Assembly: GCA_022606425.2 (NCBI GenBank)
Contig: JAHDVF020000240.1
Coordinates: 3,247,501-3,311,500 of the forward strand
DNA: 64,000 bases
Direction of reading: 5' to 3'
DNA from: Lepidostoma basale
Lineage: Eukaryota > Arthropoda > Insecta > Trichoptera > Lepidostomatidae
Shown here: one piece after another, positions 1-64,000 of the stretch
Layout of the letters: the number at the start of each line of letters is the position of its first letter
Numbering within the stretch: the first letter of the stretch is position 1
Translations under genes and position numbers: made by a program
Notes under the pieces: generated by a model
The model's database searches: none
Seen by the model: only the letters and a program-made list of their open reading frames with translations
What the model was told of the DNA's origin: nothing

Positions 1-209
1 ATGATCCTTTCATTATTTTGTTCATAACACCATCATTTGCACCGCATTCACTTCTTATATTTTCATTCGACACTCTATCATACACAGAGTATCCACACAT
101 TCGTCTAAGAGATCTCATTTCTACTGCATTTATTCTACTTTCATCCTTCTTTTGCAAGTTCCATGCTTCGCTTCCATACATAAGGGTCGGTAGATGAACA
201 CCATTTAAC
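1..209 (-). mobile_element. LINE-A1 fragment, middle part of C-terminal domain
   Basis: The minus strand reads as the region just after the reverse transcriptase of LINE-A, with motifs LPTLMYGSEAW, NAVEMRSLRRMCGYSVYDR and ENIRSECGAND. It is cut by the window edge on the 3' side and ends on the 5' side at the usual LINE-A truncation zone (NGVLLPTLMYGS). One of many dead copies here. Confidence 0.85.
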
Positions 210-212
210 AAC

Positions 213-330
213 TTTAGTTAGTAAGTAAGTTAAATAATGAATGAAAAAGTCTGTTTTCTAGAAGTTTCATCATATTTCATGGGAGTGACATGTTTCGCTT
301 GTCGAAGGCATTATCAAAAATTAATAATAA
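213..330 (-). mobile_element. HH2 element with decayed hammerhead motif
   Basis: HH2 copy. The ribozyme-like core lies at 287-317 on the minus strand: TTGATAA, a bulged GC/TT stem II, GAA, palindromic ACATGT, then C. Downstream is the HH2 body with CTTCTAGAAAACAGAC. The first core box differs from the hammerhead consensus, as in most HH2 copies. Confidence 0.65.
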
Positions 331-354
331 TTATAACTTAAACATTTTATGAGG

Positions 355-590
355 ATTAATTGTATCTTAATAGAGACGAATATGTAAATTGTTTGGAAAC
401 AGAATATGGTAGTCGAGGCTTTTACAGGACTTATGACCTGTCATTGGTTGGGTTAACCGATCACTAACAACATTCCCCATTCCTACCTTCTTATGACACA
501 GCGTTTGACAAATTTTTGGAACTTGTATATATGCTACTATTTTTAATAACTTCACATTTTTGTACACTAACGCCATCTATTAAGATAATT
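355..590 (+). repeat. R1 dispersed repeat, copy 1
   Basis: Shares long stretches with 44872-45052 (opposite strand) and 61985-62310, for example GGACTTATGACCTGTCATTG, GGTTGGGTTAA and GACAAATTTTTGGAA. No coding potential or terminal inverted repeats seen; class unknown. Confidence 0.75.
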
Positions 591-947
591 TGTATTTGTA
601 TACAAAAAAAAAACAAAAACATTTTGTGATTATTTACCGTCTAGGAACTTCGCGTATTTCTATACAGTTATTTGTATAATACAACGTTAAACCACGAACG
701 TGCTGCTTGTCAGTATATCGGTATGCGTGTTTTAAACCATCCAGTTGTATTCGAGTGTAATATATTAAAAAGTATTGGCTGCCTATCAAAATGTCAAAGT
801 TTGGTACGTCGCGTAGGTCGAAATGAAAACAGAATAACGCTTAAAATAAAATATTATACATACTCGTATATGTACGTGATATTACCCTGTTTTTTTGTTT
901 TAATAAGAAGTGCGCATTGAACGTTTGATTTCTTCTTCTTTGGTATC

Positions 948-1324
948 TTACTCTGTGTATAATAGAGAGTGTCGAATGAAAATATAAGAAGTGAATGCGG
1001 TGCGAATGATTGTGTTATGGACAAAATAATGAAAGGATCATTAAGATGGTTTGGACATATGGAAAGAATGAATGAAGAAATAGTGATAAAAAAATTATAT
1101 GTTAATGATGTAAATGGAACCAGAAATAGAAGAAGACCAAGGAAAACGTGGCACGTGGAAAAAATTGAATGTCGGCCATGTGAGGAGTCAGAGAAATCGA
1201 CGCGCGTGCATGACACGATGTATGAATGTTGAGGAATCGAGAGAAATATGTCAGTAAAGAAAAGTGGGCAGTCCATTCTTTCTGCCTACCCCTTCGGAGA
1301 GACGGCGTGATGGTTAGTTAGTTA
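948..1324 (+). mobile_element. LINE-A1, 5'-truncated copy with TTAG tail
   Basis: Reads SNENIRSECGANDCVMDKI, LRWFGHMERMNEE, YVNDVNGTRNR and ends in a TTAG-repeat tail after the conserved GGCGTGATGG. Frameshifts break the frame after KTWH. Its 3' tail abuts the 3' tail of the next LINE-C on the other strand, so the two LINEs lie tail to tail. Confidence 0.88.
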
Positions 1325-1895
1325 TCTTCTTCTTCTTCTTCCTTTTAGTTTAGGTCGTATGACCTATTTGTGACGGTCAACTGTCCTGGGATGATGATGT
1401 CCAGCCATCTCTCCATCTCTTTAGCGGCCTACCTGGTAATCTCTTGCTGCTTGGGTTTTCATCTTTAATGCATTCTCCATGCGGTCCACGTGGTCTCTCC
1501 AAAAACGCCTTCTGTTTTTTCCCCAACTCACTATGTCCTCAACACCACAGACAGACCTTATCGTTTCATTTCTGATTCGATCTTTGAGGGTTTTGCCTGC
1601 GGTGGAGCGTAGGGTTCGCATTTTGCTACTCTAAGAAGCTTCTTATTTCTATTTGTATCAACTCTGACCTATTTTTCATACATCATGATGGGGCGAACGC
1701 ATGCCTTGTATATCTTGACTTGACTTTCGGTTAGCATGTATTTGTTCCTCCATATGGTGTCGCGCAAGCAGCTAGCCACGGCTGTCGCTTTGTTGGTTTG
1801 TGCTCGCACCTCGTTATATAGGTCCCTGTAGCTACCGATCTCTATGCCTAGGTAAGTGAATCGCATGACTTGCTCAATAGGTATGAAATGTATTT
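1325..1895 (-). mobile_element. LINE-C, 5'-truncated copy with GAA tail
   Basis: The minus strand gives two frames of one LINE C-terminal region: VMRFTYLGIEIGSYRDLYNE then NKYMLTESQVKIYKACVRP (end of reverse transcriptase), and MRTLRSTAGKTLKDRIRNE then RRFWRDHVDRMENA. The element ends in a GAA-repeat tail, seen as CTTCTTCTTCTT at its low-coordinate edge. Broken frames make it a dead copy. Confidence 0.88.
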
Positions 1896-2534
1896 TTAAA
1901 ATATAAACGAGTGTTTTATCATACAAAATAATTAAATAATTGTGGCCCACAATTTGAGAATTTGCGATAGCACGTCGCGTGTCAACATGACCAAAACTTT
2001 GGAAATGACTGCGATACATATGGTATTAACAGTCTCACGAAAGCGTATGGTGTATTGCTGGATATTTTAATAATCATGGCGATTAATCAAGGATACGTTT
2101 TTATGTTATTCTATCGACCGCGATCCGAGGATACACATAAAGTAAATATTCTCATGTATAAGCATCGATAAAATCATTAATCAAATAAAAAAAACTGATT
2201 CAATATTGTAAATAGTGGCATATTTCAAATATAGTAAGGTCATTCGAATTTCAAAACAATTGATAGCTTTAATGCCTTCAGATATTCCGATGATCCAAAT
2301 ATCAACAAATAGGCGATAAATCTTTCAGAAGCCGAATTTTCTGCGAGATTTTGTTTGGGAAACATCTGTTACGGCGGCGTAATAACATAGATACACTCGA
2401 ATTGGTTGGGTGCCATAAAGTATGCAACTTGAGAATAAATTATCTGTTTACGTAAGCAGAAATCTTGCGTCTAATAAATTAAAGAAAAAATAATAACCGC
2501 GTGTTTCAAAATAACAATAATTTTTTTTTAATAC
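1896..2534. other. No gene recognised
   Basis: AT-rich sequence with no convincing ORF, RNA motif or repeat that I can match elsewhere in the window. Confidence 0.5.
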
Positions 2535-2595
2535 GAACTAATCATCACGCCTTCTTTCTGAAGGGGTGGCCAGAAAGAATAGACTCCAGGGGTCC
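2535..2595 (-). mobile_element. LINE-A 3' end stub
   Basis: Carries the LINE-A terminal signature on the minus strand (TTCTGGCC, CCTTCAGAAAGAAGGCG, TGATGATTAG), with the tail worn down. Only the last 60 or so bases of the element remain. Confidence 0.6.
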
Positions 2596-2757
2596 AGAGA
2601 CAAATGGGGGGCGTTATGACAGTCAAGGGGCGCGGCCATGTCGTATCTATTTAAGAAATTAATAGCGAAATTATTTAAAAATACTATTTTCATGAATAAA
2701 CATTTTTTCTTTATGTTTAAATATCGCATATCGCTTGGAGCGCACTAGACTGGTCCC

Positions 2758-2835
2758 CTATGGGTGGAAAGAAAAAGCGAGGCAAACCCAGAGCCACCTG
2801 GAGAGGAACCCTGCAGGACGAGGTTAAGACAGTAA
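2758..2835 (+). mobile_element. LINE C-terminal fragment
   Basis: Short frame GGKKKRGKPRATWRGTLQDE has the basic GRPxxTW pattern common to the C-terminal tails of insect LINEs. It matches none of the other LINE families in the window exactly. Confidence 0.55.
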
Positions 2836-2841
2836 TCCCCT

Positions 2842-2925
2842 TCTTTCGCTTCATCAATATTAATACATCGTGTCATGCACGCGAGTCAATTTATCTGACT
2901 CCTCATGAGGCAGATATTCTTCTTA
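2842..2925 (-). mobile_element. LINE-A1, 3' piece of a split copy
   Basis: Minus-strand LINE-A segment around RACMTRCIN, interrupted by the LINE-B copy that follows; the other piece of the same LINE-A lies at 3291-3385. Confidence 0.7.
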
Positions 2926-3290
2926 TTCTGCTTCCTTATTGTAGACCTATGTGATCTGTTCTCCAGAGTGTTGCTCCTCCTGTGAGGTAGATTCCCAGAT
3001 GTCCTTTCATCTTTTAGGAGGTTTTCCACAAGGATGAGTCCCATGAGACTGATTATGCAATGCAATATAGGGGAGTCTGGTGGTGTGTATTTTTTTAACA
3101 TGACCATACCAGTCCCTTTTTTGCTGTCTGCTCCATCTTATAATATCCTCAACCTCACATATCTCTGTTATTCTGGTGTTCCTCACGCGATCTCTCAGTG
3201 TCTTGCCTGCTATCGTCCTCAGTGTCTTCATTTCGGAAGTCCTCAAAACTCGTTTGGTCCTTACTGTGTCTGTGTGTTACAATTAATACA
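2926..3290 (-). mobile_element. LINE-B, 5'-truncated copy nested in LINE-A
   Basis: Minus-strand frames read TSEMKTLRTIAGKTLRDRVR, ICEVEDIIRWSRQQKRDWYG and HNQSHGTHPCGKPPKR, the post-RT domain of LINE-B, split by a frameshift. The 3' end matches the other LINE-B copies (GACCTATGTGATCTGTTCTC region). LINE-A sequence flanks it on both sides in the same orientation, so it probably inserted into an older LINE-A. Confidence 0.85.
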
Positions 3291-3385
3291 GGATTTATTT
3301 TATCTTCCTCTATATCTAGTTCCATTAACATCGTACACATATATTTTATGACCATTCTTTCTTCATTAATTCTTTTAACAACCTT
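3291..3385 (-). mobile_element. LINE-A1, 5' piece of a split copy
   Basis: Minus-strand remnant of ERMVKKIYVNDVNGTRNRG, degraded, continuing the piece at 2842-2925 across the LINE-B insertion. Confidence 0.6.
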
Positions 3386-3389
3386 TTAA

Positions 3390-3520
3390 GATATTAATTT
3401 CATTTTTTTAATGTTAGTGTTGTGTATACAAAGTATATAAAAAAGAAAAAGACAAATAAAACATTTACCTCACAAAGTATGGCGAACATAGAAGAAATTA
3501 TAAAATTAATTTAAAACGCG
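3390..3520 (+). mobile_element. HH1 element, 3' body without ribozyme
   Basis: Shows the HH1 body (AGTGTTGTGTATACAAAGTA, AAAAAGAAAAAGACAAAT, TATGGCGAACATAGAAGAA) shared with copies near 9500, 13700, 24950, 41000 and 51780. The hammerhead part is missing. Confidence 0.7.
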
Positions 3521-4257
3521 AACAGTTAATCAAAGGAAGCTTTGTTGTGTTAGTAAACCATGTTTTCTGATACTTTGACACGTGTGGGAAGAAAATGGCA
3601 ACACGTGGAAACGATTCCAGGGGTCAGAAGCTTTCAATTGTTCACGCGTACCAAACTGTTTCACAATATACCAAACTACATCCTCATTCCTTTTAACTTT
3701 TCGCTTTGTATTGTGTAAACAATACAAATATTCCGTATGTCCGTTAGGCGCTTTATTCACATAATGTTATAGCAAACTTATCTGGAAACGGATGGAGCAT
3801 ACTGCTGTCGTAGGATATCAGATAATAAATATGACGCCTTGTTACCATTACAGAATTATATAGAATCTGAGTAACACGAGGGTATTGTGATTATTTTTAT
3901 AGTTTAGCTTGTAAATATAACAGATTTTGTTTTGTAAATACACATTGTTTATAATTATTATCATAATTTAAGCCCGCCGCTTTACAGATTTCTCAACTAT
4001 TTATAATCCATTCATAAACCGACTAAAATACGACTACAAGAAAACTGAATTATATTAAAAATTTCTTCGAGTTTCGTCTTCGTAAACTCGTAAACTCACA
4101 GTGAATTAATTTAAAAAAAAACTTTGCGCAATTTTTAAAACTCAAAACTTAATTTACAACGAAGCGGTTAAAGACGATCCTAGCCCTATTATATTTATGA
4201 TCCAATAACTTAAATAAAAACCGTTTTTCGTACATAAATAATCAAAATAGAATATAA
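3521..4257. other. No gene recognised
   Basis: Short ORFs only, with no family signature. I see no RNA gene or repeat match. Confidence 0.5.
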
Positions 4258-4327
4258 TTCTAAAAACTGAGAATTAAACACATTTAAAACGTTGTATAAA
4301 ACCACTTTATTTTGAGTCAGGAGCGCC

Positions 4328-4359
4328 AACCGGTTTCACTCTGTAACGAGCTTCTTCAG
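4328..4359 (-). ncRNA. Hammerhead-like ribozyme motif, family HH7
   Basis: Core CTGAAGA, extra A, stem II GCTC/GAGT with a GTTACA loop, GAA, self-complementary ACCGGT, then T. Stem I pairs GCC before the core with GGC after the cleavage position. Confidence 0.75.
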
Positions 4360-4393
4360 GGCTATACACAAACTGATGTACGAGTATATAGCC

Positions 4394-4428
4394 CTGACGA
4401 AACTCGTTACAGAGTGAAACCAGCTGGC
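4394..4428 (+). ncRNA. Hammerhead-like motif, family HH7, partner copy
   Basis: Core CTGACGA, extra A, stem II ACTC/GAGT, GAA, then ACCAGCTGG in place of ACCGGT. Opposed to the motif at 4328-4359; the changed stem III is still self-complementary in its centre. Confidence 0.65.
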
Positions 4429-4526
4429 GCTCCCGACTGAAATAATGTGGTTTTATACAACGTTTTAAAAGTGTTAAATTCTAATTTTAAATATATCAAA
4501 CCATCAAGTAATAGCTTCTTTCCTTA

Positions 4527-4820
4527 TTCTTCTTCTTCTTCTTTTAATAGATCTGACGATCAGTGACACAGAAATCATATCTCATCGGATGATGAGATCC
4601 AGCTGTCCCTCCATCTCTTAGGCGGTCTTCCAGGTGGGCGGTGTCCGGAAGGGATTTCATAAGCGGCTGTATATGCGAGTCTGTCACCATCCATTCGGGC
4701 TACATGGTCCCTCCAGTATCTTCTTCTGGATCTACTCCACTGAACGATATCCTCTATTTCGCAGGTTTTTCTTATGTCTGCGTTGCGGACACGATCTCGG
4801 AGGGTTTTTCCAGTAATTAA
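4527..4820 (-). mobile_element. LINE-C variant, 5'-truncated copy with GAA tail
   Basis: Minus strand reads ITGKTLRDRVRNADIRKTCE, IEDIVQWSRSRRRYWRDHVA and PSGHRPPGRPPKRWRDSW in one frame. The tail is a GAA repeat. The frame is open through this fragment but lacks the catalytic RT part. Confidence 0.87.
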
Positions 4821-4869
4821 CTTCTTTCCAAAGAATATAATTATTGTTTCTTGGAAAATAATGTCCATT

Positions 4870-5040
4870 AAAAAACTACTAATAGGAATATAAACGTATG
4901 TTTTCTAGAATTTTAATAATATTTTATGGGAAGGACATGTTTTTCCTTGCAAAAGCATTATTAAATAAGTAATAATGCAAGACGAAACATGTTATCGCCT
5001 TAAAATATATTTTTTTTATAAAACAGAGTTTTCAAGAGTT
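4870..5040. mobile_element. HH2 collapsed inverted pair
   Basis: Left minus-strand core remnant at 4934-4964 (ACATGT, then TTTTCC instead of TTTCG) faces a plus-strand remnant around 4971-4993 (GACGAAACATGT). Stem II is lost on the right side. HH2 body sequence TTTTCTAGAA flanks it. Confidence 0.6.
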
Positions 5041-5169
5041 CTCAAGAGTCTTCCTGTGAAGTCGATTCCCAGCTGTTTCATCTATTTGTTTGTCTGTCCG
5101 GGGGTGATCTACGCATTAAGTTTAACAAAAGTTGAAATTGAAGGTTTTTGTGGAGTCTAAAAATAGTTA

Positions 5170-5325
5170 ACTTATTAACTAACTAACCAAAACGCCGTTT
5201 CCCCGAAAGTTTAGACAGAGAGGATAAATCGCCACCAACACCGCGCTAACCTGAAATATTTTTCTTCTGAGTTTCCTCTTTTTTCATATATCGTAACATG
5301 CACGCTCGTCAATTTTTCCAACTTA
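5170..5325 (-). mobile_element. LINE-A3 3' end, decayed
   Basis: Begins with the AACTAACTAACC tail complement and the GGCGTTTTGG end signature, then degraded LINE-A3 sequence with AACATGCACGCTCGTC. Heavily mutated. Confidence 0.65.
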
Positions 5326-6091
5326 TAAATGTAGCCGCGTTTTAATAATTAATTTATTTGGTAACAAATAGTTTTTCTTCTTTCATATAATGCATTCTAC
5401 ATCACTTTAAATTAAGGATTCAAAATTAAATAATTAATTGAAAACGTATTTTCACAATACTTTCTTGAACTTTTCACAAATATTTTGTAACAATTTTGTG
5501 AGGCCAAGGCGTATTCTTTATATGATCTTCAAAATAATGAGATATTTTCTGATCATCTTGGTGATTGGATATTAAATTCTGTAACCATTGATTTAAATCC
5601 TTGCAAAATAAATTTAGTGAGAATTCAATGTTTTCAAAAACTTATTAAAATATATTTATGAATGTGTCTGGATCCGCGGTTGGGAGCATCTGTTCATCTG
5701 TACCATCGACACATGCCAAAGTGTACCGGAAAACATTAGCATAGTCACTCCTCCTCCGACAATTCGCGTTTGTCAGAACATCGCCACTTTCGAGTGAGAA
5801 AAAACACAAGTGTTTACGTTGGGCGTATGTGCTAATATATCGATATGAGATTTTCACACGAAGCAACTATGTTTTCTGCGGCTCCCATATGCCGGATGGA
5901 AGTGATCAAGAGCTAAGTTTTATGTAGTTCAGAACAGACCTCGTTTGAAATACCCCCCTTCAACAAATGCATTAAAAAATATAATGTATTATGGTGAATA
6001 ATTTGCTTTAATTAGAACGTTTTTATGGCAATCGCCAATATGTTTAGATATTAAGATTGTGTTCACGCATATAATGGGCGAATTCTAAAAC
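5326..6091. other. No gene recognised
   Basis: The stretch 5650-5900 is less AT-rich and has a 73-codon minus-strand ORF with no motif I know. The rest is AT-rich and featureless. Confidence 0.45.
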
Positions 6092-6358
6092 ATTAACTAA
6101 CTAACTAACCATTTCGTAGTAGGCAGAAATAATGTACAGTCATACTGTTCTTTCCTGATATACTTCTCTCAATTACTAAACATTCATGCATCGTGTCATG
6201 CACGCAAATCGATTTCTCATATTCCTCATCTAACCGACATTCAATATTTGATTTGATTATGCAATATTTTTCTCTATTTCTAGTTCCGTTTACATAGTTA
6301 AAACATACTTTATTTACATTTTTCATTTATTCTTTCCATGTGTTCAAACTTAATGATC
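6092..6358 (-). mobile_element. LINE-A1, 3' part of a copy split by HH8
   Basis: Starts with the AACTAACTAACC tail complement and carries decayed NDVNGTRNRE and TRCMNVEE regions. The LINE continues at 6522 after the HH8 insertion. Confidence 0.8.
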
Positions 6359-6521
6359 CATTTATTTAATTTTAGATAAACTTAAGGCGTTAACACTGTG
6401 AAACTCCATAATACGTATTTTTATGAATTAAAACACTGTTTTTTCCACTTTTGAGTTTATTTTTCTCGACATGTTTCGAAGGCTTACACATTCATCATCG
6501 GGAGAACGATAAAAACTCCTG
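6359..6521 (-). mobile_element. HH8 element inserted in LINE-A
   Basis: About 160 nt lie between two LINE-A halves and so define an HH8 insertion. Read on the minus strand, it starts about 20 nt before the hammerhead core and ends after the shared 3' signature CACAGTGTTAACGCCTTAA. TGATCC on one side and TGATTC on the other may be a short target duplication. Confidence 0.75.
6468..6501 (-). ncRNA. Hammerhead-like ribozyme motif, family HH8
   Basis: Core CCGATGA, extra T, stem II GAATG/CCTTC with one mismatch, GAA, palindromic ACATGT, then C. Stem I pairs TTCTC with GAGAA (5 bp). The second core base is C rather than the usual T. Confidence 0.7.
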
Positions 6522-6597
6522 ATTCTTTTATTATTTTGTTTGTAACACTTTCATTTGCACTGCATTTTTTTCTTTCATGCACTTCTTATATTTCACG
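6522..6597 (-). mobile_element. LINE-A1, 5' part of the split copy
   Basis: Decayed minus-strand SECGANDG and NKIMKGS regions, continuing the LINE-A at 6092-6358. Confidence 0.65.
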
Positions 6598-6790
6598 TAA
6601 ATTACCTTAATTACTGTTCCTTTAACTCGTTTATATAAACAACAACGCGTTTGATTTTCGCTACAATTGATTTAGATATGTCAAAAACATGTAATTCACA
6701 CAAATTGTAATAAAACTTCTAGAAAACAGACGTCCATTCGTGCTATTTTTTATATGGAGTTTAACATCATTGATCAAGTAAAAATTATAT
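6598..6790 (+). mobile_element. HH2 element with promoter-like 5' region
   Basis: Order: conserved ACGTAAATTACC leader, TATA-like TTTATATAAAC at about 6630-6640, CGCGTTTGATTTTCGCTAC, a decayed ribozyme region at 6667-6691 that keeps ACATGT but lost GAAA, then the HH2 body with CTTCTAGAAAACAGACG and the 3' end TTTAACATCATTG. The same leader precedes other HH2 copies at 42452 and 54710. Confidence 0.72.
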
Positions 6791-6997
6791 AATAACAAAC
6801 ATCATTCTATATTACCAGGAACGCATGAGATGTGATTCAACCTTTGAAATACGAGATACTCTCTAGAGTCAAGAGTATTTGTCTTCTGAACGTACTTTCA
6901 CTAATATAATATTACAATGGGAGTGATTTTTTTCTAGGACATTAACAAATACATTTAGAAAGTAAGAAATTAGATGTGATCATCACGCGTTATATAT

Positions 6998-7532
6998 TCT
7001 TCTTCTTCTTCTTCTGTTATATTTAGGACTGTGTCCTGTTATTTCTCGGAGCCTATTCCTGGGATGCAGATATCCAACTGTCTCGCAATCTTTTAGGTGG
7101 TCTTCCTGCAGGTCAATTTCGTGTTGGTTCTTTATTTGCGGCTATATTTATCACTCTTTCAGAACATGCTCTTTCCACATGATCTCTTCAGCATCGTCTT
7201 ATCAGTCTTCCCCATCGCACGACATCTTCTACATTGCAGATATTTCTTATTACAGAATTTCTTATTCTGTCTCGGAGTGTCGTTCCCGCAACGAATCGGA
7301 GAGTCTTCATTTTTGTAGTTTTTAGGAGACTTTTTATTCTGATGGTGTCAGCTCTCATTTCTATTCCATATGTCATTATAAAACGTACGTATGTCTTGTA
7401 GATTCAAATTTTGCTCTCCTTAAGCATGTTTTTATTTTTCCAAACAGCATTCGTCAAGCAGCCAGCCACAACGGCGGCCCTGTTTGTTAGTTCACTTACT
7501 TCTCCGTAGAGGTCACTGCTGCTTAGCCTTAT
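6998..7532 (-). mobile_element. LINE-C variant with GAA tail
   Basis: Minus-strand frames read SSSDLYGEVSELTNRAAVVA, WKNKNMLKESKI, TYGIEMRADTIRIKSLLK and TKMKTLRFVAGTTLRDRIRN, then VIRNICNVEDVVRWGR. This is the end of a reverse transcriptase and its C-terminal tail, broken by stops. It is the longest LINE-C-type copy of this subtype here. Confidence 0.86.
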
Positions 7533-7879
7533 ATCTGATATGGAGTATTGTGAAAATAACAATGTTTCGAATTCGATCATGGTTCCAATAAAGGACTCGA
7601 GTTCTTGAACCTGGTTCTTCATACCTTCCAAATGGAACGAAGCATCGGCTGTTTGTTGTTTTTGGAAATAAATAAACATTGCGTGCGTTGCGAACATTGA
7701 CAATCGCTGTCGGGCGAAGGGAAACGAATTGAAACTTCAACAGATCATGTAAATAAACCGAAACAAAACATAATTTACATAAGAATAATACTCTGTAAGT
7801 TGCCCAAGTTATCACCACCATCGCTTTAGTGTGTGATGGGCGACGGAAAGAGAGATCAGAGTCAAATAAATACTAATTA
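7533..7879. other. No gene recognised
   Basis: Minus-strand ORFs of up to 102 codons read without known motifs and overlap in two frames. I consider them chance ORFs. Confidence 0.45.
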
Positions 7880-8010
7880 AATAAAACGATGTTTTTTTAC
7901 TACTTCCACTTTTGTCTTTATTTCGACAGCGACCGGTTTCGCTAGGCTCGCTGGCATCGACAGACTGGTGACACTATTGTAAACTTGGTCCTTTATATAT
8001 TATGCATACA
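7880..8010 (-). mobile_element. HH4 element
   Basis: Minus-strand HH4: ribozyme core followed by the body GTCGAAATAAAGACAAAAG and AAACATCGTTTTATTTA. The 5' side extends through TCACCAGT into sequence shared with the copy at 49040. Confidence 0.78.
7931..7963 (-). ncRNA. Hammerhead-like ribozyme motif, family HH4
   Basis: Core CTGTCGA (T where the hammerhead consensus has A), extra T, stem II GCCAG/CTAGC with one mismatch, GAA, ACCGGT, then C. Stem I pairs CAGT with GCTG (one wobble). The core change occurs in every HH4 copy, so it is a family trait. Confidence 0.65.
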
Positions 8011-8167
8011 TATCAGGGGTGGCAAACATTATTCTGTACAAGAAAAGTCTTCAAATATGTATGTTAAATTTACTGAATTTAAATATTGGTATTACAGGTG
8101 ATTCGTATTTAATACAATGGATTTTAAATTTTATTATCGCTGTTATATTAATTAGTTTTATTATACA

Positions 8168-8208
8168 TGTTCCATACATAAACGCTGGGACCAGAACTCC
8201 ATTGTGAA
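8168..8208 (-). mobile_element. LINE-A 5'-edge fragment
   Basis: About 40 nt of the minus-strand HNGVLVPTLMYGS region, the usual upstream end of LINE-A copies. Confidence 0.55.
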
Positions 8209-8325
8209 CTCAGCAAGACGAAACACGTAATTCCCATAAAATAAAATAAAACTAATAGAAAACAAACGTTTTCATTTGAATAAATTCATGAATATTAAGT
8301 TTAATATCATTTTAAATATAATAAT
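8205..8325 (+). mobile_element. HH2 body with partial core
   Basis: Keeps CAAGACGAAACACGTAATTC, then the HH2 body (ATAAAACTAATAGAAAACAA). The first core box and most of stem II are missing. Confidence 0.6.
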
Positions 8326-8329
8326 ATTT

Positions 8330-8560
8330 AAATCAAACGATGTTTTTTAACTACTTTCACTTTTGTCTTTATTCCGACAGCGACCAGTTTAGCTGGCATC
8401 GACAGACCAGTCTGTCGATGCCAGCGGGCCTGCGAAACCGGCCGTGGTCGAAATAAAGACAAATAGGGAAATAGTTAAAAAAAACATCGTTTTATTTATT
8501 TATTATTAAAAATGAACATCCATCAAGAGATTTCAATAAAGTCATTTGATTATTTTTAAT
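8330..8560. mobile_element. HH4 inverted pair
   Basis: Left arm on the minus strand (core remnant 8382-8405 with an internal deletion) faces a plus-strand HH4 copy. Between them GACAGACCAGTCTGTC is itself palindromic. The 3' end of the plus copy reads GAACATCCATCAAGAGATTT, matching the copy near 39660. Confidence 0.78.
8412..8443 (+). ncRNA. Hammerhead-like motif, family HH4
   Basis: Core CTGTCGA, extra T, stem II GCCAGC with partner reduced to CTGC, GAA, ACCGGC, then C. The stem III palindrome is damaged by one base. Confidence 0.55.
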
Positions 8561-8639
8561 ATCATTGTTCAAGGAACAATAAATATAAGTAATAATTTAG
8601 ATGAAAATGAACAACACTGTTTTTATTTTACGTTTATTT

Positions 8640-8745
8640 TACAGTATTAATTAAAAATAAAGTGGAATAAAAACAGTGTTCAATTATATTCCAAATTACA
8701 ATGGAATTCTGAAGTGTTAACGCCTTAACCTTCAATAAAGAAATT
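8640..8745 (+). mobile_element. 3' end shared by HH8 and HH9 elements
   Basis: Ends with GAAGTGTTAACGCCTTAA followed by CTTCAATAAA, the 3' signature seen in several HH8 and HH9 copies. No ribozyme core remains. Confidence 0.55.
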
Positions 8746-8994
8746 AATATTGTTTTGTTATTAAACAAATCATTTTCCCCCTTCTGATGTATTCGATTAA
8801 TATAGAATAACGAGCGGAAGAATGTGAGTGTAAGCAGTGATAAAGGAAAACACCCTTTAGGGCGATGCGCATACTTAAAGCGGTGATGGTGCTAAAGAGG
8901 CTGTGAGCCTCATCTTCGAAGTACAAGAAAATAAGTGTTCCACTGTATTTTTCCAGTAAAATGCTAAACAAAATAACGAACTGCCAAATAAATA
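8746..8994. other. No gene recognised
   Basis: Two overlapping minus-strand ORFs of 85 and 95 codons have no recognisable motif. Part of one runs through a SINE, so they are chance ORFs. Confidence 0.45.
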
Positions 8995-9260
8995 AAATAA
9001 AAGAAAGGCCACCTTTGTGGCAGAGTGGCAAGAGCTATGACCGCCACACCGAGGGTCCCGGGTTCGAAGCCTGGCGATGGCAGTGTGATTCTCAATATGT
9101 ATCACTGAAGAAGGACTGGTTGTCCGAAACATGTCTATGTACTTTTAATATTTTAATATAAGTGTCGTATATACAAAGTATATTTATTTATTTTGTATTT
9201 TTTCCATGAAATTTTATTTTTTTAATAAAAATGTTGTATATAAAGTATTAAAAAAAAATA
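8995..9260 (+). mobile_element. SINE1 tRNA head fused to an HH1 hammerhead element
   Basis: The first 95 nt are the SINE1 head with an A-box-like GTGGCAGAGTGGCAAGAG and a B-box-like GGGTTCGAAGCC. At GCAGTGTGATT the SINE1 match stops and HH1 sequence begins, with its ribozyme core and the body GTATATACAAAGTATA. The order is Pol III-type promoter then ribozyme. Confidence 0.78.
9104..9135 (+). ncRNA. Hammerhead-like ribozyme motif, family HH1
   Basis: Core CTGAAGA, extra A, perfect stem II GGAC/GTCC with a TGGTT loop, GAA, ACATGT, then C. Stem I is weak because the downstream strand differs from other HH1 copies. Confidence 0.72.
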
Positions 9261-9404
9261 AAAAGAGAAATAAAGCTATTATCTTTATAAAATTTATGAT
9301 CTTTTTCAATGAGGTGGTAAGCAAATTTAGAAAAATTGTATTTAATAATTTGCGTAATATTTGTTATAACAAATGCATAAACGTCCCTAAATAAATTTAT
9401 AACA

Positions 9405-9580
9405 TCTGTCAAAACTGATCATATTTGTAAACAATTTTATAATATTTTAAATATGTATCTTTATAATATCACGGAGGAATACCGGTTGTCCGAAACATGT
9501 TTGAATTATTTTTTTAAGTTAGTGTTGTATATACAAAGTATATAAAAAGAAAAAGACAAATTAATAATTTGATGTTGAAA
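9405..9580 (+). mobile_element. HH1 element
   Basis: Contains the HH1 5' region (TTTGTAAACAATTTTATAAT), a ribozyme core at 9472-9501 with first box CGGAGGA and ACATGT, and the body TGTTGTATATACAAAGTATA. Stem II is CCGGTTGTCC-like and imperfect. Confidence 0.72.
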
Positions 9581-10007
9581 AATCCAGGAAAAATATTAAA
9601 CGAAATATTACATAACTCTTCCCGAATATCGTACTAAGTCTTCTTCGTATGTCGAAATTCTTCTGACAAAACAAAGAAGTTAAAATGGTATTGATTTTCG
9701 TATCAGCGAGCTTATTTCTGAGAGGATAATCTTTGACGTTTAATAATTTCGCATTGTGCTTGTCACGTGGGATTGCCCAAAGCCACTGATGTGGAAAATG
9801 ATAAAAAAATGAGTTTTATTTAGTTCAATTGGTTTAGATTAATAGAATATGCCTCCATTTTCAAGAGGCGGATTTACGTCGCAAACCGTCAAACTTCTAT
9901 TTCTAAATCACTTTTATTTTATCAAAGCAGACATATAAAATAACAGCTTTCTTATATTTATAACATAAGAAAGCCATATTAGGGAGATATATAAGGTTAA
10001 AAGAATA
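9581..10007. other. No gene recognised
   Basis: No ORF or repeat match that I can support. Confidence 0.5.
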
Positions 10008-10175
10008 GATTAAATGTGGTCTGTCATCCTTTTGATTGATGACAAGAAAAGGCTAAATTAAATTAACGTAAGTCCCGGAAGGACAAGGAACAGGCCTAGA
10101 TAGTGCAGCGAGACTGACGAAAGGGCGTTGCTGCGTCCTATAACAGTCTAGGGTGGTGGTGGGAACCTTATATAT
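10008..10175 (+). repeat. R2 dispersed repeat, copy 1
   Basis: Shares GATTAAATGTGGTCTG, GTAAGTCCCGGA, AAAGGGCG and CGTCCTATAACAG-like blocks in the same order with the complement of 20440-20612. Both copies are diverged. Class unknown. Confidence 0.65.
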
Positions 10176-10278
10176 TTATAACATGATGTCTTCTGGCATG
10201 GATCATATTATCATTTTGAAACTGTCAAAATAAGGAAAATATGTTAAACTGTTCGATATAAATTTAAAAGAAAGTAAA

Positions 10279-10710
10279 GGAACTGGAAGGAGAAAGATGA
10301 GAGCAGAATAAATGCGGAAGATATGAGGTCCCTATGACGTATGTGTGGTAGAACGATGTACGACAGATATTATAAAGGAATGCAGAGCAAAGGAAGGTAT
10401 TATGAACAAGATTATGAAAAGACCGCTGCGTTGGTTCGGACATATGGAGCGCATAGGTGAAGAAAGAATGGTTTAAAAAATATACGTTAACGATGTAAAT
10501 GGAGTACGGAGTCGAGGTAGACCGAGTTAAACTTGGCATGACCAAATTGGTCATGTCAGAAGCCGGAAGAATCGACGTGCGTGTATGACTCGCTGTATGA
10601 ATGTGGAGGAAGCTAGAGAGGTATGTCAGGATAGAGTAATGTGACGGTCCATTTTCTCTGCCTACCCCTGCGGAGAAACGGCGTGTGGGTTTGTGGTTGT
10701 TGTTGTTGTA
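10279..10710 (+). mobile_element. LINE-A2, 5'-truncated copy with GTT tail
   Basis: Carries the A2 subfamily signature (VNDVNGVRSRGRPS, GHVRSRKNRRACMTRCMNVE) and ends GGCGTGTGGGTTTGTGG plus a GTT-repeat tail instead of TTAG. Several stops and a deletion around QINQILK make it dead. Confidence 0.87.
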
Positions 10711-10962
10711 AGAAAGTAAACGATTATTGTACTTTATCACAAGGGTCGTTAATCATCAATGATAAATGATTTTTAATCATAAAATTAAACAATGTTATGA
10801 TAATAAAGCTTGTTGAAATTGATATTTTTGTAAAATGTGTTTTGTTTTTAAATAGCATTTTATTAAAATCTAGCGGACCCGACAGACGTTGTCCTGCCTG
10901 AACGTTGGCTTGCCTGCTATTAGCTGGTTAAGGAAACGTTTTTTCGATATAAATATTTTCTA

Positions 10963-11260
10963 ACTAACTAACTAAATATCACGCCGTCTCCCTGAAGGGA
11001 TAGGCAGAAAGAATGGACTGCCACACTTTTCTTTCTTGACATATTTATTATTAATGATCCTTTCATTATTTTGTTCATAACACCATCATTCGCACCGCAT
11101 TCACATCTAATATTTTCATTCGACACTCTATCATACACAGAGTATCACACATTCGTCTAAGAGATCTCATTTCTACTCCATTTATTCTAATTTCATCCTT
11201 CTTTTGCTAGTTCCATGCTTCGCTTCCATACATAAGGGTCGGTAGAAGAACACCATTGTA
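10963..11260 (-). mobile_element. LINE-A1 with internal deletion
   Basis: The 3' end with an AACTAACTAACTAA tail complement runs to CTTGACATATTT, then jumps to the SNENIRSECGAND region at about 11045, skipping the middle of the C-terminal domain. The deletion removes the RWFGHMERM to NVEEAREIC region. Confidence 0.82.
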
Positions 11261-11457
11261 TAATTATAAGTATTTTCGATAAACTATAAACTAACTGAAA
11301 ATTTAACATTGTGATAGGTAGGTACATGTCATACATATAAATATCGAAACACAACGAATAGAATTTCAAATCTACGCCACACTACCACGCAAGTGATTTG
11401 CGCATGCTTAAATACAAAATTCCACATCAGCGCCATCTATGGTAAACTTAAACTGTT

Positions 11458-12150
11458 TTTTTCATCTTTTTGGAGGTCTCCCACGAGGACGAGTCCTGTG
11501 AGGCTAATTATGTAGTGCAATATAGGGAAGTCTGGTGGCGTCCATTGTTTGAATACGACCGTACCAGTCCTTTCTTTGCTGTCTGCTCCATATTATAATA
11601 TCCTCAACCTCACATATGTCTCTAATTCTGGTGTTCTTCAAGCGATCTCTCAGTGTCTTGCCTGCTATCGTCCTCAGTGTCTTCATCTCTGAAGTCCTCA
11701 AAACTTGTTTGGTTCTTACTGTACGATATGTTATTATTGGTCTTACGCATGCTTTATAGATTCTCATCGTACTCTTAATGGCCATGTCTTTGTTTTTGAA
11801 TGTTGTGGTTTTAAGAGCACCAGAGATTGCAGCTGCCTTGTTTACTTGGGCTTGTATTTCTTACCACAGATCAGCTTCTCCCACCAGGTCTTTGCCTAGA
11901 TACTTGAAGGGCCTGACCTGTTCTATGGGTCGATTCTCTGTAACCAGGTTACATATTTTGAGTTTTTGGAAAAGGTCATACATTTTGTCTTTTCGATAGA
12001 GATCGTCATGTTGTATGTTTTTTCTTACAGCCGTGATGTAGTCTCTCTAGTATTTTTTGTAAGTCATTATTGTTCTCAGCTATGATTATAGCATCGTCCG
12101 CATAACATACCACATTGACAATTTGCTCTCCCATCCTAAATCCCAGTTGT
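11458..12150 (-). mobile_element. LINE-B, longest copy, with RT catalytic box
   Basis: Minus strand, from upstream to downstream: GEQIVNVVCYADDAIIIAEN at about 12075-12140, where YADD (12093-12104) is the metal-binding box of reverse transcriptases. Then RPFKYLGKDLVGEADLW, AQVNKAAAISGALKTTTFKN, KSTMRIYKACVRPIITY, RTSEMKTLRTIAGKTLRDRL, CEVEDIIIWSRQQRKDWYGR and the 3' end shared with the other LINE-B copies. Reverse transcriptase with this tail belongs to non-LTR retrotransposons; the exact clade is not resolved. At least three frameshifts or stops break it, so it cannot encode a working enzyme. Confidence 0.9.
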
Positions 12151-12584
12151 TTATATTTGTTAATTATAAATATTTGATTCAAAATTATTTACTATTTGAA
12201 TCACTACTGAAATGTTTCAACGCCAAGTTGATGGTAAAAATAATTGAATCTTTGTTTAATACTAGCGAGTTTGTTTAGGTCTACGGACTACCTAATATTA
12301 TTATGTTTAGAATTTTGAATCGAAAACTAACAAAGTTTAAATTACACGCTTTTAATCCACGTTGTTTGCTACAAGCTTTTCGAATAATTAATTAATCAAT
12401 GTGTTCAATGATCGAGTTTAAAATGTTGGACAGCTCAGCATTAGTTTAGAGCTAATTTCGAATCTGGCTTTGGAATATCAAGGTTGGAAGTATCCAGCAT
12501 CATGGCGGGTGCACGATTTCAAAAACGTCAATTACAGAATATGTAATGTTAACATGATTACATGCAAAAATATATGAATTAATT
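12151..12584. other. No gene recognised
   Basis: AT-rich, no supported feature. Confidence 0.5.
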
Positions 12585-12700
12585 AATTCACTTCGGAAAT
12601 TGAAAATAACTTTGTTTGTAACCCACAAAATATGAAGATGTAGTTATCCTACGAAACATGTCGTGTTTTTTTTAACATTTCCCTTACGGTGCTAAAATAA
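12585..12700 (+). mobile_element. HH9 element
   Basis: Shares GAAAATAACTTTGTTT and the ribozyme block with the HH9 copies at 60488 and 56040. Confidence 0.7.
12632..12662 (+). ncRNA. Hammerhead-like ribozyme motif, family HH9
   Basis: Core ATGAAGA (A in place of the first C), extra T, perfect stem II GTAG/CTAC with a TTATC loop, GAA, ACATGT, then C. Its stem II differs at paired positions from the HH9 copy at 60594 (GGAGG/CCTCC) yet stays paired. Confidence 0.65.
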
Positions 12701-12859
12701 AAACGTGCGTTCCGGTGTAGGGTAGTCAGTACGCGTAAAAAAAAATAGCGATTTTAAATCGGAAAAATAGGAACATTCATAGCTAATCCCCTCATATAAT
12801 TATATAATAATTGAAGTCAAAAATTAAAATAATTGAGATTTAATTGCTAAAAACATTAA

Positions 12860-13060
12860 AAAAACATCTGGCAACGCTCACGGAATGGGCATAGGTCCAC
12901 TCTGGTTGCAAGCCCGAAAGCGACAGCCGGCGGCGGCGGGACGGCCGAGAGTGAGAACATTGAGCTAGAACATATGCAAGAGTGAGATGCGAATATAGTG
13001 TCGCGTACTCAGCGCTACGAATTTTGTTTCCGATGTTCACAAAATACCTCCGATGTACCC
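12860..13060. promoter_or_regulatory. GC-rich island, function unknown
   Basis: Sharp local rise in G+C with many CpG (for example GCCGGCGGCGGCGGGACGG) inside AT-rich DNA, not matched by any repeat in the window. An 86-codon minus-strand ORF crosses it but looks like simple composition. It may be a regulatory or promoter segment. Confidence 0.35.
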
Positions 13061-13239
13061 GATGACTTCTGATTATTATTAATATAATTTTTTTAATCAA
13101 TGCGTAAATATATAATATTATGGAGTATACCTAAAATCTTAATCTTGTATTTATTAAATGTATAGAGATATTGATGGTTATTAGAAGCAACGTGTAGAAG
13201 ATACCCATCACAGGGAAGGGAGGGTAAAAAAAAATTGTG

Positions 13240-13325
13240 GATTATAAACAAACCTATTTTCAATTTCCAAAGTGTATTACTATGGAAACCCACAGTGTTA
13301 ATGCCTTAGCTTTCAATAAAATGAA
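13240..13325 (+). mobile_element. HH9 3' end remnant
   Basis: Ends CACAGTGTTAATGCCTTAG then CTTTCAATAAA, the 3' signature of HH8 and HH9 elements; the ribozyme is absent. Confidence 0.55.
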
Positions 13326-13349
13326 TGAATTAATTTTCCATTTTTGTTT

Positions 13350-13470
13350 TATTTAATATTATTTGTACCTATACAACACTCACTTTTAAAACAAATAAAA
13401 ATTAAATATCAAACATGTTTCGGACTACCCAGCCCTTCCTCAGTGATATAATATAGATATTTAAAATATA
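13350..13470 (-). mobile_element. HH1 element, minus strand
   Basis: HH1 body and ribozyme on the minus strand, about 35 nt from a plus-strand HH4 core. Two different HHR families therefore sit head to head here. Confidence 0.75.
13412..13443 (-). ncRNA. Hammerhead-like ribozyme motif, family HH1
   Basis: Core CTGAGGA, extra A, stem II GGGCT/AGTCC (one G-T wobble), GAA, ACATGT, then T. Stem I pairs TATATCA-side bases with TGATATTT over 6 bp. Confidence 0.8.
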
Positions 13471-13562
13471 TAATAGCTGTCGATGCCAGCGAGCTTGGCG
13501 AAACCGGTCGCTGTCGAAATAAAGCCAAAAGTGGAAGTAGTTAAAAAACATCGTTTTATTTA
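13470..13562 (+). mobile_element. HH4 element, 5'-truncated
   Basis: Begins about 7 nt before the ribozyme core, then GTCGAAATAAAGCCAAAAG and AAACATCGTTTTATTTAA. Confidence 0.75.
13477..13509 (+). ncRNA. Hammerhead-like motif, family HH4
   Basis: Core CTGTCGA, extra T, stem II GCCAG/TTGGC (wobble allowed), GAA, ACCGGT, then C. The upstream stem I strand is lost by truncation. Confidence 0.6.
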
Positions 13563-13564
13563 AT

Positions 13565-13800
13565 TACTATTATAAAATTGTTTACAAATATGGTCAGTTT
13601 TGACAGATTTATAATATTTTAAATACTTTTATAATATTTTAAATATCTATTTAATATCACTGAGGAAGGGCTGGGTAGTCCGAAACATGTTTGATATTTG
13701 GTTTAAATTTGTTTAAAAATTGATTGTACAATACAAAGCAAATAAAAAAATATATAAATACAAATACCACATAATTTGAAAAATACATGTTTAAAAAGTG
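13565..13800 (+). mobile_element. HH1 element, complete-looking
   Basis: 5' region AAATTGTTTACAAATATGG, an internal repeat of TTTATAATATTTTAAATA, the ribozyme, then the body ATTGTACAATACAAAGCA. One of the best HH1 copies. Confidence 0.78.
13660..13691 (+). ncRNA. Hammerhead-like ribozyme motif, family HH1, best copy
   Basis: Core CTGAGGA, extra A, stem II GGGCT/AGTCC around GGGT, GAA, self-complementary ACATGT, then T. Stem I is a perfect 7 bp AATATCA/TGATATT directly next to the core and the predicted cleavage position. Only the extra base after the CTGANGA box departs from a textbook hammerhead. Confidence 0.85.
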
Positions 13801-14432
13801 TTGTTGTTAAAAAAATCAAACCTACTTACCAGTAAGAAAGAGACGAACAATGCCTTCGCTTGAAAGTTTCTTGAGTTTTTCGCCATAGTAAATTCACTAC
13901 TTTTTGTATCACTTTAACCACTTTATATCATTCACTTCTTTTATCTCTTTTAAAATTATACATGTTTCAACAAAAGTTAGTTCAGAACCTGCACATTATA
14001 TGTATTGAAAAATTATTAAATAATTTATATATAATCTGAAGTTTTTTTACTAGTAACTTTTAAATATAACTGATGCATATTTTTTTAACCAAGGAATAAC
14101 GAAAATCTTAATTTATTATATTGTATTATATATAAAGAGCTATACAAGTTGTTATATCTAATGTGTACCAGCTATATAGCATCGTAAAGAAAGTTTAAAA
14201 AGACGATATTTAAAAAAAAATACTATTAAAAATGTAAATAAATTCTGTAATTTTTTTATGATTTTAAATATTTAGAAAAGTAAAAGATTTTTGATTTATT
14301 AAAATTTATATTCATTTTTATGTTTTAAAAAAAAAAGGTTGTTTATAACATTTATAATGCATTTATTAATTTACGAAATTCCTAGATTATTTAACGTTGA
14401 TTTTTTATAATTCAGGTGTAAAATTTCAATGC
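13801..14432. other. No gene recognised
   Basis: Very AT-rich with long A and T runs. A minus-strand CTG-GTAAGT at about 13826 resembles a splice donor but has no exon support. Confidence 0.45.
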
Positions 14433-14720
14433 ACTAAACTTTTTTTATTGTTTCTTGAACTATGGTGTAAAACTTTAAATTAAATAATTAATAAGAATGA
14501 AAACGTCTGTTTTCAACACAACAAACCATCACACCGTTTCCCCGAAAAGGTAGGCAGAGAAAATGGACAACCACTCTACTCTACCCTGACACACCTCTCT
14601 AGCTTATCCATATTCATACAACGAGTCATACAAGTTTTATTATATTTAATGTGAATGGCGACTTTCGTATGTCAAAGACATTGTCAATAGACTTTCATTC
14701 GTATTAATTAACCCTTAACT
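14433..14720 (-). mobile_element. HH2 element interrupted by LINE-A2
   Basis: The HH2 3' end (TATTGTTTCTTGAAC complement) runs to CGTCTGTTTTC, is interrupted by LINE-A2 at 14513-14632, and resumes with AAGTTTTATTATATTTAATG and a damaged core at 14655-14687. The core lacks part of ACATGT. Confidence 0.75.
14513..14632 (-). mobile_element. LINE-A2 short copy nested in HH2
   Basis: Only the last 110 nt of LINE-A2 with a worn GTT tail (AACACAACAAACC complement). Short 5' truncation is typical of target-primed reverse transcription. The site lost about three HH2 bases. Confidence 0.8.
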
Positions 14721-15095
14721 AAATAAAACGAACTAACTTTAAAAAAAAATGGTTGACGTATTCAGAAAAGTTATTTAAGAAATATGTTGTGCTCTTTTGT
14801 TCTCAAATTAGAGCTGTGCATTTTTACGCCTTTATAATGAAATGACGATCAATAATAATTTAATTTAACCGTCGCGTTGCCATGTGGTAAATTGAGTTTC
14901 CACTGCCAATTTAAAGTTGATTTTCTTAAAACCTATGGACCCTAATATTATAAAAAAAATTGTAATCCTCCATTGAAGTGTTCTCAATATTTCGTAATAA
15001 AAAAAAAGCAAAAAATTACTTCCTTCATCCCAAAAAAAAATATTTTCTAAGACTGCCCTCACCTTCATTCGTGTTAAGGTAGAATTTGTTTTGCT

Positions 15096-15303
15096 AATAT
15101 TTACAACTTTATCAAAAGTGACAAATACTTACTCGCTGTTTTGAACGTATTTGAATTATATCTTTGGCTTTTTCAATATGTACGTAATAATACCGACTGT
15201 AGACGGAAACGCAGGACGCAACTTAATAATATCAGAACTGTGAAAATATTAACACTTTACCAAAAGGGACAAATATTAATACGTACTCGTTGTCTTGAAC
15301 GTA
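15096..15303. repeat. Spaced direct duplication
   Basis: Two units of about 50 nt, at 15096-15150 and 15247-15303, share ATCAAAAGTGACAAATA-like sequence and end TTGAACGTA. Diverged local duplication about 150 nt apart; class unknown. Confidence 0.55.
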
Positions 15304-15344
15304 CTATACATTTTGCCTAGGTGCCTTTATCATACGTAAAATCT

Positions 15345-15430
15345 CGTAAAGTCTAGCCGCGCCGGCCGCCGCGCTGCGCTTGTCTTTACTTGCGTGTCCA
15401 GTCATTCGTATGCTATGACGCATTACATAT
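15345..15430. other. Small GC-rich island
   Basis: CpG-rich core CCGCGCCGGCCGCCGCGC in AT-rich DNA, without a repeat match. Could be regulatory; no direct support. Confidence 0.3.
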
Positions 15431-16094
15431 CAGAAATCGCATGGTTCCAGAAAAAAATTAATAATGATATGTTTTTCAAATAATCCATGTATGTTATAGA
15501 TATCGATCTATTCCTAATGAAATTCCCTACAAGATGACATAAATTAAATTTTGATTCATCTAGTCATATGCTTGATATTTAGATAAAGTTAGCGGTAAAC
15601 TGAACTTACCACATGGGAGCAAGCGTTTTGTTTTGAACACGGTACGTTAAGGGTTAAATGAATATCCCTGAATTCTAAAATATTTCAAATCGATCGCTTT
15701 ATGTAAAATTTTAGTTATACGTTGATAGCATCTATCTTATCACGACAGATATTAAGAGTAAATGTAGAGAAATGAGGTCAAAGAATCTTTACTGGTTTAA
15801 CGCTATAAAATCTTTTACAATGTAAGATATCGGATCAGGCAGTCATTCAATCAATCTATTGGATTTGGCAAACGATAATTGATAAGGCAACGTAAGCTGT
15901 CTTGAATTAACTTTTTTTTTTAAACATGTTTTATTTGAATTATTAATAAGTTCTGCAGTGAATCAATTTACTTTTGTATTATATAGAACACTAACATGGA
16001 CTTGGATCAACTGGTTTACAGAGCATCAGCCGTTGTGGCTATTCCTCTTTTGCGTGATGGGAGATTTAAATCAATTGTATAAGATTTTTAAATA
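15431..16094. other. No gene recognised
   Basis: A CATGTG-GTAAGT on the minus strand near 15610 resembles a splice donor; nothing else supports an exon. Confidence 0.4.
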
Positions 16095-16156
16095 ATAAGT
16101 TATTTAAATTGAATACACATTAATTTGTTAAAACTACTTTTATTTTTGAGTTCGTC

Positions 16157-16188
16157 GACCGGTTTCGCTCACAACCGAGCTTCCTCAG
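16157..16188 (-). ncRNA. Hammerhead-like ribozyme motif, family HH6
   Basis: Core CTGAGGA, extra A, perfect stem II GCTC/GAGC with a GGTTGT loop, GAA, ACCGGT, then C. Stem I pairs GTC with GAC. Confidence 0.78.
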
Positions 16189-16413
16189 GACTGATTAATA
16201 ACTAAACTTAAAATTAAATACAATATCATGGCTTAGGACTAGAGGAAGATGGGACTAGAGTGTTAGAGTGAGAATACTGTGGGTGATAAGGAATTGACAG
16301 AAGAGAGTGGGGAGGATTAGGCAGTGGTATAGGGTCTAACACTCTAGTCCCATCTTCCTCTAGTCCTAAGCCATGATATTGTATTTAATTTTAAGTTTAG
16401 TTATTAATCAGTC

Positions 16414-16445
16414 TTGAGGAAGCTCGGTTGTGAGCGAAACCGGTC
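16414..16445 (+). ncRNA. Hammerhead-like ribozyme motif, family HH6, partner
   Basis: Same as the motif at 16157-16188 but with TTGAGGA as first box. Stem II, GAA, ACCGGT and stem I are unchanged. Confidence 0.72.
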
Positions 16446-16559
16446 GACGAACTCAAAAATAAAAGTGGTTTTAACAAATTAATGTGTATTCAATTTAAAT
16501 ATTGATAACTCCACAAAGTGATGGCTTCATACCAAAAAAAAAAAAAAAAAAGTTATTTA

Positions 16560-16790
16560 TTAAATAGTCCATTGTTTTGGCCGAAACACTATGATACTTT
16601 AACATTATAAACATATTAAACTTTTCAATTAAAAAACTTTGTTTTGTGTATCACAATTGTAATTTTATTTTACGCGACAGCTGTTTCGTTAACCTTTGTT
16701 GACGCTGAGGTCGAAACCGGTCGAAGCCAAAACACCAGATGGAAAAAAACAAAATACACTGTATATTATAACGAAATTTTTATTTATTTA
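16560..16790. mobile_element. HH3 and HH5-like recombinant element
   Basis: The left half is a minus-strand HH3 with its terminal signature CCATTGTTTTGGCCGAAAC and core remnant from 16676 (ACAGCTGT, then TTTCGTTAACC). Right after it a plus-strand GCTGAGGTCGAAACCGGTC begins, which belongs to a different HHR family. The junction lies within the core region at about 16702. Confidence 0.65.
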
Positions 16791-16794
16791 ATTC

Positions 16795-16980
16795 TTACTA
16801 AGTATCACGCCGCCTCTTCGAAGGAGTAGGCAGAAATAATGGACTGCCACATTTTTTTTCCTGATATATTTCTCTCGATCCTCAACATTCATATATCGTG
16901 TCATGTACGCGCGTCAATTTCTCTGACTCCTCACGTGGCCGACATTCAATATTTGATTTATTTTGTCGTGCCACGTTTTA
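16795..16980 (-). mobile_element. LINE-A1 short copy
   Basis: Minus strand: 3' end GGCGTGATACTTAG then HVRSQRN and KTWHDKINQILNVG. A 61-codon ORF continues upstream into ILNRYPEDIRSNLDTTQF, which is not LINE-A and is probably a chance junction. Confidence 0.8.
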
Positions 16981-16999
16981 CATATTCTTAATAATATCC

Positions 17000-17654
17000 T
17001 ATTTAATTTTTGAAGGAATTGGGTCGTGTCCAGGTTTGAACGAATGTCCTCTGGATAGCGATTTAAGATTTCTGTCACCTGGACCGACTTAGTATTCATT
17101 TTTGAACATAAAACAACTTGCTATAATCTTAAAAGAATTTACGATATTTAAAATTTTTAAGTCCATGTTCACAGCCCATTTTGCGTGTTACATAGTAAAA
17201 TGATGATTAATTGAAAAATAATATGATGAATAATTATAACTTTATATTGTATAATAAGCCCTTCTCCGATAACCAAAGCGCTGAGCTCCTTAGGGCAATA
17301 CAAAATCGTGACTCTCTTTTCACTCATAATAAAATCCGCGATATTATTTTATGGCTAAGTAGGGTGAGTCCGTAAGGGTGGAAACCGATACACAGAGCGA
17401 TAACCGACGGAAATAGAGATCGTGTGATAACTTAAATTCTAAAGGCGTACGTAGAATTTCTTAAGGGCAGATTTTGGTTTTCTTACGTAAGCAGACCTCC
17501 GCCGGGGGATAGCTCACATAACTGGAGAATTTTGATTTAACTTCAAGTATTATCGAAGTCGTAAAAACCATCCGGCTGGCTGAAACACTTTTAGATCTTA
17601 TCTGTTATCTAAATTATTGACAATATTGTCGGCCATTTTGTTTCAACCCCAGAT
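17000..17654. other. No gene recognised
   Basis: A piece at 17020-17095 is less AT-rich and could be part of an unidentified element; nothing else seen. Confidence 0.4.
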
Positions 17655-17870
17655 GATTGAATTTTTTTGATAAACTTGAGGCGTTAACACTGTGAAAATC
17701 CATTATGACGAACACTAAAATAAATTAAAACACTGTTTTTACATATGTTTTTTTCTACACGTAATGAATGTTTTAAACCTGCATTCAAGATAATGATATA
17801 AACGTTTATATCGTTTTCCCGATGATGAAGGCGTAACATTTTGGAACAATTTTAATTCAGTGATCTAGGG
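17655..17870. mobile_element. HH8 inverted pair, decayed
   Basis: Left minus arm shows the GAGGCGTTAACACTG 3' signature but a destroyed core. A plus-strand core remnant at 17819-17846 has CCGATGATGAAGG but lacks GAAAC. HH8 flanks (TTTATATCGTT) remain. Confidence 0.6.
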
Positions 17871-17871
17871 G

Positions 17872-17975
17872 ATAAAACGCTTGGGTCCTGATCCCGGGGA
17901 CTTGGGTTCAAGCCTGGACATGACCAGATTCCTTCTTCATATTAATGAGCTATTTTCTGCTCATATTGAAGAATG
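17872..17975 (+). repeat. tRNA-like SINE head, second type
   Basis: Has a B-box-like GGGTTCAAGCC about 55 nt after CTAGGGGATAAAACGC, the spacing of a tRNA-derived SINE head. A similar but poorer start occurs at about 36112. Distinct from SINE1. Confidence 0.45.
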
Positions 17976-18129
17976 TAAAAATTAAATTCTAATATGGTTG
18001 ATTTAAATCCTTAGTATTAGTCTTTATTTAAAAAAATATAATATTTGGAATAAACTTAAGTATTTTAAATAAATAAAAATGAGTAAAAAATAAAAAAAAT
18101 TAAAATTAATGTGTATATATTTTTTAAAA

Positions 18130-18270
18130 TGTTTATTTAGTTAAATTCCACTTATGTGTTGTATGGCTTTGATCGATTTCGGCAGCTCGCTGACTTCCAG
18201 AAGATGACAGTGATTTGCCGAAACCGGTCGAAACCATAAACATAAGTTGAATCAAACTATATATAATAAA
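18130..18270. mobile_element. HH5 inverted pair with overlapping core boxes
   Basis: Minus-strand motif at 18171-18200 and plus-strand motif at 18198-18229 meet in the palindrome CTTCCAGAAG, so the first core boxes of both ribozymes overlap. Arms CACTTATGTGTT and ACATAAGT lie outside. Confidence 0.7.
18198..18229 (+). ncRNA. Hammerhead-like motif, family HH5
   Basis: Core CAGAAGA (A at the second place), extra T, stem II GACAG/TTGCC imperfect, GAA, ACCGGT, then C. Confidence 0.55.
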
Positions 18271-18450
18271 TAAAATATAAAAAAAAAAACCATCATATTA
18301 TAGGTATCCCAAGACCAATTGGTTTCAACTTCCAAAAAATGAAAGAAAAGTATTTCTCATCAATATTATATATTTAATGTGGTATTTTCCTATTGTTCTA
18401 CAAATAACTAATTATTTTTATTATATATTATTATTACATTGTTGAATCGC

Positions 18451-18655
18451 TTTTTACATCATTACAGCGCGAGCCAAATCGATGTAAAGGGTCCTCGTAT
18501 AGCTATCATGTTGATTCTCGTGACATGTGATAGGTAGCTTATCTCCATTTTATTGTCACGTGAATTCTTCACAAGAACAGATTTAGTGTGACAATCACAC
18601 TGCCATCGCCGGGAATTTAACCCGGTACCATCAGTGTGACAGTCAAATGCATTCA
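18451..18655 (-). mobile_element. SINE1, nearly full length
   Basis: Minus strand reads a tRNA-like head with B box GGGTTAAATTCCC, CAGTGTGATTGTCACA, ACATGTCACGAGAATCAA, and the 3' end TTACATCGATTTGGCTCG followed by CGCTGTAATGATG. This copy defines the SINE1 3' region, which is missing from truncated copies. Confidence 0.83.
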
Positions 18656-18699
18656 GTTTGCATTCAATTCAATTCGAGTTGAAATAACGAATCCAATTA

Positions 18700-18900
18700 C
18701 TAGCTTATTGTTTCTTGAACAATGATGTAAAACTTCATATTGAATAATTAATACGAATGAAAATGGTCAGTTTTGTAGAAGTTTTATTATATTTTATGGA
18801 AATGATATTTTTCGCCCTTCTTCTTATCAAATGTGACGAAACTTCAACTCGTTGCACTTTATATACACTAGTAAATGGAGCAGAATAGTATTGTTGGATA
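18700..18900 (-). mobile_element. HH2 element
   Basis: Full HH2 order on the minus strand: CGTTTATATA-like leader remnant (TATACACTAG), a damaged core at 18804-18830, the body, and the 3' end TTTTACATCATTG plus TTCAAGAAACAATAA. Confidence 0.7.
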
Positions 18901-18999
18901 AACCAGAGATTCTGCTCAACTTTTAGGTGTTTGAGTTTGAGTCGCCAGTAAAGAATCATTTGGGTATTAATGTCAAGCTACCTTCAACTTATTAACTTA

Positions 19000-19164
19000 T
19001 TTATTGTTTCTTGAATAATGATGTAAAACTTCATATTAAATAATTAATATGAATGAGAACGTCAGTTTTCTAGAAGTTTAATCACATTTTATGGGAATGA
19101 CATGTTGCGCACTTCTAAGGCATTAACAAATGTGACAAAACTTCAACTCGTTGCAGTTTAAACA
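19000..19164 (-). mobile_element. HH2 element, second adjacent copy
   Basis: Same organisation and orientation as the copy at 18700, about 100 nt away. Core at 19099-19129 has TTAATGCC, GCGCAACATGTC; the GAAAC block reads GCAAC, so it is inactive by mutation. Confidence 0.7.
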
Positions 19165-19590
19165 CACTAACTAACTAACCATCACGCCGTCTCCCCGAAG
19201 GGGTAGGCAGAAAGAATGGACTGCCACACTTTTCTTTCCTGACATATTTCTCTCGATTCCTCAACATTCATACATCTTGTCATGCACGCGCGTCGATTTC
19301 TCTGACTCCTCACATGGCCGACATTCAATATTTGATTTATTTGATCGTGCCACGTTTTCCTCGGTCTTTCTCTATTTCTGGTTCCATTTATATCATTAAC
19401 ATATATTTTTTTTACCATTCTATCTTCATTCATTATTTCCATATGTCCAAATCATCTTAATGATCCTTTCATTATTTTGTTCATGACACCATCATTCGCA
19501 CCGCATTCACTTCTTATATTTTCATTCGACACTCTATCATATACTGAGTATCCACACATTCGTCTAAGAGATCTCATTTCTACTGCATTT
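19165..19590 (-). mobile_element. LINE-A1 with TTAG tail
   Basis: Minus strand: NAVEMRSLRRMCGYSVYD, SNENIRSECGANDGVMNK, a stop inside LR-FGHMEIMNEDRM, then NDINGTRNRERPRKTWHD and SAYPFGETA. The tail complement AACTAACTAACC is at the low edge. Upstream it is cut by a LINE-F insertion. Confidence 0.9.
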
Positions 19591-19594
19591 TTTT

Positions 19595-19940
19595 TTCAAT
19601 TCAATTCAATTTATTTTTAAATCATAAACATAAGTATATAACCAAAGCGCTTATGACTATACAGGTAGGTAAAAAAACCGATTTTGAACAGTTAATACAA
19701 TTAAGAAATTTAAAAATAGGCAAAAACACAAAAAACATGAGATAATTAAAAAATAAAGACCAGATAAATAATTAGAAACAATAAGAAGAACAACACATTA
19801 TTTTAGAGATAGATGTTTTCTGAGGGTAGCCTCACTATCGTGGAAGATGTCCACATCCGAAGAGATGCGGTTTAGAAGGATTATTGCCCTGCCCACGGGC
19901 ATAATCTTAGGTAAATTGGTTCTACACAGTGGCAGATTTA
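19595..19940 (-). mobile_element. LINE-F (Jockey-like) 3' end inserted in LINE-A
   Basis: Minus strand reads RTNLPKIMPVGRAIILLNRI and SSDVDIFHDSEATLRKHLSL, matching the LINE-F ORF at 36654. The 3' UTR ends in TTGAATTGAATTGAAAAAAA directly against LINE-A ATGCAGTAGAAATG, so the poly-A end marks its insertion point. Confidence 0.85.
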
Positions 19941-20439
19941 TTATACTTTCATACATTTATATACACTAGTAAATGTGATTTTTTTTGCGCTGCCCTTTAA
20001 AAATAAACTTTATCTGATAATCTAGTAATACTGCAGGGCTTGAACGCGTTGTCGGCTAATGGTACCAAGAGTCGCGTGTTCGTGACGCTCAGGCAATTTG
20101 ATAAACACTCGAAGGAAAATATGGAAGCAGGGTTCGGAGATCGGCTGAGGCAGTTATGATCGAAAGATGACGATAAATTTTTGGCAAGCCGTCAACAATA
20201 GCCATTTTAATGCTCGAGTGTGTTTATATGATATAAAACCATAGATTTATTCCGCGGGCACGACAAAAGAAAAGGGAGGGAAGCTATCGAAATTGTGTCG
20301 CGTTCTAAATTTAAAAAATGGGTTTAGCTTTTTACGCATTTTCGAGAGGAAAAATGTTGAGTGGCTTCTGATAGTGGGTGCCTACTTTTATACTGTATAC
20401 TTTATATGATGGGCTTATTATTTTATTTTTTTATTTTTA
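19941..20439. other. No gene recognised
   Basis: Moderately GC-rich patches around 20040-20280 without a recognised product or repeat partner. Confidence 0.4.
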
Positions 20440-20612
20440 AAAGGAACATAGAAGTTCCCGCCACATACCCGAGGCTGTTATAGGGCGTAGCGGCGCCCTT
20501 TTATCAGCCTCGCTCGTACACTCCCTGGGCCTGCCCCCGATCCATCCGGGACTTACATTTAAATACGGCAACAACAAGGGGGTGCCAGACCACATTTAAT
20601 CTACTCAATCTT
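20440..20612 (-). repeat. R2 dispersed repeat, copy 2
   Basis: Minus-strand match to 10008-10175. This copy is more GC-rich and better kept: GTAAGTCCCGGATGGAT, AAAAGGGCGCCGCTAC, GCCCTATAACAGCC. Confidence 0.65.
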
Positions 20613-20682
20613 ACTTCTATGCTCCGCTGAACTTCTATGCTCCGCTGTACTGTACTGTATATGATGGGCTTAATACTCCTTT

Positions 20683-20995
20683 ATCTCCTTTTTCCTCTAA
20701 GTTTAGGTCGTATGACCTGGTTGTGACGGTGGGCTGTCGTGGGATAATGATGTCCAGCCATCTCTTCATCTCTTCGGCGGCCTTTCTGGTAATCTTTTGC
20801 TGCTTGGGTTTTCATCTTTAACAATTTTTGGAATTCTTGTATTCTCCATGCAGTCCACGTGATCTCTCTAAAAGCGCGTTCTGTTTCTTCCCAATATCAC
20901 CATGTCTTCAACACCACCAACAAACGTTATCGTTTCATTTCTGATCCGATCTCTGAGGGTTTTGCCTTCGATGGAGCGTAAGGCATACGTTTTTT
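20683..20995 (-). mobile_element. LINE-C, 5'-truncated copy
   Basis: Closely follows the LINE-C at 1325 on the minus strand (RSIEGKTLRDRIRNETI, then WRDHVDCMENT) but the frame is broken by an insertion near 20825. The GAA tail is worn. Confidence 0.83.
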
Positions 20996-21159
20996 TTTTA
21001 ACAAATAATTTTTAATTAATGTACCGTAATAAGAAAATTCAAAGATGTAAAAAATAGAAGATGAAAAATTTACGTAAAAGTTTTATAAAATAATAAAAGT
21101 ACATATATTTTTTAAATATATTGGTCAGTGACCTTTGTTTTTTCTCTCACCGTATCGTT

Positions 21160-21249
21160 TGTGACTCTGTCTCTTAGGCTTATTCCTCACAGCTCTTTCT
21201 TTCTTTAGACTATTTCCATTAAATATATACTTTCTTTTGAGACACCTTA
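21160..21249 (-). mobile_element. LINE-E fragment
   Basis: Minus strand reads SLRDRVTNDTVREKTKVT, the LINE-E motif seen also at 32085 and 59245. Confidence 0.7.
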
Positions 21250-21625
21250 TATAAATTGAAGAACTTCCTCATTCGTGATGTGGTCTCTCCAGGAAATTCC
21301 TAAGAGTCTTCTATATGACCACATCTCAAAAACCTCTAGTCTCCGCTTATCCCTTTCGGATAGGCATCATGTCTCGCAGCCGTACATCAAGACGCTCCAT
21401 ACATAGGTTTTGATGAGGAGTATTCTCAGTTTTAGGTCTATATTATTTGACTCTATTATTTTCGACCTTTTATTAAATGCAAGCCTAGCCTGATGTATAC
21501 GGCTGTCGACCTCGCTCTTAGACCGACCGTCCCATGTTATTTTGCTCCCGAGGTAGACAAACTCCTTGGTGTTCTTTCGTGGAACTCCTGACATCATTAC
21601 TCTCATCTGATGTTGCGTTCGGCCT
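21250..21625 (-). mobile_element. LINE-D, inverted 5' part
   Basis: Minus strand: VMMSGVPRKNTKEFVYLGSK, DSRIHQARLAFNKRSKIIES, LKLRILLIKTYVWSVLMYGC, then RLEVFEMWSYRRLLGISWRD. This is the end of an RTE-like reverse transcriptase. The next LINE segment (21626-21862) lies on the other strand, the pattern of 5' inversion. Confidence 0.88.
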
Positions 21626-21862
21626 ACAGTCTACAGTCGAATGTCGAAGTCAAGGAATACGTCAAGAAGGTCTTTTGCATGTCATAATGGAGAGTATGAC
21701 CGAGGGGACAAACTCTAGGAGACGCACACGCTGAGAGTACTTGGAGGACCTGTTGGTGGACGTGCGCTGCTCATCATATGCAGATTTCAAAAGAGCCGCA
21801 CAAGACAGGGAAGAATGGAAGAGAAGAATAGAGGAAATTACTGCAAACCAATCCCAGGATTG
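21626..21862 (+). mobile_element. LINE-D, 3' part of the same insertion
   Basis: Plus strand: IRQEGLLHVIMESMTEGTNS, then EYLEDLLVDVRCSSYADFKR, AAQDREEWKRRIEEITANQS and stop. It continues the protein order of the inverted upstream segment. LINE-D at 22475 shows the uninverted order. Confidence 0.88.
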
Positions 21863-21869
21863 AAACCAG

Positions 21870-22270
21870 AGAAGAGAAGATATAAATTAAACCTTAAGCA
21901 GATTAATCACGTTTCGTTTGAAGAGCACACCTTTACGGGCTCTTAGGCCCATGCGGGTGATATGTACATGTAAGATGGTTTGTTTATCCATTTCATAACT
22001 CGAATGGCCGGCAACAAACGAAGGTAAATACTTCAGTCTCTGTCCTAATTGTGGTCAAACACGCCTGTTCAAAGTTGCAATAGTAATAACTCAGCGGCGG
22101 AGAAGTTACATGAGAGTTAATGCTTTATATTTGATTAAGAGTTGTGTGTTTGTTAATTCAAAACACTTATGTTCTGTTGGATCCATTATAGTTTTTATAC
22201 ATTCTTTTAGAGATCAGATGATTTCTTACGTCAATAATATTATGAAACAAACAAATTACGCATCATAACT
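21870..22270. other. No gene recognised
   Basis: No supported feature. Confidence 0.45.
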
Positions 22271-22337
22271 GGTAAAATCATAAACTGATTAATTGTACAA
22301 CTCTGTTTTTATGTATCACAATTTTATTTATATTTAT

Positions 22338-22373
22338 ATTCGTGTTTCGTCAACCCTACGTTGACATCATCAG
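22338..22373 (-). ncRNA. Hammerhead-like motif, family HH3, damaged
   Basis: Core CTGATGA, extra T, stem II GTCAAC/GTTGAC with one mismatch, GAA, but stem III is cut to ACACG in place of ACAGCTGT. Confidence 0.6.
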
Positions 22374-22394
22374 GTGTAACAATAATTATAACAC

Positions 22395-22430
22395 CTGACG
22401 ATGTCAACGTAGGCTGACGAAACAGCTGTC
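22395..22430 (+). ncRNA. Hammerhead-like ribozyme motif, family HH3
   Basis: Core CTGACGA, extra T, stem II GTCAAC/GCTGAC (one mismatch), GAA, 8-nt self-complementary ACAGCTGT, then C. Stem I is weak (CAC against GCG). Confidence 0.7.
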
Positions 22431-22474
22431 GCGAAAAATAAAAATGAAAACAAAATAGTAATACATAAAAACAG

Positions 22475-22835
22475 ATGTGGTCATATAGAAGACTATTAGG
22501 AATTTCCTGGAGAGACCACATCGCGAATGAGGAAGTTCTTCAAGGAATCGAAGGAGGAAGGCACCTGCTCAGGACCTTGTCCAAAAGGCGTGCAAGATGG
22601 ATCGGCTATGTAATACGTCAAGAAGGTCATGTATTGCATGCCATAATGGAGGGTATGACCGAGGGGACAAACTCTAGGGGACGCCCACGCCGGAGTACCT
22701 AGAGGACCTGTTGGTGGACGTGCGCTGTTTGTCTTATGCAGATTTCAAAAGAGCCGCACAAGACAGGGAAGAATGGAATAGAATAATAGAAGAAATTGCT
22801 GCAAACCAATCCCAGAATTGAAACTTTCTAACTAA
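22475..22835 (+). mobile_element. LINE-D inserted in HH3
   Basis: MWSYRRLLGISWRDHIANEE, LQGIEGGRHLLRTLSKRRAR, WIGYVIRQEGHVLHAIMEGM, then a frameshift and DFKRAAQDREEWNRIIEE to stop. AAAACAGA occurs on both sides (about 22467-22474 and 22836-22844), a likely target duplication. Confidence 0.9.
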
Positions 22836-22959
22836 AAAAACAGAGTTGTATAATTAATGAGTTTAATGTTGAAGTATAATAGTGTTTCGGCCAAAACAAT
22901 GGACAGGTAAAATCATATAATTATTAATTTATTATTATATAAAACACGATAATTTAATG

Positions 22960-23050
22960 GTTCTACTTGGATTTAATTTATATAATAAATTATATAAATA
23001 GTGACTTCAGACATGTTTCGGTAACAAGTTACCTTTTTCAATATATACAA
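22960..23050 (-). mobile_element. HH10 element
   Basis: Single copy of this family in the window. Flanks are very AT-rich (AATTTATATAATAAATTATA). Confidence 0.6.
23010..23041 (-). ncRNA. Hammerhead-like motif, family HH10
   Basis: First box TTGAAAA (two departures), extra A, perfect 6-bp stem II GGTAAC/GTTACC, GAA, ACATGT, then C. Stem I is not evident. Confidence 0.6.
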
Positions 23051-23204
23051 TATTAACAATAAAATAAAACAGAGTGGTCATTTATATCCTCAATCCTAAT
23101 GATACCCCCTCCCTTCCACTTGTATACATAACTCCACCCCTTTTAGTAAATAAGTGACAACTCTGTTGTAATTGATTGTTAAAATTGTATACATTGAAAA
23201 AAAC

Positions 23205-23780
23205 AGTGACGTCGAAAGAAGGGTTGGTGCGGGTAACAAAGTGAGTGGAGCTTTAAGAATAGTTATTGGAAACAATAATCTATCAATGAAAGCGAAAACG
23301 GCCGTTCACAATGGAGTTCTGGTCCCAACCCTAATGTATGGAAGTGAAGCATTGAACTGGCAGAAGAAGGATGAGAACAGAATAATTGCGGTAGAGTTGA
23401 GGTCCCTATGACGTTTGTGTGATAGAACGATATACTACAGAATATCAAATGCTGGAATAAGAAAGGAATGCAGAGTGGAAGAAGGTATTATGAACAAAAT
23501 TATGAAAGGATCGCAGCGTTGGTTCGGACACATGGAGCGCATGGATGGAGAAAGAATGTTTAAGAAAGTATACGTTAATGATGTAAATGGAGTACGGAGT
23601 CGAGGCAGACCGAGGAAAACATGGCATGAACAAATTAATCAAATTTTAAAGGTTGGTCATGTTAGAAGTCGGAAGATTCGACGTGCGCGTATGACTCGCT
23701 GTATGAATGTGGAGGAAGCTAGAGAGGTGTGCCAGGATAGAGTAGTGTGGAGGTCCATTTTCTCTGCCTATCCCTACGAT
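23205..23780 (+). mobile_element. LINE-A2, long copy, tail missing
   Basis: Reads RRVGAGNKVSGALRIVIGNN, SMKAKTAVHNGVLVPTLMYG, SEALNWQKKDENRIIAVELR, frameshift, then RKECRVEEGIMNKIMKGSQR, WFGHMERMDGERMFKKVYVN and VWRSIFSAYPYD. It extends further 5' than most LINE-A copies and keeps a 142-codon open stretch, but lacks the RT core and the GTT tail. Confidence 0.9.
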
Positions 23781-23849
23781 ATGAGCATCATCAGGTCTTA
23801 CTATCAATTGATTGTAAGACCAATTGTGATTATACTATTGTAAGACAAA

Positions 23850-23950
23850 ATACAATAAATTGTGATATTAATTAAACCAAGTTTTATTTTATTTAAACAG
23901 CAAATGATGTTGAAATATCAAAACGTTTCCGCCAAAACAATGGATTATAT
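23850..23950 (+). mobile_element. HH3 3' end remnant
   Basis: Shows ATGTTGAAATATCAAAACG and CGCCAAAACAATGG, the HH3 end signature; no ribozyme. Confidence 0.55.
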
Positions 23951-24469
23951 AAGTAATATTTGATGTGATACTTAAATTCACCCCGTTTTCGTTTTTATAG
24001 TATTGCTCGGAATACATTTGAAATATTCATAAAAAATATATCCGGGCTATTTTATTTAACATTTTTTAGATACTTTATCAGAAAAAATCTAGCGGCAGTC
24101 GCTTTGAAGTACAAGATTAAGTCAGCGCTGGGATATGAACCGTAAATCTTTAGGCTTATAGATGGGAATGCGAACTCCTCAGCCGCAGTGATGACAAGAG
24201 ATTATGGTGGTGATATATGCGGACATTAATAATATTGATGTCATTTCTAAGTTATTCGAAAATTCAGAGCTTCATAAATCTTCGCTGGAAAAAATAATTC
24301 TTCAACATCAATTTAATTGTATTATTTATAGCGGATAGAAGATATGAATAATTGTAGTTATTCGCTTAGGAATGTAGATGCAAAATATAAGTCGGTAAGT
24401 ACACATTATACCATATGTAAATTGAATTTAAACCCCTTAATTTGAAAATAAATAAATTATTATATAATC
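23951..24469. other. No gene recognised
   Basis: Around 24115-24200 a minus-strand tRNA-like stretch with GGTTCATATCCCAGCGC could be an old SINE; evidence is thin. Confidence 0.35.
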
Positions 24470-24600
24470 GGTGTTTATTATTAACTTCTCCCACCGATTG
24501 TCTTAATTTTGATAGCGATCGGTTTCGCCACGCTAGCTGATATCGACAGACTGGTCTGTCACCATCTGACGTAGCTGTTTGTGTACACTCTGAAGGCCAC
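24470..24600 (-). mobile_element. HH4 element, minus strand
   Basis: Degraded HH4 body (AAAATTAAGACAATCGG) and core; the palindrome CAGACTGGTCTGTC lies upstream as in the pair at 8330. Confidence 0.68.
24517..24548 (-). ncRNA. Hammerhead-like motif, family HH4, degraded
   Basis: Core CTGTCGA, stem II ATCAGC/GTGGC imperfect, GAA, ACCGAT, then C. Stem III palindrome is broken. Confidence 0.5.
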
Positions 24601-24699
24601 AGTTTTCATATTTAATCTATAGAAGTTTTAATTTACTTGAAGGATATATCTCTCTTCTATATAAATCTAAATTCTTTTTAAAAAATATACATTTATTTT

Positions 24700-25040
24700 A
24701 TTTATTAGATTTACTTTTATTATTCTTTTTTATACACTTTGTATACACAACACTGATATTGAAAAAATAAAATTATATGGACATGTTTCGGACAAACAGA
24801 TGAAATTATATAGACATGTTTCTGACAGATATATTATAACACCTGTCAGATCATGTAAACAACAACAATTTTATAATATTTATATAAATATGTATCTTTA
24901 CTGAAGAAGGACTGTTTGTCCGAAACATGTCCATATAATTTTATATTTTTAATATCAGTGTTGTATATACAAAGTGTGTAAAAAAGAAAAATATAAATAA
25001 ACCATCATAACAACACATATGGCGAACATAGAAGAATTTT
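24700..25040. mobile_element. HH1 inverted pair
   Basis: Left minus-strand HH1 (TTTGTATACACAACACTG, ACATGTTTCGGACAAACAG, core truncated) faces a plus-strand HH1 whose body ends at TATGGCGAACATAGAAGAA. A second ACATGTTTCTGACAG lies between them, suggesting a small duplication. Confidence 0.75.
24901..24931 (+). ncRNA. Hammerhead-like ribozyme motif, family HH1
   Basis: Core CTGAAGA, extra A, perfect stem II GGAC/GTCC with a TGTTT loop, GAA, ACATGT, then C. Confidence 0.75.
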
Positions 25041-25089
25041 TTATTCGTGTTTAAAAAAATACATATTTTTTTCCTTTTTTAAATTTTTT

Positions 25090-25285
25090 TCTTAAATAAC
25101 TGACCATCACGCCGTCTCCCCGAAAGGGTAGGCAGAAAGAATGGACTGTCACACTTTAACCGATGCGGCACTTTCGGCATCTCCCGCGCACATCGATAGT
25201 CCAATATCCAGAAAATAAATCATATAAAATACAATGATATAAAATAAAATAACAAAATAATGAAGAAATACATATTTTCTTGCAA
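25090..25285 (-). mobile_element. SINE2 with internal deletion
   Basis: LINE-A-like 3' end, GATGCGGCACTTTCGGCATC, then directly the 5' AT-rich part (AATAAATCATATAAAATACA). The GGTTCGCAACCC block is deleted. Confidence 0.75.
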
Positions 25286-26084
25286 TGAATAAATACATAC
25301 TTTGAGCTCAAATGTATAAAAAAACTAAATATCAATTTCAAAACGATTGATTAATCATTTTTAAGCTAGAGTGTACACAAATTTAATAAAGTTGCTTCGA
25401 GAAAAATGCTTTTAAAAATGCGCCAGCAATTCAACACTCAACGAAAAACGCTCACCTAACCGCTTATAACTTCAGAACGAATTATTATTTTTAATTTTGA
25501 ATAGTTTAACTAACTATCTATGGAATAAAAAACATTTTTTTAGTCGTAAAAACCTATTTCCTCCCTCAGCATATTTCGAAAGTAGAATAGACATGCCTTC
25601 ATCATTTGGACAATGATTTTTTATTCATAACTCTTCTCACAAAAACAAAGAATTTTATTTTTCAAAAATGTTATTCATTATTTCGCAAAGCACACCGAAA
25701 GCTGTTTGTGTAATAATTAAAATGTTTAGTAATTAAATATCCCTTTACGCCCTGATAAGGCTTCAATTCCAGGTACTCTGCCCTTATTCCAAAAGTTTTA
25801 ACAACGCTTCCCCATAGTTAAACTGGCTCAAATCGTTAATTAAAAACTTTTTCGGTCAATTCACAAAACGACATTGTTTTGACATAATTATAATCATTCT
25901 GAAACATCCGGCTTTAGGTGAAAATCGTTTTAATTACACCCTGTATTTTAAACCTCATACAAATTTAACCAGTACGGAAGCATTGTGATTTTATCTTGAT
26001 TTTCACTTGAATTTGATTTGGGAAAATGCTGCATTTTTATTAATTTTGTTTATAAATAAATTTTAACCTTATGAACTTAAATCG
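25286..26084. other. No gene recognised
   Basis: AT-rich with no supported gene or repeat. Confidence 0.5.
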
Positions 26085-26340
26085 ATTTTAATGTACGTTC
26101 ACAAATTTGTATATTTATAAAGGATTATTGAAATGATGGTCGAGTGGAGAGGGATATTAAAAGAAGGGTTGGGGCAGGCAACAAAGTGAATTGTGCACTT
26201 AAAGTTGTCATCGCCGATAAATTTATATCCAAAAGATATGATGGCAGTGCAAATTGGTGTTCTTATACCCACATGAAACTGGCAAAAAAATGATGAAAGT
26301 AGACTAAATGCCGAAAAAACGAGTTTTTTTAAAAATGATT
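26085..26340 (+). mobile_element. LINE-A3-like upstream fragment, decayed
   Basis: Reads DIKRRVGAGNKVNCALKVV and a degraded NGVLIPTxMKLAKK region. A second piece of the same part (VNCENLDEFAYLGSMFTHNI, DKRVGAGNERNGLLI) follows at 26495-26660. Confidence 0.65.
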
Positions 26341-26494
26341 TTGTTATCAATAAAATGTAACCTTATAAGTTCAAATCAATTTCAGAAATGACAGGTAGTT
26401 TGAACAACAAGTCCTGGCGTCTGGTATGTATGAAGCATGCTTGCGATATGATCTGATGATGAATGTGAATATACCCAAAGCAATGATTTTAGAA

Positions 26495-26660
26495 AATAAA
26501 TAGAAGAGAGCTTGATAGTTTAATATTAGAGTGAATTGTGAAAATCTGGATGAATTTGCATATTTAGGAAGTATGTTTACACATAATATTGATAAAAGGG
26601 TTGGTGCAGGCAATGAACGGAATGGTTTACTCATATTGTGATCGCAAACAACCGGCTATT
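26495..26660 (+). mobile_element. LINE-A fragment, RT end region
   Basis: ENLDEFAYLGSMFTHNID and KRVGAGNERNGLLI match the region just upstream of the LINE-A tail domain; YLGS is the usual RT-end motif. Isolated and broken. Confidence 0.65.
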
Positions 26661-26689
26661 AAAAAAACAACTTCGCCTTCTCAACTGCC

Positions 26690-26880
26690 ATCTTAAGATG
26701 ATTTGGCTGAAGCTCAAGACCAAGGAATGTTGCAGGAAACGCGAAACTCCTTCAGTGTATGAATTTTAACCATACACTTAAAAATATAAACACTAAAAAG
26801 CGGATTTGTTTTCCGAAACATGTTTGTGAAAAGTGTAAAAAAGTGTTGTGATAATACAATGATTCCAAAAAGTTATTCCA
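26690..26880 (+). mobile_element. HH12, degraded hammerhead-like element
   Basis: Core remnant at 26793-26824: CTAAAAA, short GGA/TCC stem, GAA, ACATGT, T, with ACA/TGT as a possible stem I. Similar downstream TGTTGTGATAATACAA to HH1. Too degraded to place. Confidence 0.4.
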
Positions 26881-26914
26881 AAGAAAAAAGGAGTAATTCA
26901 ATCAAAAACTTATT

Positions 26915-27395
26915 AACTAACTAACAATCGCGCCGTTTTCCCGAAAGGGTAGGCACAGATAATGGTCTATCATACTGATGTGTCCGGAAATATCTCTCTA
27001 GTTTCCTCTACATTCAGACATTTTAACATGCACGCTCGTCGATTTTTTTACTTCAAATGTGGTCGCCTTTTAGTATTTGATTGATTTGGTCATGCCTTGC
27101 TTTCCTTGGTCTTCCACGACTTCTTTTTTCATTCATTATATTTTATATCTATTTTTTTAATAATTCTTCTCTTGTCCATTCGTTTCATGTGTTCAAACCA
27201 TCCTGGGATATTTTTGTATTTTTATACATTTTTTCTTTATTTCGTCGTTCGGTATTATATCATATTTATGTCGTTTTTAGCACATTATTCTCATTAATGT
27301 CATTTCTAGGGCATTTATCCTACTTTTATCCTTCTTTTATCAGCTTCAAACTTCACTTCCATACACAAGAGTTGGCACTAGAATTCCAGTCGAAT
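26915..27395 (-). mobile_element. LINE-A3, 5'-truncated copy
   Basis: Minus strand carries the A3 signature (GRPRKARHDQINQILK, GDHI) and a TTAG tail complement. Broken frames; extends to the VLVPTLVYGSEV region. Confidence 0.85.
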
Positions 27396-28914
27396 AAATA
27401 TAAAAATAATCTATTTAATTTAATGTTTATTCCAGTAAAATGAAAAGTAAATAGGGGTTGCCAACTTAGGGGTAGGCTGATATAGCCTAAAATGAAATGC
27501 ATATTGAATTTCTGCTATCGCGAACGCTGCTTCCGAAGTTCTTTGACCAGCGTGTTTACTTTGTATCGTTTAATACGAGCCGATTATTTTAAAACTAGCT
27601 GACGATCAAAAGATTATAGCCCATTACCGGTCGACCCTGTTTGAAATACAAAACATACCGCGGTTCCTGGTTTTGGATACAATATATGTTTATTTCAACG
27701 GTGAAATAATAGTACGGAGAAGCGCAAATTTTGAAAAGGGAAAGCGCGTTCCAATTTTGAATCTCAAATTGATTCTTTTAACATACGAATAAAAGGAAAT
27801 TCGAAAATTTATCGTTTTTAACGGTTTTTTGTTCAAATTTCTTCTTTGTTTCCTACCTTTTTGTGTTTTATTATATCAGTAGATTATTATGATACATCTG
27901 TTGTGTAAAAAAATATTCTTAATATACTCGTATACGAGTACAAATGAAAAAAAAAATGGACTCTCATTCGGACACAAAACGGTAAACAAAAATATAATTT
28001 CGATATGAAACATAGAGATAACATACGATTATCTCTGAAAGATAGTATATCGGCGTCAGTGAGACTCTTTCCAGAATTGGTGATTTTTTTTATGAACACT
28101 GCCTCACTGACACATAAAAATGTCCAATCCCGAGACGATTAAATTCTACGTCTGAATTGCTTTTCCTACTGGCATCACCAAAGGCAGGTTGGTTCTGCGT
28201 GATGGGGCAAAAAATAATTGATGTCAATTGATGTTGTAAGAAATATAAAAAAATAAATCGATTCTCTTGTTTGTAAGAATCAGATGTGCTTTAAATAAAA
28301 TGCCAGAGAAGCACATTCAAATGATGTACCGGTTTATTTACGTATGTCGTGTGCATTCAGCCTTGGAATTTTAAATACGATTAAAGAGCCACCGACAACG
28401 AAACGACAAGTGGTGAGAATAAGGTGGTGAACTTTCATCGCAAGAGAATGTGCAAGAGATCAAATGATTTATTGGGCACTTCAATAGACAAACGAATCAC
28501 TCACTTGCGGTTGTTTTTTGTAAACTTTTATCGATTTATCACCGACTCTCATTTGGTACTGCTTATTGCAAAAAATATATCGACTATTTCATTGGTTGCA
28601 TGCCTACTAGTTAATGAACATATGATATATATTCGTACATCGTTAGTTATTGCATCCAAAACGAGCAACAAACTATAAGTCTAATTGAGAATCGGTGTAA
28701 AATATGTTGTAAATTTAAATGAATCGGAAATGAAATCCATCGCCTGCAGAAAGGCTATTTTCAAGAAACGTGCGGACGACAAAGTCCCGGTGTTGTCCGG
28801 ACCAAACCATGGCAACGACTGAAAACGGCAAGACCCTTCCGATACAATGAGACACACGGGATGTACCGGCCTTTCAAAACTGCACTGTCTGTATATTTAT
28901 ATTTATACATATAT
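27396..28914. other. No gene recognised; partly less AT-rich
   Basis: Contains ORFs of up to 84 codons without motifs. Stretches 28140-28220, 28380-28450 and 28740-28880 are less AT-rich and not repeated in the window, so they may be unique DNA. Confidence 0.45.
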
Positions 28915-29282
28915 TATATGAAAATATAAGAAGTGAATGCGGTGCGAATCACGGTGTCATGAACAAAATAATGAAAGGATCATTAAGATTGTTTCGACAT
29001 ATGGAAAGAATGAATGAAGAAAGAATGGTAAAAAAAATATATGTCAATGATGTAAATGGAACCAGAAATAGAGGAAGACCGAGGAAAACGTGGCACGATC
29101 AAAAAAATCAAATATTGAATGTCGGCCATGTGAGGAGTCAGAGAAATCGACACGCGTGTATGACACGATGTATGAATGTTGAAGAAGCGAGAGAAATATG
29201 TCAGGAAAGAAAAGTGTGGCAGTCCATTCTTTATGCCTAACCCTTCGGGGAGACGGCGTGATGGTTAGTTAGTTAGTTAGTT
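28915..29282 (+). mobile_element. LINE-A1 with TTAG tail, well kept
   Basis: One open frame: MNKIMKGSLRLFRHMERMNE, VKKIYVNDVNGTRNRGRPRK, QILNVGHVRSQRNRHACMTR and QERKVWQSILYA, then stop, GGCGTGATGG and a four-unit TTAG tail. Few changes from the family consensus, so a young copy. Confidence 0.92.
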
Positions 29283-29284
29283 TT

Positions 29285-29420
29285 ACATATTTTATATTTA
29301 GATAAAATCCACTAATATGTGTATTATCAATCGGATTCGGCAGCTCGCTGTCATCTTCTGACAAGGTTCCTCCGAAACCGGTTGAAGACACTAACATTAG
29401 TGGATATACACGAAATATAC
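29285..29420. mobile_element. HH5 inverted pair with overlapping core boxes
   Basis: Minus-strand motif (CAGAAGA box at 29354-29360, stem II GACAGC/GCTGCC, GAA, then TCCGAT) and plus-strand motif 29358-29382 (CTGACAA, CGAAACCGGTT) overlap at the first core box. Arms CACTAATATGTGT and ACTAACATTAGTG flank. Confidence 0.65.
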
Positions 29421-29512
29421 AACATTAATAAAATATTTTTTTTTTGTTTTATTAACAAGGCATTTTTAATTACTGTGTTTCGTTACAAAAACGGTTTCAT
29501 CGTATATTAAGA

Positions 29513-30052
29513 GACTAACTAACTAACTAACTAACTAACTAACCATCACGCCGTCTCCCCGAAGGGGTAGGCAGAAAGAATGGACTGCCACACCTTTCTT
29601 TCCTGACATATTTCTCTCGCTTCCTCAACATTCATACATCGTGTCATGCACGCGCGTCGATTTCTGACTCCTCACATGGCCGACATTCAATATTTGATTT
29701 ATTTGATCGTGCCACGTTTTCCTTGGTCTTCCTCTATTTCTGGTTCCATTTACATCATTAACATATAATTTTTACCATTCTTTCTTCATTCATTCTTTCC
29801 ATATGTCCAAACCATCTTAATGATCCTTTCATTATTTTGTTCATGACACCATCATTCGCACCGCATTCACTTCTTATATTTTCATTCGACACTCCATCAT
29901 ACACAGAAAATCCACACATTCGTCTAAGAGATCTCATTTCTACTGCATTTATTCTACTTTCATCCTTCCTTTGCCAGTTCCATGCTTCGCTTCCATACAT
30001 AAGGGTCGGTAGAAGAACACCATTGTGCACTGCCATTCTAGCTTTTTTGGAT
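29513..30052 (-). mobile_element. LINE-A1 with long TTAG tail
   Basis: Tail complement is seven AACT units. Minus strand: MAVHNGVLLPTLMYGSEAWN, WQRKDESRINAVEMRSLRRM, SNENIRSECGANDGVMNKIM, KGSLRWFGHMERMNEERMVK, then a frameshift before NVNDVNG. Best-kept A1 copy; ends upstream at MAVHNG, as several others do. Confidence 0.92.
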
Positions 30053-30504
30053 AGGTTTTTAAGAGACTAACATCGATAATGAATGCTGGGAAAAGACAGT
30101 AGAAGATAGACCTGGATAGATAATAACAGTGCATGTATTGAGTCACAACTATTTGAGAAATTGTTCTGTCAGATAAGAAAAACAGAAACATTAAATGGTA
30201 AAACAAAAATCGAATTTCGGCAGGCGGGACTACGGCGAAAAAACTTTGGAAACCACCTGTATAAGCATTACCGGGCTTTTAGATCGGGTTTGGACCGTAC
30301 ATTTTACAGGAGAGAGGAGCAATACCACATTTTTACGTTGCTTATTTTACCGGATGGTGATGTGGTTAAACGCAATATATTTTTTTATACAATATAGTGT
30401 AATTATTGAAATTTTAGCGTGTTCGTTAATTTGCTTTCCATTAATAATTTTATAGACGAATGTCTAAATTTTTGTAACCAGCTGGGCATCAGGGCAAGAC
30501 TTTC
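30053..30504. other. No gene recognised
   Basis: Two overlapping plus-strand ORFs near 30161-30455 lack motifs. Confidence 0.4.
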
Positions 30505-30625
30505 GAAATTATGCTCTTAGAATTAATTAATACGAATGAAAACGTCTGTTTTCTCGAAGATTTATAATGATTTATGGGAAAAATGTTTCGTTTGTCTACA
30601 GCATTGTCAATTGTCTTAGAGTGGG
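30505..30625 (-). mobile_element. HH2 element, partial
   Basis: HH2 body (GAAAACAGACGTTTTCATTC complement) and a core at about 30580-30610 with TTGACAA, GCTG, AAACGAAACAT; stem III is lost. Confidence 0.62.
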
Positions 30626-31155
30626 CTGAACTATTTTGGGCATATAGCCCGGAAAGATCAAGACAACCTCGATAAGCTCATTATAATGGGTAAAGGAATT
30701 CAAACTGAACGTTTTTTAAATAATATTTTAATAGATTTATTTTGATACCCATAATGTGAAACCCTTATATCCAAAGCCGTTTTCTTACTGTCAAAGCTGA
30801 TCTAAATAATAAAGTTGTTGAGAATCCTTTAATTTTGAACTAAGAACAATCATTGATAGCTACATATAGCAAAAAGTGAGCTTAAATAACTCATTCTTAT
30901 GAAGTAGGAACTGTGTCAAAACCCGGTATTTTAAATTAGGAGAGAAATGTTTTTCCCTGTTCATCTGTTTCCTAGACGAAAATGCGATTTATTTTACCTT
31001 CAAAATATTGTGATTAATACACAAAACGACCAGAATCAGAATGACAGCATTTAATTTCATAACAAATCATAAACATTTAAGAGATAAATAAAAAAACTCA
31101 GATATATAAGGGTAATAAAACATGATGATAATCATGATACGAATATTTAACACTG
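30626..31155. other. No gene recognised
   Basis: AT-rich with no supported feature. Confidence 0.45.
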
Positions 31156-31437
31156 GATAACAACAACAACAACAACAACAAACCACCACGCCATTTACCC
31201 GTAGGGGTAGGCAGAAAAAACGGACCGCCACACTACTCTATCCTGGCACACCTCTCTAGATTCCTCTAGATTCATTATGGGAGTCATACACGCACGTTGA
31301 TTCTTCCGACTTCTTACATGACCAACCATTAAAATTTGATTAATTTGGTCATGCCATCTTTTCCTCGATCTGCCTCGACTCCGTACTCCATTTACATCAT
31401 TCACGTATACTTAATTAACCATTCTTTCTCCATATTT
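31156..31437 (-). mobile_element. LINE-A2 with GTT tail
   Basis: Low edge is an AAC repeat, the complement of a GTT tail. Minus strand: NDVNGVRSRGRSRKRWHDQI, NQILMVGHVRSRKNQRACMT and VVWRSVFSAYPYG in one 69-codon frame. Upstream truncated at ERMVN. Confidence 0.9.
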
Positions 31438-31564
31438 AAGAGATAAATGAAAACACTCAGATATATCAGGGTAATAAAACATACTTTGATGTTTTGAAAC
31501 CGTGGAATACCTTTTTCATGAATAGAATATTTAACACTGAATAAGGATATTAAAAAGATCTTTG

Positions 31565-31890
31565 AGATGTGGTGCTATTAAAAAATATTAGAAGTTTCTA
31601 GGAGAGAACAGAATATGAATAGCGAGGTTCTCAGTAGAATCGAAGGAGGGAGGCAATTTTTCAAATCCATATCAGAGAGGTGAGCCCAATGGATCAACCA
31701 TATTATGCACTATGAGAGTCCCCTGCATAACATAGTGAAGGGGATGGTTCAGAGGACAAATTATAGAGGGCGCTCCTGACGGAAATATTTGAAACAAGTA
31801 TGCGATTACTCGAACTGCGTCTCATGTGTTGAGTTGAAGAGGGCTAGAGAAGACCGAACGTAGTAGAAGACGAGATTAAAGACTCTGCTG
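31565..31890 (+). mobile_element. LINE-D-like fragment, decayed
   Basis: Reads EVLSRIEGGRQFFKSISER, stop, AQWINHIMHYESPLHNIVKG, TNYRGRS and KRAREDRT, parallel to LINE-D at 22475. Several stops. Confidence 0.75.
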
Positions 31891-32084
31891 CAAACAAGTC
31901 CCTAGTGTATAAACATTAAAGAACAATATTTACACGATAAAAATAAAAACAAAACAATAGTCCATTGTTTTGGCCGAAACACTATATTACTTCAACATTA
32001 TTAATTGTTAAAATATAAAACGCTGTGCCATAATGTATTTTTTTTATTCAATCATATTTTGTTAACCTATGTTGATATCATCAT

Positions 32085-32705
32085 TTGTTACAAAGTATGA
32101 TGATGTCCAAGAATATACATACCTGGGACATAATATTTGATTCGGCCGAGATAACCAAACCGCAGAGCTAAAAAGAAGAATTGGACTAAGCTGGACAGCT
32201 TTCGGAAACATGAGTAACATCCTTAAAAAACGGAAAATACCGATCAAGCTGAAACGAAAAGTCTTTGAAGCCTGCATTCTGCCAGTTGGTACTGATGGTC
32301 TTGAAACTGTTACATTGTCCAAACAAAGTGCCGAGAAACTACGAGTGACCCAAAAAGCCATGGAAAGAGCCATGTTAAGAATAAACCTAAGAGACAGAGT
32401 CAGAAACGATACGGTGAGAGAGAAAAACAAAGGTCACTGACATCATCCTAGGATGGCGACCCTAAAATGGCAATGGGCAGATCACGTAGCCAAAAGCTCA
32501 GACGAAAAGTGGACAAGAAGACTGCTGACTTGGAGACCGTAGACGGCAAAGAGAAGTGCAAGGCGATCGCAACTACGGTGGAAGGATGATCTGAACAGAC
32601 ATGTCGGAATAACCTGAATGCAGTCTGCACAGGACAGAGTGACATGGAAGCGAATGGAGGAGGCCTTTGTTCAGGAGTGGACGAGAATAGACTGAGGAAG
32701 AATAA
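32085..32705 (+). mobile_element. LINE-E copy between two HH3 motifs
   Basis: DDVQEYTYLG, then AELKRRIGLSWTAFGNMSNI, LKKRKIPIKLKRKVFEACIL, KLRVTQKAMERAMLRINLRD, RVRNDTVREK, a frameshift, MATLKWQWADHVAKSSDEKW, TRRLLTWRP and RMEEAFVQEWTRID. RT end plus C-terminal domain. It ends in a GAA-like run that meets the HH3 core. Confidence 0.88.
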
Positions 32706-32712
32706 GAAGAAC

Positions 32713-32748
32713 ATGATGATGTCAACATAGGTTGACGAAAAAGCTATC
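32713..32748 (+). ncRNA. Hammerhead-like motif, family HH3
   Basis: Box ATGATGA, extra T, perfect stem II GTCAAC/GTTGAC, GAA, then AAAGCTAT, C. Stem III palindrome is changed from ACAGCTGT. Confidence 0.58.
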
Positions 32749-32879
32749 GGGAAAAAAATTGTGATACCATAAACTGCGTTTAATATATTAACAGTTAAAA
32801 AAACAATAGTTAACTTTGTGGGTGTTCTTACTTTAAAAAATCTTGTTTTAAAAATAAGGTTTGAAAAAAGACACATTTA

Positions 32880-33170
32880 ATTAATTATATAGTCCATTCA
32901 TTTGGACAAAACACTATGATACCGTAACATTTTCAATTGTTAAATTAAATAACTTTGTTTTATGTATCACAATTGTATTTTATTCTATGAGACAGCTGTT
33001 TCGTCAACCTATGTTGACATCATAATATCATCATCCATCATCAGGTTTTACAATATTATTGTAACACCTAATGATGTCAACATAGGTTGACGAAACAGTT
33101 GTCGCGTAAAATAAAATACAATTGTGATACATAAAACAAAGTTATTTCATTTAATAGTTTTAAATTAATT
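32880..33170. mobile_element. HH3 inverted pair
   Basis: Arms TTTATGTATCACAATTGTAT and its complement; left minus core 32992-33045 carries a 20-nt insertion rich in ATC, right plus core is better. End signature CCATTCATTTGGAC at 32890 is degraded. Confidence 0.78.
33069..33104 (+). ncRNA. Hammerhead-like ribozyme motif, family HH3
   Basis: Box CTAATGA (one change), extra T, perfect 6-bp stem II GTCAAC/GTTGAC with an ATAG loop, GAA, ACAGTTGT, then C. Confidence 0.68.
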
Positions 33171-33174
33171 ATTC

Positions 33175-33697
33175 TTCTTTCCATTATTTATCGCAATTGC
33201 GAAGATAAAACCAATTTTCGAAATCGGGGTAAAGTTTATTTAATGGAATGACGAGATGTTCCATGCATAGGAGTGAATATTTACAGGGAAACGAATTGGC
33301 GTATAAAAAAGGATCCTTAGGCAGGGAAACCGTTACAAATGGGGTGTCTAGGGATGATAAAATAAAACCTTATTGTGCTACAACCCCCGGCCAGACCGCA
33401 AATGGAATTTTTAATTAATATAAGCGAAATAATCCGCAGTTTACATGGAAAAACGATTTTGAAACGTAACGTTTTCCATGTACACGCGTATCTGAATAAT
33501 TTTACTTGAGTTGCAAAATAATTGTATCAAAATAACATCCCACGCCGTCTCCAACAAATATAATTAAGCTTAAATTAATTATTATGGTTTACGATGTTTA
33601 CTACTTAATTCTGTTTTATATTATATTTCAAGTACATTTTAATTATATTCTGTAAAATACGTACATACCACAAACCGCATTTGCGCAATTATGAATT
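33175..33697. other. No gene recognised
   Basis: No supported feature. Confidence 0.45.
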
Positions 33698-34203
33698 TTA
33701 ACTAACTAGCCATCACGTCGTCACCCCGAAGGGGTAGGCACAAATAATGTACTACCACACTGTTCTATTCTGACATACTTCTCTCGATTCCTCTAAATTC
33801 ATACATCGTGTCATGCACGCACGTCGATTTCTCCGACTCCTCACGTAGCCTGATTTAATTTATTTGACCGTGCCACGTTTTCCTCGGTCTTTTTCTATTT
33901 TTAGTTTCGTTAACATATATTTTTTTAACCATTTTTTCTTCAATCATTCTTTCCATGTGTCCAAACCATCTTGATGATCCTTTTATTATTTTGTTCATGA
34001 CACCATCATTCGCACCGCATTTACTTCGAATATTTTCATTCGACATTCTATCATACACAGAGTATCCACACATGCGTCTAAGAGATCTCATTTCTACTGA
34101 ATTTATTCTATTTCATCCTTCTTTTGCCAGTTCTATGCTTCGCTTCCATACATAAGGATCGGTACAAGAACACCATTGTGCATTGCCATTTTAGCTTTTT
34201 TGG
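33698..34203 (-). mobile_element. LINE-A1 with TTAG tail
   Basis: Minus strand: MRSLRRMCGYSVYDRMSNEN, IRSKCGANDGVMNKIIKGSS, RWFGHMERMIEEKMVKKIYV, KNRKRPRKTWHGQIN, then broken. Ends upstream at AMHNGVLVPILMYG, the same 5' edge as 29513-30052. Confidence 0.88.
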
Positions 34204-34209
34204 ATATTT

Positions 34210-34350
34210 GTTTCTTTACTTTTTTTGGCAACGACATAAAACTCGATATGTAATAATTAATACTAATGAAAACGACTTTTTTCTAGAAATTTTATTGTAT
34301 TTTATGTGAATGATATGTTTCGCCTGTCTAAGGTATTATCAACGTAACAC
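34210..34350 (-). mobile_element. HH2 element
   Basis: Body plus core 34312-34342: TTGATAA, extra T, stem II CCTT/AGGC imperfect, GAA, ACATAT, then C. Confidence 0.65.
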
Positions 34351-34639
34351 GGTTTCATTTGTAAAAAATATTTCCTTTACCATTCTTAATTTATTCATTC
34401 TTTCCATGTGTCCAAACATTTTATTCCTTCTTTTGCTCTCTTTGAATTTTAATCTTGTAAATTAACACGAAATATGGAAAACTTCTATAAACTGTTTTCT
34501 GGAAACGTAGTATTATATACAGGTATTATAAAATTATATTATATACTAAAATTATTTAAAACAAGAGAAATATTTAGCCTTGTTAGAGCACTATGAAATG
34601 ACATGATGAATATCGATATATATAATATAATTATAAATT

Positions 34640-35152
34640 TGTCCAAAAAACCGAAGAAGGCAGACCCTAAAATATGGGAGGGAAGCATGAAAATGACACA
34701 ATAAGGATAAAAGAATAAATACAGCAGAAATGAGATCTCTTAGACGAATGTGTAATAATTATGTACATGATCTAGAGCTTATGCAAATATAAGAAGCGAC
34801 TGCAGTGCTTATGAAAGTATTACGAGCAAAATAATGAAATGGTCATTAAAATAGTTCGGAAACATGGAACGAGTGAATGAAGAAATAATGGTAAATAAAG
34901 TTTATTTTAACGACGTAAACGAAACAAGAAATTGAGGAAGACCGAGGAAATCACACAATGATTAAATCAATTACGTATACGAGTATAACGTCAGCCAACT
35001 GAAAAGTTTGAGAATACGATGTGGGCATGCACCCACACGATGTACGAATGTTAGGGAAGCGCGAGAAGTGTGTCAGGAAATAACAGTGTAGCGGATCATT
35101 CTTTCTCCCTACCCCTTTGGGAATACGGCGTAATGGTTAGTTTGTTAGTTAG
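34640..35152 (+). mobile_element. LINE-A copy, decayed, with TTAG tail
   Basis: Degraded AVEMRSLRRMC, IRSDCSAYESITSKIMKW and VYFNDVNETRN regions, ending in GGCGTAATGGTTAG plus tail. Many stops; older than its neighbours. Confidence 0.78.
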
Positions 35153-35334
35153 GAATTGCTGGCGTTGGTCATTATATTAATATTTGTAATAATAATTAGG
35201 CTAATGTGTATAGCCCCATTGTCGTGAATAGCTCATCTCAAGGGCGCATTACTTGAAGGCTCTTCAGTCTTTGGGGAATCCAATTTAATTTGTATTTTAT
35301 TTTCTCATATTGTATAAAATGGCCTAAAAGTTAT
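35153..35334. other. No gene recognised
   Basis: No supported feature. Confidence 0.4.
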
Positions 35335-35685
35335 TTTCGGCATATAAGGAATCGAATCGAAAGAAAAGAATCTCCATAGAGGCAGAGTTGACAGAGAGTT
35401 GCTGAGCAACATCAAAGTCCGTAAGGTGTCCTACTTTGGCCATGTTCTGAGAGGCGAAAAGTACGCACTATTACATCTGATCTTGGAGGGTAAGATTGAG
35501 GGTCGATGAGGTGTTGGGAGAAGGCAGGTTTCCTGGCTGAGGAAAATCCGAGAGTGGACGGGGCTGAGGACCATGGGGGAACTGTTCCGAGCTGCCCAGG
35601 ACGGGAAGGCCTTCTCAAGGGTGATAGTCAACGTTGGGGAGACCTGACAGGACACAGAAAGAAGATAAAGAATCGTCTTCAGAGA
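35335..35685 (+). mobile_element. LINE-H fragment
   Basis: Reads HRGRVDRELLSNIKVRKVSY, FGHVLRGEKYALLHLILEGK, GRRQVSWLRKIREWTGLRTM, GELFRAAQDGKAFSRVIVNV: a LINE C-terminal tail with one stop and a frameshift. GC-richer than its flanks. Confidence 0.82.
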
Positions 35686-36227
35686 ATCGAGTTGAATAAA
35701 ATCATGATTGTACTGTCGATGAGTAGGTACCTGGCTAATAAATTAGTTAGTATCTACTTATAAAAAAACTCGACATCGTCGGTGTCAGCAACGGCACTCG
35801 CCAGCGTCTGGAATCGCCATTTAAATTTAAATTCAATAACATTTAGCATTTCACCCATTAAGGTAATAATTTAAAGCGATTGAAATATCTTCGCTGCGGT
35901 GTTCTTTTATTTTTTTTTAAACAAATAGAAGTGTTAAACTTATTTGCATATTTACTAAATTAACTAAAACACAAGATCTTTTGATTTTAGGTGCAATTCA
36001 AAGTGACGCATTTATTGTTTTGTTTGTTAAATTCAAATTATATATATAGCAGATGAATGGTACTGATAAATGAAATATATTTGAATGAAGATTGTAATCT
36101 GCCCAGGTGGTGGTCTAGGGATCAAAAAGTTTAACTCCTGATAAAGTAGTCATGGCTTCACCACATCTGCTTCAGACATTTTCAGAAATATGAAACATGA
36201 AAACTAATGAGAACATTATAGTTTACT
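35686..36227. other. No gene recognised
   Basis: A possible second-type SINE head begins at about 36112 (GGTCTAGGGATC). Otherwise nothing. Confidence 0.4.
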
Positions 36228-36593
36228 TGTATCTTTTAGGGTCCCTGGACGGTTCACATAAACACGGGATTTCTGTCACGGGATGGCTGTTTTGAGGGAA
36301 CACTTCCCAGAGCGCCTCATCTCAATTAGGGGCTATTTGGAGTGGTCGGCCCGCTATCCCGATTTGTCCCCTTTTGATTTTTTTCTATGTGATTTTTTGA
36401 AATCCCGTTTTATGTGAACCGTCCATGGACCCTGAAAGATTTGAAGATAAACATCCAGGAATAAATTGCCAAGATAACGCCTGATGTGCTGGCAAGATTC
36501 ATGACAAACGCCAGAAATCGGTTTACTCAGTGTATGGAGAATGGGCGACGTCACCTACCTGATCTTCAAAAACTAAGTAAAACAAAACTTTAG
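36228..36593 (+). pseudogene. Mariner/IS630-like transposase C-terminal relic
   Basis: The plus strand reads AVLREHFPERLISIRGYLEW, SARYPDLSPFDFFLCDFLKS, then after a one-base loss FYVNRPWTLKDLKINIQE, stop, IAKITPDVLARFMTNARNRF and TQCMENGRRHLPDLQK. The block PDLSPFDFF carries the third catalytic acid expected in DDE transposases of the Tc1/mariner group. The first two catalytic residues and N-terminus are absent. Positions 36230-36273 are an inverted copy of 36399-36443, coding part of the same protein, so the relic is also rearranged. A possible N-terminal piece lies on the minus strand at 37497-37549. Confidence 0.82.
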
Positions 36594-36653
36594 GTATGTG
36601 CCTACATTATAAAAAATAAATATTGTTTTCTGGTTTGAGATTTATTAAGTTAA

Positions 36654-37490
36654 AGGAAGTTTTACTGCCGCAACCTTGAACATCGGGCATCGAAAACATT
36701 ATACTTTCGCTATCTTATGGATGGAGTACAGCTTGAAAGAGCTTCTACATCCAGAGATCTCGGTGTTCTGTTTGATGCTCAATTATCGTTCAATCTTCAC
36801 ATAGTTGCTCTATGTAATAGTTCCATTAAAATGCTTGGATTTGTTTTCAGGAATGCCAAGATATTTTCGAACACTCAGGTACTCCGGGTGTTGTATAATT
36901 CCCTGGTAAGAAGTCAGCTGGAATATAGTTCCGTTATTTGGTCACCGCCTGGGATCCGATATTCTCTGATGATGGAGCGAGTGCAGAAAAAATTTCTGCG
37001 CTTTCTTTACCTCAGGGAGCGCGGTTATTACCCGTGGCTCTTTCCGACTGAATTCTTGCTAGGTATGCTAAGCTACCAATCATTGGAGAGAAGGAGGAAC
37101 ATTCACTTGGGAGTTCACTTCTTTCAGCTGATTGGCGGCCGTATACAGAACTCGGATGTCCTGAGTGATGTAGGTCTATTTGTCCCTGATAATTACGTTC
37201 GTCAAAGACAGCACAGATTGTTTTATTTGCCACGCTGCAGAACCAACCTGCCAATGGTAATGCCTGTGGGTAGGGCAATCTTATTGCTTAATCGGATCGC
37301 CTCGGAGGTCGACATATTTCGTGATAGTGTGAGTTGCCTCAGGGATGCAATATCAATGTTATGATTTTTTCTTAATCTTAAACTTAATTTTAATTTTTTT
37401 AATGCTTCTCTGTTTATAATGTAATTGCAAACGATTTGGAATTGTATCTCTGTAATGTTTGTGATTATTATCAAAATAAATGAAATAAAA
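36654..37490 (+). mobile_element. LINE-F (Jockey-like) 3' end with open 237-codon frame
   Basis: Open frame from the truncation point to the stop at 37364: FYCRNLEHRASKTLYFRYLM, LERASTSRDLGVLFDAQLSF, YNSLVRSQLEYSSVIWSPPG, VQKKFLRFLYLRERGYYPWL, then RTNLPMVMPVGRAILLLNRI and SEVDIFRDSVSCLRDAISML. This is the end of the palm/thumb and the C-terminal part of a Jockey-superfamily reverse transcriptase; the YADD box is upstream of the truncation. A 125-nt 3' UTR follows, ending AATAAATGAAATAAAA, a polyadenylation signal and short A tail. It is the best preserved protein-coding stretch in the window and probably the youngest LINE copy. It cannot act on its own because the endonuclease and catalytic RT core are missing. 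Confidence 0.92.
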
Positions 37491-37496
37491 CATCCG

Positions 37497-37549
37497 TTTG
37501 AAAAGTAGGCCTCAACGGCAAACGCACGCTCCTCACTGTTCCAACGCAT
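37497..37549 (-). pseudogene. Possible transposase N-terminal stub
   Basis: Minus strand starts MRWNSEERAFAVEAYFSNGC, which resembles the N-terminal helix of mariner-like proteins with a DUF4817-type HTH (from memory, not a search). It is cut by the LINE-F poly-A end. It may belong with the C-terminal relic at 36228, but lies on the opposite strand. Confidence 0.5.
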
Positions 37550-37718
37550 GATGCCGACTAAACTGAATCAGGACAAAACTTTATAGTTCTGCGTCTCGAA
37601 CGACACCACTAGCGCTCCGCTACAACATCAACCGACTAAATGGTGCTCATTTTACAAAAGGAAGTTATGCTGCCGGACCCTGTATTATTATTATTAGTAT
37701 TATTTTTGAACACGTCTT

Positions 37719-37949
37719 TCCATCGTTACAGCGCGAGCCAAATCGATATAAATATAATAGTAAAACTATTATATTGATTCTGATGACATGTGATATACAG
37801 CTTAACTATCACTATTTTATTGTAATATAAATTCTACACCAGACCAAATACGAGTATAGTATGACAATAAACTGCCATCACCGGGAATCAAACCTGGCTC
37901 ATTCGGTGTGGCAGTTGAATCTCTTGCCATTTTGCCACGAAGGTCGTCA
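37719..37949 (-). mobile_element. SINE1, nearly full length
   Basis: Minus strand: head GACGACCTTCGTGGCAAAAT, B box GGTTTGATTCCCGG, tail ending GGCTCGCGCTGTAACGATG. Several substitutions from other copies. Confidence 0.83.
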
Positions 37950-38043
37950 ATTTAATAATTAATATGAATATATATTCGAAAATCTAAAATCTAGGTATTA
38001 GTAAATGCAAAAAAAATATCATCGAAGTCGAAGGTCGTTTGAA

Positions 38044-38243
38044 TCTAATTACTGTTTACAATTATTAAATTGATTCTCGTGACATGTGATAGGTAGCTAA
38101 TCTATAGCCATTTTATTACCGTGCGAATTCTACACCAGATCAAGGACAGTGTGATAATTATCACACCGTCATCGCCAGGAATCAAATACGGAACCTTCGT
38201 TGTGGGTGGCATAGCTGTTGCCACTCTGCAAAGACGACCGTCG
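38044..38243 (-). mobile_element. SINE1, 3'-truncated
   Basis: Minus strand: degraded head with a duplicated GGCA region, B box GTATTTGATTCCTGG, ACATGTCACGAGAATCAA. Same orientation as the copy 100 nt away. Confidence 0.78.
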
Positions 38244-38862
38244 ATCGATCATAATATATTGGCGTAGGCCATGTATTACTTTTTCCACCGTATAAAGCAA
38301 ACAACAATTGTCTAGAGAGCTTATTACCATTTACCAGTATTTCCTGAATTTCTTAAAGTATACATTCGACGTACATTTGTTTGCCGGCATAACCCATGGG
38401 ATTGAGCTATTAAGAAACGGGAAATAAAATAATAAAAAAACATTAAATTAGCTTAATTTTGAGTATATTCATTTAAACAAGAAAAAACGAAAAAATTCGA
38501 AGGAGAAAGATTTAGAATTTTATTCAAATTGGTGTCCCCAGGGAATATGATAAATTTGGGGACTTCCAGGGATAAATTTAAGATGCTTATATTAAAAATA
38601 TCCCATCCCTCATGATAATAACCTACCAATATAATAACTATTGAAAGAAATAATGAACTAATTTCCAATAAATAATGAATATAATTTTTTTTTAAATATA
38701 TAATTTTCTTTATTTTTATATACATTAGTTGGCTTCCACTTGGGTGCCATCTTCTGATTGCCAGACACAAAAAATGAGTCGGGACAGCGCCAGGAAGAAG
38801 AAGAAGAAGAAGATTATTTAAAATGAACTTCTAACTAGAAATTTCAATTAAAAATATTATTT
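38244..38862. other. No gene recognised
   Basis: A degraded HH5-like GTGCCATCTTCTGATTGCC at about 38741 and a GAAGAAGAAG run at 38796-38815 are the only recognisable pieces. Confidence 0.4.
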
Positions 38863-39011
38863 AACTAACTAACTAACTAACCATCACGCCGTCTCCTGAA
38901 AGGGTAGGCAGAAAGAATGGACTGCCACAATTTAACCGATGCGGCACTCCATCCTTCTCTTTTCGCCCCGCGGGAGACGCGGTGTGATGGGTTGCGAATC
39001 TCATCGCCACA
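38863..39011 (-). mobile_element. SINE2, 5'-truncated
   Basis: Tail complement AACTAACTAACTAACC, LINE-A-like 3' end, GATGCGGCACTCCATCC, CCGCGGGAGACGCGG, GGGTTGCGAATCTC. Confidence 0.83.
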
Positions 39012-39194
39012 TATTATTTTTTTGAACTAATTTCCGTTTTGCAATTAACGAAGCTATCAACCGTAGTACTAGGATATACAATGTATAAAATAAAGAAAAT
39101 GGAACGGAATTCACATTAATTGAATTGATCATATTGTTTTCAAAATTAGCTAGAGGACGCCTAAATGCGAGATTACTGGCAATTGTCACAACAC

Positions 39195-39402
39195 AATAAG
39201 AATTAAAAGGCTCGAAAATATATAAAGGAAAGCTGAGGAAAACGTGTCACGATCTAACCAATCAAATTTTATATGTCGGTCACGTGAGTAATCGGAGAAA
39301 TCGATGTGAGTACAAGGCACGATGTATGAATGTTGGGAAATTCAGATACGTTTGTCAGGAAAAGCCCTTCAGGAGACCGCGTGATAGTTGAGTTAGTAAT
39401 AA
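39195..39402 (+). mobile_element. LINE-A copy, decayed
   Basis: KLRKTCHDLTNQILYVGHVS and TRCMNVGKFRYVCQ regions remain, then GTGATAGTTGAGTTAG as a worn 3' end. Confidence 0.72.
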
Positions 39403-39520
39403 TTTAAATGATTGAAAGTGACACCGGTGGGAAGAACAATTAATCTGCTGAACGCGGTCTCCTCGGAGATCGACGTCTTTCATATAAGTGAAAGTACGTC
39501 CAGAAGGCAAATACTCTTGA
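39403..39520 (+). mobile_element. LINE-F fragment
   Basis: Reads TPVGRTINLLNAVSSEIDVF and HISESTSRRQIL, aligned with the last 35 residues of the LINE-F ORF at 36654. No poly-A tail kept. Confidence 0.7.
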
Positions 39521-39524
39521 ATAA

Positions 39525-39720
39525 TAATTAAATAAAACAGTGTTTTTTTTAACTACTTCCACTTTAATCTTTATTTAGACAGCCCGCTTTGCGAAACCGA
39601 TCGCTGTGGAAATAAAGACAAATGTGGAAGTAGTTAAAAAATATCGTTTTATTTAATTATTATTTAAAATGAACTTCCATCAAGAGATTTCAGTAAAATC
39701 ATTTGATTATCTTAAATTCT
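39525..39720. mobile_element. HH4 collapsed inverted pair
   Basis: Left arm AACTACTTCCACTTTAATCT meets right arm GCGAAACCGATCGCTG at 39586-39603 with almost nothing between, so both ribozyme cores are lost. The HH4 3' end GAACTTCCATCAAGAGATTT is present. Confidence 0.68.
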
Positions 39721-40475
39721 CTTGATTTTGGAGAGTATCTTGTCTTCCTAATGTCGAACCATCTCTCGTGCGTTTCTGGTAGTGTCCTGTATACAATATA
39801 CTATTTTACCTCTTCTCAATAGATGCATTAAACCTTAATTTTGTAATGTCTATTGATGAAATAAATTGATTTAATTTGATAAATAATTTTATGAAGGATA
39901 AATTATGTAAGAATCGTTTTTGGGTCTTTATTTATGTTACTTGATCTCCAGTTTCAAACCGGAAGATTAATGGATAGAAATGAAGAAGGTAACCGGTTTT
40001 CGCTTATCGAATAAACATAACAATATTAATTGTTAACTTAGGCGAGTTTCAGGCCAGTTCACATAAAAAAAAAACTTTGTACTGGGGATATTTAAGCTGG
40101 AAACTAATACAGAATCCAAAGTTTTTCATTAGGGTTGAACGCTGCAGTGGAAACATTTCGCTGCTAGAATTTAAAGTTTGAGGCATTTCGATGCTACTAC
40201 GGGCAACCAAACTATAACTATGGTTAAACTTGCTAAAAACAAACTTCTGAAATAGGGAAATACAGTATAATAAATGTGAGGTTTCTTGTGAATTCATTCC
40301 AAATTGTAAAATAGTTTATTTAAATAACTTGTTGTTCAAAAATCGCTTTTTGATTTTTATAAGTTTTTCATTGAAATTATTTAACAGTTCATTGCTTTTA
40401 GTGAAAAAAATATATGAAGAATTTTAATGAAATACTTTTTGTGCTTGTTTGTATTATGGTTACTTATTAAATTAT
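39721..40475. other. No gene recognised
   Basis: An 82-codon minus-strand ORF has no motif; no repeat match seen. Confidence 0.4.
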
Positions 40476-40477
40476 AT

Positions 40478-40660
40478 CGTCCATTGTTTTGGCCAAAACA
40501 TTATGATACTACATAATAAACTATTTATTACAAAAAAACTTTTATATGTTGATATATTATTGAAACACCTGATGATGTCAACATAGGTTAACGAAACAGC
40601 TGTCGCGAAAAATAAAAATACGGTTGTGATGCATTAAACAAAGTATTTTTTTTAATTTGA
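40478..40660 (+). mobile_element. HH3 element
   Basis: Left end signature CCATTGTTTTGGCCAAAAC on the opposite strand and a plus-strand ribozyme with body AAAATAAAAATACGGTTGTG. A shortened inverted pair with the left core deleted. Confidence 0.75.
40569..40604 (+). ncRNA. Hammerhead-like ribozyme motif, family HH3, best copy
   Basis: Perfect first box CTGATGA, extra T, stem II GTCAAC/GTTAAC (one mismatch) with an ATAG loop, GAA, self-complementary ACAGCTGT, then C. Stem I short and imperfect. Confidence 0.75.
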
Positions 40661-40744
40661 CATCTAATAATTAAATTATAATTAATGTTCCTTTTTTTAA
40701 ATCCTTATTTTATAAACGTTCCAAAATAAATCATAATAACATCA

Positions 40745-40850
40745 TATTCATTGTTTCCTGAACAATGATGTAAAGCTCCATATTCTTATGTCTTAGAAGG
40801 GCGAAACATGTCATTCCCATAAAATATAATATAATAATACCAACATTACA
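40745..40850. mobile_element. HH2 shortened inverted pair
   Basis: Starts as a minus-strand HH2 end (TTGTTTCCTGAACAATGATG) and switches to a plus-strand core at 40783-40812 lacking its first box (CTTAGAAGGGCGAAACATGTC). Confidence 0.62.
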
Positions 40851-41055
40851 GCATCGTCAAAACAGACCTTATTTGTAAACAATTTTATAATGTTTTAAAT
40901 ATTTATATAATATGACTGATGAAGGGCTGGTTAGTCCGAAACATTTTTGATATTTAATTTAATTTTTTTAAATAAATGTGAGTGTTGTATACAAAGCATA
41001 AAAAAAGAAACATTAAATATCTACAACATAAAGTTATGGCGACATAGAATAAATT
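40851..41055 (+). mobile_element. HH1 element
   Basis: CAAAACAGACCTTATTTGTA leader, AACAATTTTATAATG, ribozyme, GTGTTGTATACAAAGCATA and the TATGGCGACATAGAA end. Confidence 0.78.
40916..40947 (+). ncRNA. Hammerhead-like ribozyme motif, family HH1
   Basis: First box CTGATGA, extra A, stem II GGGCT/AGTCC, GAA, ACATTT (palindrome broken by one base), T. Stem I AATATGA/TGATATT with one mismatch. Confidence 0.75.
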
Positions 41056-41189
41056 ATATTCATTTTATTTCAAAAGTGTTCCTTTTCCTTCTCAGAAGCT
41101 TAAGAGGTTAAAATTTATTAATACGTTAAAAAATATATTTTAATATTTTAGGAAAATTTGATTTTACGTCAAAACTGAAAAATCTAACA

Positions 41190-41290
41190 ATTGATACGAA
41201 TGAAAATATCTATTTTCTAGAAGTAATGTTATATTTAATGCGAATGACGTGTTTCGGCCTTGCTAGGCAATATCAAATGTGTCAAATGTC
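41190..41290 (-). mobile_element. HH2 element
   Basis: Core 41246-41276: TTGATAT, stem II TGCCTAG/AAGGCC-like, GAA, palindromic-like ACACGT, then C. HH2 body downstream; promoter part missing. Confidence 0.65.
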
Positions 41291-41804
41291 AAATCAAATC
41301 AAATCAGTTTATTATATTAACTCAACAGACATTACAAATATATAACACAATACCAGGACAACGCCTTACCATGGCGAAACTTAGCATTAAAATAAAAAAT
41401 TAAAAAAATACGTAAAACTGTTTTAATTAGCATTTTTTTTTAATATGAAATATTAAAAAAATACATATATTTTTAAAATATATTAAATAAATAAAATAGC
41501 CATTCTTTTAAAATGAAAATTCAAGCCTTCATGCTTATGAATCTTTTCGAAATATCGGTTATTTTACTTGAGAAAGTCACCCCTCTTTGGAAGCGGAAAA
41601 ACCAATAGTATGCTATCAGTAAAAGTTTATTTTCTCTTTCAAACAATAAGTTTTGTAACTATGCTATCGGAGTGTTTGGAAGTTTGTATGATTTCACTTG
41701 TAGAATATAAAAATATCTAGAAGAATTAATACCAACTTCTTAGATACAATTCTTATATAACAAATAAATAAAGAACACGATATATTTTTAATGCATTATC
41801 AATA
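41291..41804. other. No gene recognised
   Basis: AT-rich; 41282-41330 repeats AAATC/TCAAATG units (low complexity). Confidence 0.45.
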
Positions 41805-42000
41805 TTAATATGGATGAAAACGTCAGTCTTTTAGGAGTTTTATTAAATTTTATATGAAATGACTTGTTTCGCACTTCTAAAGCATTATCAAATAGCTTTG
41901 ATAATGCCTTGCATACATACATTTGATAATGTCTTAAAAGGGCGAAACATGCCATTCCATATCAAATTTATTAAAACTCCTAGAAGAATTTTGATTTTAT
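41805..42000. mobile_element. HH2 inverted pair
   Basis: Minus core 41861-41891 (ACAAGT in stem III) and plus core 41923-41952 face each other; a third partial TTTGATAATGCCTT lies between. Arms share AGGAGTTTTATTAAATTT and its complement. Confidence 0.75.
41923..41952 (+). ncRNA. Hammerhead-like motif, family HH2
   Basis: First box TTGATAA (two departures), extra T, stem II GTCTT/AGGGC imperfect, GAA, ACATGC, then C. Confidence 0.5.
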
Positions 42001-42002
42001 CT

Positions 42003-42180
42003 TGCTAAAAAGCAGCGCGTTTGATTTTTCCTACATTTAAAAAAACTTTAGTCAGGCGAAACAGGTCAATCACATAAAATTTAACAAAACTTCTAGAAAA
42101 CAAAGGTTTTCATTTATATTAATTACTTAGTATGGATTTTACATCATTGTTCAAGAAACAATAAAAAATCAATATTAAAC
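42003..42180 (+). mobile_element. HH2 element with 3' end
   Basis: Leader AGCAGCGCGTTTGATTTTT, degraded core (TAGTCAGGCGAAACAGGTC at 42049-42067), the body, and the 3' end TTTTACATCATTGTTCAAG then AAACAATAA. Useful for the family consensus. Confidence 0.7.
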
Positions 42181-42194
42181 TAACTAACTATTAT

Positions 42195-42350
42195 ATTTGA
42201 CTTTTTCTTTTTTATATACAACACTATTAAAATTACATATGAGACATATTTCGGACAACCAATACTTCTTTAGTGATACATATTTGAAATATACATATTT
42301 GAAATATTATAAAATTGTTTACAAATATGATCTATTTTGATGGATGTAAC
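42195..42350 (-). mobile_element. HH1 element, minus strand
   Basis: Body TATACAACACTATT complement, core 42243-42273 with CTAAAGA, stem II imperfect, GTCC, GAA, ATATGT, C. The 5' part ATTTGTAAACAATTTTATAA is present. Confidence 0.72.
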
Positions 42351-42528
42351 ATCGAACAAAAATATTATTCCCCGACTTTTTGAAAAATGACGAATAAGCA
42401 TATAAGAATTTAAATAATTGTTTTTTATTTAATCATTTTTATTATTTTTCTTTGAACACTGATGTGAAACTCCATATTAAATAATTAATACGAATGAAAA
42501 CGTCTGTTTTCTTAAATTTTATGTGAAT

Positions 42529-42559
42529 GACATGTTTTCCCTGTCTAAGGCATTATCAA
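42529..42559 (-). ncRNA. Hammerhead-like motif, family HH2
   Basis: First box TTGATAA, extra T, stem II GCCTT/AGGG, then GAA altered to AAA, ACATGT, C. Probably inactive. Confidence 0.5.
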
Positions 42560-42585
42560 ACGTAGCAAAAAATTAAACGCGCTGC

Positions 42586-42597
42586 TATTTATACACA
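42586..42597 (-). promoter_or_regulatory. TATA-like box of HH2
   Basis: TGTATAAATAGC on the minus strand, about 30 nt upstream of the ribozyme start box. The same spacing is seen at 6630 and 54821, which argues for a Pol II promoter placing the transcript start next to the hammerhead. Confidence 0.55.
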
Positions 42598-42665
42598 CGA
42601 ATTAAAGGAGCAGAATACGGTAATTTCAGGTAATTTACGTGGCCCAATACAAAATTAAGAGATAA

Positions 42666-43377
42666 ATCCAGAAAACGAAAGTATTATCTGGAATTAGTTA
42701 ATTTCATGAAAACAATGAAAACTAAATGAAGTTATATATAGCAGAAAAGAATTTAAATTAAAAAAAGTGTTTTCAAAATTCTATTTTTAAATACTTTACT
42801 TGAAAAATTGTTTACAAACTATTTTCAAATATGTTTTTCTAATCTATAAATCAGACGTTTTCATGTTCTTATATGCACTAGGAGTGTATTTCGTGTAACG
42901 TTTTTATAATATATAAAAATAATACTGTGATTTTATTTTATAAGGCGAAGATAATTTGAAACATAGACACTATATTCTCGGTCAAGGTCAGAGAAAATAC
43001 TAGTACGTGTAAAAATATATTCTTAAATTGCCAATGTTCAGTTATGTATAATACTTTTTCATATTTAAAACATAAAAACTTTAATTTGCAGTTATAATAT
43101 TTTATTTGTAATGTGATTTGTTTACCTTTGTAATAAATTAAAACTCACCTAACTTTATCACAACAAAACGACGGAATATTATACTAGAATATAAAATATA
43201 GCAAAATAAAAATAATGTTACTTAAATGCAAATTTATAATCTTATTTTAGACGTTATACTTAATTTATAAATTATAAACTACTTCATTTTGGCTATTGCG
43301 AAATTAAACAGCCATCCTAGAGTGCTATAAAGAAATTATTTTGTAATAAAATATTTTATGCCCTAGGTCTAAATTAA
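42666..43377. other. No repeat or gene recognised
   Basis: AT-rich. If the block at 43384 is an exon, this is the beginning of its intron on the minus strand. Confidence 0.4.
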
Positions 43378-43930
43378 ACTCACTTTAGTGGAACTTGGAG
43401 CGTAAAAATTCAAATCTCGAAAGGAACACTCACAAACGTCAGATACGAAGTTTAAATCGCGAACGTTGGAATGTTTTTCAAAATGCTCCGCGCGGATTGG
43501 AGACGCGCGACTAGAACCGTTTTTATCGGTCGACTGAACGCTAAAGTCGCTGAATGCTTCGAGAGCCCTGTTCAAACATTCAAACCAACCCACCGGGCCC
43601 CAGTCGCCGTCGCGGCATAGTCAACTCACACAAAATTCAAACCTAATCTAAGCATTTATTATTAAAATGCAGACTAATGAAACGCGGCTGAAGCGACGCA
43701 GATAAGTTTGCTTCGCCGCGTCGGCGTTGCGCGGTATTTTGAAGTGTCTTGTTTTTCGGAGGGCAAGAAGCGCATGCGCCGTATACGTCAAAGTTTTCCA
43801 TTTTCTCTGAACTTTCGGGGCAAAGTTCGAACTTTTGAGGATGCAAGAGCCGTTTTTGAGGAGTGCTAGCAACATGTGTTGGCGAAGTTTCATATTTAGA
43901 CACACGCCCGAAACTCACATGCAAGTGAAT
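43378..43930 (-). other. Candidate host first exon/promoter, CpG-rich, with splice donor
   Basis: Compared with its surroundings this block is strikingly CpG-rich (GTCGCGCGTCTCC, CAACGCCGACGCGGCGAAG) and shares nothing with the repeats in the window. On the minus strand it ends in CTAAA-GTGAGT (donor at 43378-43383), a near-consensus 5' splice site. TTCAGTCG at about 43530 resembles an insect initiator. Overlapping ORFs of 74 to 93 codons occur, none with a known domain, so it is more likely a 5' UTR exon than coding. It could also be a GC-rich regulatory block without a transcript. Confidence 0.45.
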
Positions 43931-44868
43931 TTATGGAAATGAATTTGAAACTTTAGACAGTATCTGTGAAAATGTGGAAAAACACAGCAGCATGTAGGTC
44001 GTTAGTGTCTTTTAAAGAAAACGATGACATATATTCTTAAAAATAAAAGTATTATAAATACTTTCAAAGTTACAAATTCAAAACAAAATTAATTTAAAAT
44101 TATTGAAGTATATTTTCGTATGTCATATTTTTATGTCGGTAGCTTGTATTGTGTTTTGTATTTATTTGTCGGACAGAGTAAACACTACAAGAGTTTGACT
44201 ATTCACTCCCTACAGATTAACACTTGTTAAAATTGCGGAATATTATAAACAGAAGGATAATCATTTTACCGTTTTATTTGAACGTTTTTTTAATTCATAA
44301 TTGCTAGTTAATATGCGTATCGAATATAATCATTGCGTCTGTAAACAAAACACATCGTGGCATCTTGCCAATCTCTTGTGAACATGCTAAATGTTGGAAT
44401 GATCACATTGCAACTTACGGATTACATATTTACTGCAATTATTTACACAAGTACCGCATACAAAAATACTACTTTCAAGTGCGTCAGAAGAATGATATAT
44501 AATTATTTCAAACGATTATGAGAGCGTTGGAAATATCTGAAGCATTATGAATCAAAACAAAATATCAGGTGTTCTTTTTTTAAATAAGATAAATGCAGCG
44601 ATTTGTGTCTTTCGAACGTTACTTAAAATATTTGCCCGCTACAGCTGACTTAGGTCAGATAAACAGGTCGTGCGCATCCGGATCTTGAGTGTCATACTTT
44701 GATATTCGAGGAAAATACTGCTTAAATAATTTTTTCATATCCTATGTGGTCTTGAATGTTACCAATATTTGTAGACAAATACTGGATTTTACCCATTGCG
44801 GGTAAATCATTCTTTAAGGATTGATTGTATCTCAATAGAGTGTAATGTCAATGTAGATTGAACTAAAA
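43931..44868. other. No repeat or gene recognised
   Basis: Unique-looking AT-rich DNA; would be the upstream region if 43378-43930 is a first exon. Confidence 0.45.
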
Positions 44869-44871
44869 ACA

Positions 44872-45052
44872 TGTGAAGTGTGGTGCAACATAGTAGCATA
44901 TATAAAACTTCCAAAAATTTGTCAGACGTGGTGGTCGTAATAAGGGCTGAATGGGGAATGTTGTTAACATAAAGCGATTGCTTAACCCAACCAATGGCAG
45001 GTCATAAGTCCTGTAAACGCCTCGACCACCATATTCTGTTTCCAAAAAAACT
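44872..45052 (-). repeat. R1 dispersed repeat, copy 2
   Basis: Minus-strand match: GGAAACAGAATATGGTGGTC, GACCTGCCATTGGTTGGG, CTGACAAATTTTTGGAAG. Abuts LINE-B exactly at its 3' end. Confidence 0.78.
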
Positions 45053-45692
45053 ATGTGGTCTGTTCTCCAGAGTGTTGCTCCTCCTGTGAGGTAGACTTCC
45101 AACTGTCCTTCCATCTTTCAGGAGGTCTTCCACGAGGACGAGTCCCATGAGGCTAATTATGCAACGCCGGAGTCTGGCGGTGTCCATTCTTTGAACATGC
45201 CCGTACTAGTTCCTTTTTTGCTGTCTGCTCCATCTTGTAATATCCTCAACCTCACATATCTCTCTTATTCTGATGTTCCTCACGCGATATCTCCACGTCT
45301 TGCCTGCTATCGTCCTCAGTGTCTTCATCTCGGAAGTCCTCAAAACTTGTTTGGTCCTTACTGTGTCTGCCCTTGCTTCGATGCCACATGTTATTTTTGG
45401 TCTTACGTATGCTGTATAGATTCTCATCTTACTCTTAATGGCCATGTCTTTGTTTTTCCATATTGTGGATTTAAGAGCGCCAGAGATTGCAGCTGGCTTG
45501 TTAACTTGGGCTTGTATTTCTTCCCGCAGATCAGATCCTCCAACCAGGTCTATGCCTAGATACTTGAAGGTCCTGACCTGTTCTATGGGTTGATTTTCTT
45601 TAACCAGGTTCCATGTTTTGGGTATTTTGGAAAAGGTCATACATTATGTTTTTTCGATACAGATCGTCATTTTGTATTTCTTACAGGTGTAA
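45053..45692 (-). mobile_element. LINE-B, long copy
   Basis: A 144-codon minus-strand frame: NQPIEQVRTFKYLGIDLVGG, EEIQAQVNKPAAISGALKST, WKNKDMAIKSKMRIYTAYVR, ARADTVRTKQVLRTSEMKTL, ICEVEDITRWSRQQKRN; then a frameshift to the RDEYGHVQ and GTRPRGRPPERWKD end. RT end plus C-terminal domain, better kept than the copy at 11458 but shorter upstream (no YADD). Confidence 0.9.
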
Positions 45693-45695
45693 TAT

Positions 45696-45905
45696 AAATA
45701 AACAACAACAACAACAACAACAAACCATCAAGCCGTTTCCCCGCAGGGGTAGACAGAGAGAATGGACCGCCACACTACTCTATCCTGGCAAACCTCTCTA
45801 GCTTCCTCCACATTCATACAACGAGTCATACACGCACGTCGATCCCTCCGACTTCTAACATGACCAACCTTTAAAATTTGATTAATTTGGTCATGCCATG
45901 CCATA
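45696..45905 (-). mobile_element. LINE-A2 with GTT tail
   Basis: Long AAC run (complement of the GTT tail) then VVWRSILSVYPCGETA, RACMTRCMNVEEAREVCQDR, HDQINQILKVGHVRSRRD. Upstream cut at AWHD. Confidence 0.88.
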
Positions 45906-45934
45906 AATAAACAAATATCCATAAAAAAGCTAAA

Positions 45935-46297
45935 ATGGCTGTGGATACTCTGTGTATGATAGAGTGTCGAATGAAAATATAAGAAGTGAATGCGGTGCGA
46001 ATGATGGTGCTATGAACAAAATAATGAAAGGATCATTAAGAATGAATGAAGAATGAATGGTAAAAAAAAATATATGTTAACAATGTAAATGGAACTAGAA
46101 ATAGTGGAACACCGAGGAAAACGTGGCACGATCAAATAAATCAAATATTGAATGTCGGCCACGTGAGAAGTTAGAGAAATCGACGCACGTGCATGACACG
46201 TTGAGGAAGCGAGAGAAATATGTCAGGAAAGAAAAGTGTGGCAGTCCATTATTTCTGCCTACCCCTTCGGGGAGACGACGTGATGGTTAGTTAGTAT
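45935..46297 (+). mobile_element. LINE-A1 with TTAG tail, deletions
   Basis: Starts at CGYSVYDRVSNENIRSEC and lies head to head with the previous LINE-A2, 30 nt away. It lacks WFGHMER and part of TRCMNVEEA. Ends GTGATGGTTAGTTAG. Confidence 0.85.
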
Positions 46298-46464
46298 ATT
46301 TAGTTTAATGAATTTTAAATTATTGAATAATTTTTTTGTCATGCCACATTTTCATATTGATAACTTGTATGAAGATTCGTATTTATTTTTTAACAGAAAT
46401 ACCTAAATTTATAATCTATTTTGCTTTTGTCTACATAATCATCTGCCATTAATTGTTACCTTAT
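46298..46464. other. No gene recognised
   Basis: AT-rich, nothing seen. Confidence 0.4.
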
Positions 46465-46640
46465 TTCGTTGTTTGGTATTCGATCATACATCGTTTTCCC
46501 CAAACATTTCATGGTGATCTCATTTCTACGACATTTTCCTAATGTCATCCGTCTTTTGTCAGTTCTATGTTTTGCTTCCATACATAAGGGTAGGGCACTA
46601 GAACTGCATTATGCACTGCTATCTTCGCTTCAGTGGATGT
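46465..46640 (-). mobile_element. LINE-A fragment, upstream domain
   Basis: Minus strand: HNAVLVPYPYVWKQNIELTK and an MRSP-KCLGKTMYDRIPNN-like stretch, nearest to LINE-A3. No 3' end. Confidence 0.65.
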
Positions 46641-46664
46641 ATTTTTATTTGCAGTGATGACATA

Positions 46665-46945
46665 AAATGTAATTATATTTACGATTTTTTTTATGAATTA
46701 AAACACTGTTTTTATCACTTTTGAGTTAATTTTTCTCTATGTTTCAAAGGCTTTTACACCTTCGTAATCGGGATAACGTATAAATATAAGTATAAGTATA
46801 TGAGTTCATAGAGTTTATATCGTTCTCTCGATGATGGAGGTGCAAGCATTCGAAATATGTCGAGATAAATTAACTCAAATTTGATAAAAAAAAAAACAGT
46901 GTTTTAATTAATAAAAAGTCGTCATTATGGAATTACAAAGTGTAA
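46665..46945. mobile_element. HH8 inverted pair
   Basis: Arms ATGAATTAAAACACTGTTTT and complement; left minus core 46735-46771 degraded, right plus core good. A loop of TATAAGTATAAGTATA lies between. Confidence 0.75.
46828..46861 (+). ncRNA. Hammerhead-like motif, family HH8
   Basis: First box TCGATGA, extra T, stem II GGAGG/CATTC imperfect, GAA, ATATGT, then C. Stem I CTC/GAG extended by T-A (4 bp). Confidence 0.58.
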
Positions 46946-46984
46946 ACGCCTAAAGTTTATCAAAAATTAATTATTTTTAAAATA

Positions 46985-47270
46985 CGTACGTGCCCTTTAT
47001 CACCGTGAGAGCCGGTCGCCTAGCATGGATTAGGCACGTATGCCGAGCCGAAGAGACCAGAGCAATCAAGACCCAGTATGCGCCAAGACCAACCGGAGTA
47101 AGACCTCTAGGAAGGCCACAGCGCCTTATGGACAATGTTCTGGCTGATCTGGCTAGGTTAGGCGAATCGGACTGCTGAGAGCAAAAAGCGCAGAATCGAG
47201 GAGCTTGAAGGAAAATCATCAAGGTGGCTATAACTCTTCAAGAGATGTATGGCCAGATGAAGTAAGAAAG
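46985..47270 (+). mobile_element. LINE-G 3' end
   Basis: AGRLAWIRHVCRAEETRAIK, TQYAPRPTGVRPLGRPQRLM, DNVLADLARLGESDC, stop, then RKIIKVAITLQEMYGQMK and an AAGTAAG-type tail. C-terminal LINE domain; second copy at 52745. Confidence 0.85.
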
Positions 47271-47904
47271 TATATTTAAACATAATAATTCAAACATGCA
47301 AATCTGATATTATATATTATAAATCCTGTTAGGCACATACATTTATAATCCTAGCATTACATTTACTTCTTTTTATTTTTACGACAATCCATAAACGTGC
47401 AAACGTGGTCTCTAGAGGATACTTCATGATGGAGGAGCAAAATCAAACCTGGTCTCAAAACGAATTTCCATCATGATATATTGCAATTCACGATGCCTCC
47501 CCTGGTACTACGTTACAGGGGGTGAGGGCGGCTAGGGGATGGGGGAGAGACGAGGGTGAGACAACAACCCCAACGGACCTGGCACTTTTTGTTGCTTTCA
47601 TAAAATAGCATAAAACTGAAAACAAAATCTCTCCCTTTTAAAAGTTTCACGAGAAGCTTTTCTGTGCGAAATATTGTTGGTTCTATGCTAAATACTGATT
47701 AATATTAAAGTACTTAGGTGTAATTAGAATTTGATGTTATAATTAGAAAATTATTTTAATTAAATCTGAATCTTTTTAGTTAAACGTTATTTAAAATTCT
47801 GTTCTCTAAATATAAAATTATAACAAGATCGAGAATTCACTATCGCTAGAATAATTATATTAATATATACTATATAATATAATTATTACTATTATACATC
47901 TTAC
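47271..47904. other. No gene recognised; GC-rich patch
   Basis: 47440-47580 is GC-rich (GGGGGTGAGGGCGGCTAGGG) and not matched elsewhere in the window. Confidence 0.4.
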
Positions 47905-47908
47905 AATG

Positions 47909-48208
47909 TGTGCACCATCTAAAAAGAACATTTTGTGCTAAATTATTTTTATTTTGTTATTTTATTTTATATGGTAAACAAATTATATGTTAATGATGTA
48001 AATGGAACCAGAAAGAGAGGAAGACCGAGGAAAACGTGGCACGATCAAATAAATCAAATATTGAATGTCGGTCATGTGAGGAGTCAGAGAAATAGACGCG
48101 CGTGCATGACACGATAATGAATGTTGATGAAGCGAGACAAATGTCGGGAAAGAAAAGTGTGGCGGTCCATTCTTTCTGCCTACCCCTTCGGGAGTTAGTT
48201 AGTTAGTT
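47909..48208 (+). mobile_element. SINE2 5' part fused to LINE-A1 3' part
   Basis: 47909-47970 equals the SINE2 5' segment (GTGCACCATCTAAAAAGAAC, TTATTTTTATTTTGTTATTT). From 47971 it is LINE-A1: NKLYVNDVNGTRKRGRPRKT, WHDQINQILNVGHVRSQRNR, with a TTAG tail. The junction is clean. It looks like a template switch and shows how SINE2-type elements can arise. Confidence 0.82.
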
Positions 48209-48734
48209 ATAGAAAAACGTGTTCATGCCGTTTTCGATATAACAAATGAAACAATACAAAATTAATATTCGCTATAAGAATGTTTCTCCTACAATTACTA
48301 CAGCAACTCAGAATGTTCGCTACTGCCGAATTCCCGAACATTGGCCAATATTAATTTGCACGCAAACATCTTACATACTTGAAAAGTTTCTATTCAGCCG
48401 AGTTGGGAAAGTTATTTTGAATTTAACGAAAGTTCATTGAATGAGATATCGGTATTCAGCGAAACATTTCACACGGAAAACTTGGGAAATTTCCTTGATT
48501 CTAGTAATTTTATTATGCTCTTAGGGTTCATGGTAGAGATGGGAAAATTCTCAAAAATTTAAGTCGATACTTTTGTTTCTTTTTTTCATTAAAAAAAAAT
48601 TACTTATTTAATTTCACGTGGTTTTCTTGTTAAAAGTGAATTCGGCAGTTTACTGACATCTAAGGAAAAAAAAATTGAATGTAATTATTTATTTAAAAAA
48701 AAACATTACAAAGTAGAATTAAAAGGCTATAGTA
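48209..48734. other. No gene recognised
   Basis: A 64-codon plus-strand ORF lacks motifs. Confidence 0.4.
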
Positions 48735-48850
48735 ATTGATACTTTTGACTTTTGATAATGCATTACCAAGGCGAAACATGTTATTTATAATATGTTATGA
48801 AATATAAAATAGCCGTTTACATTCCTATTAAGTAAATCATTTATTTTTTA
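48735..48850 (+). mobile_element. HH2 element, 5' part
   Basis: Core and first part of the body only. Confidence 0.6.
48752..48782 (+). ncRNA. Hammerhead-like motif, family HH2
   Basis: First box TTGATAA, extra T, stem II GCATT/AAGGC imperfect, GAA, ACATGT, T. Confidence 0.5.
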
Positions 48851-48934
48851 CTGTCATTAAAATAATATATTCATTCTTCGGAAGTGAACTTTTCTCTATT
48901 TTAGTCAATGAAAAGATTAATTATATTCTAAATA

Positions 48935-48970
48935 TAAAATGGCAGTGCACAATGGTGTTCTTCTTCACAA
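48935..48970 (+). mobile_element. LINE-A 5'-edge fragment
   Basis: ATGGCAGTGCACAATGGTGT TC region (MAVHNGVL), the same 5' edge as several full copies. Confidence 0.5.
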
Positions 48971-49039
48971 GTTATTTTAAGATTATTTTTATACATTATA
49001 GATGTTTACTACCCATGTTTTCTACCCCTGATCTGTATG

Positions 49040-49220
49040 TACATAAATGAGTATGTTTGTAACAGTGTCACCAGTGTGTCGATGCCAGCGAGCCTGGCGA
49101 AACCGCTCGCTGTCGAAATAAAGACATAAGTGAAAGTTGTTAAAAAACGTTGTTTTAATTTATTATTATTTGAAATGAATTTCTATCCAGAGATTTCAGT
49201 TGTGTTTTTCCCCAAACCAA
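49040..49220 (+). mobile_element. HH4 element
   Basis: GTGTCACCAGTGTGTCGATG leader, ribozyme, GTCGAAATAAAGACATAAG, then the 3' end TTTCTATCCAGAGATTTCAG. Confidence 0.78.
49076..49108 (+). ncRNA. Hammerhead-like ribozyme motif, family HH4
   Basis: First box GTGTCGA, extra T, perfect 5-bp stem II GCCAG/CTGGC, GAA, ACCGCT, then C. Stem I CAGT/GCTG (one wobble). Confidence 0.62.
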
Positions 49221-49424
49221 TTTTATTATTTTGTTTATTACTTAAACGGATGAGTCATAAAATATGTATTTACTTTATGAGCCCTTCTTCAGTAACAATA
49301 TATTTATATACTTGAGTATTGAGGGGATACTTATTGTAAATTAAAACAAAGTTATAAACATTCGTATGAAGCACTTAATTTGTGGTGTGACAGTATTAAA
49401 TAAAATAATAAAACATTTTTAGTT
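49221..49424. other. No gene recognised
   Basis: AT-rich, nothing seen. Confidence 0.4.
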
Positions 49425-49462
49425 ATAATATTTATACTAACACCACTTTATTTGTTAACACC

Positions 49463-49494
49463 AACCGGTTTCGCTCCCGTCGGAGCTACGTCAG
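49463..49494 (-). ncRNA. Hammerhead-like ribozyme motif, family HH7
   Basis: First box CTGACGT (last base changed), extra A, stem II GCTCC/GGAGC, GAA, ACCGGT, T. Stem I CACC/GGTG, 4 bp. Confidence 0.75.
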
Positions 49495-49528
49495 GGTGAG
49501 AGAATAAACATCAGTATATTTTCTCACC

Positions 49529-49560
49529 CTGACGAAGCTTCGGCGGGAGCGAAACCGGTT
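49529..49560 (+). ncRNA. Hammerhead-like ribozyme motif, family HH7, partner
   Basis: First box CTGACGA, extra A, stem II GCTTC/GGAGC imperfect, GAA, ACCGGT, T. Stem I is weakened by one base (AGTG after the cleavage position). Confidence 0.7.
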
Positions 49561-49639
49561 AGTGTTAACAAATAAAGTGGTGTTAATACAAATTACTAAA
49601 AGTGTATTATTATTACATTTAACAAAGTTATACAATTTT

Positions 49640-49700
49640 CTGCCTATTTAACAATTGAATTCCACGACGTTAACACCTTAATCTTCAATAAATATTATAT
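49640..49700 (+). mobile_element. HH8/HH9 3' end remnant
   Basis: GAATTCCACGACGTTAACAC then CTTAATCTTCAATAAA. Confidence 0.5.
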
Positions 49701-49732
49701 TTAAATTAAATTAATTATTATTTATATTTCGT

Positions 49733-49947
49733 CTCCACATTATACAAGCACAAGAATATAATATAATACATTAAGCTATTTTTGAGGCAAGGCCAAATAT
49801 GTTAATCCTATTAAAATATAATAAAACTTCTAGAAAACAGACATTTTCATTCGCATTGATTATTTAATATGGAGTTGAAATTCATTATCTCCTCCACATT
49901 ATACAAGCACAAGAATATAATATAATACATTAAGTTATTTTTGAGGC
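49733..49947 (+). mobile_element. HH2 remnant flanked by 56-bp direct repeats
   Basis: Positions 49733-49788 and 49892-49947 are the same 56-nt sequence with one difference (starting CTCCACATTATACAAGCAC). Between them is an HH2 body with CTTCTAGAAAACAGAC and a damaged core (AAGGCCAAATATGTT). Either a very long target-site duplication or a local duplication. Confidence 0.75.
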
Positions 49948-49959
49948 TTGTACGAGTAT

Positions 49960-50256
49960 ATGTGCACCATCTAAAAATAACATTTTGTGTTAAATTATTT
50001 TTATTTTGTTATTTTATTTTATATCATTGTATTTTAAATTATTTGTTTTAGATTTATTTTGTGGGTGTTGGACGATCGAAGTGTGCGCGGGAGATGCCTA
50101 TTGGTGGCGATGAGGTTCGCAACCCATCACACCGCGTCTCCCGCGGAGCGAAAAGAGAAGGGTGGAGTGCCGCATCAGTAAAAGTGTGACAGTCCATTCT
50201 TTCTGCCTACCCTTTCGGGGAGAAGGCGTGATGGTTAGTTAGTAGTTAGTTAGTAG
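49960..50256 (+). mobile_element. SINE2
   Basis: TGTGCACCATCTAAAAATAAC, AT-rich 5' part, GGTGTTGGACGATCGAAGTG, GGTGGCGATGAGGTTCGCAA with a B-box-like GGTTCGCAACC, CCGCGTCTCCCGCGG, then the LINE-A-like 3' end CTTTCTGCCTACCCTTTCGG and TTAG tail. Confidence 0.87.
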
Positions 50257-50299
50257 AAATTCATTATTATTTAAGATACAATTAGTATGAAAATTTTAA

Positions 50300-50510
50300 T
50301 TTTTCATTGATTGTTTCCTGAACAATGATGTAAAACTCCATATTAAATAATTAATACGAATTATTAAAACGTCAGTTTTCTAGAAGTTTTTATATATTTT
50401 ATGGGAATGACATTTGATAATGCCTTAGAAGGGCGAAACATGTCATTCCCACAAAATATAATAAAACTTCTAGAAAACTGACGCTTTCATTTGTAATCAT
50501 AATTTAATTT
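50300..50510. mobile_element. HH2 foldback, one core
   Basis: Arms of about 45 nt (GTCAGTTTTCTAGAAGTTTT ... ATGGGAATGAC) pair with the complement; only the plus-strand ribozyme remains at the tip. Ends with TTGTTTCCTGAACAATGATG on the left. Confidence 0.8.
50414..50444 (+). ncRNA. Hammerhead-like motif, family HH2, consensus-like copy
   Basis: First box TTGATAA, extra T, stem II GCCTT/AGGGC, GAA, ACATGT, then C. TGGGAAT/ATTCCCA gives a 7-bp outer stem I across a 5-nt bulge, continued by the foldback arms. Confidence 0.6.
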
Positions 50511-50559
50511 TTCTTCATGTTTCAATAAACATTATTTAAAATGTGATCATTTATATGTA

Positions 50560-50880
50560 TTCAAATGTTATCCTTTTGCGCATGTACATTATGTAAAGCA
50601 CGGCATAATGGAGTATGTACGAACATAGCTACGGTGTATAAAACGGTTCGAACACATGTCCCCGTACTATCGGGCTTGTAACATCTTTATGAGCGGTTAA
50701 TCTCAGGCAGCATCTAGCCGGGCGTGTGTATGTGTCTTCCCGTGGACCATTCCAAGAGTAAGTGAATTTTAATATCTGTTCCGTGTGATTTTACATACAC
50801 GCTTTTCAGGTAGAGGCCCGGGAATGGCTGTACTAAAATTTATGAACGCCAGCCCGACCCCACAACGGAATTCGTTATTT
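50560..50880 (+). promoter_or_regulatory. GC-rich block with TATA-like box
   Basis: TATAAAACGGTTCGAACAC at about 50637-50655, AAGA-GTAAGTG (donor-like, about 50755) and TTTTCAGGTAG (acceptor-like, about 50807) lie in GC-rich unique sequence. May be a promoter or part of an unidentified LTR; no ORF supports either. Confidence 0.3.
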
Positions 50881-51109
50881 TATATCATTAGCTTATTTTA
50901 TTTTTATTTTCTCCTTATTCAAATACGAGACACAGCATAATTTGTCATTGATAGTTGTCGAATGTGGTTTATACGATTTATAAGTAAATATACGAAAGGC
51001 ACAAATTAATGGACGCATTATAAAAATGAGAATGAGAAGTGAGAAGTGTTGGACAATGTACAGCGGCCTCACTGGGCTACTGAAATCGGCAGAATGTGAA
51101 TGCTTATAA
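50881..51109. other. No gene recognised
   Basis: Nothing seen. Confidence 0.4.
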
Positions 51110-51572
51110 TAAATAACTAACTAACTATCACGCCGTCTCGCAGAAGTGATAGGCAGAAATAATGGACTGCTACACTTTTCTTTCCTGACATATTTCTCTC
51201 GCTTTCTCAACATTCATACATCGTGTCATGCACGCGCGTCGATTTCTCTAACTCCTCACGTGGTCGACATTCAATATTTGATTTATTTTATTGTGCCACG
51301 TTTTCCTCGGTCCTTTATTTCTAGCTCAATTTACATCGTTAACACCTACTTTTATACTATTCTTTCTTCATTCATTCTTTCCATGTGTCTAAACCATTTT
51401 AATGATCCTTTCATTATTTTGTTGATAACACCATCATTCGCACCGCATTCACATCTTATATTTTCATTCGACACTCTATCATACACAGAGTATCCACACA
51501 TTCGTCTAAGAAATTTCATTTATACTGCATTTATTCTACTTTCATCCTTCTTTTGCCAGTTCCATGCTTATA
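51110..51572 (-). mobile_element. LINE-A1 with TTAG tail
   Basis: Minus strand from GTGMELAKEG-like start: NAVXMKFLRRMCGYSVYDRV, SNENIRCECGANDGVINKI, LKWFRHMERMNEE, then decayed NDVN and KTWHNKINQILNVDHV; AACTAACTAAC tail complement. Confidence 0.88.
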
Positions 51573-51614
51573 TAATACATGCATTATAATAAATTTAATA
51601 TCAAAAGTTTGGGA

Positions 51615-51815
51615 ATTACCGATATAAATATTATAAAATTGTTTACATTTATGTAAACAATTTTATAATATTTTAAATATCTTTATAATATCACTGATGA
51701 AGGACCGGGTTCTTAGAAACAAGTCTGATATTTAATTATTATTTTTTAAGTTAATGTTGTGTATACAAAGTATAATATATAAAAAAGAAAAAGACAAATG
51801 AAGAAATTTTCTTAA
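51615..51815. mobile_element. HH1 element with inverted 5' part
   Basis: Begins with the perfect palindrome of AAAATTGTTTACAT and its complement (51630-51670), i.e. two inverted HH1 leaders fused, then one plus-strand ribozyme and the HH1 body. Confidence 0.78.
51694..51725 (+). ncRNA. Hammerhead-like ribozyme motif, family HH1
   Basis: Perfect first box CTGATGA, extra A, stem II GGACC/TCTTA degraded, GAA, ACAAGT, C. Stem I AATATCA/TGATATT is a perfect 7 bp, kept although stem II decayed. Confidence 0.7.
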
Positions 51816-51838
51816 AAAATATTTAATATGAAGTATGC

Positions 51839-51902
51839 ACTGCATATCAAAATCTAAACCATGAAATCAAATGGTTTCATGGTTAAGATTTTGATATGCA
51901 GT
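51839..51902. repeat. Small perfect hairpin
   Basis: CTGCATATCAAAATCT and AACCATGAAA on the left pair with their complement on the right around a loop of about 6 nt, with one mismatch. Isolated palindrome of unknown origin. Confidence 0.75.
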
Positions 51903-52529
51903 TTACGGGTGTATTAACATTACACATACGAGTATATGAGACGTGCACGAATTTAGGTAGAAAACGGCAAAAGGGTTGATAATATCGGTAGCTTGTGATA
52001 TTGCGTTCCATTCGTAGACTTCCGAACGAGCTGCAATGTTCCTGTCTCGCTGAGAGAAGAAAGGTACACCTAATAGGGATGGTTGAATAAAGCGACTGAA
52101 CCAATAGTACGAATTCTTATCATTACATTAAAATGTTAAAATGTTCCAATAAATTTTGACAAGATTAGGTTAAAAAAAAACTCTTTTTCTTCTCCTTTAT
52201 GTAGATCTTGAAATCTGTTTAACCACTTCAATACCGTTAGGCCACTGGTGGCCGCTACGTAGGCGCACCATCAATACCGTAAGGCCACTTTGCATTAAAA
52301 ATGATTCCAGTAGGAAATTTAACAATGTTTGTGTGGCTAGTGACTATACACTATCTCTGCAATAAAAATGAACCTTCTGACGTTGGTCGATCTTATTGAA
52401 AAAGGGATTTTTGTAAAAGTCGAGCACTAGGGATACCACTTATGGTGAGATGGCGTGGGGGTGGAGAGACTTATGTCCAGCAGTGGATGGAGACAAACTG
52501 TTGAAGAATGCTTTAACTTTCAATAAATT
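51903..52529. other. No gene recognised
   Basis: 52430-52500 resembles a LINE 3' UTR (GTCCAGCAGTGGATGGAGAC) but no coding part remains. 52220-52300 has two copies of CAATACCGT-AGGCCACT. Confidence 0.4.
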
Positions 52530-52740
52530 CATCTTACTCTCATCAATTTTGCAGTATCTGCGAATCTCTTAATTGTGTTTCCTATCTCTTAAGGTCTCTA
52601 ATCCTTTCTGCAGTTCTTAAGAGATGCTTGGTTCTGACAGTGTCTGCTTTTGATTCGATTTCGTGAGTCATTATAGGACTGATGCATGTTTTGTGGGTAA
52701 AAAATCGTTAACATAAAATATTCACACCATACCACTACTT
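52530..52740 (-). mobile_element. LINE fragment, LINE-B/C type
   Basis: Minus strand: KTCISPIMTHEIESKADTVR and TKHLLRTAERIRDL, the ARADT-RTKQLLR region seen in LINE-B and LINE-C. Confidence 0.65.
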
Positions 52741-52742
52741 AC

Positions 52743-52996
52743 TTACTTCCTATGGCCATACAACTCTTGAAGAGTGAAGCATTGATGATTTTTCGCCAAG
52801 CTCCTCGATCCTGCGGGTTTTGCTCCCAGCAGTCCGATTCGCCCAACCTAGCCATATCAGCCAGAACACTGTCCATTAGGCGCTGTCTAGGCCCTAGATG
52901 TCTTACTCCATTTGGTCTAGACACGTACAGGGTCTTGATTGCTCTGGTCTCTTCGGCTCGGCATACGTGCCCAATCCATGCTAGCCACATCATACC
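52743..52996 (-). mobile_element. LINE-G 3' end
   Basis: Minus strand: MMWLAWIGHVCRAEETRAIK, TLYVSRPNGVRHLGPRQRLM, DSVLADMARLGESDCWEQNP, QDRGAWRKIINASLFKSCMA in one frame; low edge has an ACTTACTTAC tail complement. Confidence 0.87.
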
Positions 52997-53394
52997 ACGG
53001 ACTGTAAAATATAAATAGGATATTTTTTGGATCTTGGTTATATCCGTGTCTTGTGGTTTCTTTTAGACCAATATTTTAAAGCCCGTTGCAGTTCATCTTC
53101 AGGATAATTGATGTATGCAGGGTGTGGAAAGTAAGCTACGACATCTGAATTTCATTAGTGACAGCCATTAAAAGTTTGCTTGGCCAAGCTTATAAGTTCC
53201 ACCACATACTGTGCGGACTACTAGCTCCTGAGCGAACAAACTATTGGCGATGTGGTATTGCGCCACAACGCTTAAGTTATAGATTCATCCCCTTTTGGCT
53301 TATCGCCCCCAATTAAAATAATGGATTATTCACCGCCCCCTTAAAAAAAAACAAATGGATTCACGGCTTTGTAAACAAAGTTGTCCATATTTAT
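52997..53394. other. No gene recognised
   Basis: Less AT-rich around 53090-53290, no match. Confidence 0.4.
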
Positions 53395-53552
53395 TATTCA
53401 TTGAATAATAATGTAAAATTGCATTTTTAATAATGAATACAATCGTCTGTTTTCTAGAAGTTTTATGTAATTTATGGGGAGAATGACATATTTCGCTTTT
53501 CCAAGTCATTTATTGATGCCTTAGCAAGGCGAAACAAGTCATTAAAAATACA
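53395..53552. mobile_element. HH2 inverted pair
   Basis: Minus core from 53485 (ATATGTC, stem II lost) and plus core 53513-53540 (TTGATGCC, AGCAAGGC, GAA, ACAAGT, C). Confidence 0.65.
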
Positions 53553-53640
53553 GTTATAAACAAAATTATGAAAGGAACATTTAGATGCTTTGGATACATA
53601 AATAGAATGAATGAAGAAGAATGGTAAAAAAAATGTTACC
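53553..53640 (+). mobile_element. LINE-A1 fragment
   Basis: NKIMKGTFRCFGYINRMNEE, decayed. Confidence 0.6.
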
Positions 53641-53709
53641 CAACTAGAAATTATTATATTCGATACGCTTATTAACTAGCAACAATGAAAACTCTTTTTG
53701 AATTGGATA

Positions 53710-54183
53710 GGCTTTTCTATGAATGTGAAGCATGGAACTGTCAAAATAAGAATGAAAGTAGAATAAATGCAGTAGAAATGAGATCTCTAAGATGAATGTG
53801 TGGAAAATCTGTATATGATAAAGTGTCAAATGCAAGTATAAGAAGTGAATACGGTGCGAATGAAAGTGCTATGAACCAAATAATAAGGTCGTTAAGATGG
53901 TTTGTACACATAGAAAGAATGAGTGAAGACAGAATGGTGAAGAAAGTATATGTAAACGACGTGAACGGAGCTAGAAATAGAGGAAGACGAAGGAAATTGT
54001 GGCACGATAAATACATCAAATATTGAATGATGGCCACGTGATGAGTCGTAGAAATCGACGTACGTGCATGATATGATATATTAATGTAGAGGAATCGAGA
54101 GAAATATGTCAGGAAAGAAAAGTGTGGCGGTCCATACTTTCTACCTACCCTTTCGGGAGATGGCGTGATGGTTAGTGAGTTTG
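53710..54183 (+). mobile_element. LINE-A1 with TTAG-like tail
   Basis: EAWNCQNKNESRINAVEMRS, stop, MCGKSVYDKVSNASIRSEYG, NQIIRSLRWFVHIERMSEDR, VYVNDVNGARNRGRRRKLWH, then decayed; ends GGCGTGATGGTTAGTGAG. Confidence 0.87.
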
Positions 54184-54704
54184 TTAAAATAATAGAGGAA
54201 TTCGTTCGTACCAATAGAGTGCCTATTTTTTTAACCGTTGCTTTTTTAAAAACAGTGATTCAATGGCGCTCATGTTAGGTGAATTATAAATTTTCATATT
54301 TTTTGTTTAAATCAAACTTTTCTGGGCATTCTAGCAAGTTTGGCCAGGGGTTGCAGTTGATCCACAACGCCCCTTAAATTTGCTTTGGACCAATTCTGAA
54401 TTAGAGAACTTATTTGATGCTGACACGTGTAGCGCCTCCGGACAACGAGGAGCTTGTTATTATATAAGCTTGGATATAGTTATGTTAACTTTGCCCATTA
54501 TAAAATTTTAACATTACTTCAGTAAAGCTCTGTACTATGTAAGAGTTAGAAGCCCCAAGGGTTGAAGATTCGTGTATAAAGGTCAAGAAGTAAAATTTAG
54601 TTTTGTTAGGAAATTATCAGTTAATAATGTTTAAATAAAATGTTACGGCGATAAATCATTAAATATAAAATGATGAAGTAAAATAACGAGCTAAGTGCTT
54701 TAGT
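54184..54704. other. No gene recognised
   Basis: Nothing supported. Confidence 0.45.
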
Positions 54705-54763
54705 TACAAAAAATTTAATTTTTTTTACTATTACGGATCTGTATGATATTTAATATGAATAAT

Positions 54764-54794
54764 GCCATGTTTCGCATTGCCAATGCATTATCAA
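54764..54794 (-). ncRNA. Hammerhead-like motif, family HH2
   Basis: First box TTGATAA, extra T, stem II GCATTGG/CAATGC pairs well (GCATTG with CAATGC), GAA, ACATGG, C. Better stem II than most HH2 copies. Confidence 0.58.
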
Positions 54795-54820
54795 ATGTAG
54801 CGAGATTCAAATGCGTCGCT

Positions 54821-54830
54821 GTTTATATAG
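54821..54830 (-). promoter_or_regulatory. TATA-like box of HH2
   Basis: CTATATAAAC on the minus strand, about 27 nt upstream of the ribozyme start box. Confidence 0.5.
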
Positions 54831-55048
54831 CAGATATAATGGCATAGAATACGGGAATTAAGATAATTGATGTAGTGTAGATTGCTTAAAATAATTAAAA
54901 AATAATATCTCAAATAATGTGAAAGTTTTACCTTTTTATGATTTATGTAAACAATGCTAAAATTGTAATAAATATAATTTACAATGATTATTAGATAATT
55001 GTAAATTAATCATTATAAATAATTGTAATAATTTTAAATCTAATAATC

Positions 55049-55380
55049 ACAAAAGTCCGGATCGTCCATGCCAACAAGTGCACCATTTAAAATGAACATT
55101 ATGTGTTAAATTATTTTAATTTTGTTATTTTATTTTATTTGATATCATTGTATTTTATATGATTTGTTTTAGATTTATTTTGTGGGTGTTGGACAATCGA
55201 AGTGTGCGTGGGAGATGCCTATTGGTGGCGATGAGGTTCGCAACCCATCACACCGCGTCTCGGTCTCTCGTCTCGTCACCGAAAAGAGAAGGTTGGAGTG
55301 CCGCATCGGTTAAAATGTGACAGTCCATTCTTTCTGCCTACCCTTTCGAGGAGACGGCGTGATGGTTAGTTAGTTAGTTT
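55049..55380 (+). mobile_element. SINE2, full length
   Basis: Starts AAAAGTCCGGATCGTCC, GTGCACCATTTAAAATG, then the central GGTTCGCAACCCATCACACC block, GCCGCATCGGTTAAAATG, the LINE-A-like end CTTTCTGCCTACCCTTTCG and a TTAG tail. Reference copy for the family. Confidence 0.88.
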
Positions 55381-55924
55381 TATGCTAAAATTGTGAATTA
55401 AATTGAAATATTTATATTATTTGACGTTATTTAAATGAGAAAGGTGCTTAAGGTAAGGAGTTTCACAAGGATTTCTTGGTAAAACAAGTTTTTTTCAATC
55501 AATTGCGAAGTTAAGATGATTATAATGATTTAAATATTTAAAATTTATTAACGCTTTAAAGTACTTCATATATTTCATCTGTGTTAGTTTCATTCAATCA
55601 ATCAGTCCTTGTGCATTCCTTAATTGGGCTTAAGGATTCTGATTTTGTTTAACAACATTGTTTTCAAATGATATGTACAAATGTATACATCAAAATATTG
55701 CATTATTACGTATTTCTACTAAACTGATATTCTATTAATTCCATAGAAAACAACGTTCATTTTTATTAACGTCATTTCTTAGGTAATCATAATCTGTTTC
55801 CTATTCTTCTTCGCTAGTTTCAATTGAAGGGATTGGTTTGTAGAAAATTATTTTTTTACTGGTTCTTGGCTTGCCACATGGCCCTTAAAGTAGTAGTTTC
55901 CCGTTGCTTTACACATTTTTATAA
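55381..55924. other. No gene recognised
   Basis: AT-rich, nothing seen. Confidence 0.45.
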
Positions 55925-56012
55925 ACAACAGGTTATTTGAACCCAATTACTGTAGACACATTTTTAGATACTGTATCTCATGATACGTAATAGGTAGCTA
56001 GTAAATAATGAA
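55925..56012 (-). mobile_element. SINE1 middle fragment
   Basis: Minus strand ACCTATTACGTATCATGAG and the ACAGTAATTGGGTTCAAAT flank, the latter also beside the SINE1 copies at 38044 and 57348. Confidence 0.6.
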
Positions 56013-56039
56013 AACAAAAAAAATATATACGAGTACAAA

Positions 56040-56182
56040 ATTTCTTAACTTATTGAATGCTAAGGCATTAACACTGTGGAATTCCACTGTAATATACTTA
56101 TGAAATTGAAAATAACTTTGTTTAATTCACAAAATATTATGTGGATTAAACAAAGTTATTTTCAATTTCCTAAGTACCTATA
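56040..56182. mobile_element. HH9 inverted pair without ribozyme
   Basis: GAAATTGAAAATAACTTTGT and its complement face each other across an 18-nt centre; the 3' signature GCATTAACACTGTGGAATTC is present on the left. Both cores are deleted. Confidence 0.68.
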
Positions 56183-56189
56183 TTACAAC

Positions 56190-56320
56190 ATTTATTTAGT
56201 ATTGTATATTTAATGTGCTTCCACTTTTGTTTAAAGTCGACCGGTTTCGGCAGCTTGCTGCCATCTTCTGGTCTACGGACTTTAAACACAAGTGGAAGCA
56301 CACTAAATACTCGTATATAA
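56190..56320. mobile_element. HH5 element
   Basis: Arms GTGTGCTTCCACTTGTGTTT (right, complement) and GTGCTTCCACTTTTGTTTA (left) flank one minus-strand ribozyme: a foldback with a single core. Confidence 0.78.
56239..56270 (-). ncRNA. Hammerhead-like ribozyme motif, family HH5, best copy
   Basis: First box CAGAAGA, extra T, perfect 6-bp stem II GGCAGC/GCTGCC with an AA loop, GAA, ACCGGT, C. A 10-bp outer stem I, GTTTAAAGTC/GACTTTAAAC, lies across a 7-nt internal loop. Confidence 0.72.
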
Positions 56321-56334
56321 TAATAAAGAAATTT

Positions 56335-56640
56335 TGAAGACACTGTGGACGATAGCAGACAAGACACTGAGAGATCGCGTGAGGAACACCAGAATAAGAG
56401 AGATATGTGAGGTTGAGGATATTATAAGATGGAGCAGGCAGCGAAAAAGGGACTGGTACGGTCATGTTCAAAGAATGGACACCACCAGACTACCCTAAAT
56501 TGCATTGCATAATCAGCCTCATGGGACTCGTCCTCGTTTAAGACCTCCTAAAAGATGGAAGGACAGCTGGGAATCTACCTCACAGGAGGAGCAACACTGC
56601 AGAACAAACCACATAGGTCTACAATAAGGAAGAAATTCAA
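56335..56640 (+). mobile_element. LINE-B, 5'-truncated copy
   Basis: Plus strand: TVDDSRQDTERSREEHQNKR in one frame and KTLRDRVRNTRIREICEVED, IIRWSRQRKRDWYGHVQRMD in the coding frame, then RPPKRWKDSWESTSQEEQHC and the terminal GTCTACAATAAGGAAGAA. Confidence 0.88.
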
Positions 56641-56659
56641 TTAAAAATATTAATATTAA

Positions 56660-56800
56660 TTATTTGAAGGTAGCTAGTATATCGCCATTTTTATTATCAC
56701 GAAAATTCTACCAGACCAAAGACAGTGTATTTTTTTTTCTCACACTCGTCGCCGGGAATCGAACCCGGACCATCCGTGTGGCAGTCACAGCCAAAAAGAC
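56660..56800 (-). mobile_element. SINE1, partial
   Basis: Minus strand: GCTGTGACTGCCACACGG, B box GGGTTCGATTCCCGG, then CACTGTCTTTGGTCTGG and GGCGATATACTAGCTACC. Confidence 0.8.
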
Positions 56801-57347
56801 CCTTAAAATTAGTCGCAATTTAACGGCGATGCGGATGTTCAAAATACGCGAAAATGCGCTATTCGCCCATCCCTACAGCGCGTCACTAGATACAGATAAA
56901 ACCACGCGGCGCAGACTCCCGCGCGGATTCTTGTTTATATTGAAACAATTTAGAAAATTCTACCGAATGTTCAATAATGTACCCGGAGACTTGGCTGCTC
57001 CGTGATGGGACTGTTCGTGTATGCGCGGGTGAATTTATGTGAGTGTTACGGACATTATTGGATCGTAATAAAGAAATAACTTTCATCGGATTGCCTTTCG
57101 TTAGTGGCGTAATGAGAATAGGCGAACGGGGGCTTTAAACGCCTTTTCAGACACTTTAAAAAAATACATAAAGGATAGAATTATTGCAGACACTAAAAAG
57201 GATATATTTTTACTGATATCGTTTTTTAGTGACGATAATCTGCAATCGAGATTTTATTCAACATTTATTACATGTTTTAAATAAATTAAAATAATGAAAT
57301 GCTTTCCCTTGCTGGGATACTATGATATAAAGACATATTCTAACATT
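56801..57347. other. No gene recognised
   Basis: Around 56820-57120 the DNA is GC-richer (GCGGCGCAGACTCCCGCGC) with a 113-codon plus-strand ORF that starts inside SINE1 and lacks motifs; possibly unique host DNA. Confidence 0.4.
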
Positions 57348-57545
57348 TGACGACCTTCGTGGCAGAGTGGTTACGAGCTCTGACTTCCATGCCGAAGGTC
57401 CTGGGTTCGATTCCCGGCGATGGCAGTGTGATTGTCACACTGTCTTTGTCTGGTGTAAAATTCACGTGACAGTAAAATGGCGATAGATTGGCTACCTATC
57501 ACATGTCACGAGAATCAATATAATAGCTAAAAAATAAAAATTGTA
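57348..57545 (+). mobile_element. SINE1 with intact tRNA-like head
   Basis: GACGACCTTCGTGGCAGAGT, A-box-like TGGCAGAGTGGTTACGAG, B box GGGTTCGATTCCCGG, then GCAGTGTGATTGTCACAC and ACATGTCACGAGAATCAA. The internal Pol III promoter looks intact. It is not a tRNA gene: the anticodon arm does not close and SINE sequence follows without a terminator. Confidence 0.87.
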
Positions 57546-57635
57546 TACAGTAATTGGGTCCAAACAACCTGTTGTGTACATAAAAAAATAGTTTTTATTA
57601 TTATTCATTATTTTTTATTATTATTCATTATTTTT

Positions 57636-57695
57636 ACGTCATTACAGCGCGAGCCAAATCGATGTAAAGGGTATAGCTATCATTTAATTTATAAT
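57636..57695 (-). mobile_element. SINE1 3' end fragment
   Basis: Minus strand ATAGCTATACCCTTTACATC, GATTTGGCTCGCGCTGTAAT. Opposite orientation to the copy at 57348. Confidence 0.75.
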
Positions 57696-57784
57696 AGTAA
57701 ACACAATTGTTTAGTGGTTTAACTTGTATTTCATTTATATAAATTATATAAATTGTGTGTCACTAAGAAGGATGTGCTGAAAAA

Positions 57785-58155
57785 CAATGTATGATAGAAT
57801 ATGTAATGATTAAGTAAGAACGGAATGTTAAGCGGATGAATGCGAGATAAATATAATCAATAAAGGGTCACTAAGATGGTTTGGCCATATGGAACGAATG
57901 GATGCGTGAAGAATGGTTAAAAATATATATACAAGTAGTGTGAATGGAAAAAGAAATCGAGGAAGGCCAAGGAAGACATGGCATGACCAAATTAATAAAT
58001 TACTAAAAGGCGGCCATGTTCGAAGAAGGAACAATCGACGAGCGTGCATGTCACGATGTGTGAATGTAGAATTATGTCAGGATAGAACAAAGCGGCGATC
58101 CATCTTCTCTGCCTACCCCTCCGGGGAAACGGCGTGATGGTTAGTTAGCTATTTA
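57785..58155 (+). mobile_element. LINE-A3 with TTAG tail
   Basis: VKNIYTSSVNGKRNRGRPRK, TWHDQINKLLKGGHVRRRNN, RRACMSRCVNVELCQDRTKR, RSIFSAYPSGETA, stop, GTGATGGTTAGTTAG. Upstream part decayed (SLRWFGHMERMD). Confidence 0.9.
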
Positions 58156-58279
58156 GTTATATAAATTGTGACAAATTAAATCCAAGTAAAACTACTAAAC
58201 AATCGTGCGTACTATTATATTATAAATTAATAATGGAGTTTTACAAAACTAATACCTCAACAATCAATCAAGTACTATT

Positions 58280-58695
58280 ACAGATACCAAAAAGTAAATT
58301 TTACCACAGTGCTTGTCTACAGTGGGTCAGTATTGCATTTGAACGGCCGTGACGTTGAAAGGGTAAAAAAATTTAAATACCTCGGCAGTATACTAACACA
58401 ATCTATTGACCCAGATGTAGAGATAAAATGCAGAATTGAGGCAGCAAGAGCTACATTTAATAAAATGAAATCACTCGTCTGCAATGATAACATCAATTTG
58501 AAACTCCGCCAGAGAATGATCAAATGCTATGTGTGGTCTGTTTTATTGTATGGGTGTGAAATGTGGACCTTAAAGGTCAACTCAATGAACAGACTGGAAG
58601 CATTTGAAATGTGGCTCTATCGCCGAATGCTCAGAATTCCCTGGACAGACATGGTTACCAATACCGAAGTCCTGGAAAAACACAATATACAATAA
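58280..58695 (+). mobile_element. RTE-like LINE fragment, open 128-codon frame
   Basis: GRDVERVKKFKYLGSILTQS, DPDVEIKCRIEAARATFNKM, NLKLRQRMIKCYVWSVLLYG, CEMWTLKVNSMNRLEAFEMW, LYRRMLRIPWTDMVTNTEVL. End of reverse transcriptase plus start of the C-terminal domain, related to LINE-D. Truncated at both ends, stopping at an HH4-type flank. Confidence 0.9.
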
Positions 58696-58761
58696 ACAAA
58701 TGATTTTTTATGAAAACTTTTGATGGAAGTTCATTTTGAATAAATAAATTAAACAAATCAA

Positions 58762-58950
58762 CATACTATAACGCCATAGACAGAGAAATCGGACGGCCAC
58801 AGTAATCTATCCTAACAACACCTCTTTCCTCCACATTCATTCGTCAAACTTTAAAATTATAACTATTTGGGTGTTTCGTGCTTTTCCCGGTCTTTAATCC
58901 ATTTGCATCGTTTATATATTTATTTTTTAACCATTCTTTTTCCTTCCGTA
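58762..58950 (-). mobile_element. LINE-A2 copy, decayed
   Basis: Minus strand: GKRMVKK, NDANGLKTGKSTKHPNS-like, then a GGCGTTATAGTATG end. No tail left. Confidence 0.65.
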
Positions 58951-58984
58951 TTTAAATAATCCATTAAAAATAATAATAAAACGA

Positions 58985-59092
58985 AATTATGTTTTTAAAT
59001 AACTGGTTCCATTTTTGTAATTATTTCGCCAGATACCGGTTTCGCCAGACTTGTTAGCACTGACAGATAGTCAGAGATTCATTACCAGTCTT
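58985..59092 (-). mobile_element. HH4-related element
   Basis: Core and body resemble HH4 (TCTGGCGAAATAATTACAAA) but diverged enough to be a separate subfamily. Confidence 0.6.
59034..59066 (-). ncRNA. Hammerhead-like motif, HH4-related
   Basis: First box CTGTCAG, extra T, stem II GCTAAC with a partner TCTGGC (weak), GAA, perfect ACCGGT, A. Confidence 0.48.
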
Positions 59093-59094
59093 AC

Positions 59095-59240
59095 TACCTA
59101 ACTAATTATCACGCCATTTTCTCGGAGGGGTAAGCAGAGACGTTGGACCAGCACACTGTTCAAACCTGATATAACATGCGCCTCTTCTACATTCACACAC
59201 CATGATACGCACTTTTGTCGATTGTTCATAAGAGATATCA
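59095..59240 (-). mobile_element. LINE-A3 3' end, decayed
   Basis: Tail complement CTAACTAATTATCACGCC, then MNNRQKCVSWCVNVEEAHVI. Confidence 0.75.
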
Positions 59241-59244
59241 TTGT

Positions 59245-59655
59245 GACTGTGACTGTGTCACAAAAAAGTGCCAACAAGCTAAGAGTCACTCAGAGAGCAA
59301 CGGAGAGAGCCAATGGGTATCAGTTTACGGGACAGACTCAGAAATGAGGACATAAGAGTCAGGACAAAGGTTTCCGATGTTATCAAGATGGCCGCAACCC
59401 TCAAGTGGCGATGGGCGGGACATGTCGCTCGCGATCCAGATGAAAAGTGGACAAGGCGACTGCTGTGCTGGTGGCCAAGGACGGCAAAGCGCGGAGTTGG
59501 GCGCCCATAGTTGCGTTGGCGCGACGATATCCGGAGAAGTGCGGGAAGTGCCTGGATGCGGATCGCTCAGAATAGAAGAGAATGGAAAATGCGAGAGGAG
59601 GCCTACGTCCAGGAGTGGACGGTCGATACAGGCTGAAGTAGAAGAAGATATCATT
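59245..59655 (+). mobile_element. LINE-E copy
   Basis: SANKLRVTQRATERA, frameshift, MGISLRDRLRNEDIRVRTKV, SDVIKMAATLKWRWAGHVAR, DPDEKWTRRLLCWWPRTAKR, frameshift, RIAQNRREWKMREEAYVQEW. Ends GAAGTAGAAGAAGATA. Confidence 0.88.
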
Positions 59656-60224
59656 GACTTGATAGATTTACATCAAAATACGGTAGTTATTTTACATTTA
59701 GATGGTTTCAGGAAATTCGAACGATTTTCTGCTAAGCCAGTGGTATCCTGTTTCATTTCGTATTTCATTAGATTCCACTATCTCACAAGAACGAGTCGTA
59801 ATGTTTTGATTGCTACAAACTGCATTATTACATTTATCTCGGAAGTTGTAACAGGCCCGTGGGTTTGATGTCTTCATAACCATGAATTTATTGCACTAAT
59901 GTTTATATTTCCCCCGGAAAACTTAAGCAGTTTATACATAAAGCATCCGTAATTGAATACTTTTGTTTTCAAATACGTATTAAAGAAAAACCGTGGGTTT
60001 TTGTAAAGTACACGCCCACTTGAATAAACCACAAGACTGGCAAAGCGATTTCGTAATTTAATTCATGTTTAAATTCGGGTAAAAAATGAAACTTCATGAT
60101 ATTTTTTAGTTTTTGAAGAAACTGGTAGTAAAATTTTGTTCAAATTGGTAAAAAACTAAACTATTTTTATAAATATCTAACGTAAAGAAGAGAGAACGTT
60201 ATTTTATAATAAATGTTATCAATT
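59656..60224. other. No gene recognised
   Basis: AT-rich; ORFs here are extensions of LINE-E shadow frames. Confidence 0.45.
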
Positions 60225-60487
60225 ATAATGAAAACGCGTATGTTTTATAGGTTTCACATAGATTTTTATTTGTATATTAAAATATATAGATACTTGTTAC
60301 AAATTTCGCCTTGCTAGGGCATACTCTAACTCTATGATACATCTCATTTCCAAAACTGGAGTTTGAGAATGCCCTCGCCAGGTGAAACAACTTTGTAACA
60401 AGTATTTTTATATATAAATGAATAAAATATTATATATAAATAAAAAAACCTCTTTAAAACCGATAAAACGTTTTCATTATAATTTAT
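60225..60487. mobile_element. HH2-related inverted pair
   Basis: Minus remnant 60297-60325 (AAATTTCGCCTTGCTAGGGC) and plus core 60363-60393 (TTGAGAA, extra T, GCCCTCGCCAGGT, GAA, ACAACT). Outer arms AAAACGTTTTCATTATAAT and AATTATAATGAAAACGCG. Confidence 0.68.
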
Positions 60488-60640
60488 TATAAACTTATTG
60501 AACGCTAAGGCATTACCACTGTGGAATTAAATAGTAATATACTTAGGATATTGAAAATAACTTTGTTTAATCAACGAAATATTAAAAAAACACGACATGT
60601 TTCGGAGGATACCTCCATCTTCAGGTGTAAAAATATAATA
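60488..60640 (-). mobile_element. HH9 element
   Basis: 3' signature (GGCATTACCACTGTGGAATT complement), body, ribozyme. Confidence 0.8.
60594..60624 (-). ncRNA. Hammerhead-like ribozyme motif, family HH9, best copy
   Basis: First box CTGAAGA, extra T, perfect 5-bp stem II GGAGG/CCTCC with a TAT loop, GAA, ACATGT, C. Stem I ACAC/GTGT, 4 bp. Every core position fits apart from the extra base. Confidence 0.85.
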
Positions 60641-60819
60641 AAAACTAAACAATGAAAGACTAATATAAATACGCATTTAAAATTCGATACAATAATTCAA
60701 ATTTAAAAATTAGCTTGGGTTATTTGTCATAAGTACTAATAATATTTTTTTATAAGTAAGAACTAATAAATAATATTAAATAAGAATAATACACGATGAT
60801 AATATAAAAAATATAAAAC
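60641..60819. other. No gene recognised
   Basis: AT-rich, nothing seen. Confidence 0.4.
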
Positions 60820-60962
60820 TAACTAACCAACTAACCAACACGCCGTCTCTCCGAAAGGGTAGGCAGAAAGAATGGACTGTCACACTTTCACTGATGCGGC
60901 ACTCCATCCTTCTCTTTTCGCCCCGCGGGAGACGCGGTGTGATGGGTTGCGAACCTCATATT
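60820..60962 (-). mobile_element. SINE2, 5'-truncated
   Basis: Tail complement AACTAACCAACTAACC, LINE-A-like 3' end, GATGCGGCACTCCATCC, CCGCGGGAGACGCGG, GGGTTGCGAACCTCA. Confidence 0.83.
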
Positions 60963-61036
60963 TAAATCCATTAAAATCATATATTTTAATTCAGTAATAA
61001 TAAAATCAAAAGTACAATTTTTTCACACGTTACATA

Positions 61037-61143
61037 TAGGGTGTTTTTTAAGAGGTTTGGTTTTTTAAACTGGCAACATTGTTTCTACAGTGTGTATACA
61101 ATGTTGTCAGTTTAAAAACCAAACCTCTAAAAAAACACCTATA
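61037..61143. mobile_element. MITE, mariner/Tc1-like ends
   Basis: Terminal inverted repeats of about 45 nt starting AGGTGTTTTTTTAGAGGTTT, bounded by TATA/TA. Only about 10 nt separate the arms. TA target and short length fit a Tc1/mariner-derived MITE. Confidence 0.75.
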
Positions 61144-61149
61144 TATAAC

Positions 61150-61565
61150 TAAAAAAACTAACTAACTGCCATCACGCCGTCTCCCCGAAAGGGTAGGCAG
61201 AAAGAATGGACTGTCACACTTTTACTGATGCGGCACTCCATCCTTCTCTTTTCGCCCCGCGGGAGACGCAGTGTGAAGGGTTGCGAACCTCATCGCCACC
61301 AATAGGCATCTCCCGCGCACACTTCGATCGTCCAAAACCCACAAAATAAATCTAAAACAAATAATATAAAATACAATGATATAAAATAAAATAACAAAAT
61401 AAAAATAATTTAACACAAAATGTTCTTTTTAGATGGTGCACATATTGTCTATTTAATTTATGTTCCACGTATCCACCGTTTTTTTTAATTAAGCACATAA
61501 TGTAATAACACATAATGTTTTTTTTCGATGTTTCACATGTTGACATGGATGATCCGGACTTTTGT
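61150..61565 (-). mobile_element. SINE2, full length with insertion
   Basis: Minus strand from AAAGTCCGGATCATCCATG to the LINE-A-like end and TTAG tail. A 70-nt segment with TGTGTTATTACATTATGTG is extra compared with 55049-55380. Confidence 0.86.
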
Positions 61566-61603
61566 GTTATATAACGTGTGAAAAAACGGTACTTTTGATT
61601 TTT

Positions 61604-61984
61604 ATATATAATATGTTATAGTTCTTGGCCTATAAGATTGGTATCGCCTTATTTGGTTTCCCCCATCGATATACAAGTAGCTGCTAAGGTCTGGAAGCAA
61701 AGCGTATTTTATATGTTGTGTCCTCATTCTAACCTGTCTGATGAAAATTGCTTGATATTTAATTTGTAAAATGAATTTAAAAAAAAAAACGTTTCATAAA
61801 ATCAAATGTATCCTTTTATGTTCTACGAAACCTTTTTAAAACCGCATAAGCCGAAGAAAAAATGCGTGTTCAAAAAAATATTTATCAAGTTCACACAAAT
61901 TGAAATCATTTGATGTTTTTATAACATCCCATGTTGTGTTGGTAAAAAATATAGGAGTGTATAAAACATATAAAAACAGATAAT
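61604..61984. other. No gene recognised
   Basis: Nothing supported. Confidence 0.45.
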
Positions 61985-62310
61985 AAATATTTTAATTGTA
62001 TCTCAATAGAGACGAAGACGCAAACCGGAAACTGAACATGGATGATCAAGGTGTTTACAGGACTTATGACCTGTCATTGGTTGGGTTAAGCGCACGCTTT
62101 ATGTAATTACAACATTCCCCATTCCACCTTTGTTATTTTGTGATCATGCATGACAAATTTTTGGAAGATGTATATATACTTCAAAATCCATATTTATCTT
62201 CACGTGTCAGTTTCAGTCAGCCATCTATGAAGATTTGGTTGCACTTGTGAATTTTTTCAAGAATTAACCTATACAACCGACCCACTAACGCAATCTATGG
62301 AGAATGATTT
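61985..62310 (+). repeat. R1 dispersed repeat, longest copy
   Basis: TGTATCTCAATAGAGACGAA, GGTGTTTACAGGACTTATG, CCTGTCATTGGTTGGG, ACAACATTCCCCATTCCACC, TGACAAATTTTTGGAAGATG and GCCATCTATGAAG. Extends beyond the other copies on both sides. Confidence 0.75.
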
Positions 62311-62466
62311 TCGGCATTTAGCAAACTACCTTATTAACACAATGTGAAGGCTGTTGACCAACATATTGTTAGAAGCCGCTAGGAGTATTATTCCATTCTA
62401 TATGCCAAAGAATGCTATGCATAATAAATAATATGCCTAATAAATATGTGAAAAAACCTTTCAAAC

Positions 62467-62705
62467 TAAATAACTAACTAACCATTAGCCGTCTCTCCGG
62501 AGGAATAGGCAGAGAGAATGAACCGCCATACCGTTCTGTCCTGACATACCTCTCTTGCTTCCTTCACATTAATTTATACATCGTAACACGCACGTTCGTC
62601 GATTTTTCCGACATAGAATGTGGTCGCCTTTCGGTATTTGATTAATTTGGTCTTGTCATGCTTTCCTTGGTGTTCCGCGACTTCTCGTTCCACTCACACT
62701 GATAT
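62467..62705 (-). mobile_element. LINE-A3 with TTAG tail
   Basis: Minus strand: ISVSGTRSRGTPRKA, QINQIPKGDHILCRKNRRTC and decayed SREVCQDRTVWRFILSA. Confidence 0.83.
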
Positions 62706-63070
62706 TTATTAAATTTAATAATATGCGAAACCTTAACCATAAAATCAATGAATAAATATATCACACAACAATTTCTAACTAATATCAGCTTAGAAATACT
62801 AATATGATATAATTTTAATTTTATTCATTTGATTACGTATTATATTTGACATCACATACATGTATCAATAAATAGGAAACGAAAGTAAATACGTTAACCA
62901 AAAAAATGATTGACTAATAATCACGAATGATAACGTCTGTTTTCTAGAAGATAAACTTTTAAATATAAAATAAAAAAACATATTGTTTTAAACGACGGTA
63001 TGGTTATTATAATTGATGCCTTCTAGTTTTGCTTGGACCCAAGATTAATAATATCAGATATTATACTGAT

Positions 63071-63102
63071 CTGATGAAGCTTAGGTACAAGCGAAACTAG
63101 TT
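63071..63102 (+). ncRNA. Hammerhead-like ribozyme motif, family HH11
   Basis: First box CTGATGA, extra A, stem II GCTT/AAGC, GAA, self-complementary ACTAGT, T. Outer arms GACGGTATGGTTATTATAAT pair with their complement; an inverted degraded partner lies at 63022-63045. Confidence 0.78.
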
Positions 63103-63166
63103 GGCATCAATTATAATAACCATACCGTCGTTAAATACAAAGTGTTTTATTAAAGTTTATGGGAAC

Positions 63167-63197
63167 GACATGTTTCGCCTTTCTATGGCACCGTCAA
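63167..63197 (-). ncRNA. Hammerhead-like motif, family HH2
   Basis: First box TTGACGG, extra T, stem II GCCAT/AAGGC imperfect, GAA, ACATGT, C. Confidence 0.52.
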
Positions 63198-63371
63198 ATG
63201 TGAAATCGAAACATGTCATTTCCATAGAACTTCAAGAAAACAGACGTTTTAATTTTTATTTCAAACAGAAGTTTTACATCATTGTTCAAAGAAACAATAA
63301 ATAAATTATAAACATTTCATATTGTTTTTTTATAAAGTGACAATAGTGAATAAACGTTTTTTTACTTGTGT

Positions 63372-63882
63372 CTAACTAACTAACCATCGCGCCTTTCCCC
63401 GGAGGGGTAGGCAGAGAGGATGGATCGCCACAATGCTCTGTCCTGGCATACCTCTCGGGATTCCTCTACATTCATACATCTTACCATGCACGCACGTCGA
63501 TTATTCCGACTTCGAATGTGACTGCCTTTTAGTAATTGATTAATTTGGTCAGGCCATGTTTTCCTCGGTCGTCCTCGACTTCTTTTTCCACTCACGCTGC
63601 TTGTGTACAACTTTTTAACCATTCTACTCTCATCCATTCGTTCTATATGTCCAAACCATCTCAATGATCCTTTTTTAATTTTATCCATGATGCAGTCATC
63701 TGCCTTACATTTCTTTTTTATTTCATCGTTCTGTATTCTATCATACAAAGTTTTCCCGCACATTCTTCTTAGTGATCTCTTTCTACGGTGTTTATCCTGC
63801 TTTCATCTTTCTTTTGCCAGATCCAAGCTTCCCTTCCATACATGAGGGTTGGCACTAGAACTCCATTGTGTACTGTCACATT
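63372..63882 (-). mobile_element. LINE-A3, best copy
   Basis: A 127-codon minus-strand frame: MCGKTLYDRIQNDEIKKKCK, ADDCIMDKIKKGSLRWFGHI, ERMDESRMVKKLYTSSVSGK, RSRGRPRKTWPDQINQLLKG, SHIRSRNNRRACMVRCMNVE, ESREVCQDRALWRSILSAYP. Upstream continues with a shift to NGVLVPTLMYGREAWIWQKK. TTAG tail complement at the low edge. The RT core is missing. Confidence 0.93.
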
Positions 63883-64000
63883 AAAAATACAAGTGTGATG
63901 TATTATATCTACATCAATAAATGAATAGACAAAAGGTTACTTAAAAGCATTATTTACATAAAATATCCGATTAAATTTTCCTTCTCACCTTCCGCAAAAA
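63883..64000. other. No gene recognised
   Basis: AT-rich window end. Confidence 0.4.

What the first reader, a model, noticed from the sequence alone, without database searches (positions are those of the whole stretch)
4258..63305. At least 11 families of hammerhead-like ribozymes with self-complementary stem III scattered through the window
Seen: over 40 sites follow one plan (CTGANGA-like box, one base, stem II, GAA, palindromic ACATGT/ACCGGT/ACAGCTGT/ACTAGT, then C or T). Between families both sides of stem II change together (GGGCT/AGTCC, GGAGG/CCTCC, GTCAAC/GTTGAC, GCTC/GAGC, GGCAGC/GCTGCC, GCTT/AAGC) and stem III stays self-complementary. Several show stem I (7 bp at 13660, 4 bp at 60594 and 49463). 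Known: small hammerheads with minimal stem III occur in Penelope-like retroelements and retrozymes and cleave as dimers. Inference: these are non-autonomous ribozyme elements, a major repeat class of this genome.
Basis: partly seen in the sequence, partly recalled or inferred. Interest (0 to 1): 0.92.

Follow-up and report, generated by a model that had tools for sequence, protein, structure and literature searches.

The report
Penelope retrotransposon ends with self-cutting RNA
This stretch of an animal genome is littered with short repeats, some of them clearly the ends of Penelope-type jumping genes, that carry a tiny RNA motif looking like a self-cutting hammerhead ribozyme built to work in pairs; the kind is known, but the number and variety in one genome are striking.

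Summary
The window has 39 hammerhead-like sites at E<0.05, grouped by eye into 13 families whose stems I and II change in a compensatory way while stem III stays self-complementary. In 52 of 52 sites tested, one unpaired base stands between A9 and stem II. The own genome (769 Mb) holds 14,316 exact cores; the reversed-pattern control gives 1. The best window family (F4, 16107-16549) is 98-99% identical to the 3' end (pseudo-LTR, pLTR) of a Penelope-like retrotransposon (PLE) at C92, keeps the last codons of its ORF, and lies between 10-bp target-site duplications. Another PLE (L309, RT plus GIY-YIG) has a hammerhead about 105 nt after its stop and begins MANIEE, the peptide at which several F3-type copies end. 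Head-to-head pairs, known for PLEs, are the commonest layout. The tie to PLE coding sequence is shown for F4 and F3-type copies and inferred for the other window families. Cleavage, most likely as RNA dimers, is inferred. Verdict: abundant new members of a known kind (small dimeric PLE hammerheads).

The parts
16107..16549 (.). F4 element: head-to-head pair of PLE 3' ends, 443 bp, between 10-bp target-site duplications AAGTTATTTA (16097-16106, 16550-16559); the right end runs into a run of A
   Evidence: 98-99% identical to PLE pLTRs of L308
16146..16196 (-). hammerhead F4, left copy
   Evidence: E=1.2e-10
16406..16456 (+). hammerhead F4, right copy
   Evidence: E=5.3e-10
16253..16336 (-). C-terminal codons of the PLE ORF (28 aa, 89% identical to the L308 PLE)
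   Evidence: tblastn, E=7.9e-11
16335..16376 (+). last codons and stop of the PLE ORF in the right arm (SNTLVPSSSSPKP*), about 30 nt before the hammerhead
   Evidence: same C-terminus in L308
9257..9337 (-). PLE endonuclease-region remnant (27 aa, 63%) beside the hammerhead at 9464
   Evidence: E=3e-4 and 7e-4
13376..13727 (.). F2 head-to-head pair (arms 94 nt, 90% complementary), with F11 sequence between the arms
13401..13451 (-). hammerhead F2
   Evidence: E=7.8e-10
13652..13702 (+). hammerhead F2
   Evidence: E=3.7e-9
13469..13520 (+). hammerhead F11
   Evidence: E=6.7e-5
4264..4488 (.). F5 head-to-head pair
4317..4367 (-). hammerhead F5
   Evidence: E=9.7e-9
4386..4436 (+). hammerhead F5
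   Evidence: E=7.1e-5
49430..49593 (.). F6 head-to-head pair, 4 nt between arms
49452..49502 (-). hammerhead F6
   Evidence: E=2.6e-10
49521..49571 (+). hammerhead F6
   Evidence: E=2.3e-9
62971..63152 (.). F7 head-to-head pair (arms 84% complementary; no left hammerhead hit)
63063..63113 (+). hammerhead F7
   Evidence: E=8.9e-10
24710..25001 (.). F3 head-to-head pair (left copy truncated in its hammerhead); 88 nt after stem III the right copy reaches ATGGCGAACATAGAAGAA (MANIEE), a PLE ORF start
24893..24942 (+). hammerhead F3
   Evidence: E=1.2e-7
9097..9146 (+). hammerhead F3
   Evidence: E=8.8e-9
9464..9512 (+). hammerhead F2/F3
   Evidence: E=0.0061
22302..22475 (.). F8 head-to-head pair
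22309..22381 (-). hammerhead F8
   Evidence: E=7.6e-5
22387..22441 (+). hammerhead F8
   Evidence: E=2.5e-7
32929..33165 (.). F8 head-to-head pair
32980..33030 (-). hammerhead F8
   Evidence: E=0.031
33060..33114 (+). hammerhead F8
   Evidence: E=1.9e-6
40561..40615 (+). hammerhead F8
   Evidence: E=2e-7
60583..60632 (-). hammerhead F9
   Evidence: E=2.3e-11
12624..12673 (+). hammerhead F9
   Evidence: E=6.1e-5
56228..56278 (-). hammerhead F10
   Evidence: E=5.9e-10
18190..18240 (+). hammerhead F10
   Evidence: E=3.8e-6
7920..7971 (-). hammerhead F11
   Evidence: E=4.1e-8
49068..49119 (+). hammerhead F11
   Evidence: E=0.0011
6457..6509 (-). hammerhead F12
   Evidence: E=1.9e-9
46820..46872 (+). 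hammerhead F12
   Evidence: E=9.8e-5
22999..23049 (-). hammerhead F13
   Evidence: E=6.4e-9
40908..40958 (+). hammerhead F2
   Evidence: E=4.5e-6
51686..51736 (+). hammerhead F2
   Evidence: E=1.9e-4
50406..50455 (+). hammerhead F1
   Evidence: E=1.2e-6
63156..63205 (-). hammerhead F1
   Evidence: E=2.1e-5
41850..41899 (-). hammerhead F1 (head-to-head with 41915)
   Evidence: E=4.7e-5
41915..41964 (+). hammerhead F1
   Evidence: E=0.0022
   Evidence: E=5.8e-5
48744..48793 (+). hammerhead F1
   Evidence: E=6.8e-5
54753..54802 (-). hammerhead F1
   Evidence: E=1.9e-4
53502..53551 (+). hammerhead F1
   Evidence: E=3.3e-4
41235..41284 (-). hammerhead F1
   Evidence: E=0.0071
19088..19137 (-). hammerhead F1, decayed
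   Evidence: E=0.017

Best explanation
The motifs are small type I hammerhead ribozymes in the pseudo-LTRs (pLTRs) of several families of Penelope-like retrotransposons. Shown: the fold and its covariation; for F4 and L309/L291 the order ORF stop, about 30 nt (F4) or 105 nt (L309, L291), hammerhead, and for F4, F3-type and L291 copies a further 76-110 nt to an ORF start; frequent head-to-head layout. For F1, F2 and F5-F13 the PLE link rests on shared anatomy and is inferred. Also inferred: stem III alone is too short to hold one ribozyme, so two RNAs, or two pLTRs of one transcript, pair through the palindrome into a double hammerhead and each cuts after base 17, separating the pLTR from the downstream unit. 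Copies examined run through the cut site, and several stop a few codons into an ORF. So the reverse-transcribed RNA was uncut or re-ligated there, and reverse transcription probably started just inside the ORF and ran 5'-ward. It often stopped early, leaving solo pLTRs, and a second, inverted copy was often joined 5' end to 5' end.
For: Covariation and stem III. Genome scale with controls: 14,316 exact cores against 1 reversed; 1,611 of one stem-II type against 0. F4: hammerheads at C92 794652-794682(-) and 796993-797023(+) flank PLE ORF matches 794828-795487(-) and 796353-796847(+); window F4 is 98-99% identical to that locus and carries its last codons. L309: 818-aa ORF from MANIEE with RVT_1 (37.3 bits, cut-off 29.6) and GIY-YIG (23.0, cut-off 22.6), stop at 3271, hammerhead hit at 3376-3428. 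L291: GIY-YIG ORF on both arms, each followed by a hammerhead. F3-type: PLE C-terminal codons on the same strand some 165-180 nt before the hammerhead in L281 (E=1.5e-13) and L295 (1.4e-7); also in L290 before its second hammerhead (3.6e-18), in L273 on the other arm (1.1e-7), weakly in L277 (0.01). Relatives of the endonuclease carry PF26215 (9 of 11), PF01541 (2) and PF00078 (1). ORF-start-like letters 45-135 nt after stem III in 19 of 87 cores, 15 of them MANIE or [MS]ASY, against 3 of 87 on the 5' side; the pattern was chosen after seeing some of these. Head-to-head: 18 of 20 close pairs in GCTC-type loci, 21 of 24 PLE coding pairs. Unconstrained cofolding gives the double-hammerhead geometry for F5 and F6.
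Against: No cleavage data. Many window copies have base changes in the core or only 0-3 bp of stem I, so few may be active. Head-to-head is not general: 8 of 18 close pairs in the general loci (6 tandem, 4 tail-to-tail) and 9 of 19 in the window (6 tandem, 4 tail-to-tail). Clear target-site duplications were found for 1 of 10 window pairs at the element ends (another 10-nt AT repeat, F8a, is not at the arm ends) and for 1 of 14 genome elements at 12 nt; 6 of the 14 have only 8-9 nt AT-rich candidates and 7 none. F1, F2 and F5-F13 are not tied to PLE coding sequence. L309 has no hammerhead hit in the 814 nt before its start; a truncated PLE in L307 is followed only by a hit of E=0.14. Of 11 cofolded families only F5 and F6 gave the double hammerhead as minimum; F2, F3 and F9 kept stem II and paired the strands through stem III without it, six folded otherwise. 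A published PLE did not need cleavage for insertion in vitro, and no reads ended at its cut site (PMC11167929, passages).
Confidence: 0.88

Rival explanations
1. Metazoan retrozymes: non-autonomous tandem repeats with canonical type I hammerheads, spread through small circular RNAs.
For: Small elements, thousands of copies; 7 of 38 close pairs are tandem, three of them in one array of about 104-nt units (L274).
Against: Head-to-head pairs outnumber tandem ones; stem III is minimal; F3-type and F4 copies lie next to PLE coding ends.
Confidence: 0.06
2. MITE-like DNA transposons: the inverted arms are terminal inverted repeats and the hammerhead likeness is incidental.
For: Arms of 49-167 nt up to 99% complementary.
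Against: Stems I and II covary within one arm, which inverted repeats do not explain; the F4 arms end unequally (right end about 40 nt longer); PLE codons inside F4; single copies are common.
Confidence: 0.03
3. Chance or codon-driven matches in AT-rich DNA.
For: Weak sites are at or near chance level (at score 14-15; at E above about 1).
Against: Shuffles, reversed-pattern control 1 against 14,316, only 2 matches of a related pattern in 257 Gb of prokaryote contigs.
Confidence: 0.01
4. Decayed ribozymes: the fold is real but inherited from old PLEs and no longer cuts anywhere in this genome.
For: Many window copies are mutated; published PLE insertion in vitro did not need cleavage (PMC11167929).
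Against: Consensus core letters in thousands of copies; 22 PLE matches 100% and 11 more 99% identical over the whole 217-aa query (which is one of them), and 7 of 150 with open frames of 742-873 aa, suggest recent activity.
Confidence: 0.15

Closest known systems
Small hammerhead variants of Penelope-like retrotransposons that cleave as dimers (Lunse, Weinberg, Breaker 2017; Cervera and de la Pena 2014)
   Same: Type I order, diminished stem III, PLE pLTR location, double-hammerhead cleavage (as told by reviews PMC7761336 and PMC6466107, passages; the two papers themselves are not held).
   Different: 13 families in 64 kb of one genome; one unpaired base between A9 and stem II in 52 of 52 sites tested. 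I could not check whether those papers already describe that base.
Head-to-head inverted pLTRs of Penelope in Adineta vaga (PMC3846280, passages)
   Different: Here many copies are reduced to the pLTR pair or less, and carry hammerheads.
Poseidon PAc of Anolis (PMC11167929, passages)
   Same: Hammerhead near the ORF start; reverse transcription starts inside the template, in the first part of the ORF; AT-rich targets.
   Different: PAc's ORF begins at stem II of its hammerhead; here the ORF start lies about 76-110 nt after stem III.
Palindromic stem III hammerheads of Aedes and other repeats (PMC3088659, passages)
   Same: Repeat-borne type I hammerheads with palindromic stem/loop III, dimer proposed.
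   Different: That search rejected hits with a mispair next to the core at N10.1-N11.1; the extra base here breaks direct A9-stem II adjacency.
Metazoan retrozymes (PMC7229834, abstract and passages)
   Same: Small type I hammerhead elements in animals.
   Different: Tandem repeats with canonical hammerheads and circular RNAs; here more often head-to-head, and tied to PLE ends for F4 and F3-type copies.

Membership tests
Hammerhead ribozyme, type I | Core C3 U4 G5 A6 N7 G8 A9 / G12 A13 A14 / A15.1-U16.1 / H17 | tested here: met
   Core letters in 14,316 genome sites; window: 13 strict sites; base 17 C or T in 16 window sites. Many other window copies depart from the core
Hammerhead ribozyme, type I | Three stems with compensatory change, stem I open | tested here: met
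[quoted passage not shown]
   One extra base in 52 of 52 sites; 0 sites with none or two
Hammerhead ribozyme, type I | Self-cleavage after base 17 | not testable with these tools
   needs in vitro transcription
Small dimeric PLE hammerheads | Minimal self-complementary stem III | tested here: met
   47 of 52, 15 of 16 in the window; 13 of 13 family representatives, which came from a list that favoured it
Small dimeric PLE hammerheads | Lies in the pLTR of a PLE | tested here: met
   F4, F3-type and the L291/L309 type; not shown for F1, F2, F5-F13
Small dimeric PLE hammerheads | Cleaves as dimer | not testable with these tools
   cofolding only
Penelope-like element | ORF with reverse transcriptase and C-terminal GIY-YIG | tested here: met
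   L309 ORF, elsewhere in the genome; the window has only C-terminal remnants
Penelope-like element | Inverted, often head-to-head pLTRs | tested here: met
   18 of 20, 21 of 24 coding pairs; but 8 of 18 and 9 of 19
Penelope-like element | pLTR reaches into the first codons of the ORF | tested here: met
   F4, F3-type, GCTC-type and L291 copies (15 of 87 cores); not found for the other families
Metazoan retrozyme | Tandem repeats bounded by canonical hammerheads | tested here: not met
   7 of 38 close pairs tandem; stem III not canonical
DNA transposon / MITE | Equal terminal inverted repeats at both ends | tested here: not met
   tested on F4 only: its arms end unequally

The most novel reading that the evidence does not exclude
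The palindromic stem III is not mainly for cutting but a dimer-linkage site: it joins two PLE RNAs, the two are carried together into one integration complex, and each is reverse transcribed from one strand of the broken target. That would make the hammerhead dimer the cause of the head-to-head insertions. It fits copies whose outer ends are both 3' ends and whose inner ends are unequal (L291, F4), the nearly always self-complementary stem III, and the report that a PLE protein cuts and extends both target strands (PMC11167929). Nothing here excludes self-primed snap-back copying, which earlier authors favour (PMC3846280). A second, separate novelty: hammerheads with one spare base after A9 may form a little-noticed subclass shared by animal PLEs and phages.
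Probability: 0.1. Interest if true: 0.8.

Novelty: new member of a known kind. Interest (0 to 1): 0.48.

Why it matters
A review calls the role of PLE hammerheads unknown (PMC7761336). A genome with more than ten thousand core copies, many families and near-identical PLEs with long open frames would be a good place to test it: families that differ in stem III predict which RNAs can pair, and head-to-head insertions may record whether two RNAs were used. It also shows that a general RNA library can miss such motifs.

Tried and rejected
Rfam on the window: no hammerhead. Family patterns in viral contigs: 0. Prokaryote contigs: 2 matches, both in Streptomyces, taken as chance. The spare base as unique to this genome: rejected, because phage contigs show it too. 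Ten of the 99 window ORFs: no PLE domain in Pfam; remnants appeared only with the genome's own PLEs as query. Poly(A) as proof of a LINE-type tail for F4: not claimed, because the A run follows the letters ATGGCTTCATACC and may come from the ORF start or the target. A density of 11 sites in 40 kb of five pieces chosen by round coordinates would extrapolate to roughly 200,000 per genome, but 8 of the 11 are in one piece, in which I had already seen listed sites, so this is an order of magnitude at best. L307 held only a truncated PLE. RF00163 and PF01541 searches of the own genome did not complete. On re-checking I counted the second set of loci, which weakened the head-to-head claim, and corrected the stop-to-hammerhead distance of F4 to about 30 nt.

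Full report
Observation. A strict pattern gives 13 sites in the window. A relaxed, scored scan gives 29 sites at score 17 or more, against 1,0,0,0,1,3 in six dinucleotide shuffles, and 16 at 19 or more against none. I grouped the sites by stem II sequence and flanks into 13 families, F1-F13, by eye. On the alignment of one good copy per family (A1) 88.5% of cells pair, the covariation score is 0.702 against 0.177 in shuffles (0 of 500 reach it), and sliding the partners by one to three columns drops it to 0.136 or less; one measure, the number of pairs with a change on both sides, is not unusual (199 of 500 shuffles reach it). Swapping 3' strands among families agrees. A covariance model (R1) finds 39 sites at E<0.05 in the window with filters off; 13 of them trained it.

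Shape of the motif. Stem I, CTGANGA, one unpaired A or T, stem II of 4-6 bp, GAA, a self-complementary stem III (ACATGT, ACCGGT, ACTAGT, ACAGCTGT), C or T, stem I. Requiring a near-match of the box, 4 bp of stem II, GAAAC and GT, 52 distinct sites of the window and loci L272-L306 have exactly one base between A9 and stem II and none have 0 or 2; 47 of the 52 have a self-complementary middle of stem III. For the window alone: 16, none, none; 15 of 16. Rfam does not report them. Phage contigs also hold hammerhead-like motifs with a spare U at that place (at least 120 stretches, the scan stopped there; 80 loci looked at; by a crude test 29 of 81 motifs have 4 bp or more of stem I, against 67 of 89 canonical ones). 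Rfam at gathering missed 11 of 11 such phage loci given to it (8, 3) but also 5 of 7 canonical ones.

Genome scale. The window is C825:3247501-3311500 of an unnamed 769-Mb genome. The pattern CTGANGA-N12..16-CGAAACNNGTC has 14,316 exact matches there, its reversed form 1. One stem II type (GCTC) has 1,611, control 0. Thirty 3-kb loci from each search hold 74 and 83 model hits at E<0.05 (some loci overlap).

Surroundings. Arms of 49-167 nt in opposite orientation hold many of the sites. Among 20 hammerhead pairs under 150 nt apart in 28 loci of the GCTC type, 18 are head-to-head, 1 tandem, 1 tail-to-tail (65 of 74 hits, two overlapping loci dropped). In 27 loci of the general pattern it is 8, 6 and 4 of 18 (71 of 83 hits, three overlapping loci dropped), and in the window 9, 6 and 4 of 19 pairs under 300 nt. 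So head-to-head is the commonest layout, but not general. F4 (16107-16549) has a 10-bp target-site duplication; the other nine window pairs have none that is clear at their ends. Of 14 genome elements one has a 12-nt candidate, six have 8-9 nt, seven none.

What they belong to. Locus L291 holds two head-to-head hammerheads with a GIY-YIG endonuclease ORF on each arm. Eleven relatives in a database of 5.8 billion proteins carry PF26215 (9), GIY-YIG (2) or reverse transcriptase (1) domains; the one with an organism name is from the plant bug Lygus hesperus. In the own genome the ORF has 150 scored matches out of 9,581 candidates; 22 are 100% and 11 more 99% identical over all 217 aa (the query is one of them), and 7 of the 150 have open frames of 742-873 aa. 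Neighbouring matches under 5 kb apart: 21 head-to-head, 3 in the same direction, two of which are overlapping matches. L309 has an 818-aa ORF starting MANIEE with reverse transcriptase and GIY-YIG domains, and a hammerhead about 105 nt after its stop, but no hit in the 814 nt before its start. At C92 two PLE ORF ends are each followed, about 30 nt after the stop, by the F4 hammerhead. The window's F4 element is 98-99% identical to that locus and still encodes the ORF's last codons on both arms. PLE C-terminal codons also lie next to F3-type hammerheads, on the same strand, in L281 and L295, before a second hammerhead in L290, on the other arm in L273, and weakly in L277. After 19 of 87 cores, 45-135 nt on, there are ORF-start-like letters (15 read MANIE or [MS]ASY), against 3 of 87 on the other side; I chose the pattern after seeing some of them.

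How it most likely works. Transcripts of PLEs would carry the hammerhead in each pLTR. One copy can hardly hold stem III, two can; cofolding gives the double hammerhead for F5 and F6; F2, F3 and F9 keep stem II and pair through stem III without it, and six other families fold otherwise. Cleavage after base 17 would separate units. The copies examined cross that site, and several end inside an ORF start, so their RNA templates were uncut or rejoined, in line with internal initiation reported for another PLE (PMC11167929, passages). Head-to-head copies are known for PLEs and were explained by self-priming (PMC3846280, passages). All steps of this paragraph about RNA are inference.

Comparison and verdict. 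Minimal type I hammerheads in PLE pLTRs and dimeric cleavage are in print (reviews seen as passages; the primary papers of 2014 and 2017 were not held). Palindromic stem III in mosquito repeats was noted in 2011 (PMC3088659, passages). I file it as new members of a known kind, unusual in number and variety. The link to PLE coding sequence is shown for F4 and F3-type copies only. Cleavage was not tested.

Noticed in passing
L054, L056, L027, L082, L045 (viral contigs): Three to six hammerhead-like motifs (E<=10) stand a few hundred to some thousand bases apart on one strand of the same phage contig, some with long stem III hairpins; Rfam reported none in L054 and L056.
   Followed up: partly
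L274:2211-2569 (-): Tandem array of four F1-type hammerheads about 104 nt apart, satellite- or retrozyme-like.
   Followed up: partly
window 56095-56176: Near-perfect palindrome that looks like the F9 tail without its hammerhead, just downstream of the F10 hammerhead.
   Followed up: no
window 9008-9085: tRNA-like stretch (box A/B-like, by eye; not reported by ARAGORN) just before an F3 hammerhead; possibly a SINE head.
   Followed up: no
window 57353-57425: tRNA-Gly (TCC) gene by ARAGORN.
   Followed up: no
window 5171-62551 (17 places): Dispersed repeat family with ACTAACTAACCATCACGCCGTC, by eye linked to LINE-like ORF ends with an RGRPRKTW motif; in L291 and L248 a hammerhead element lies beside its ACTA tail.
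   Followed up: no
L164: Short phage stretch with 11 tRNA genes and a canonical hammerhead-like match among them.
   Followed up: no
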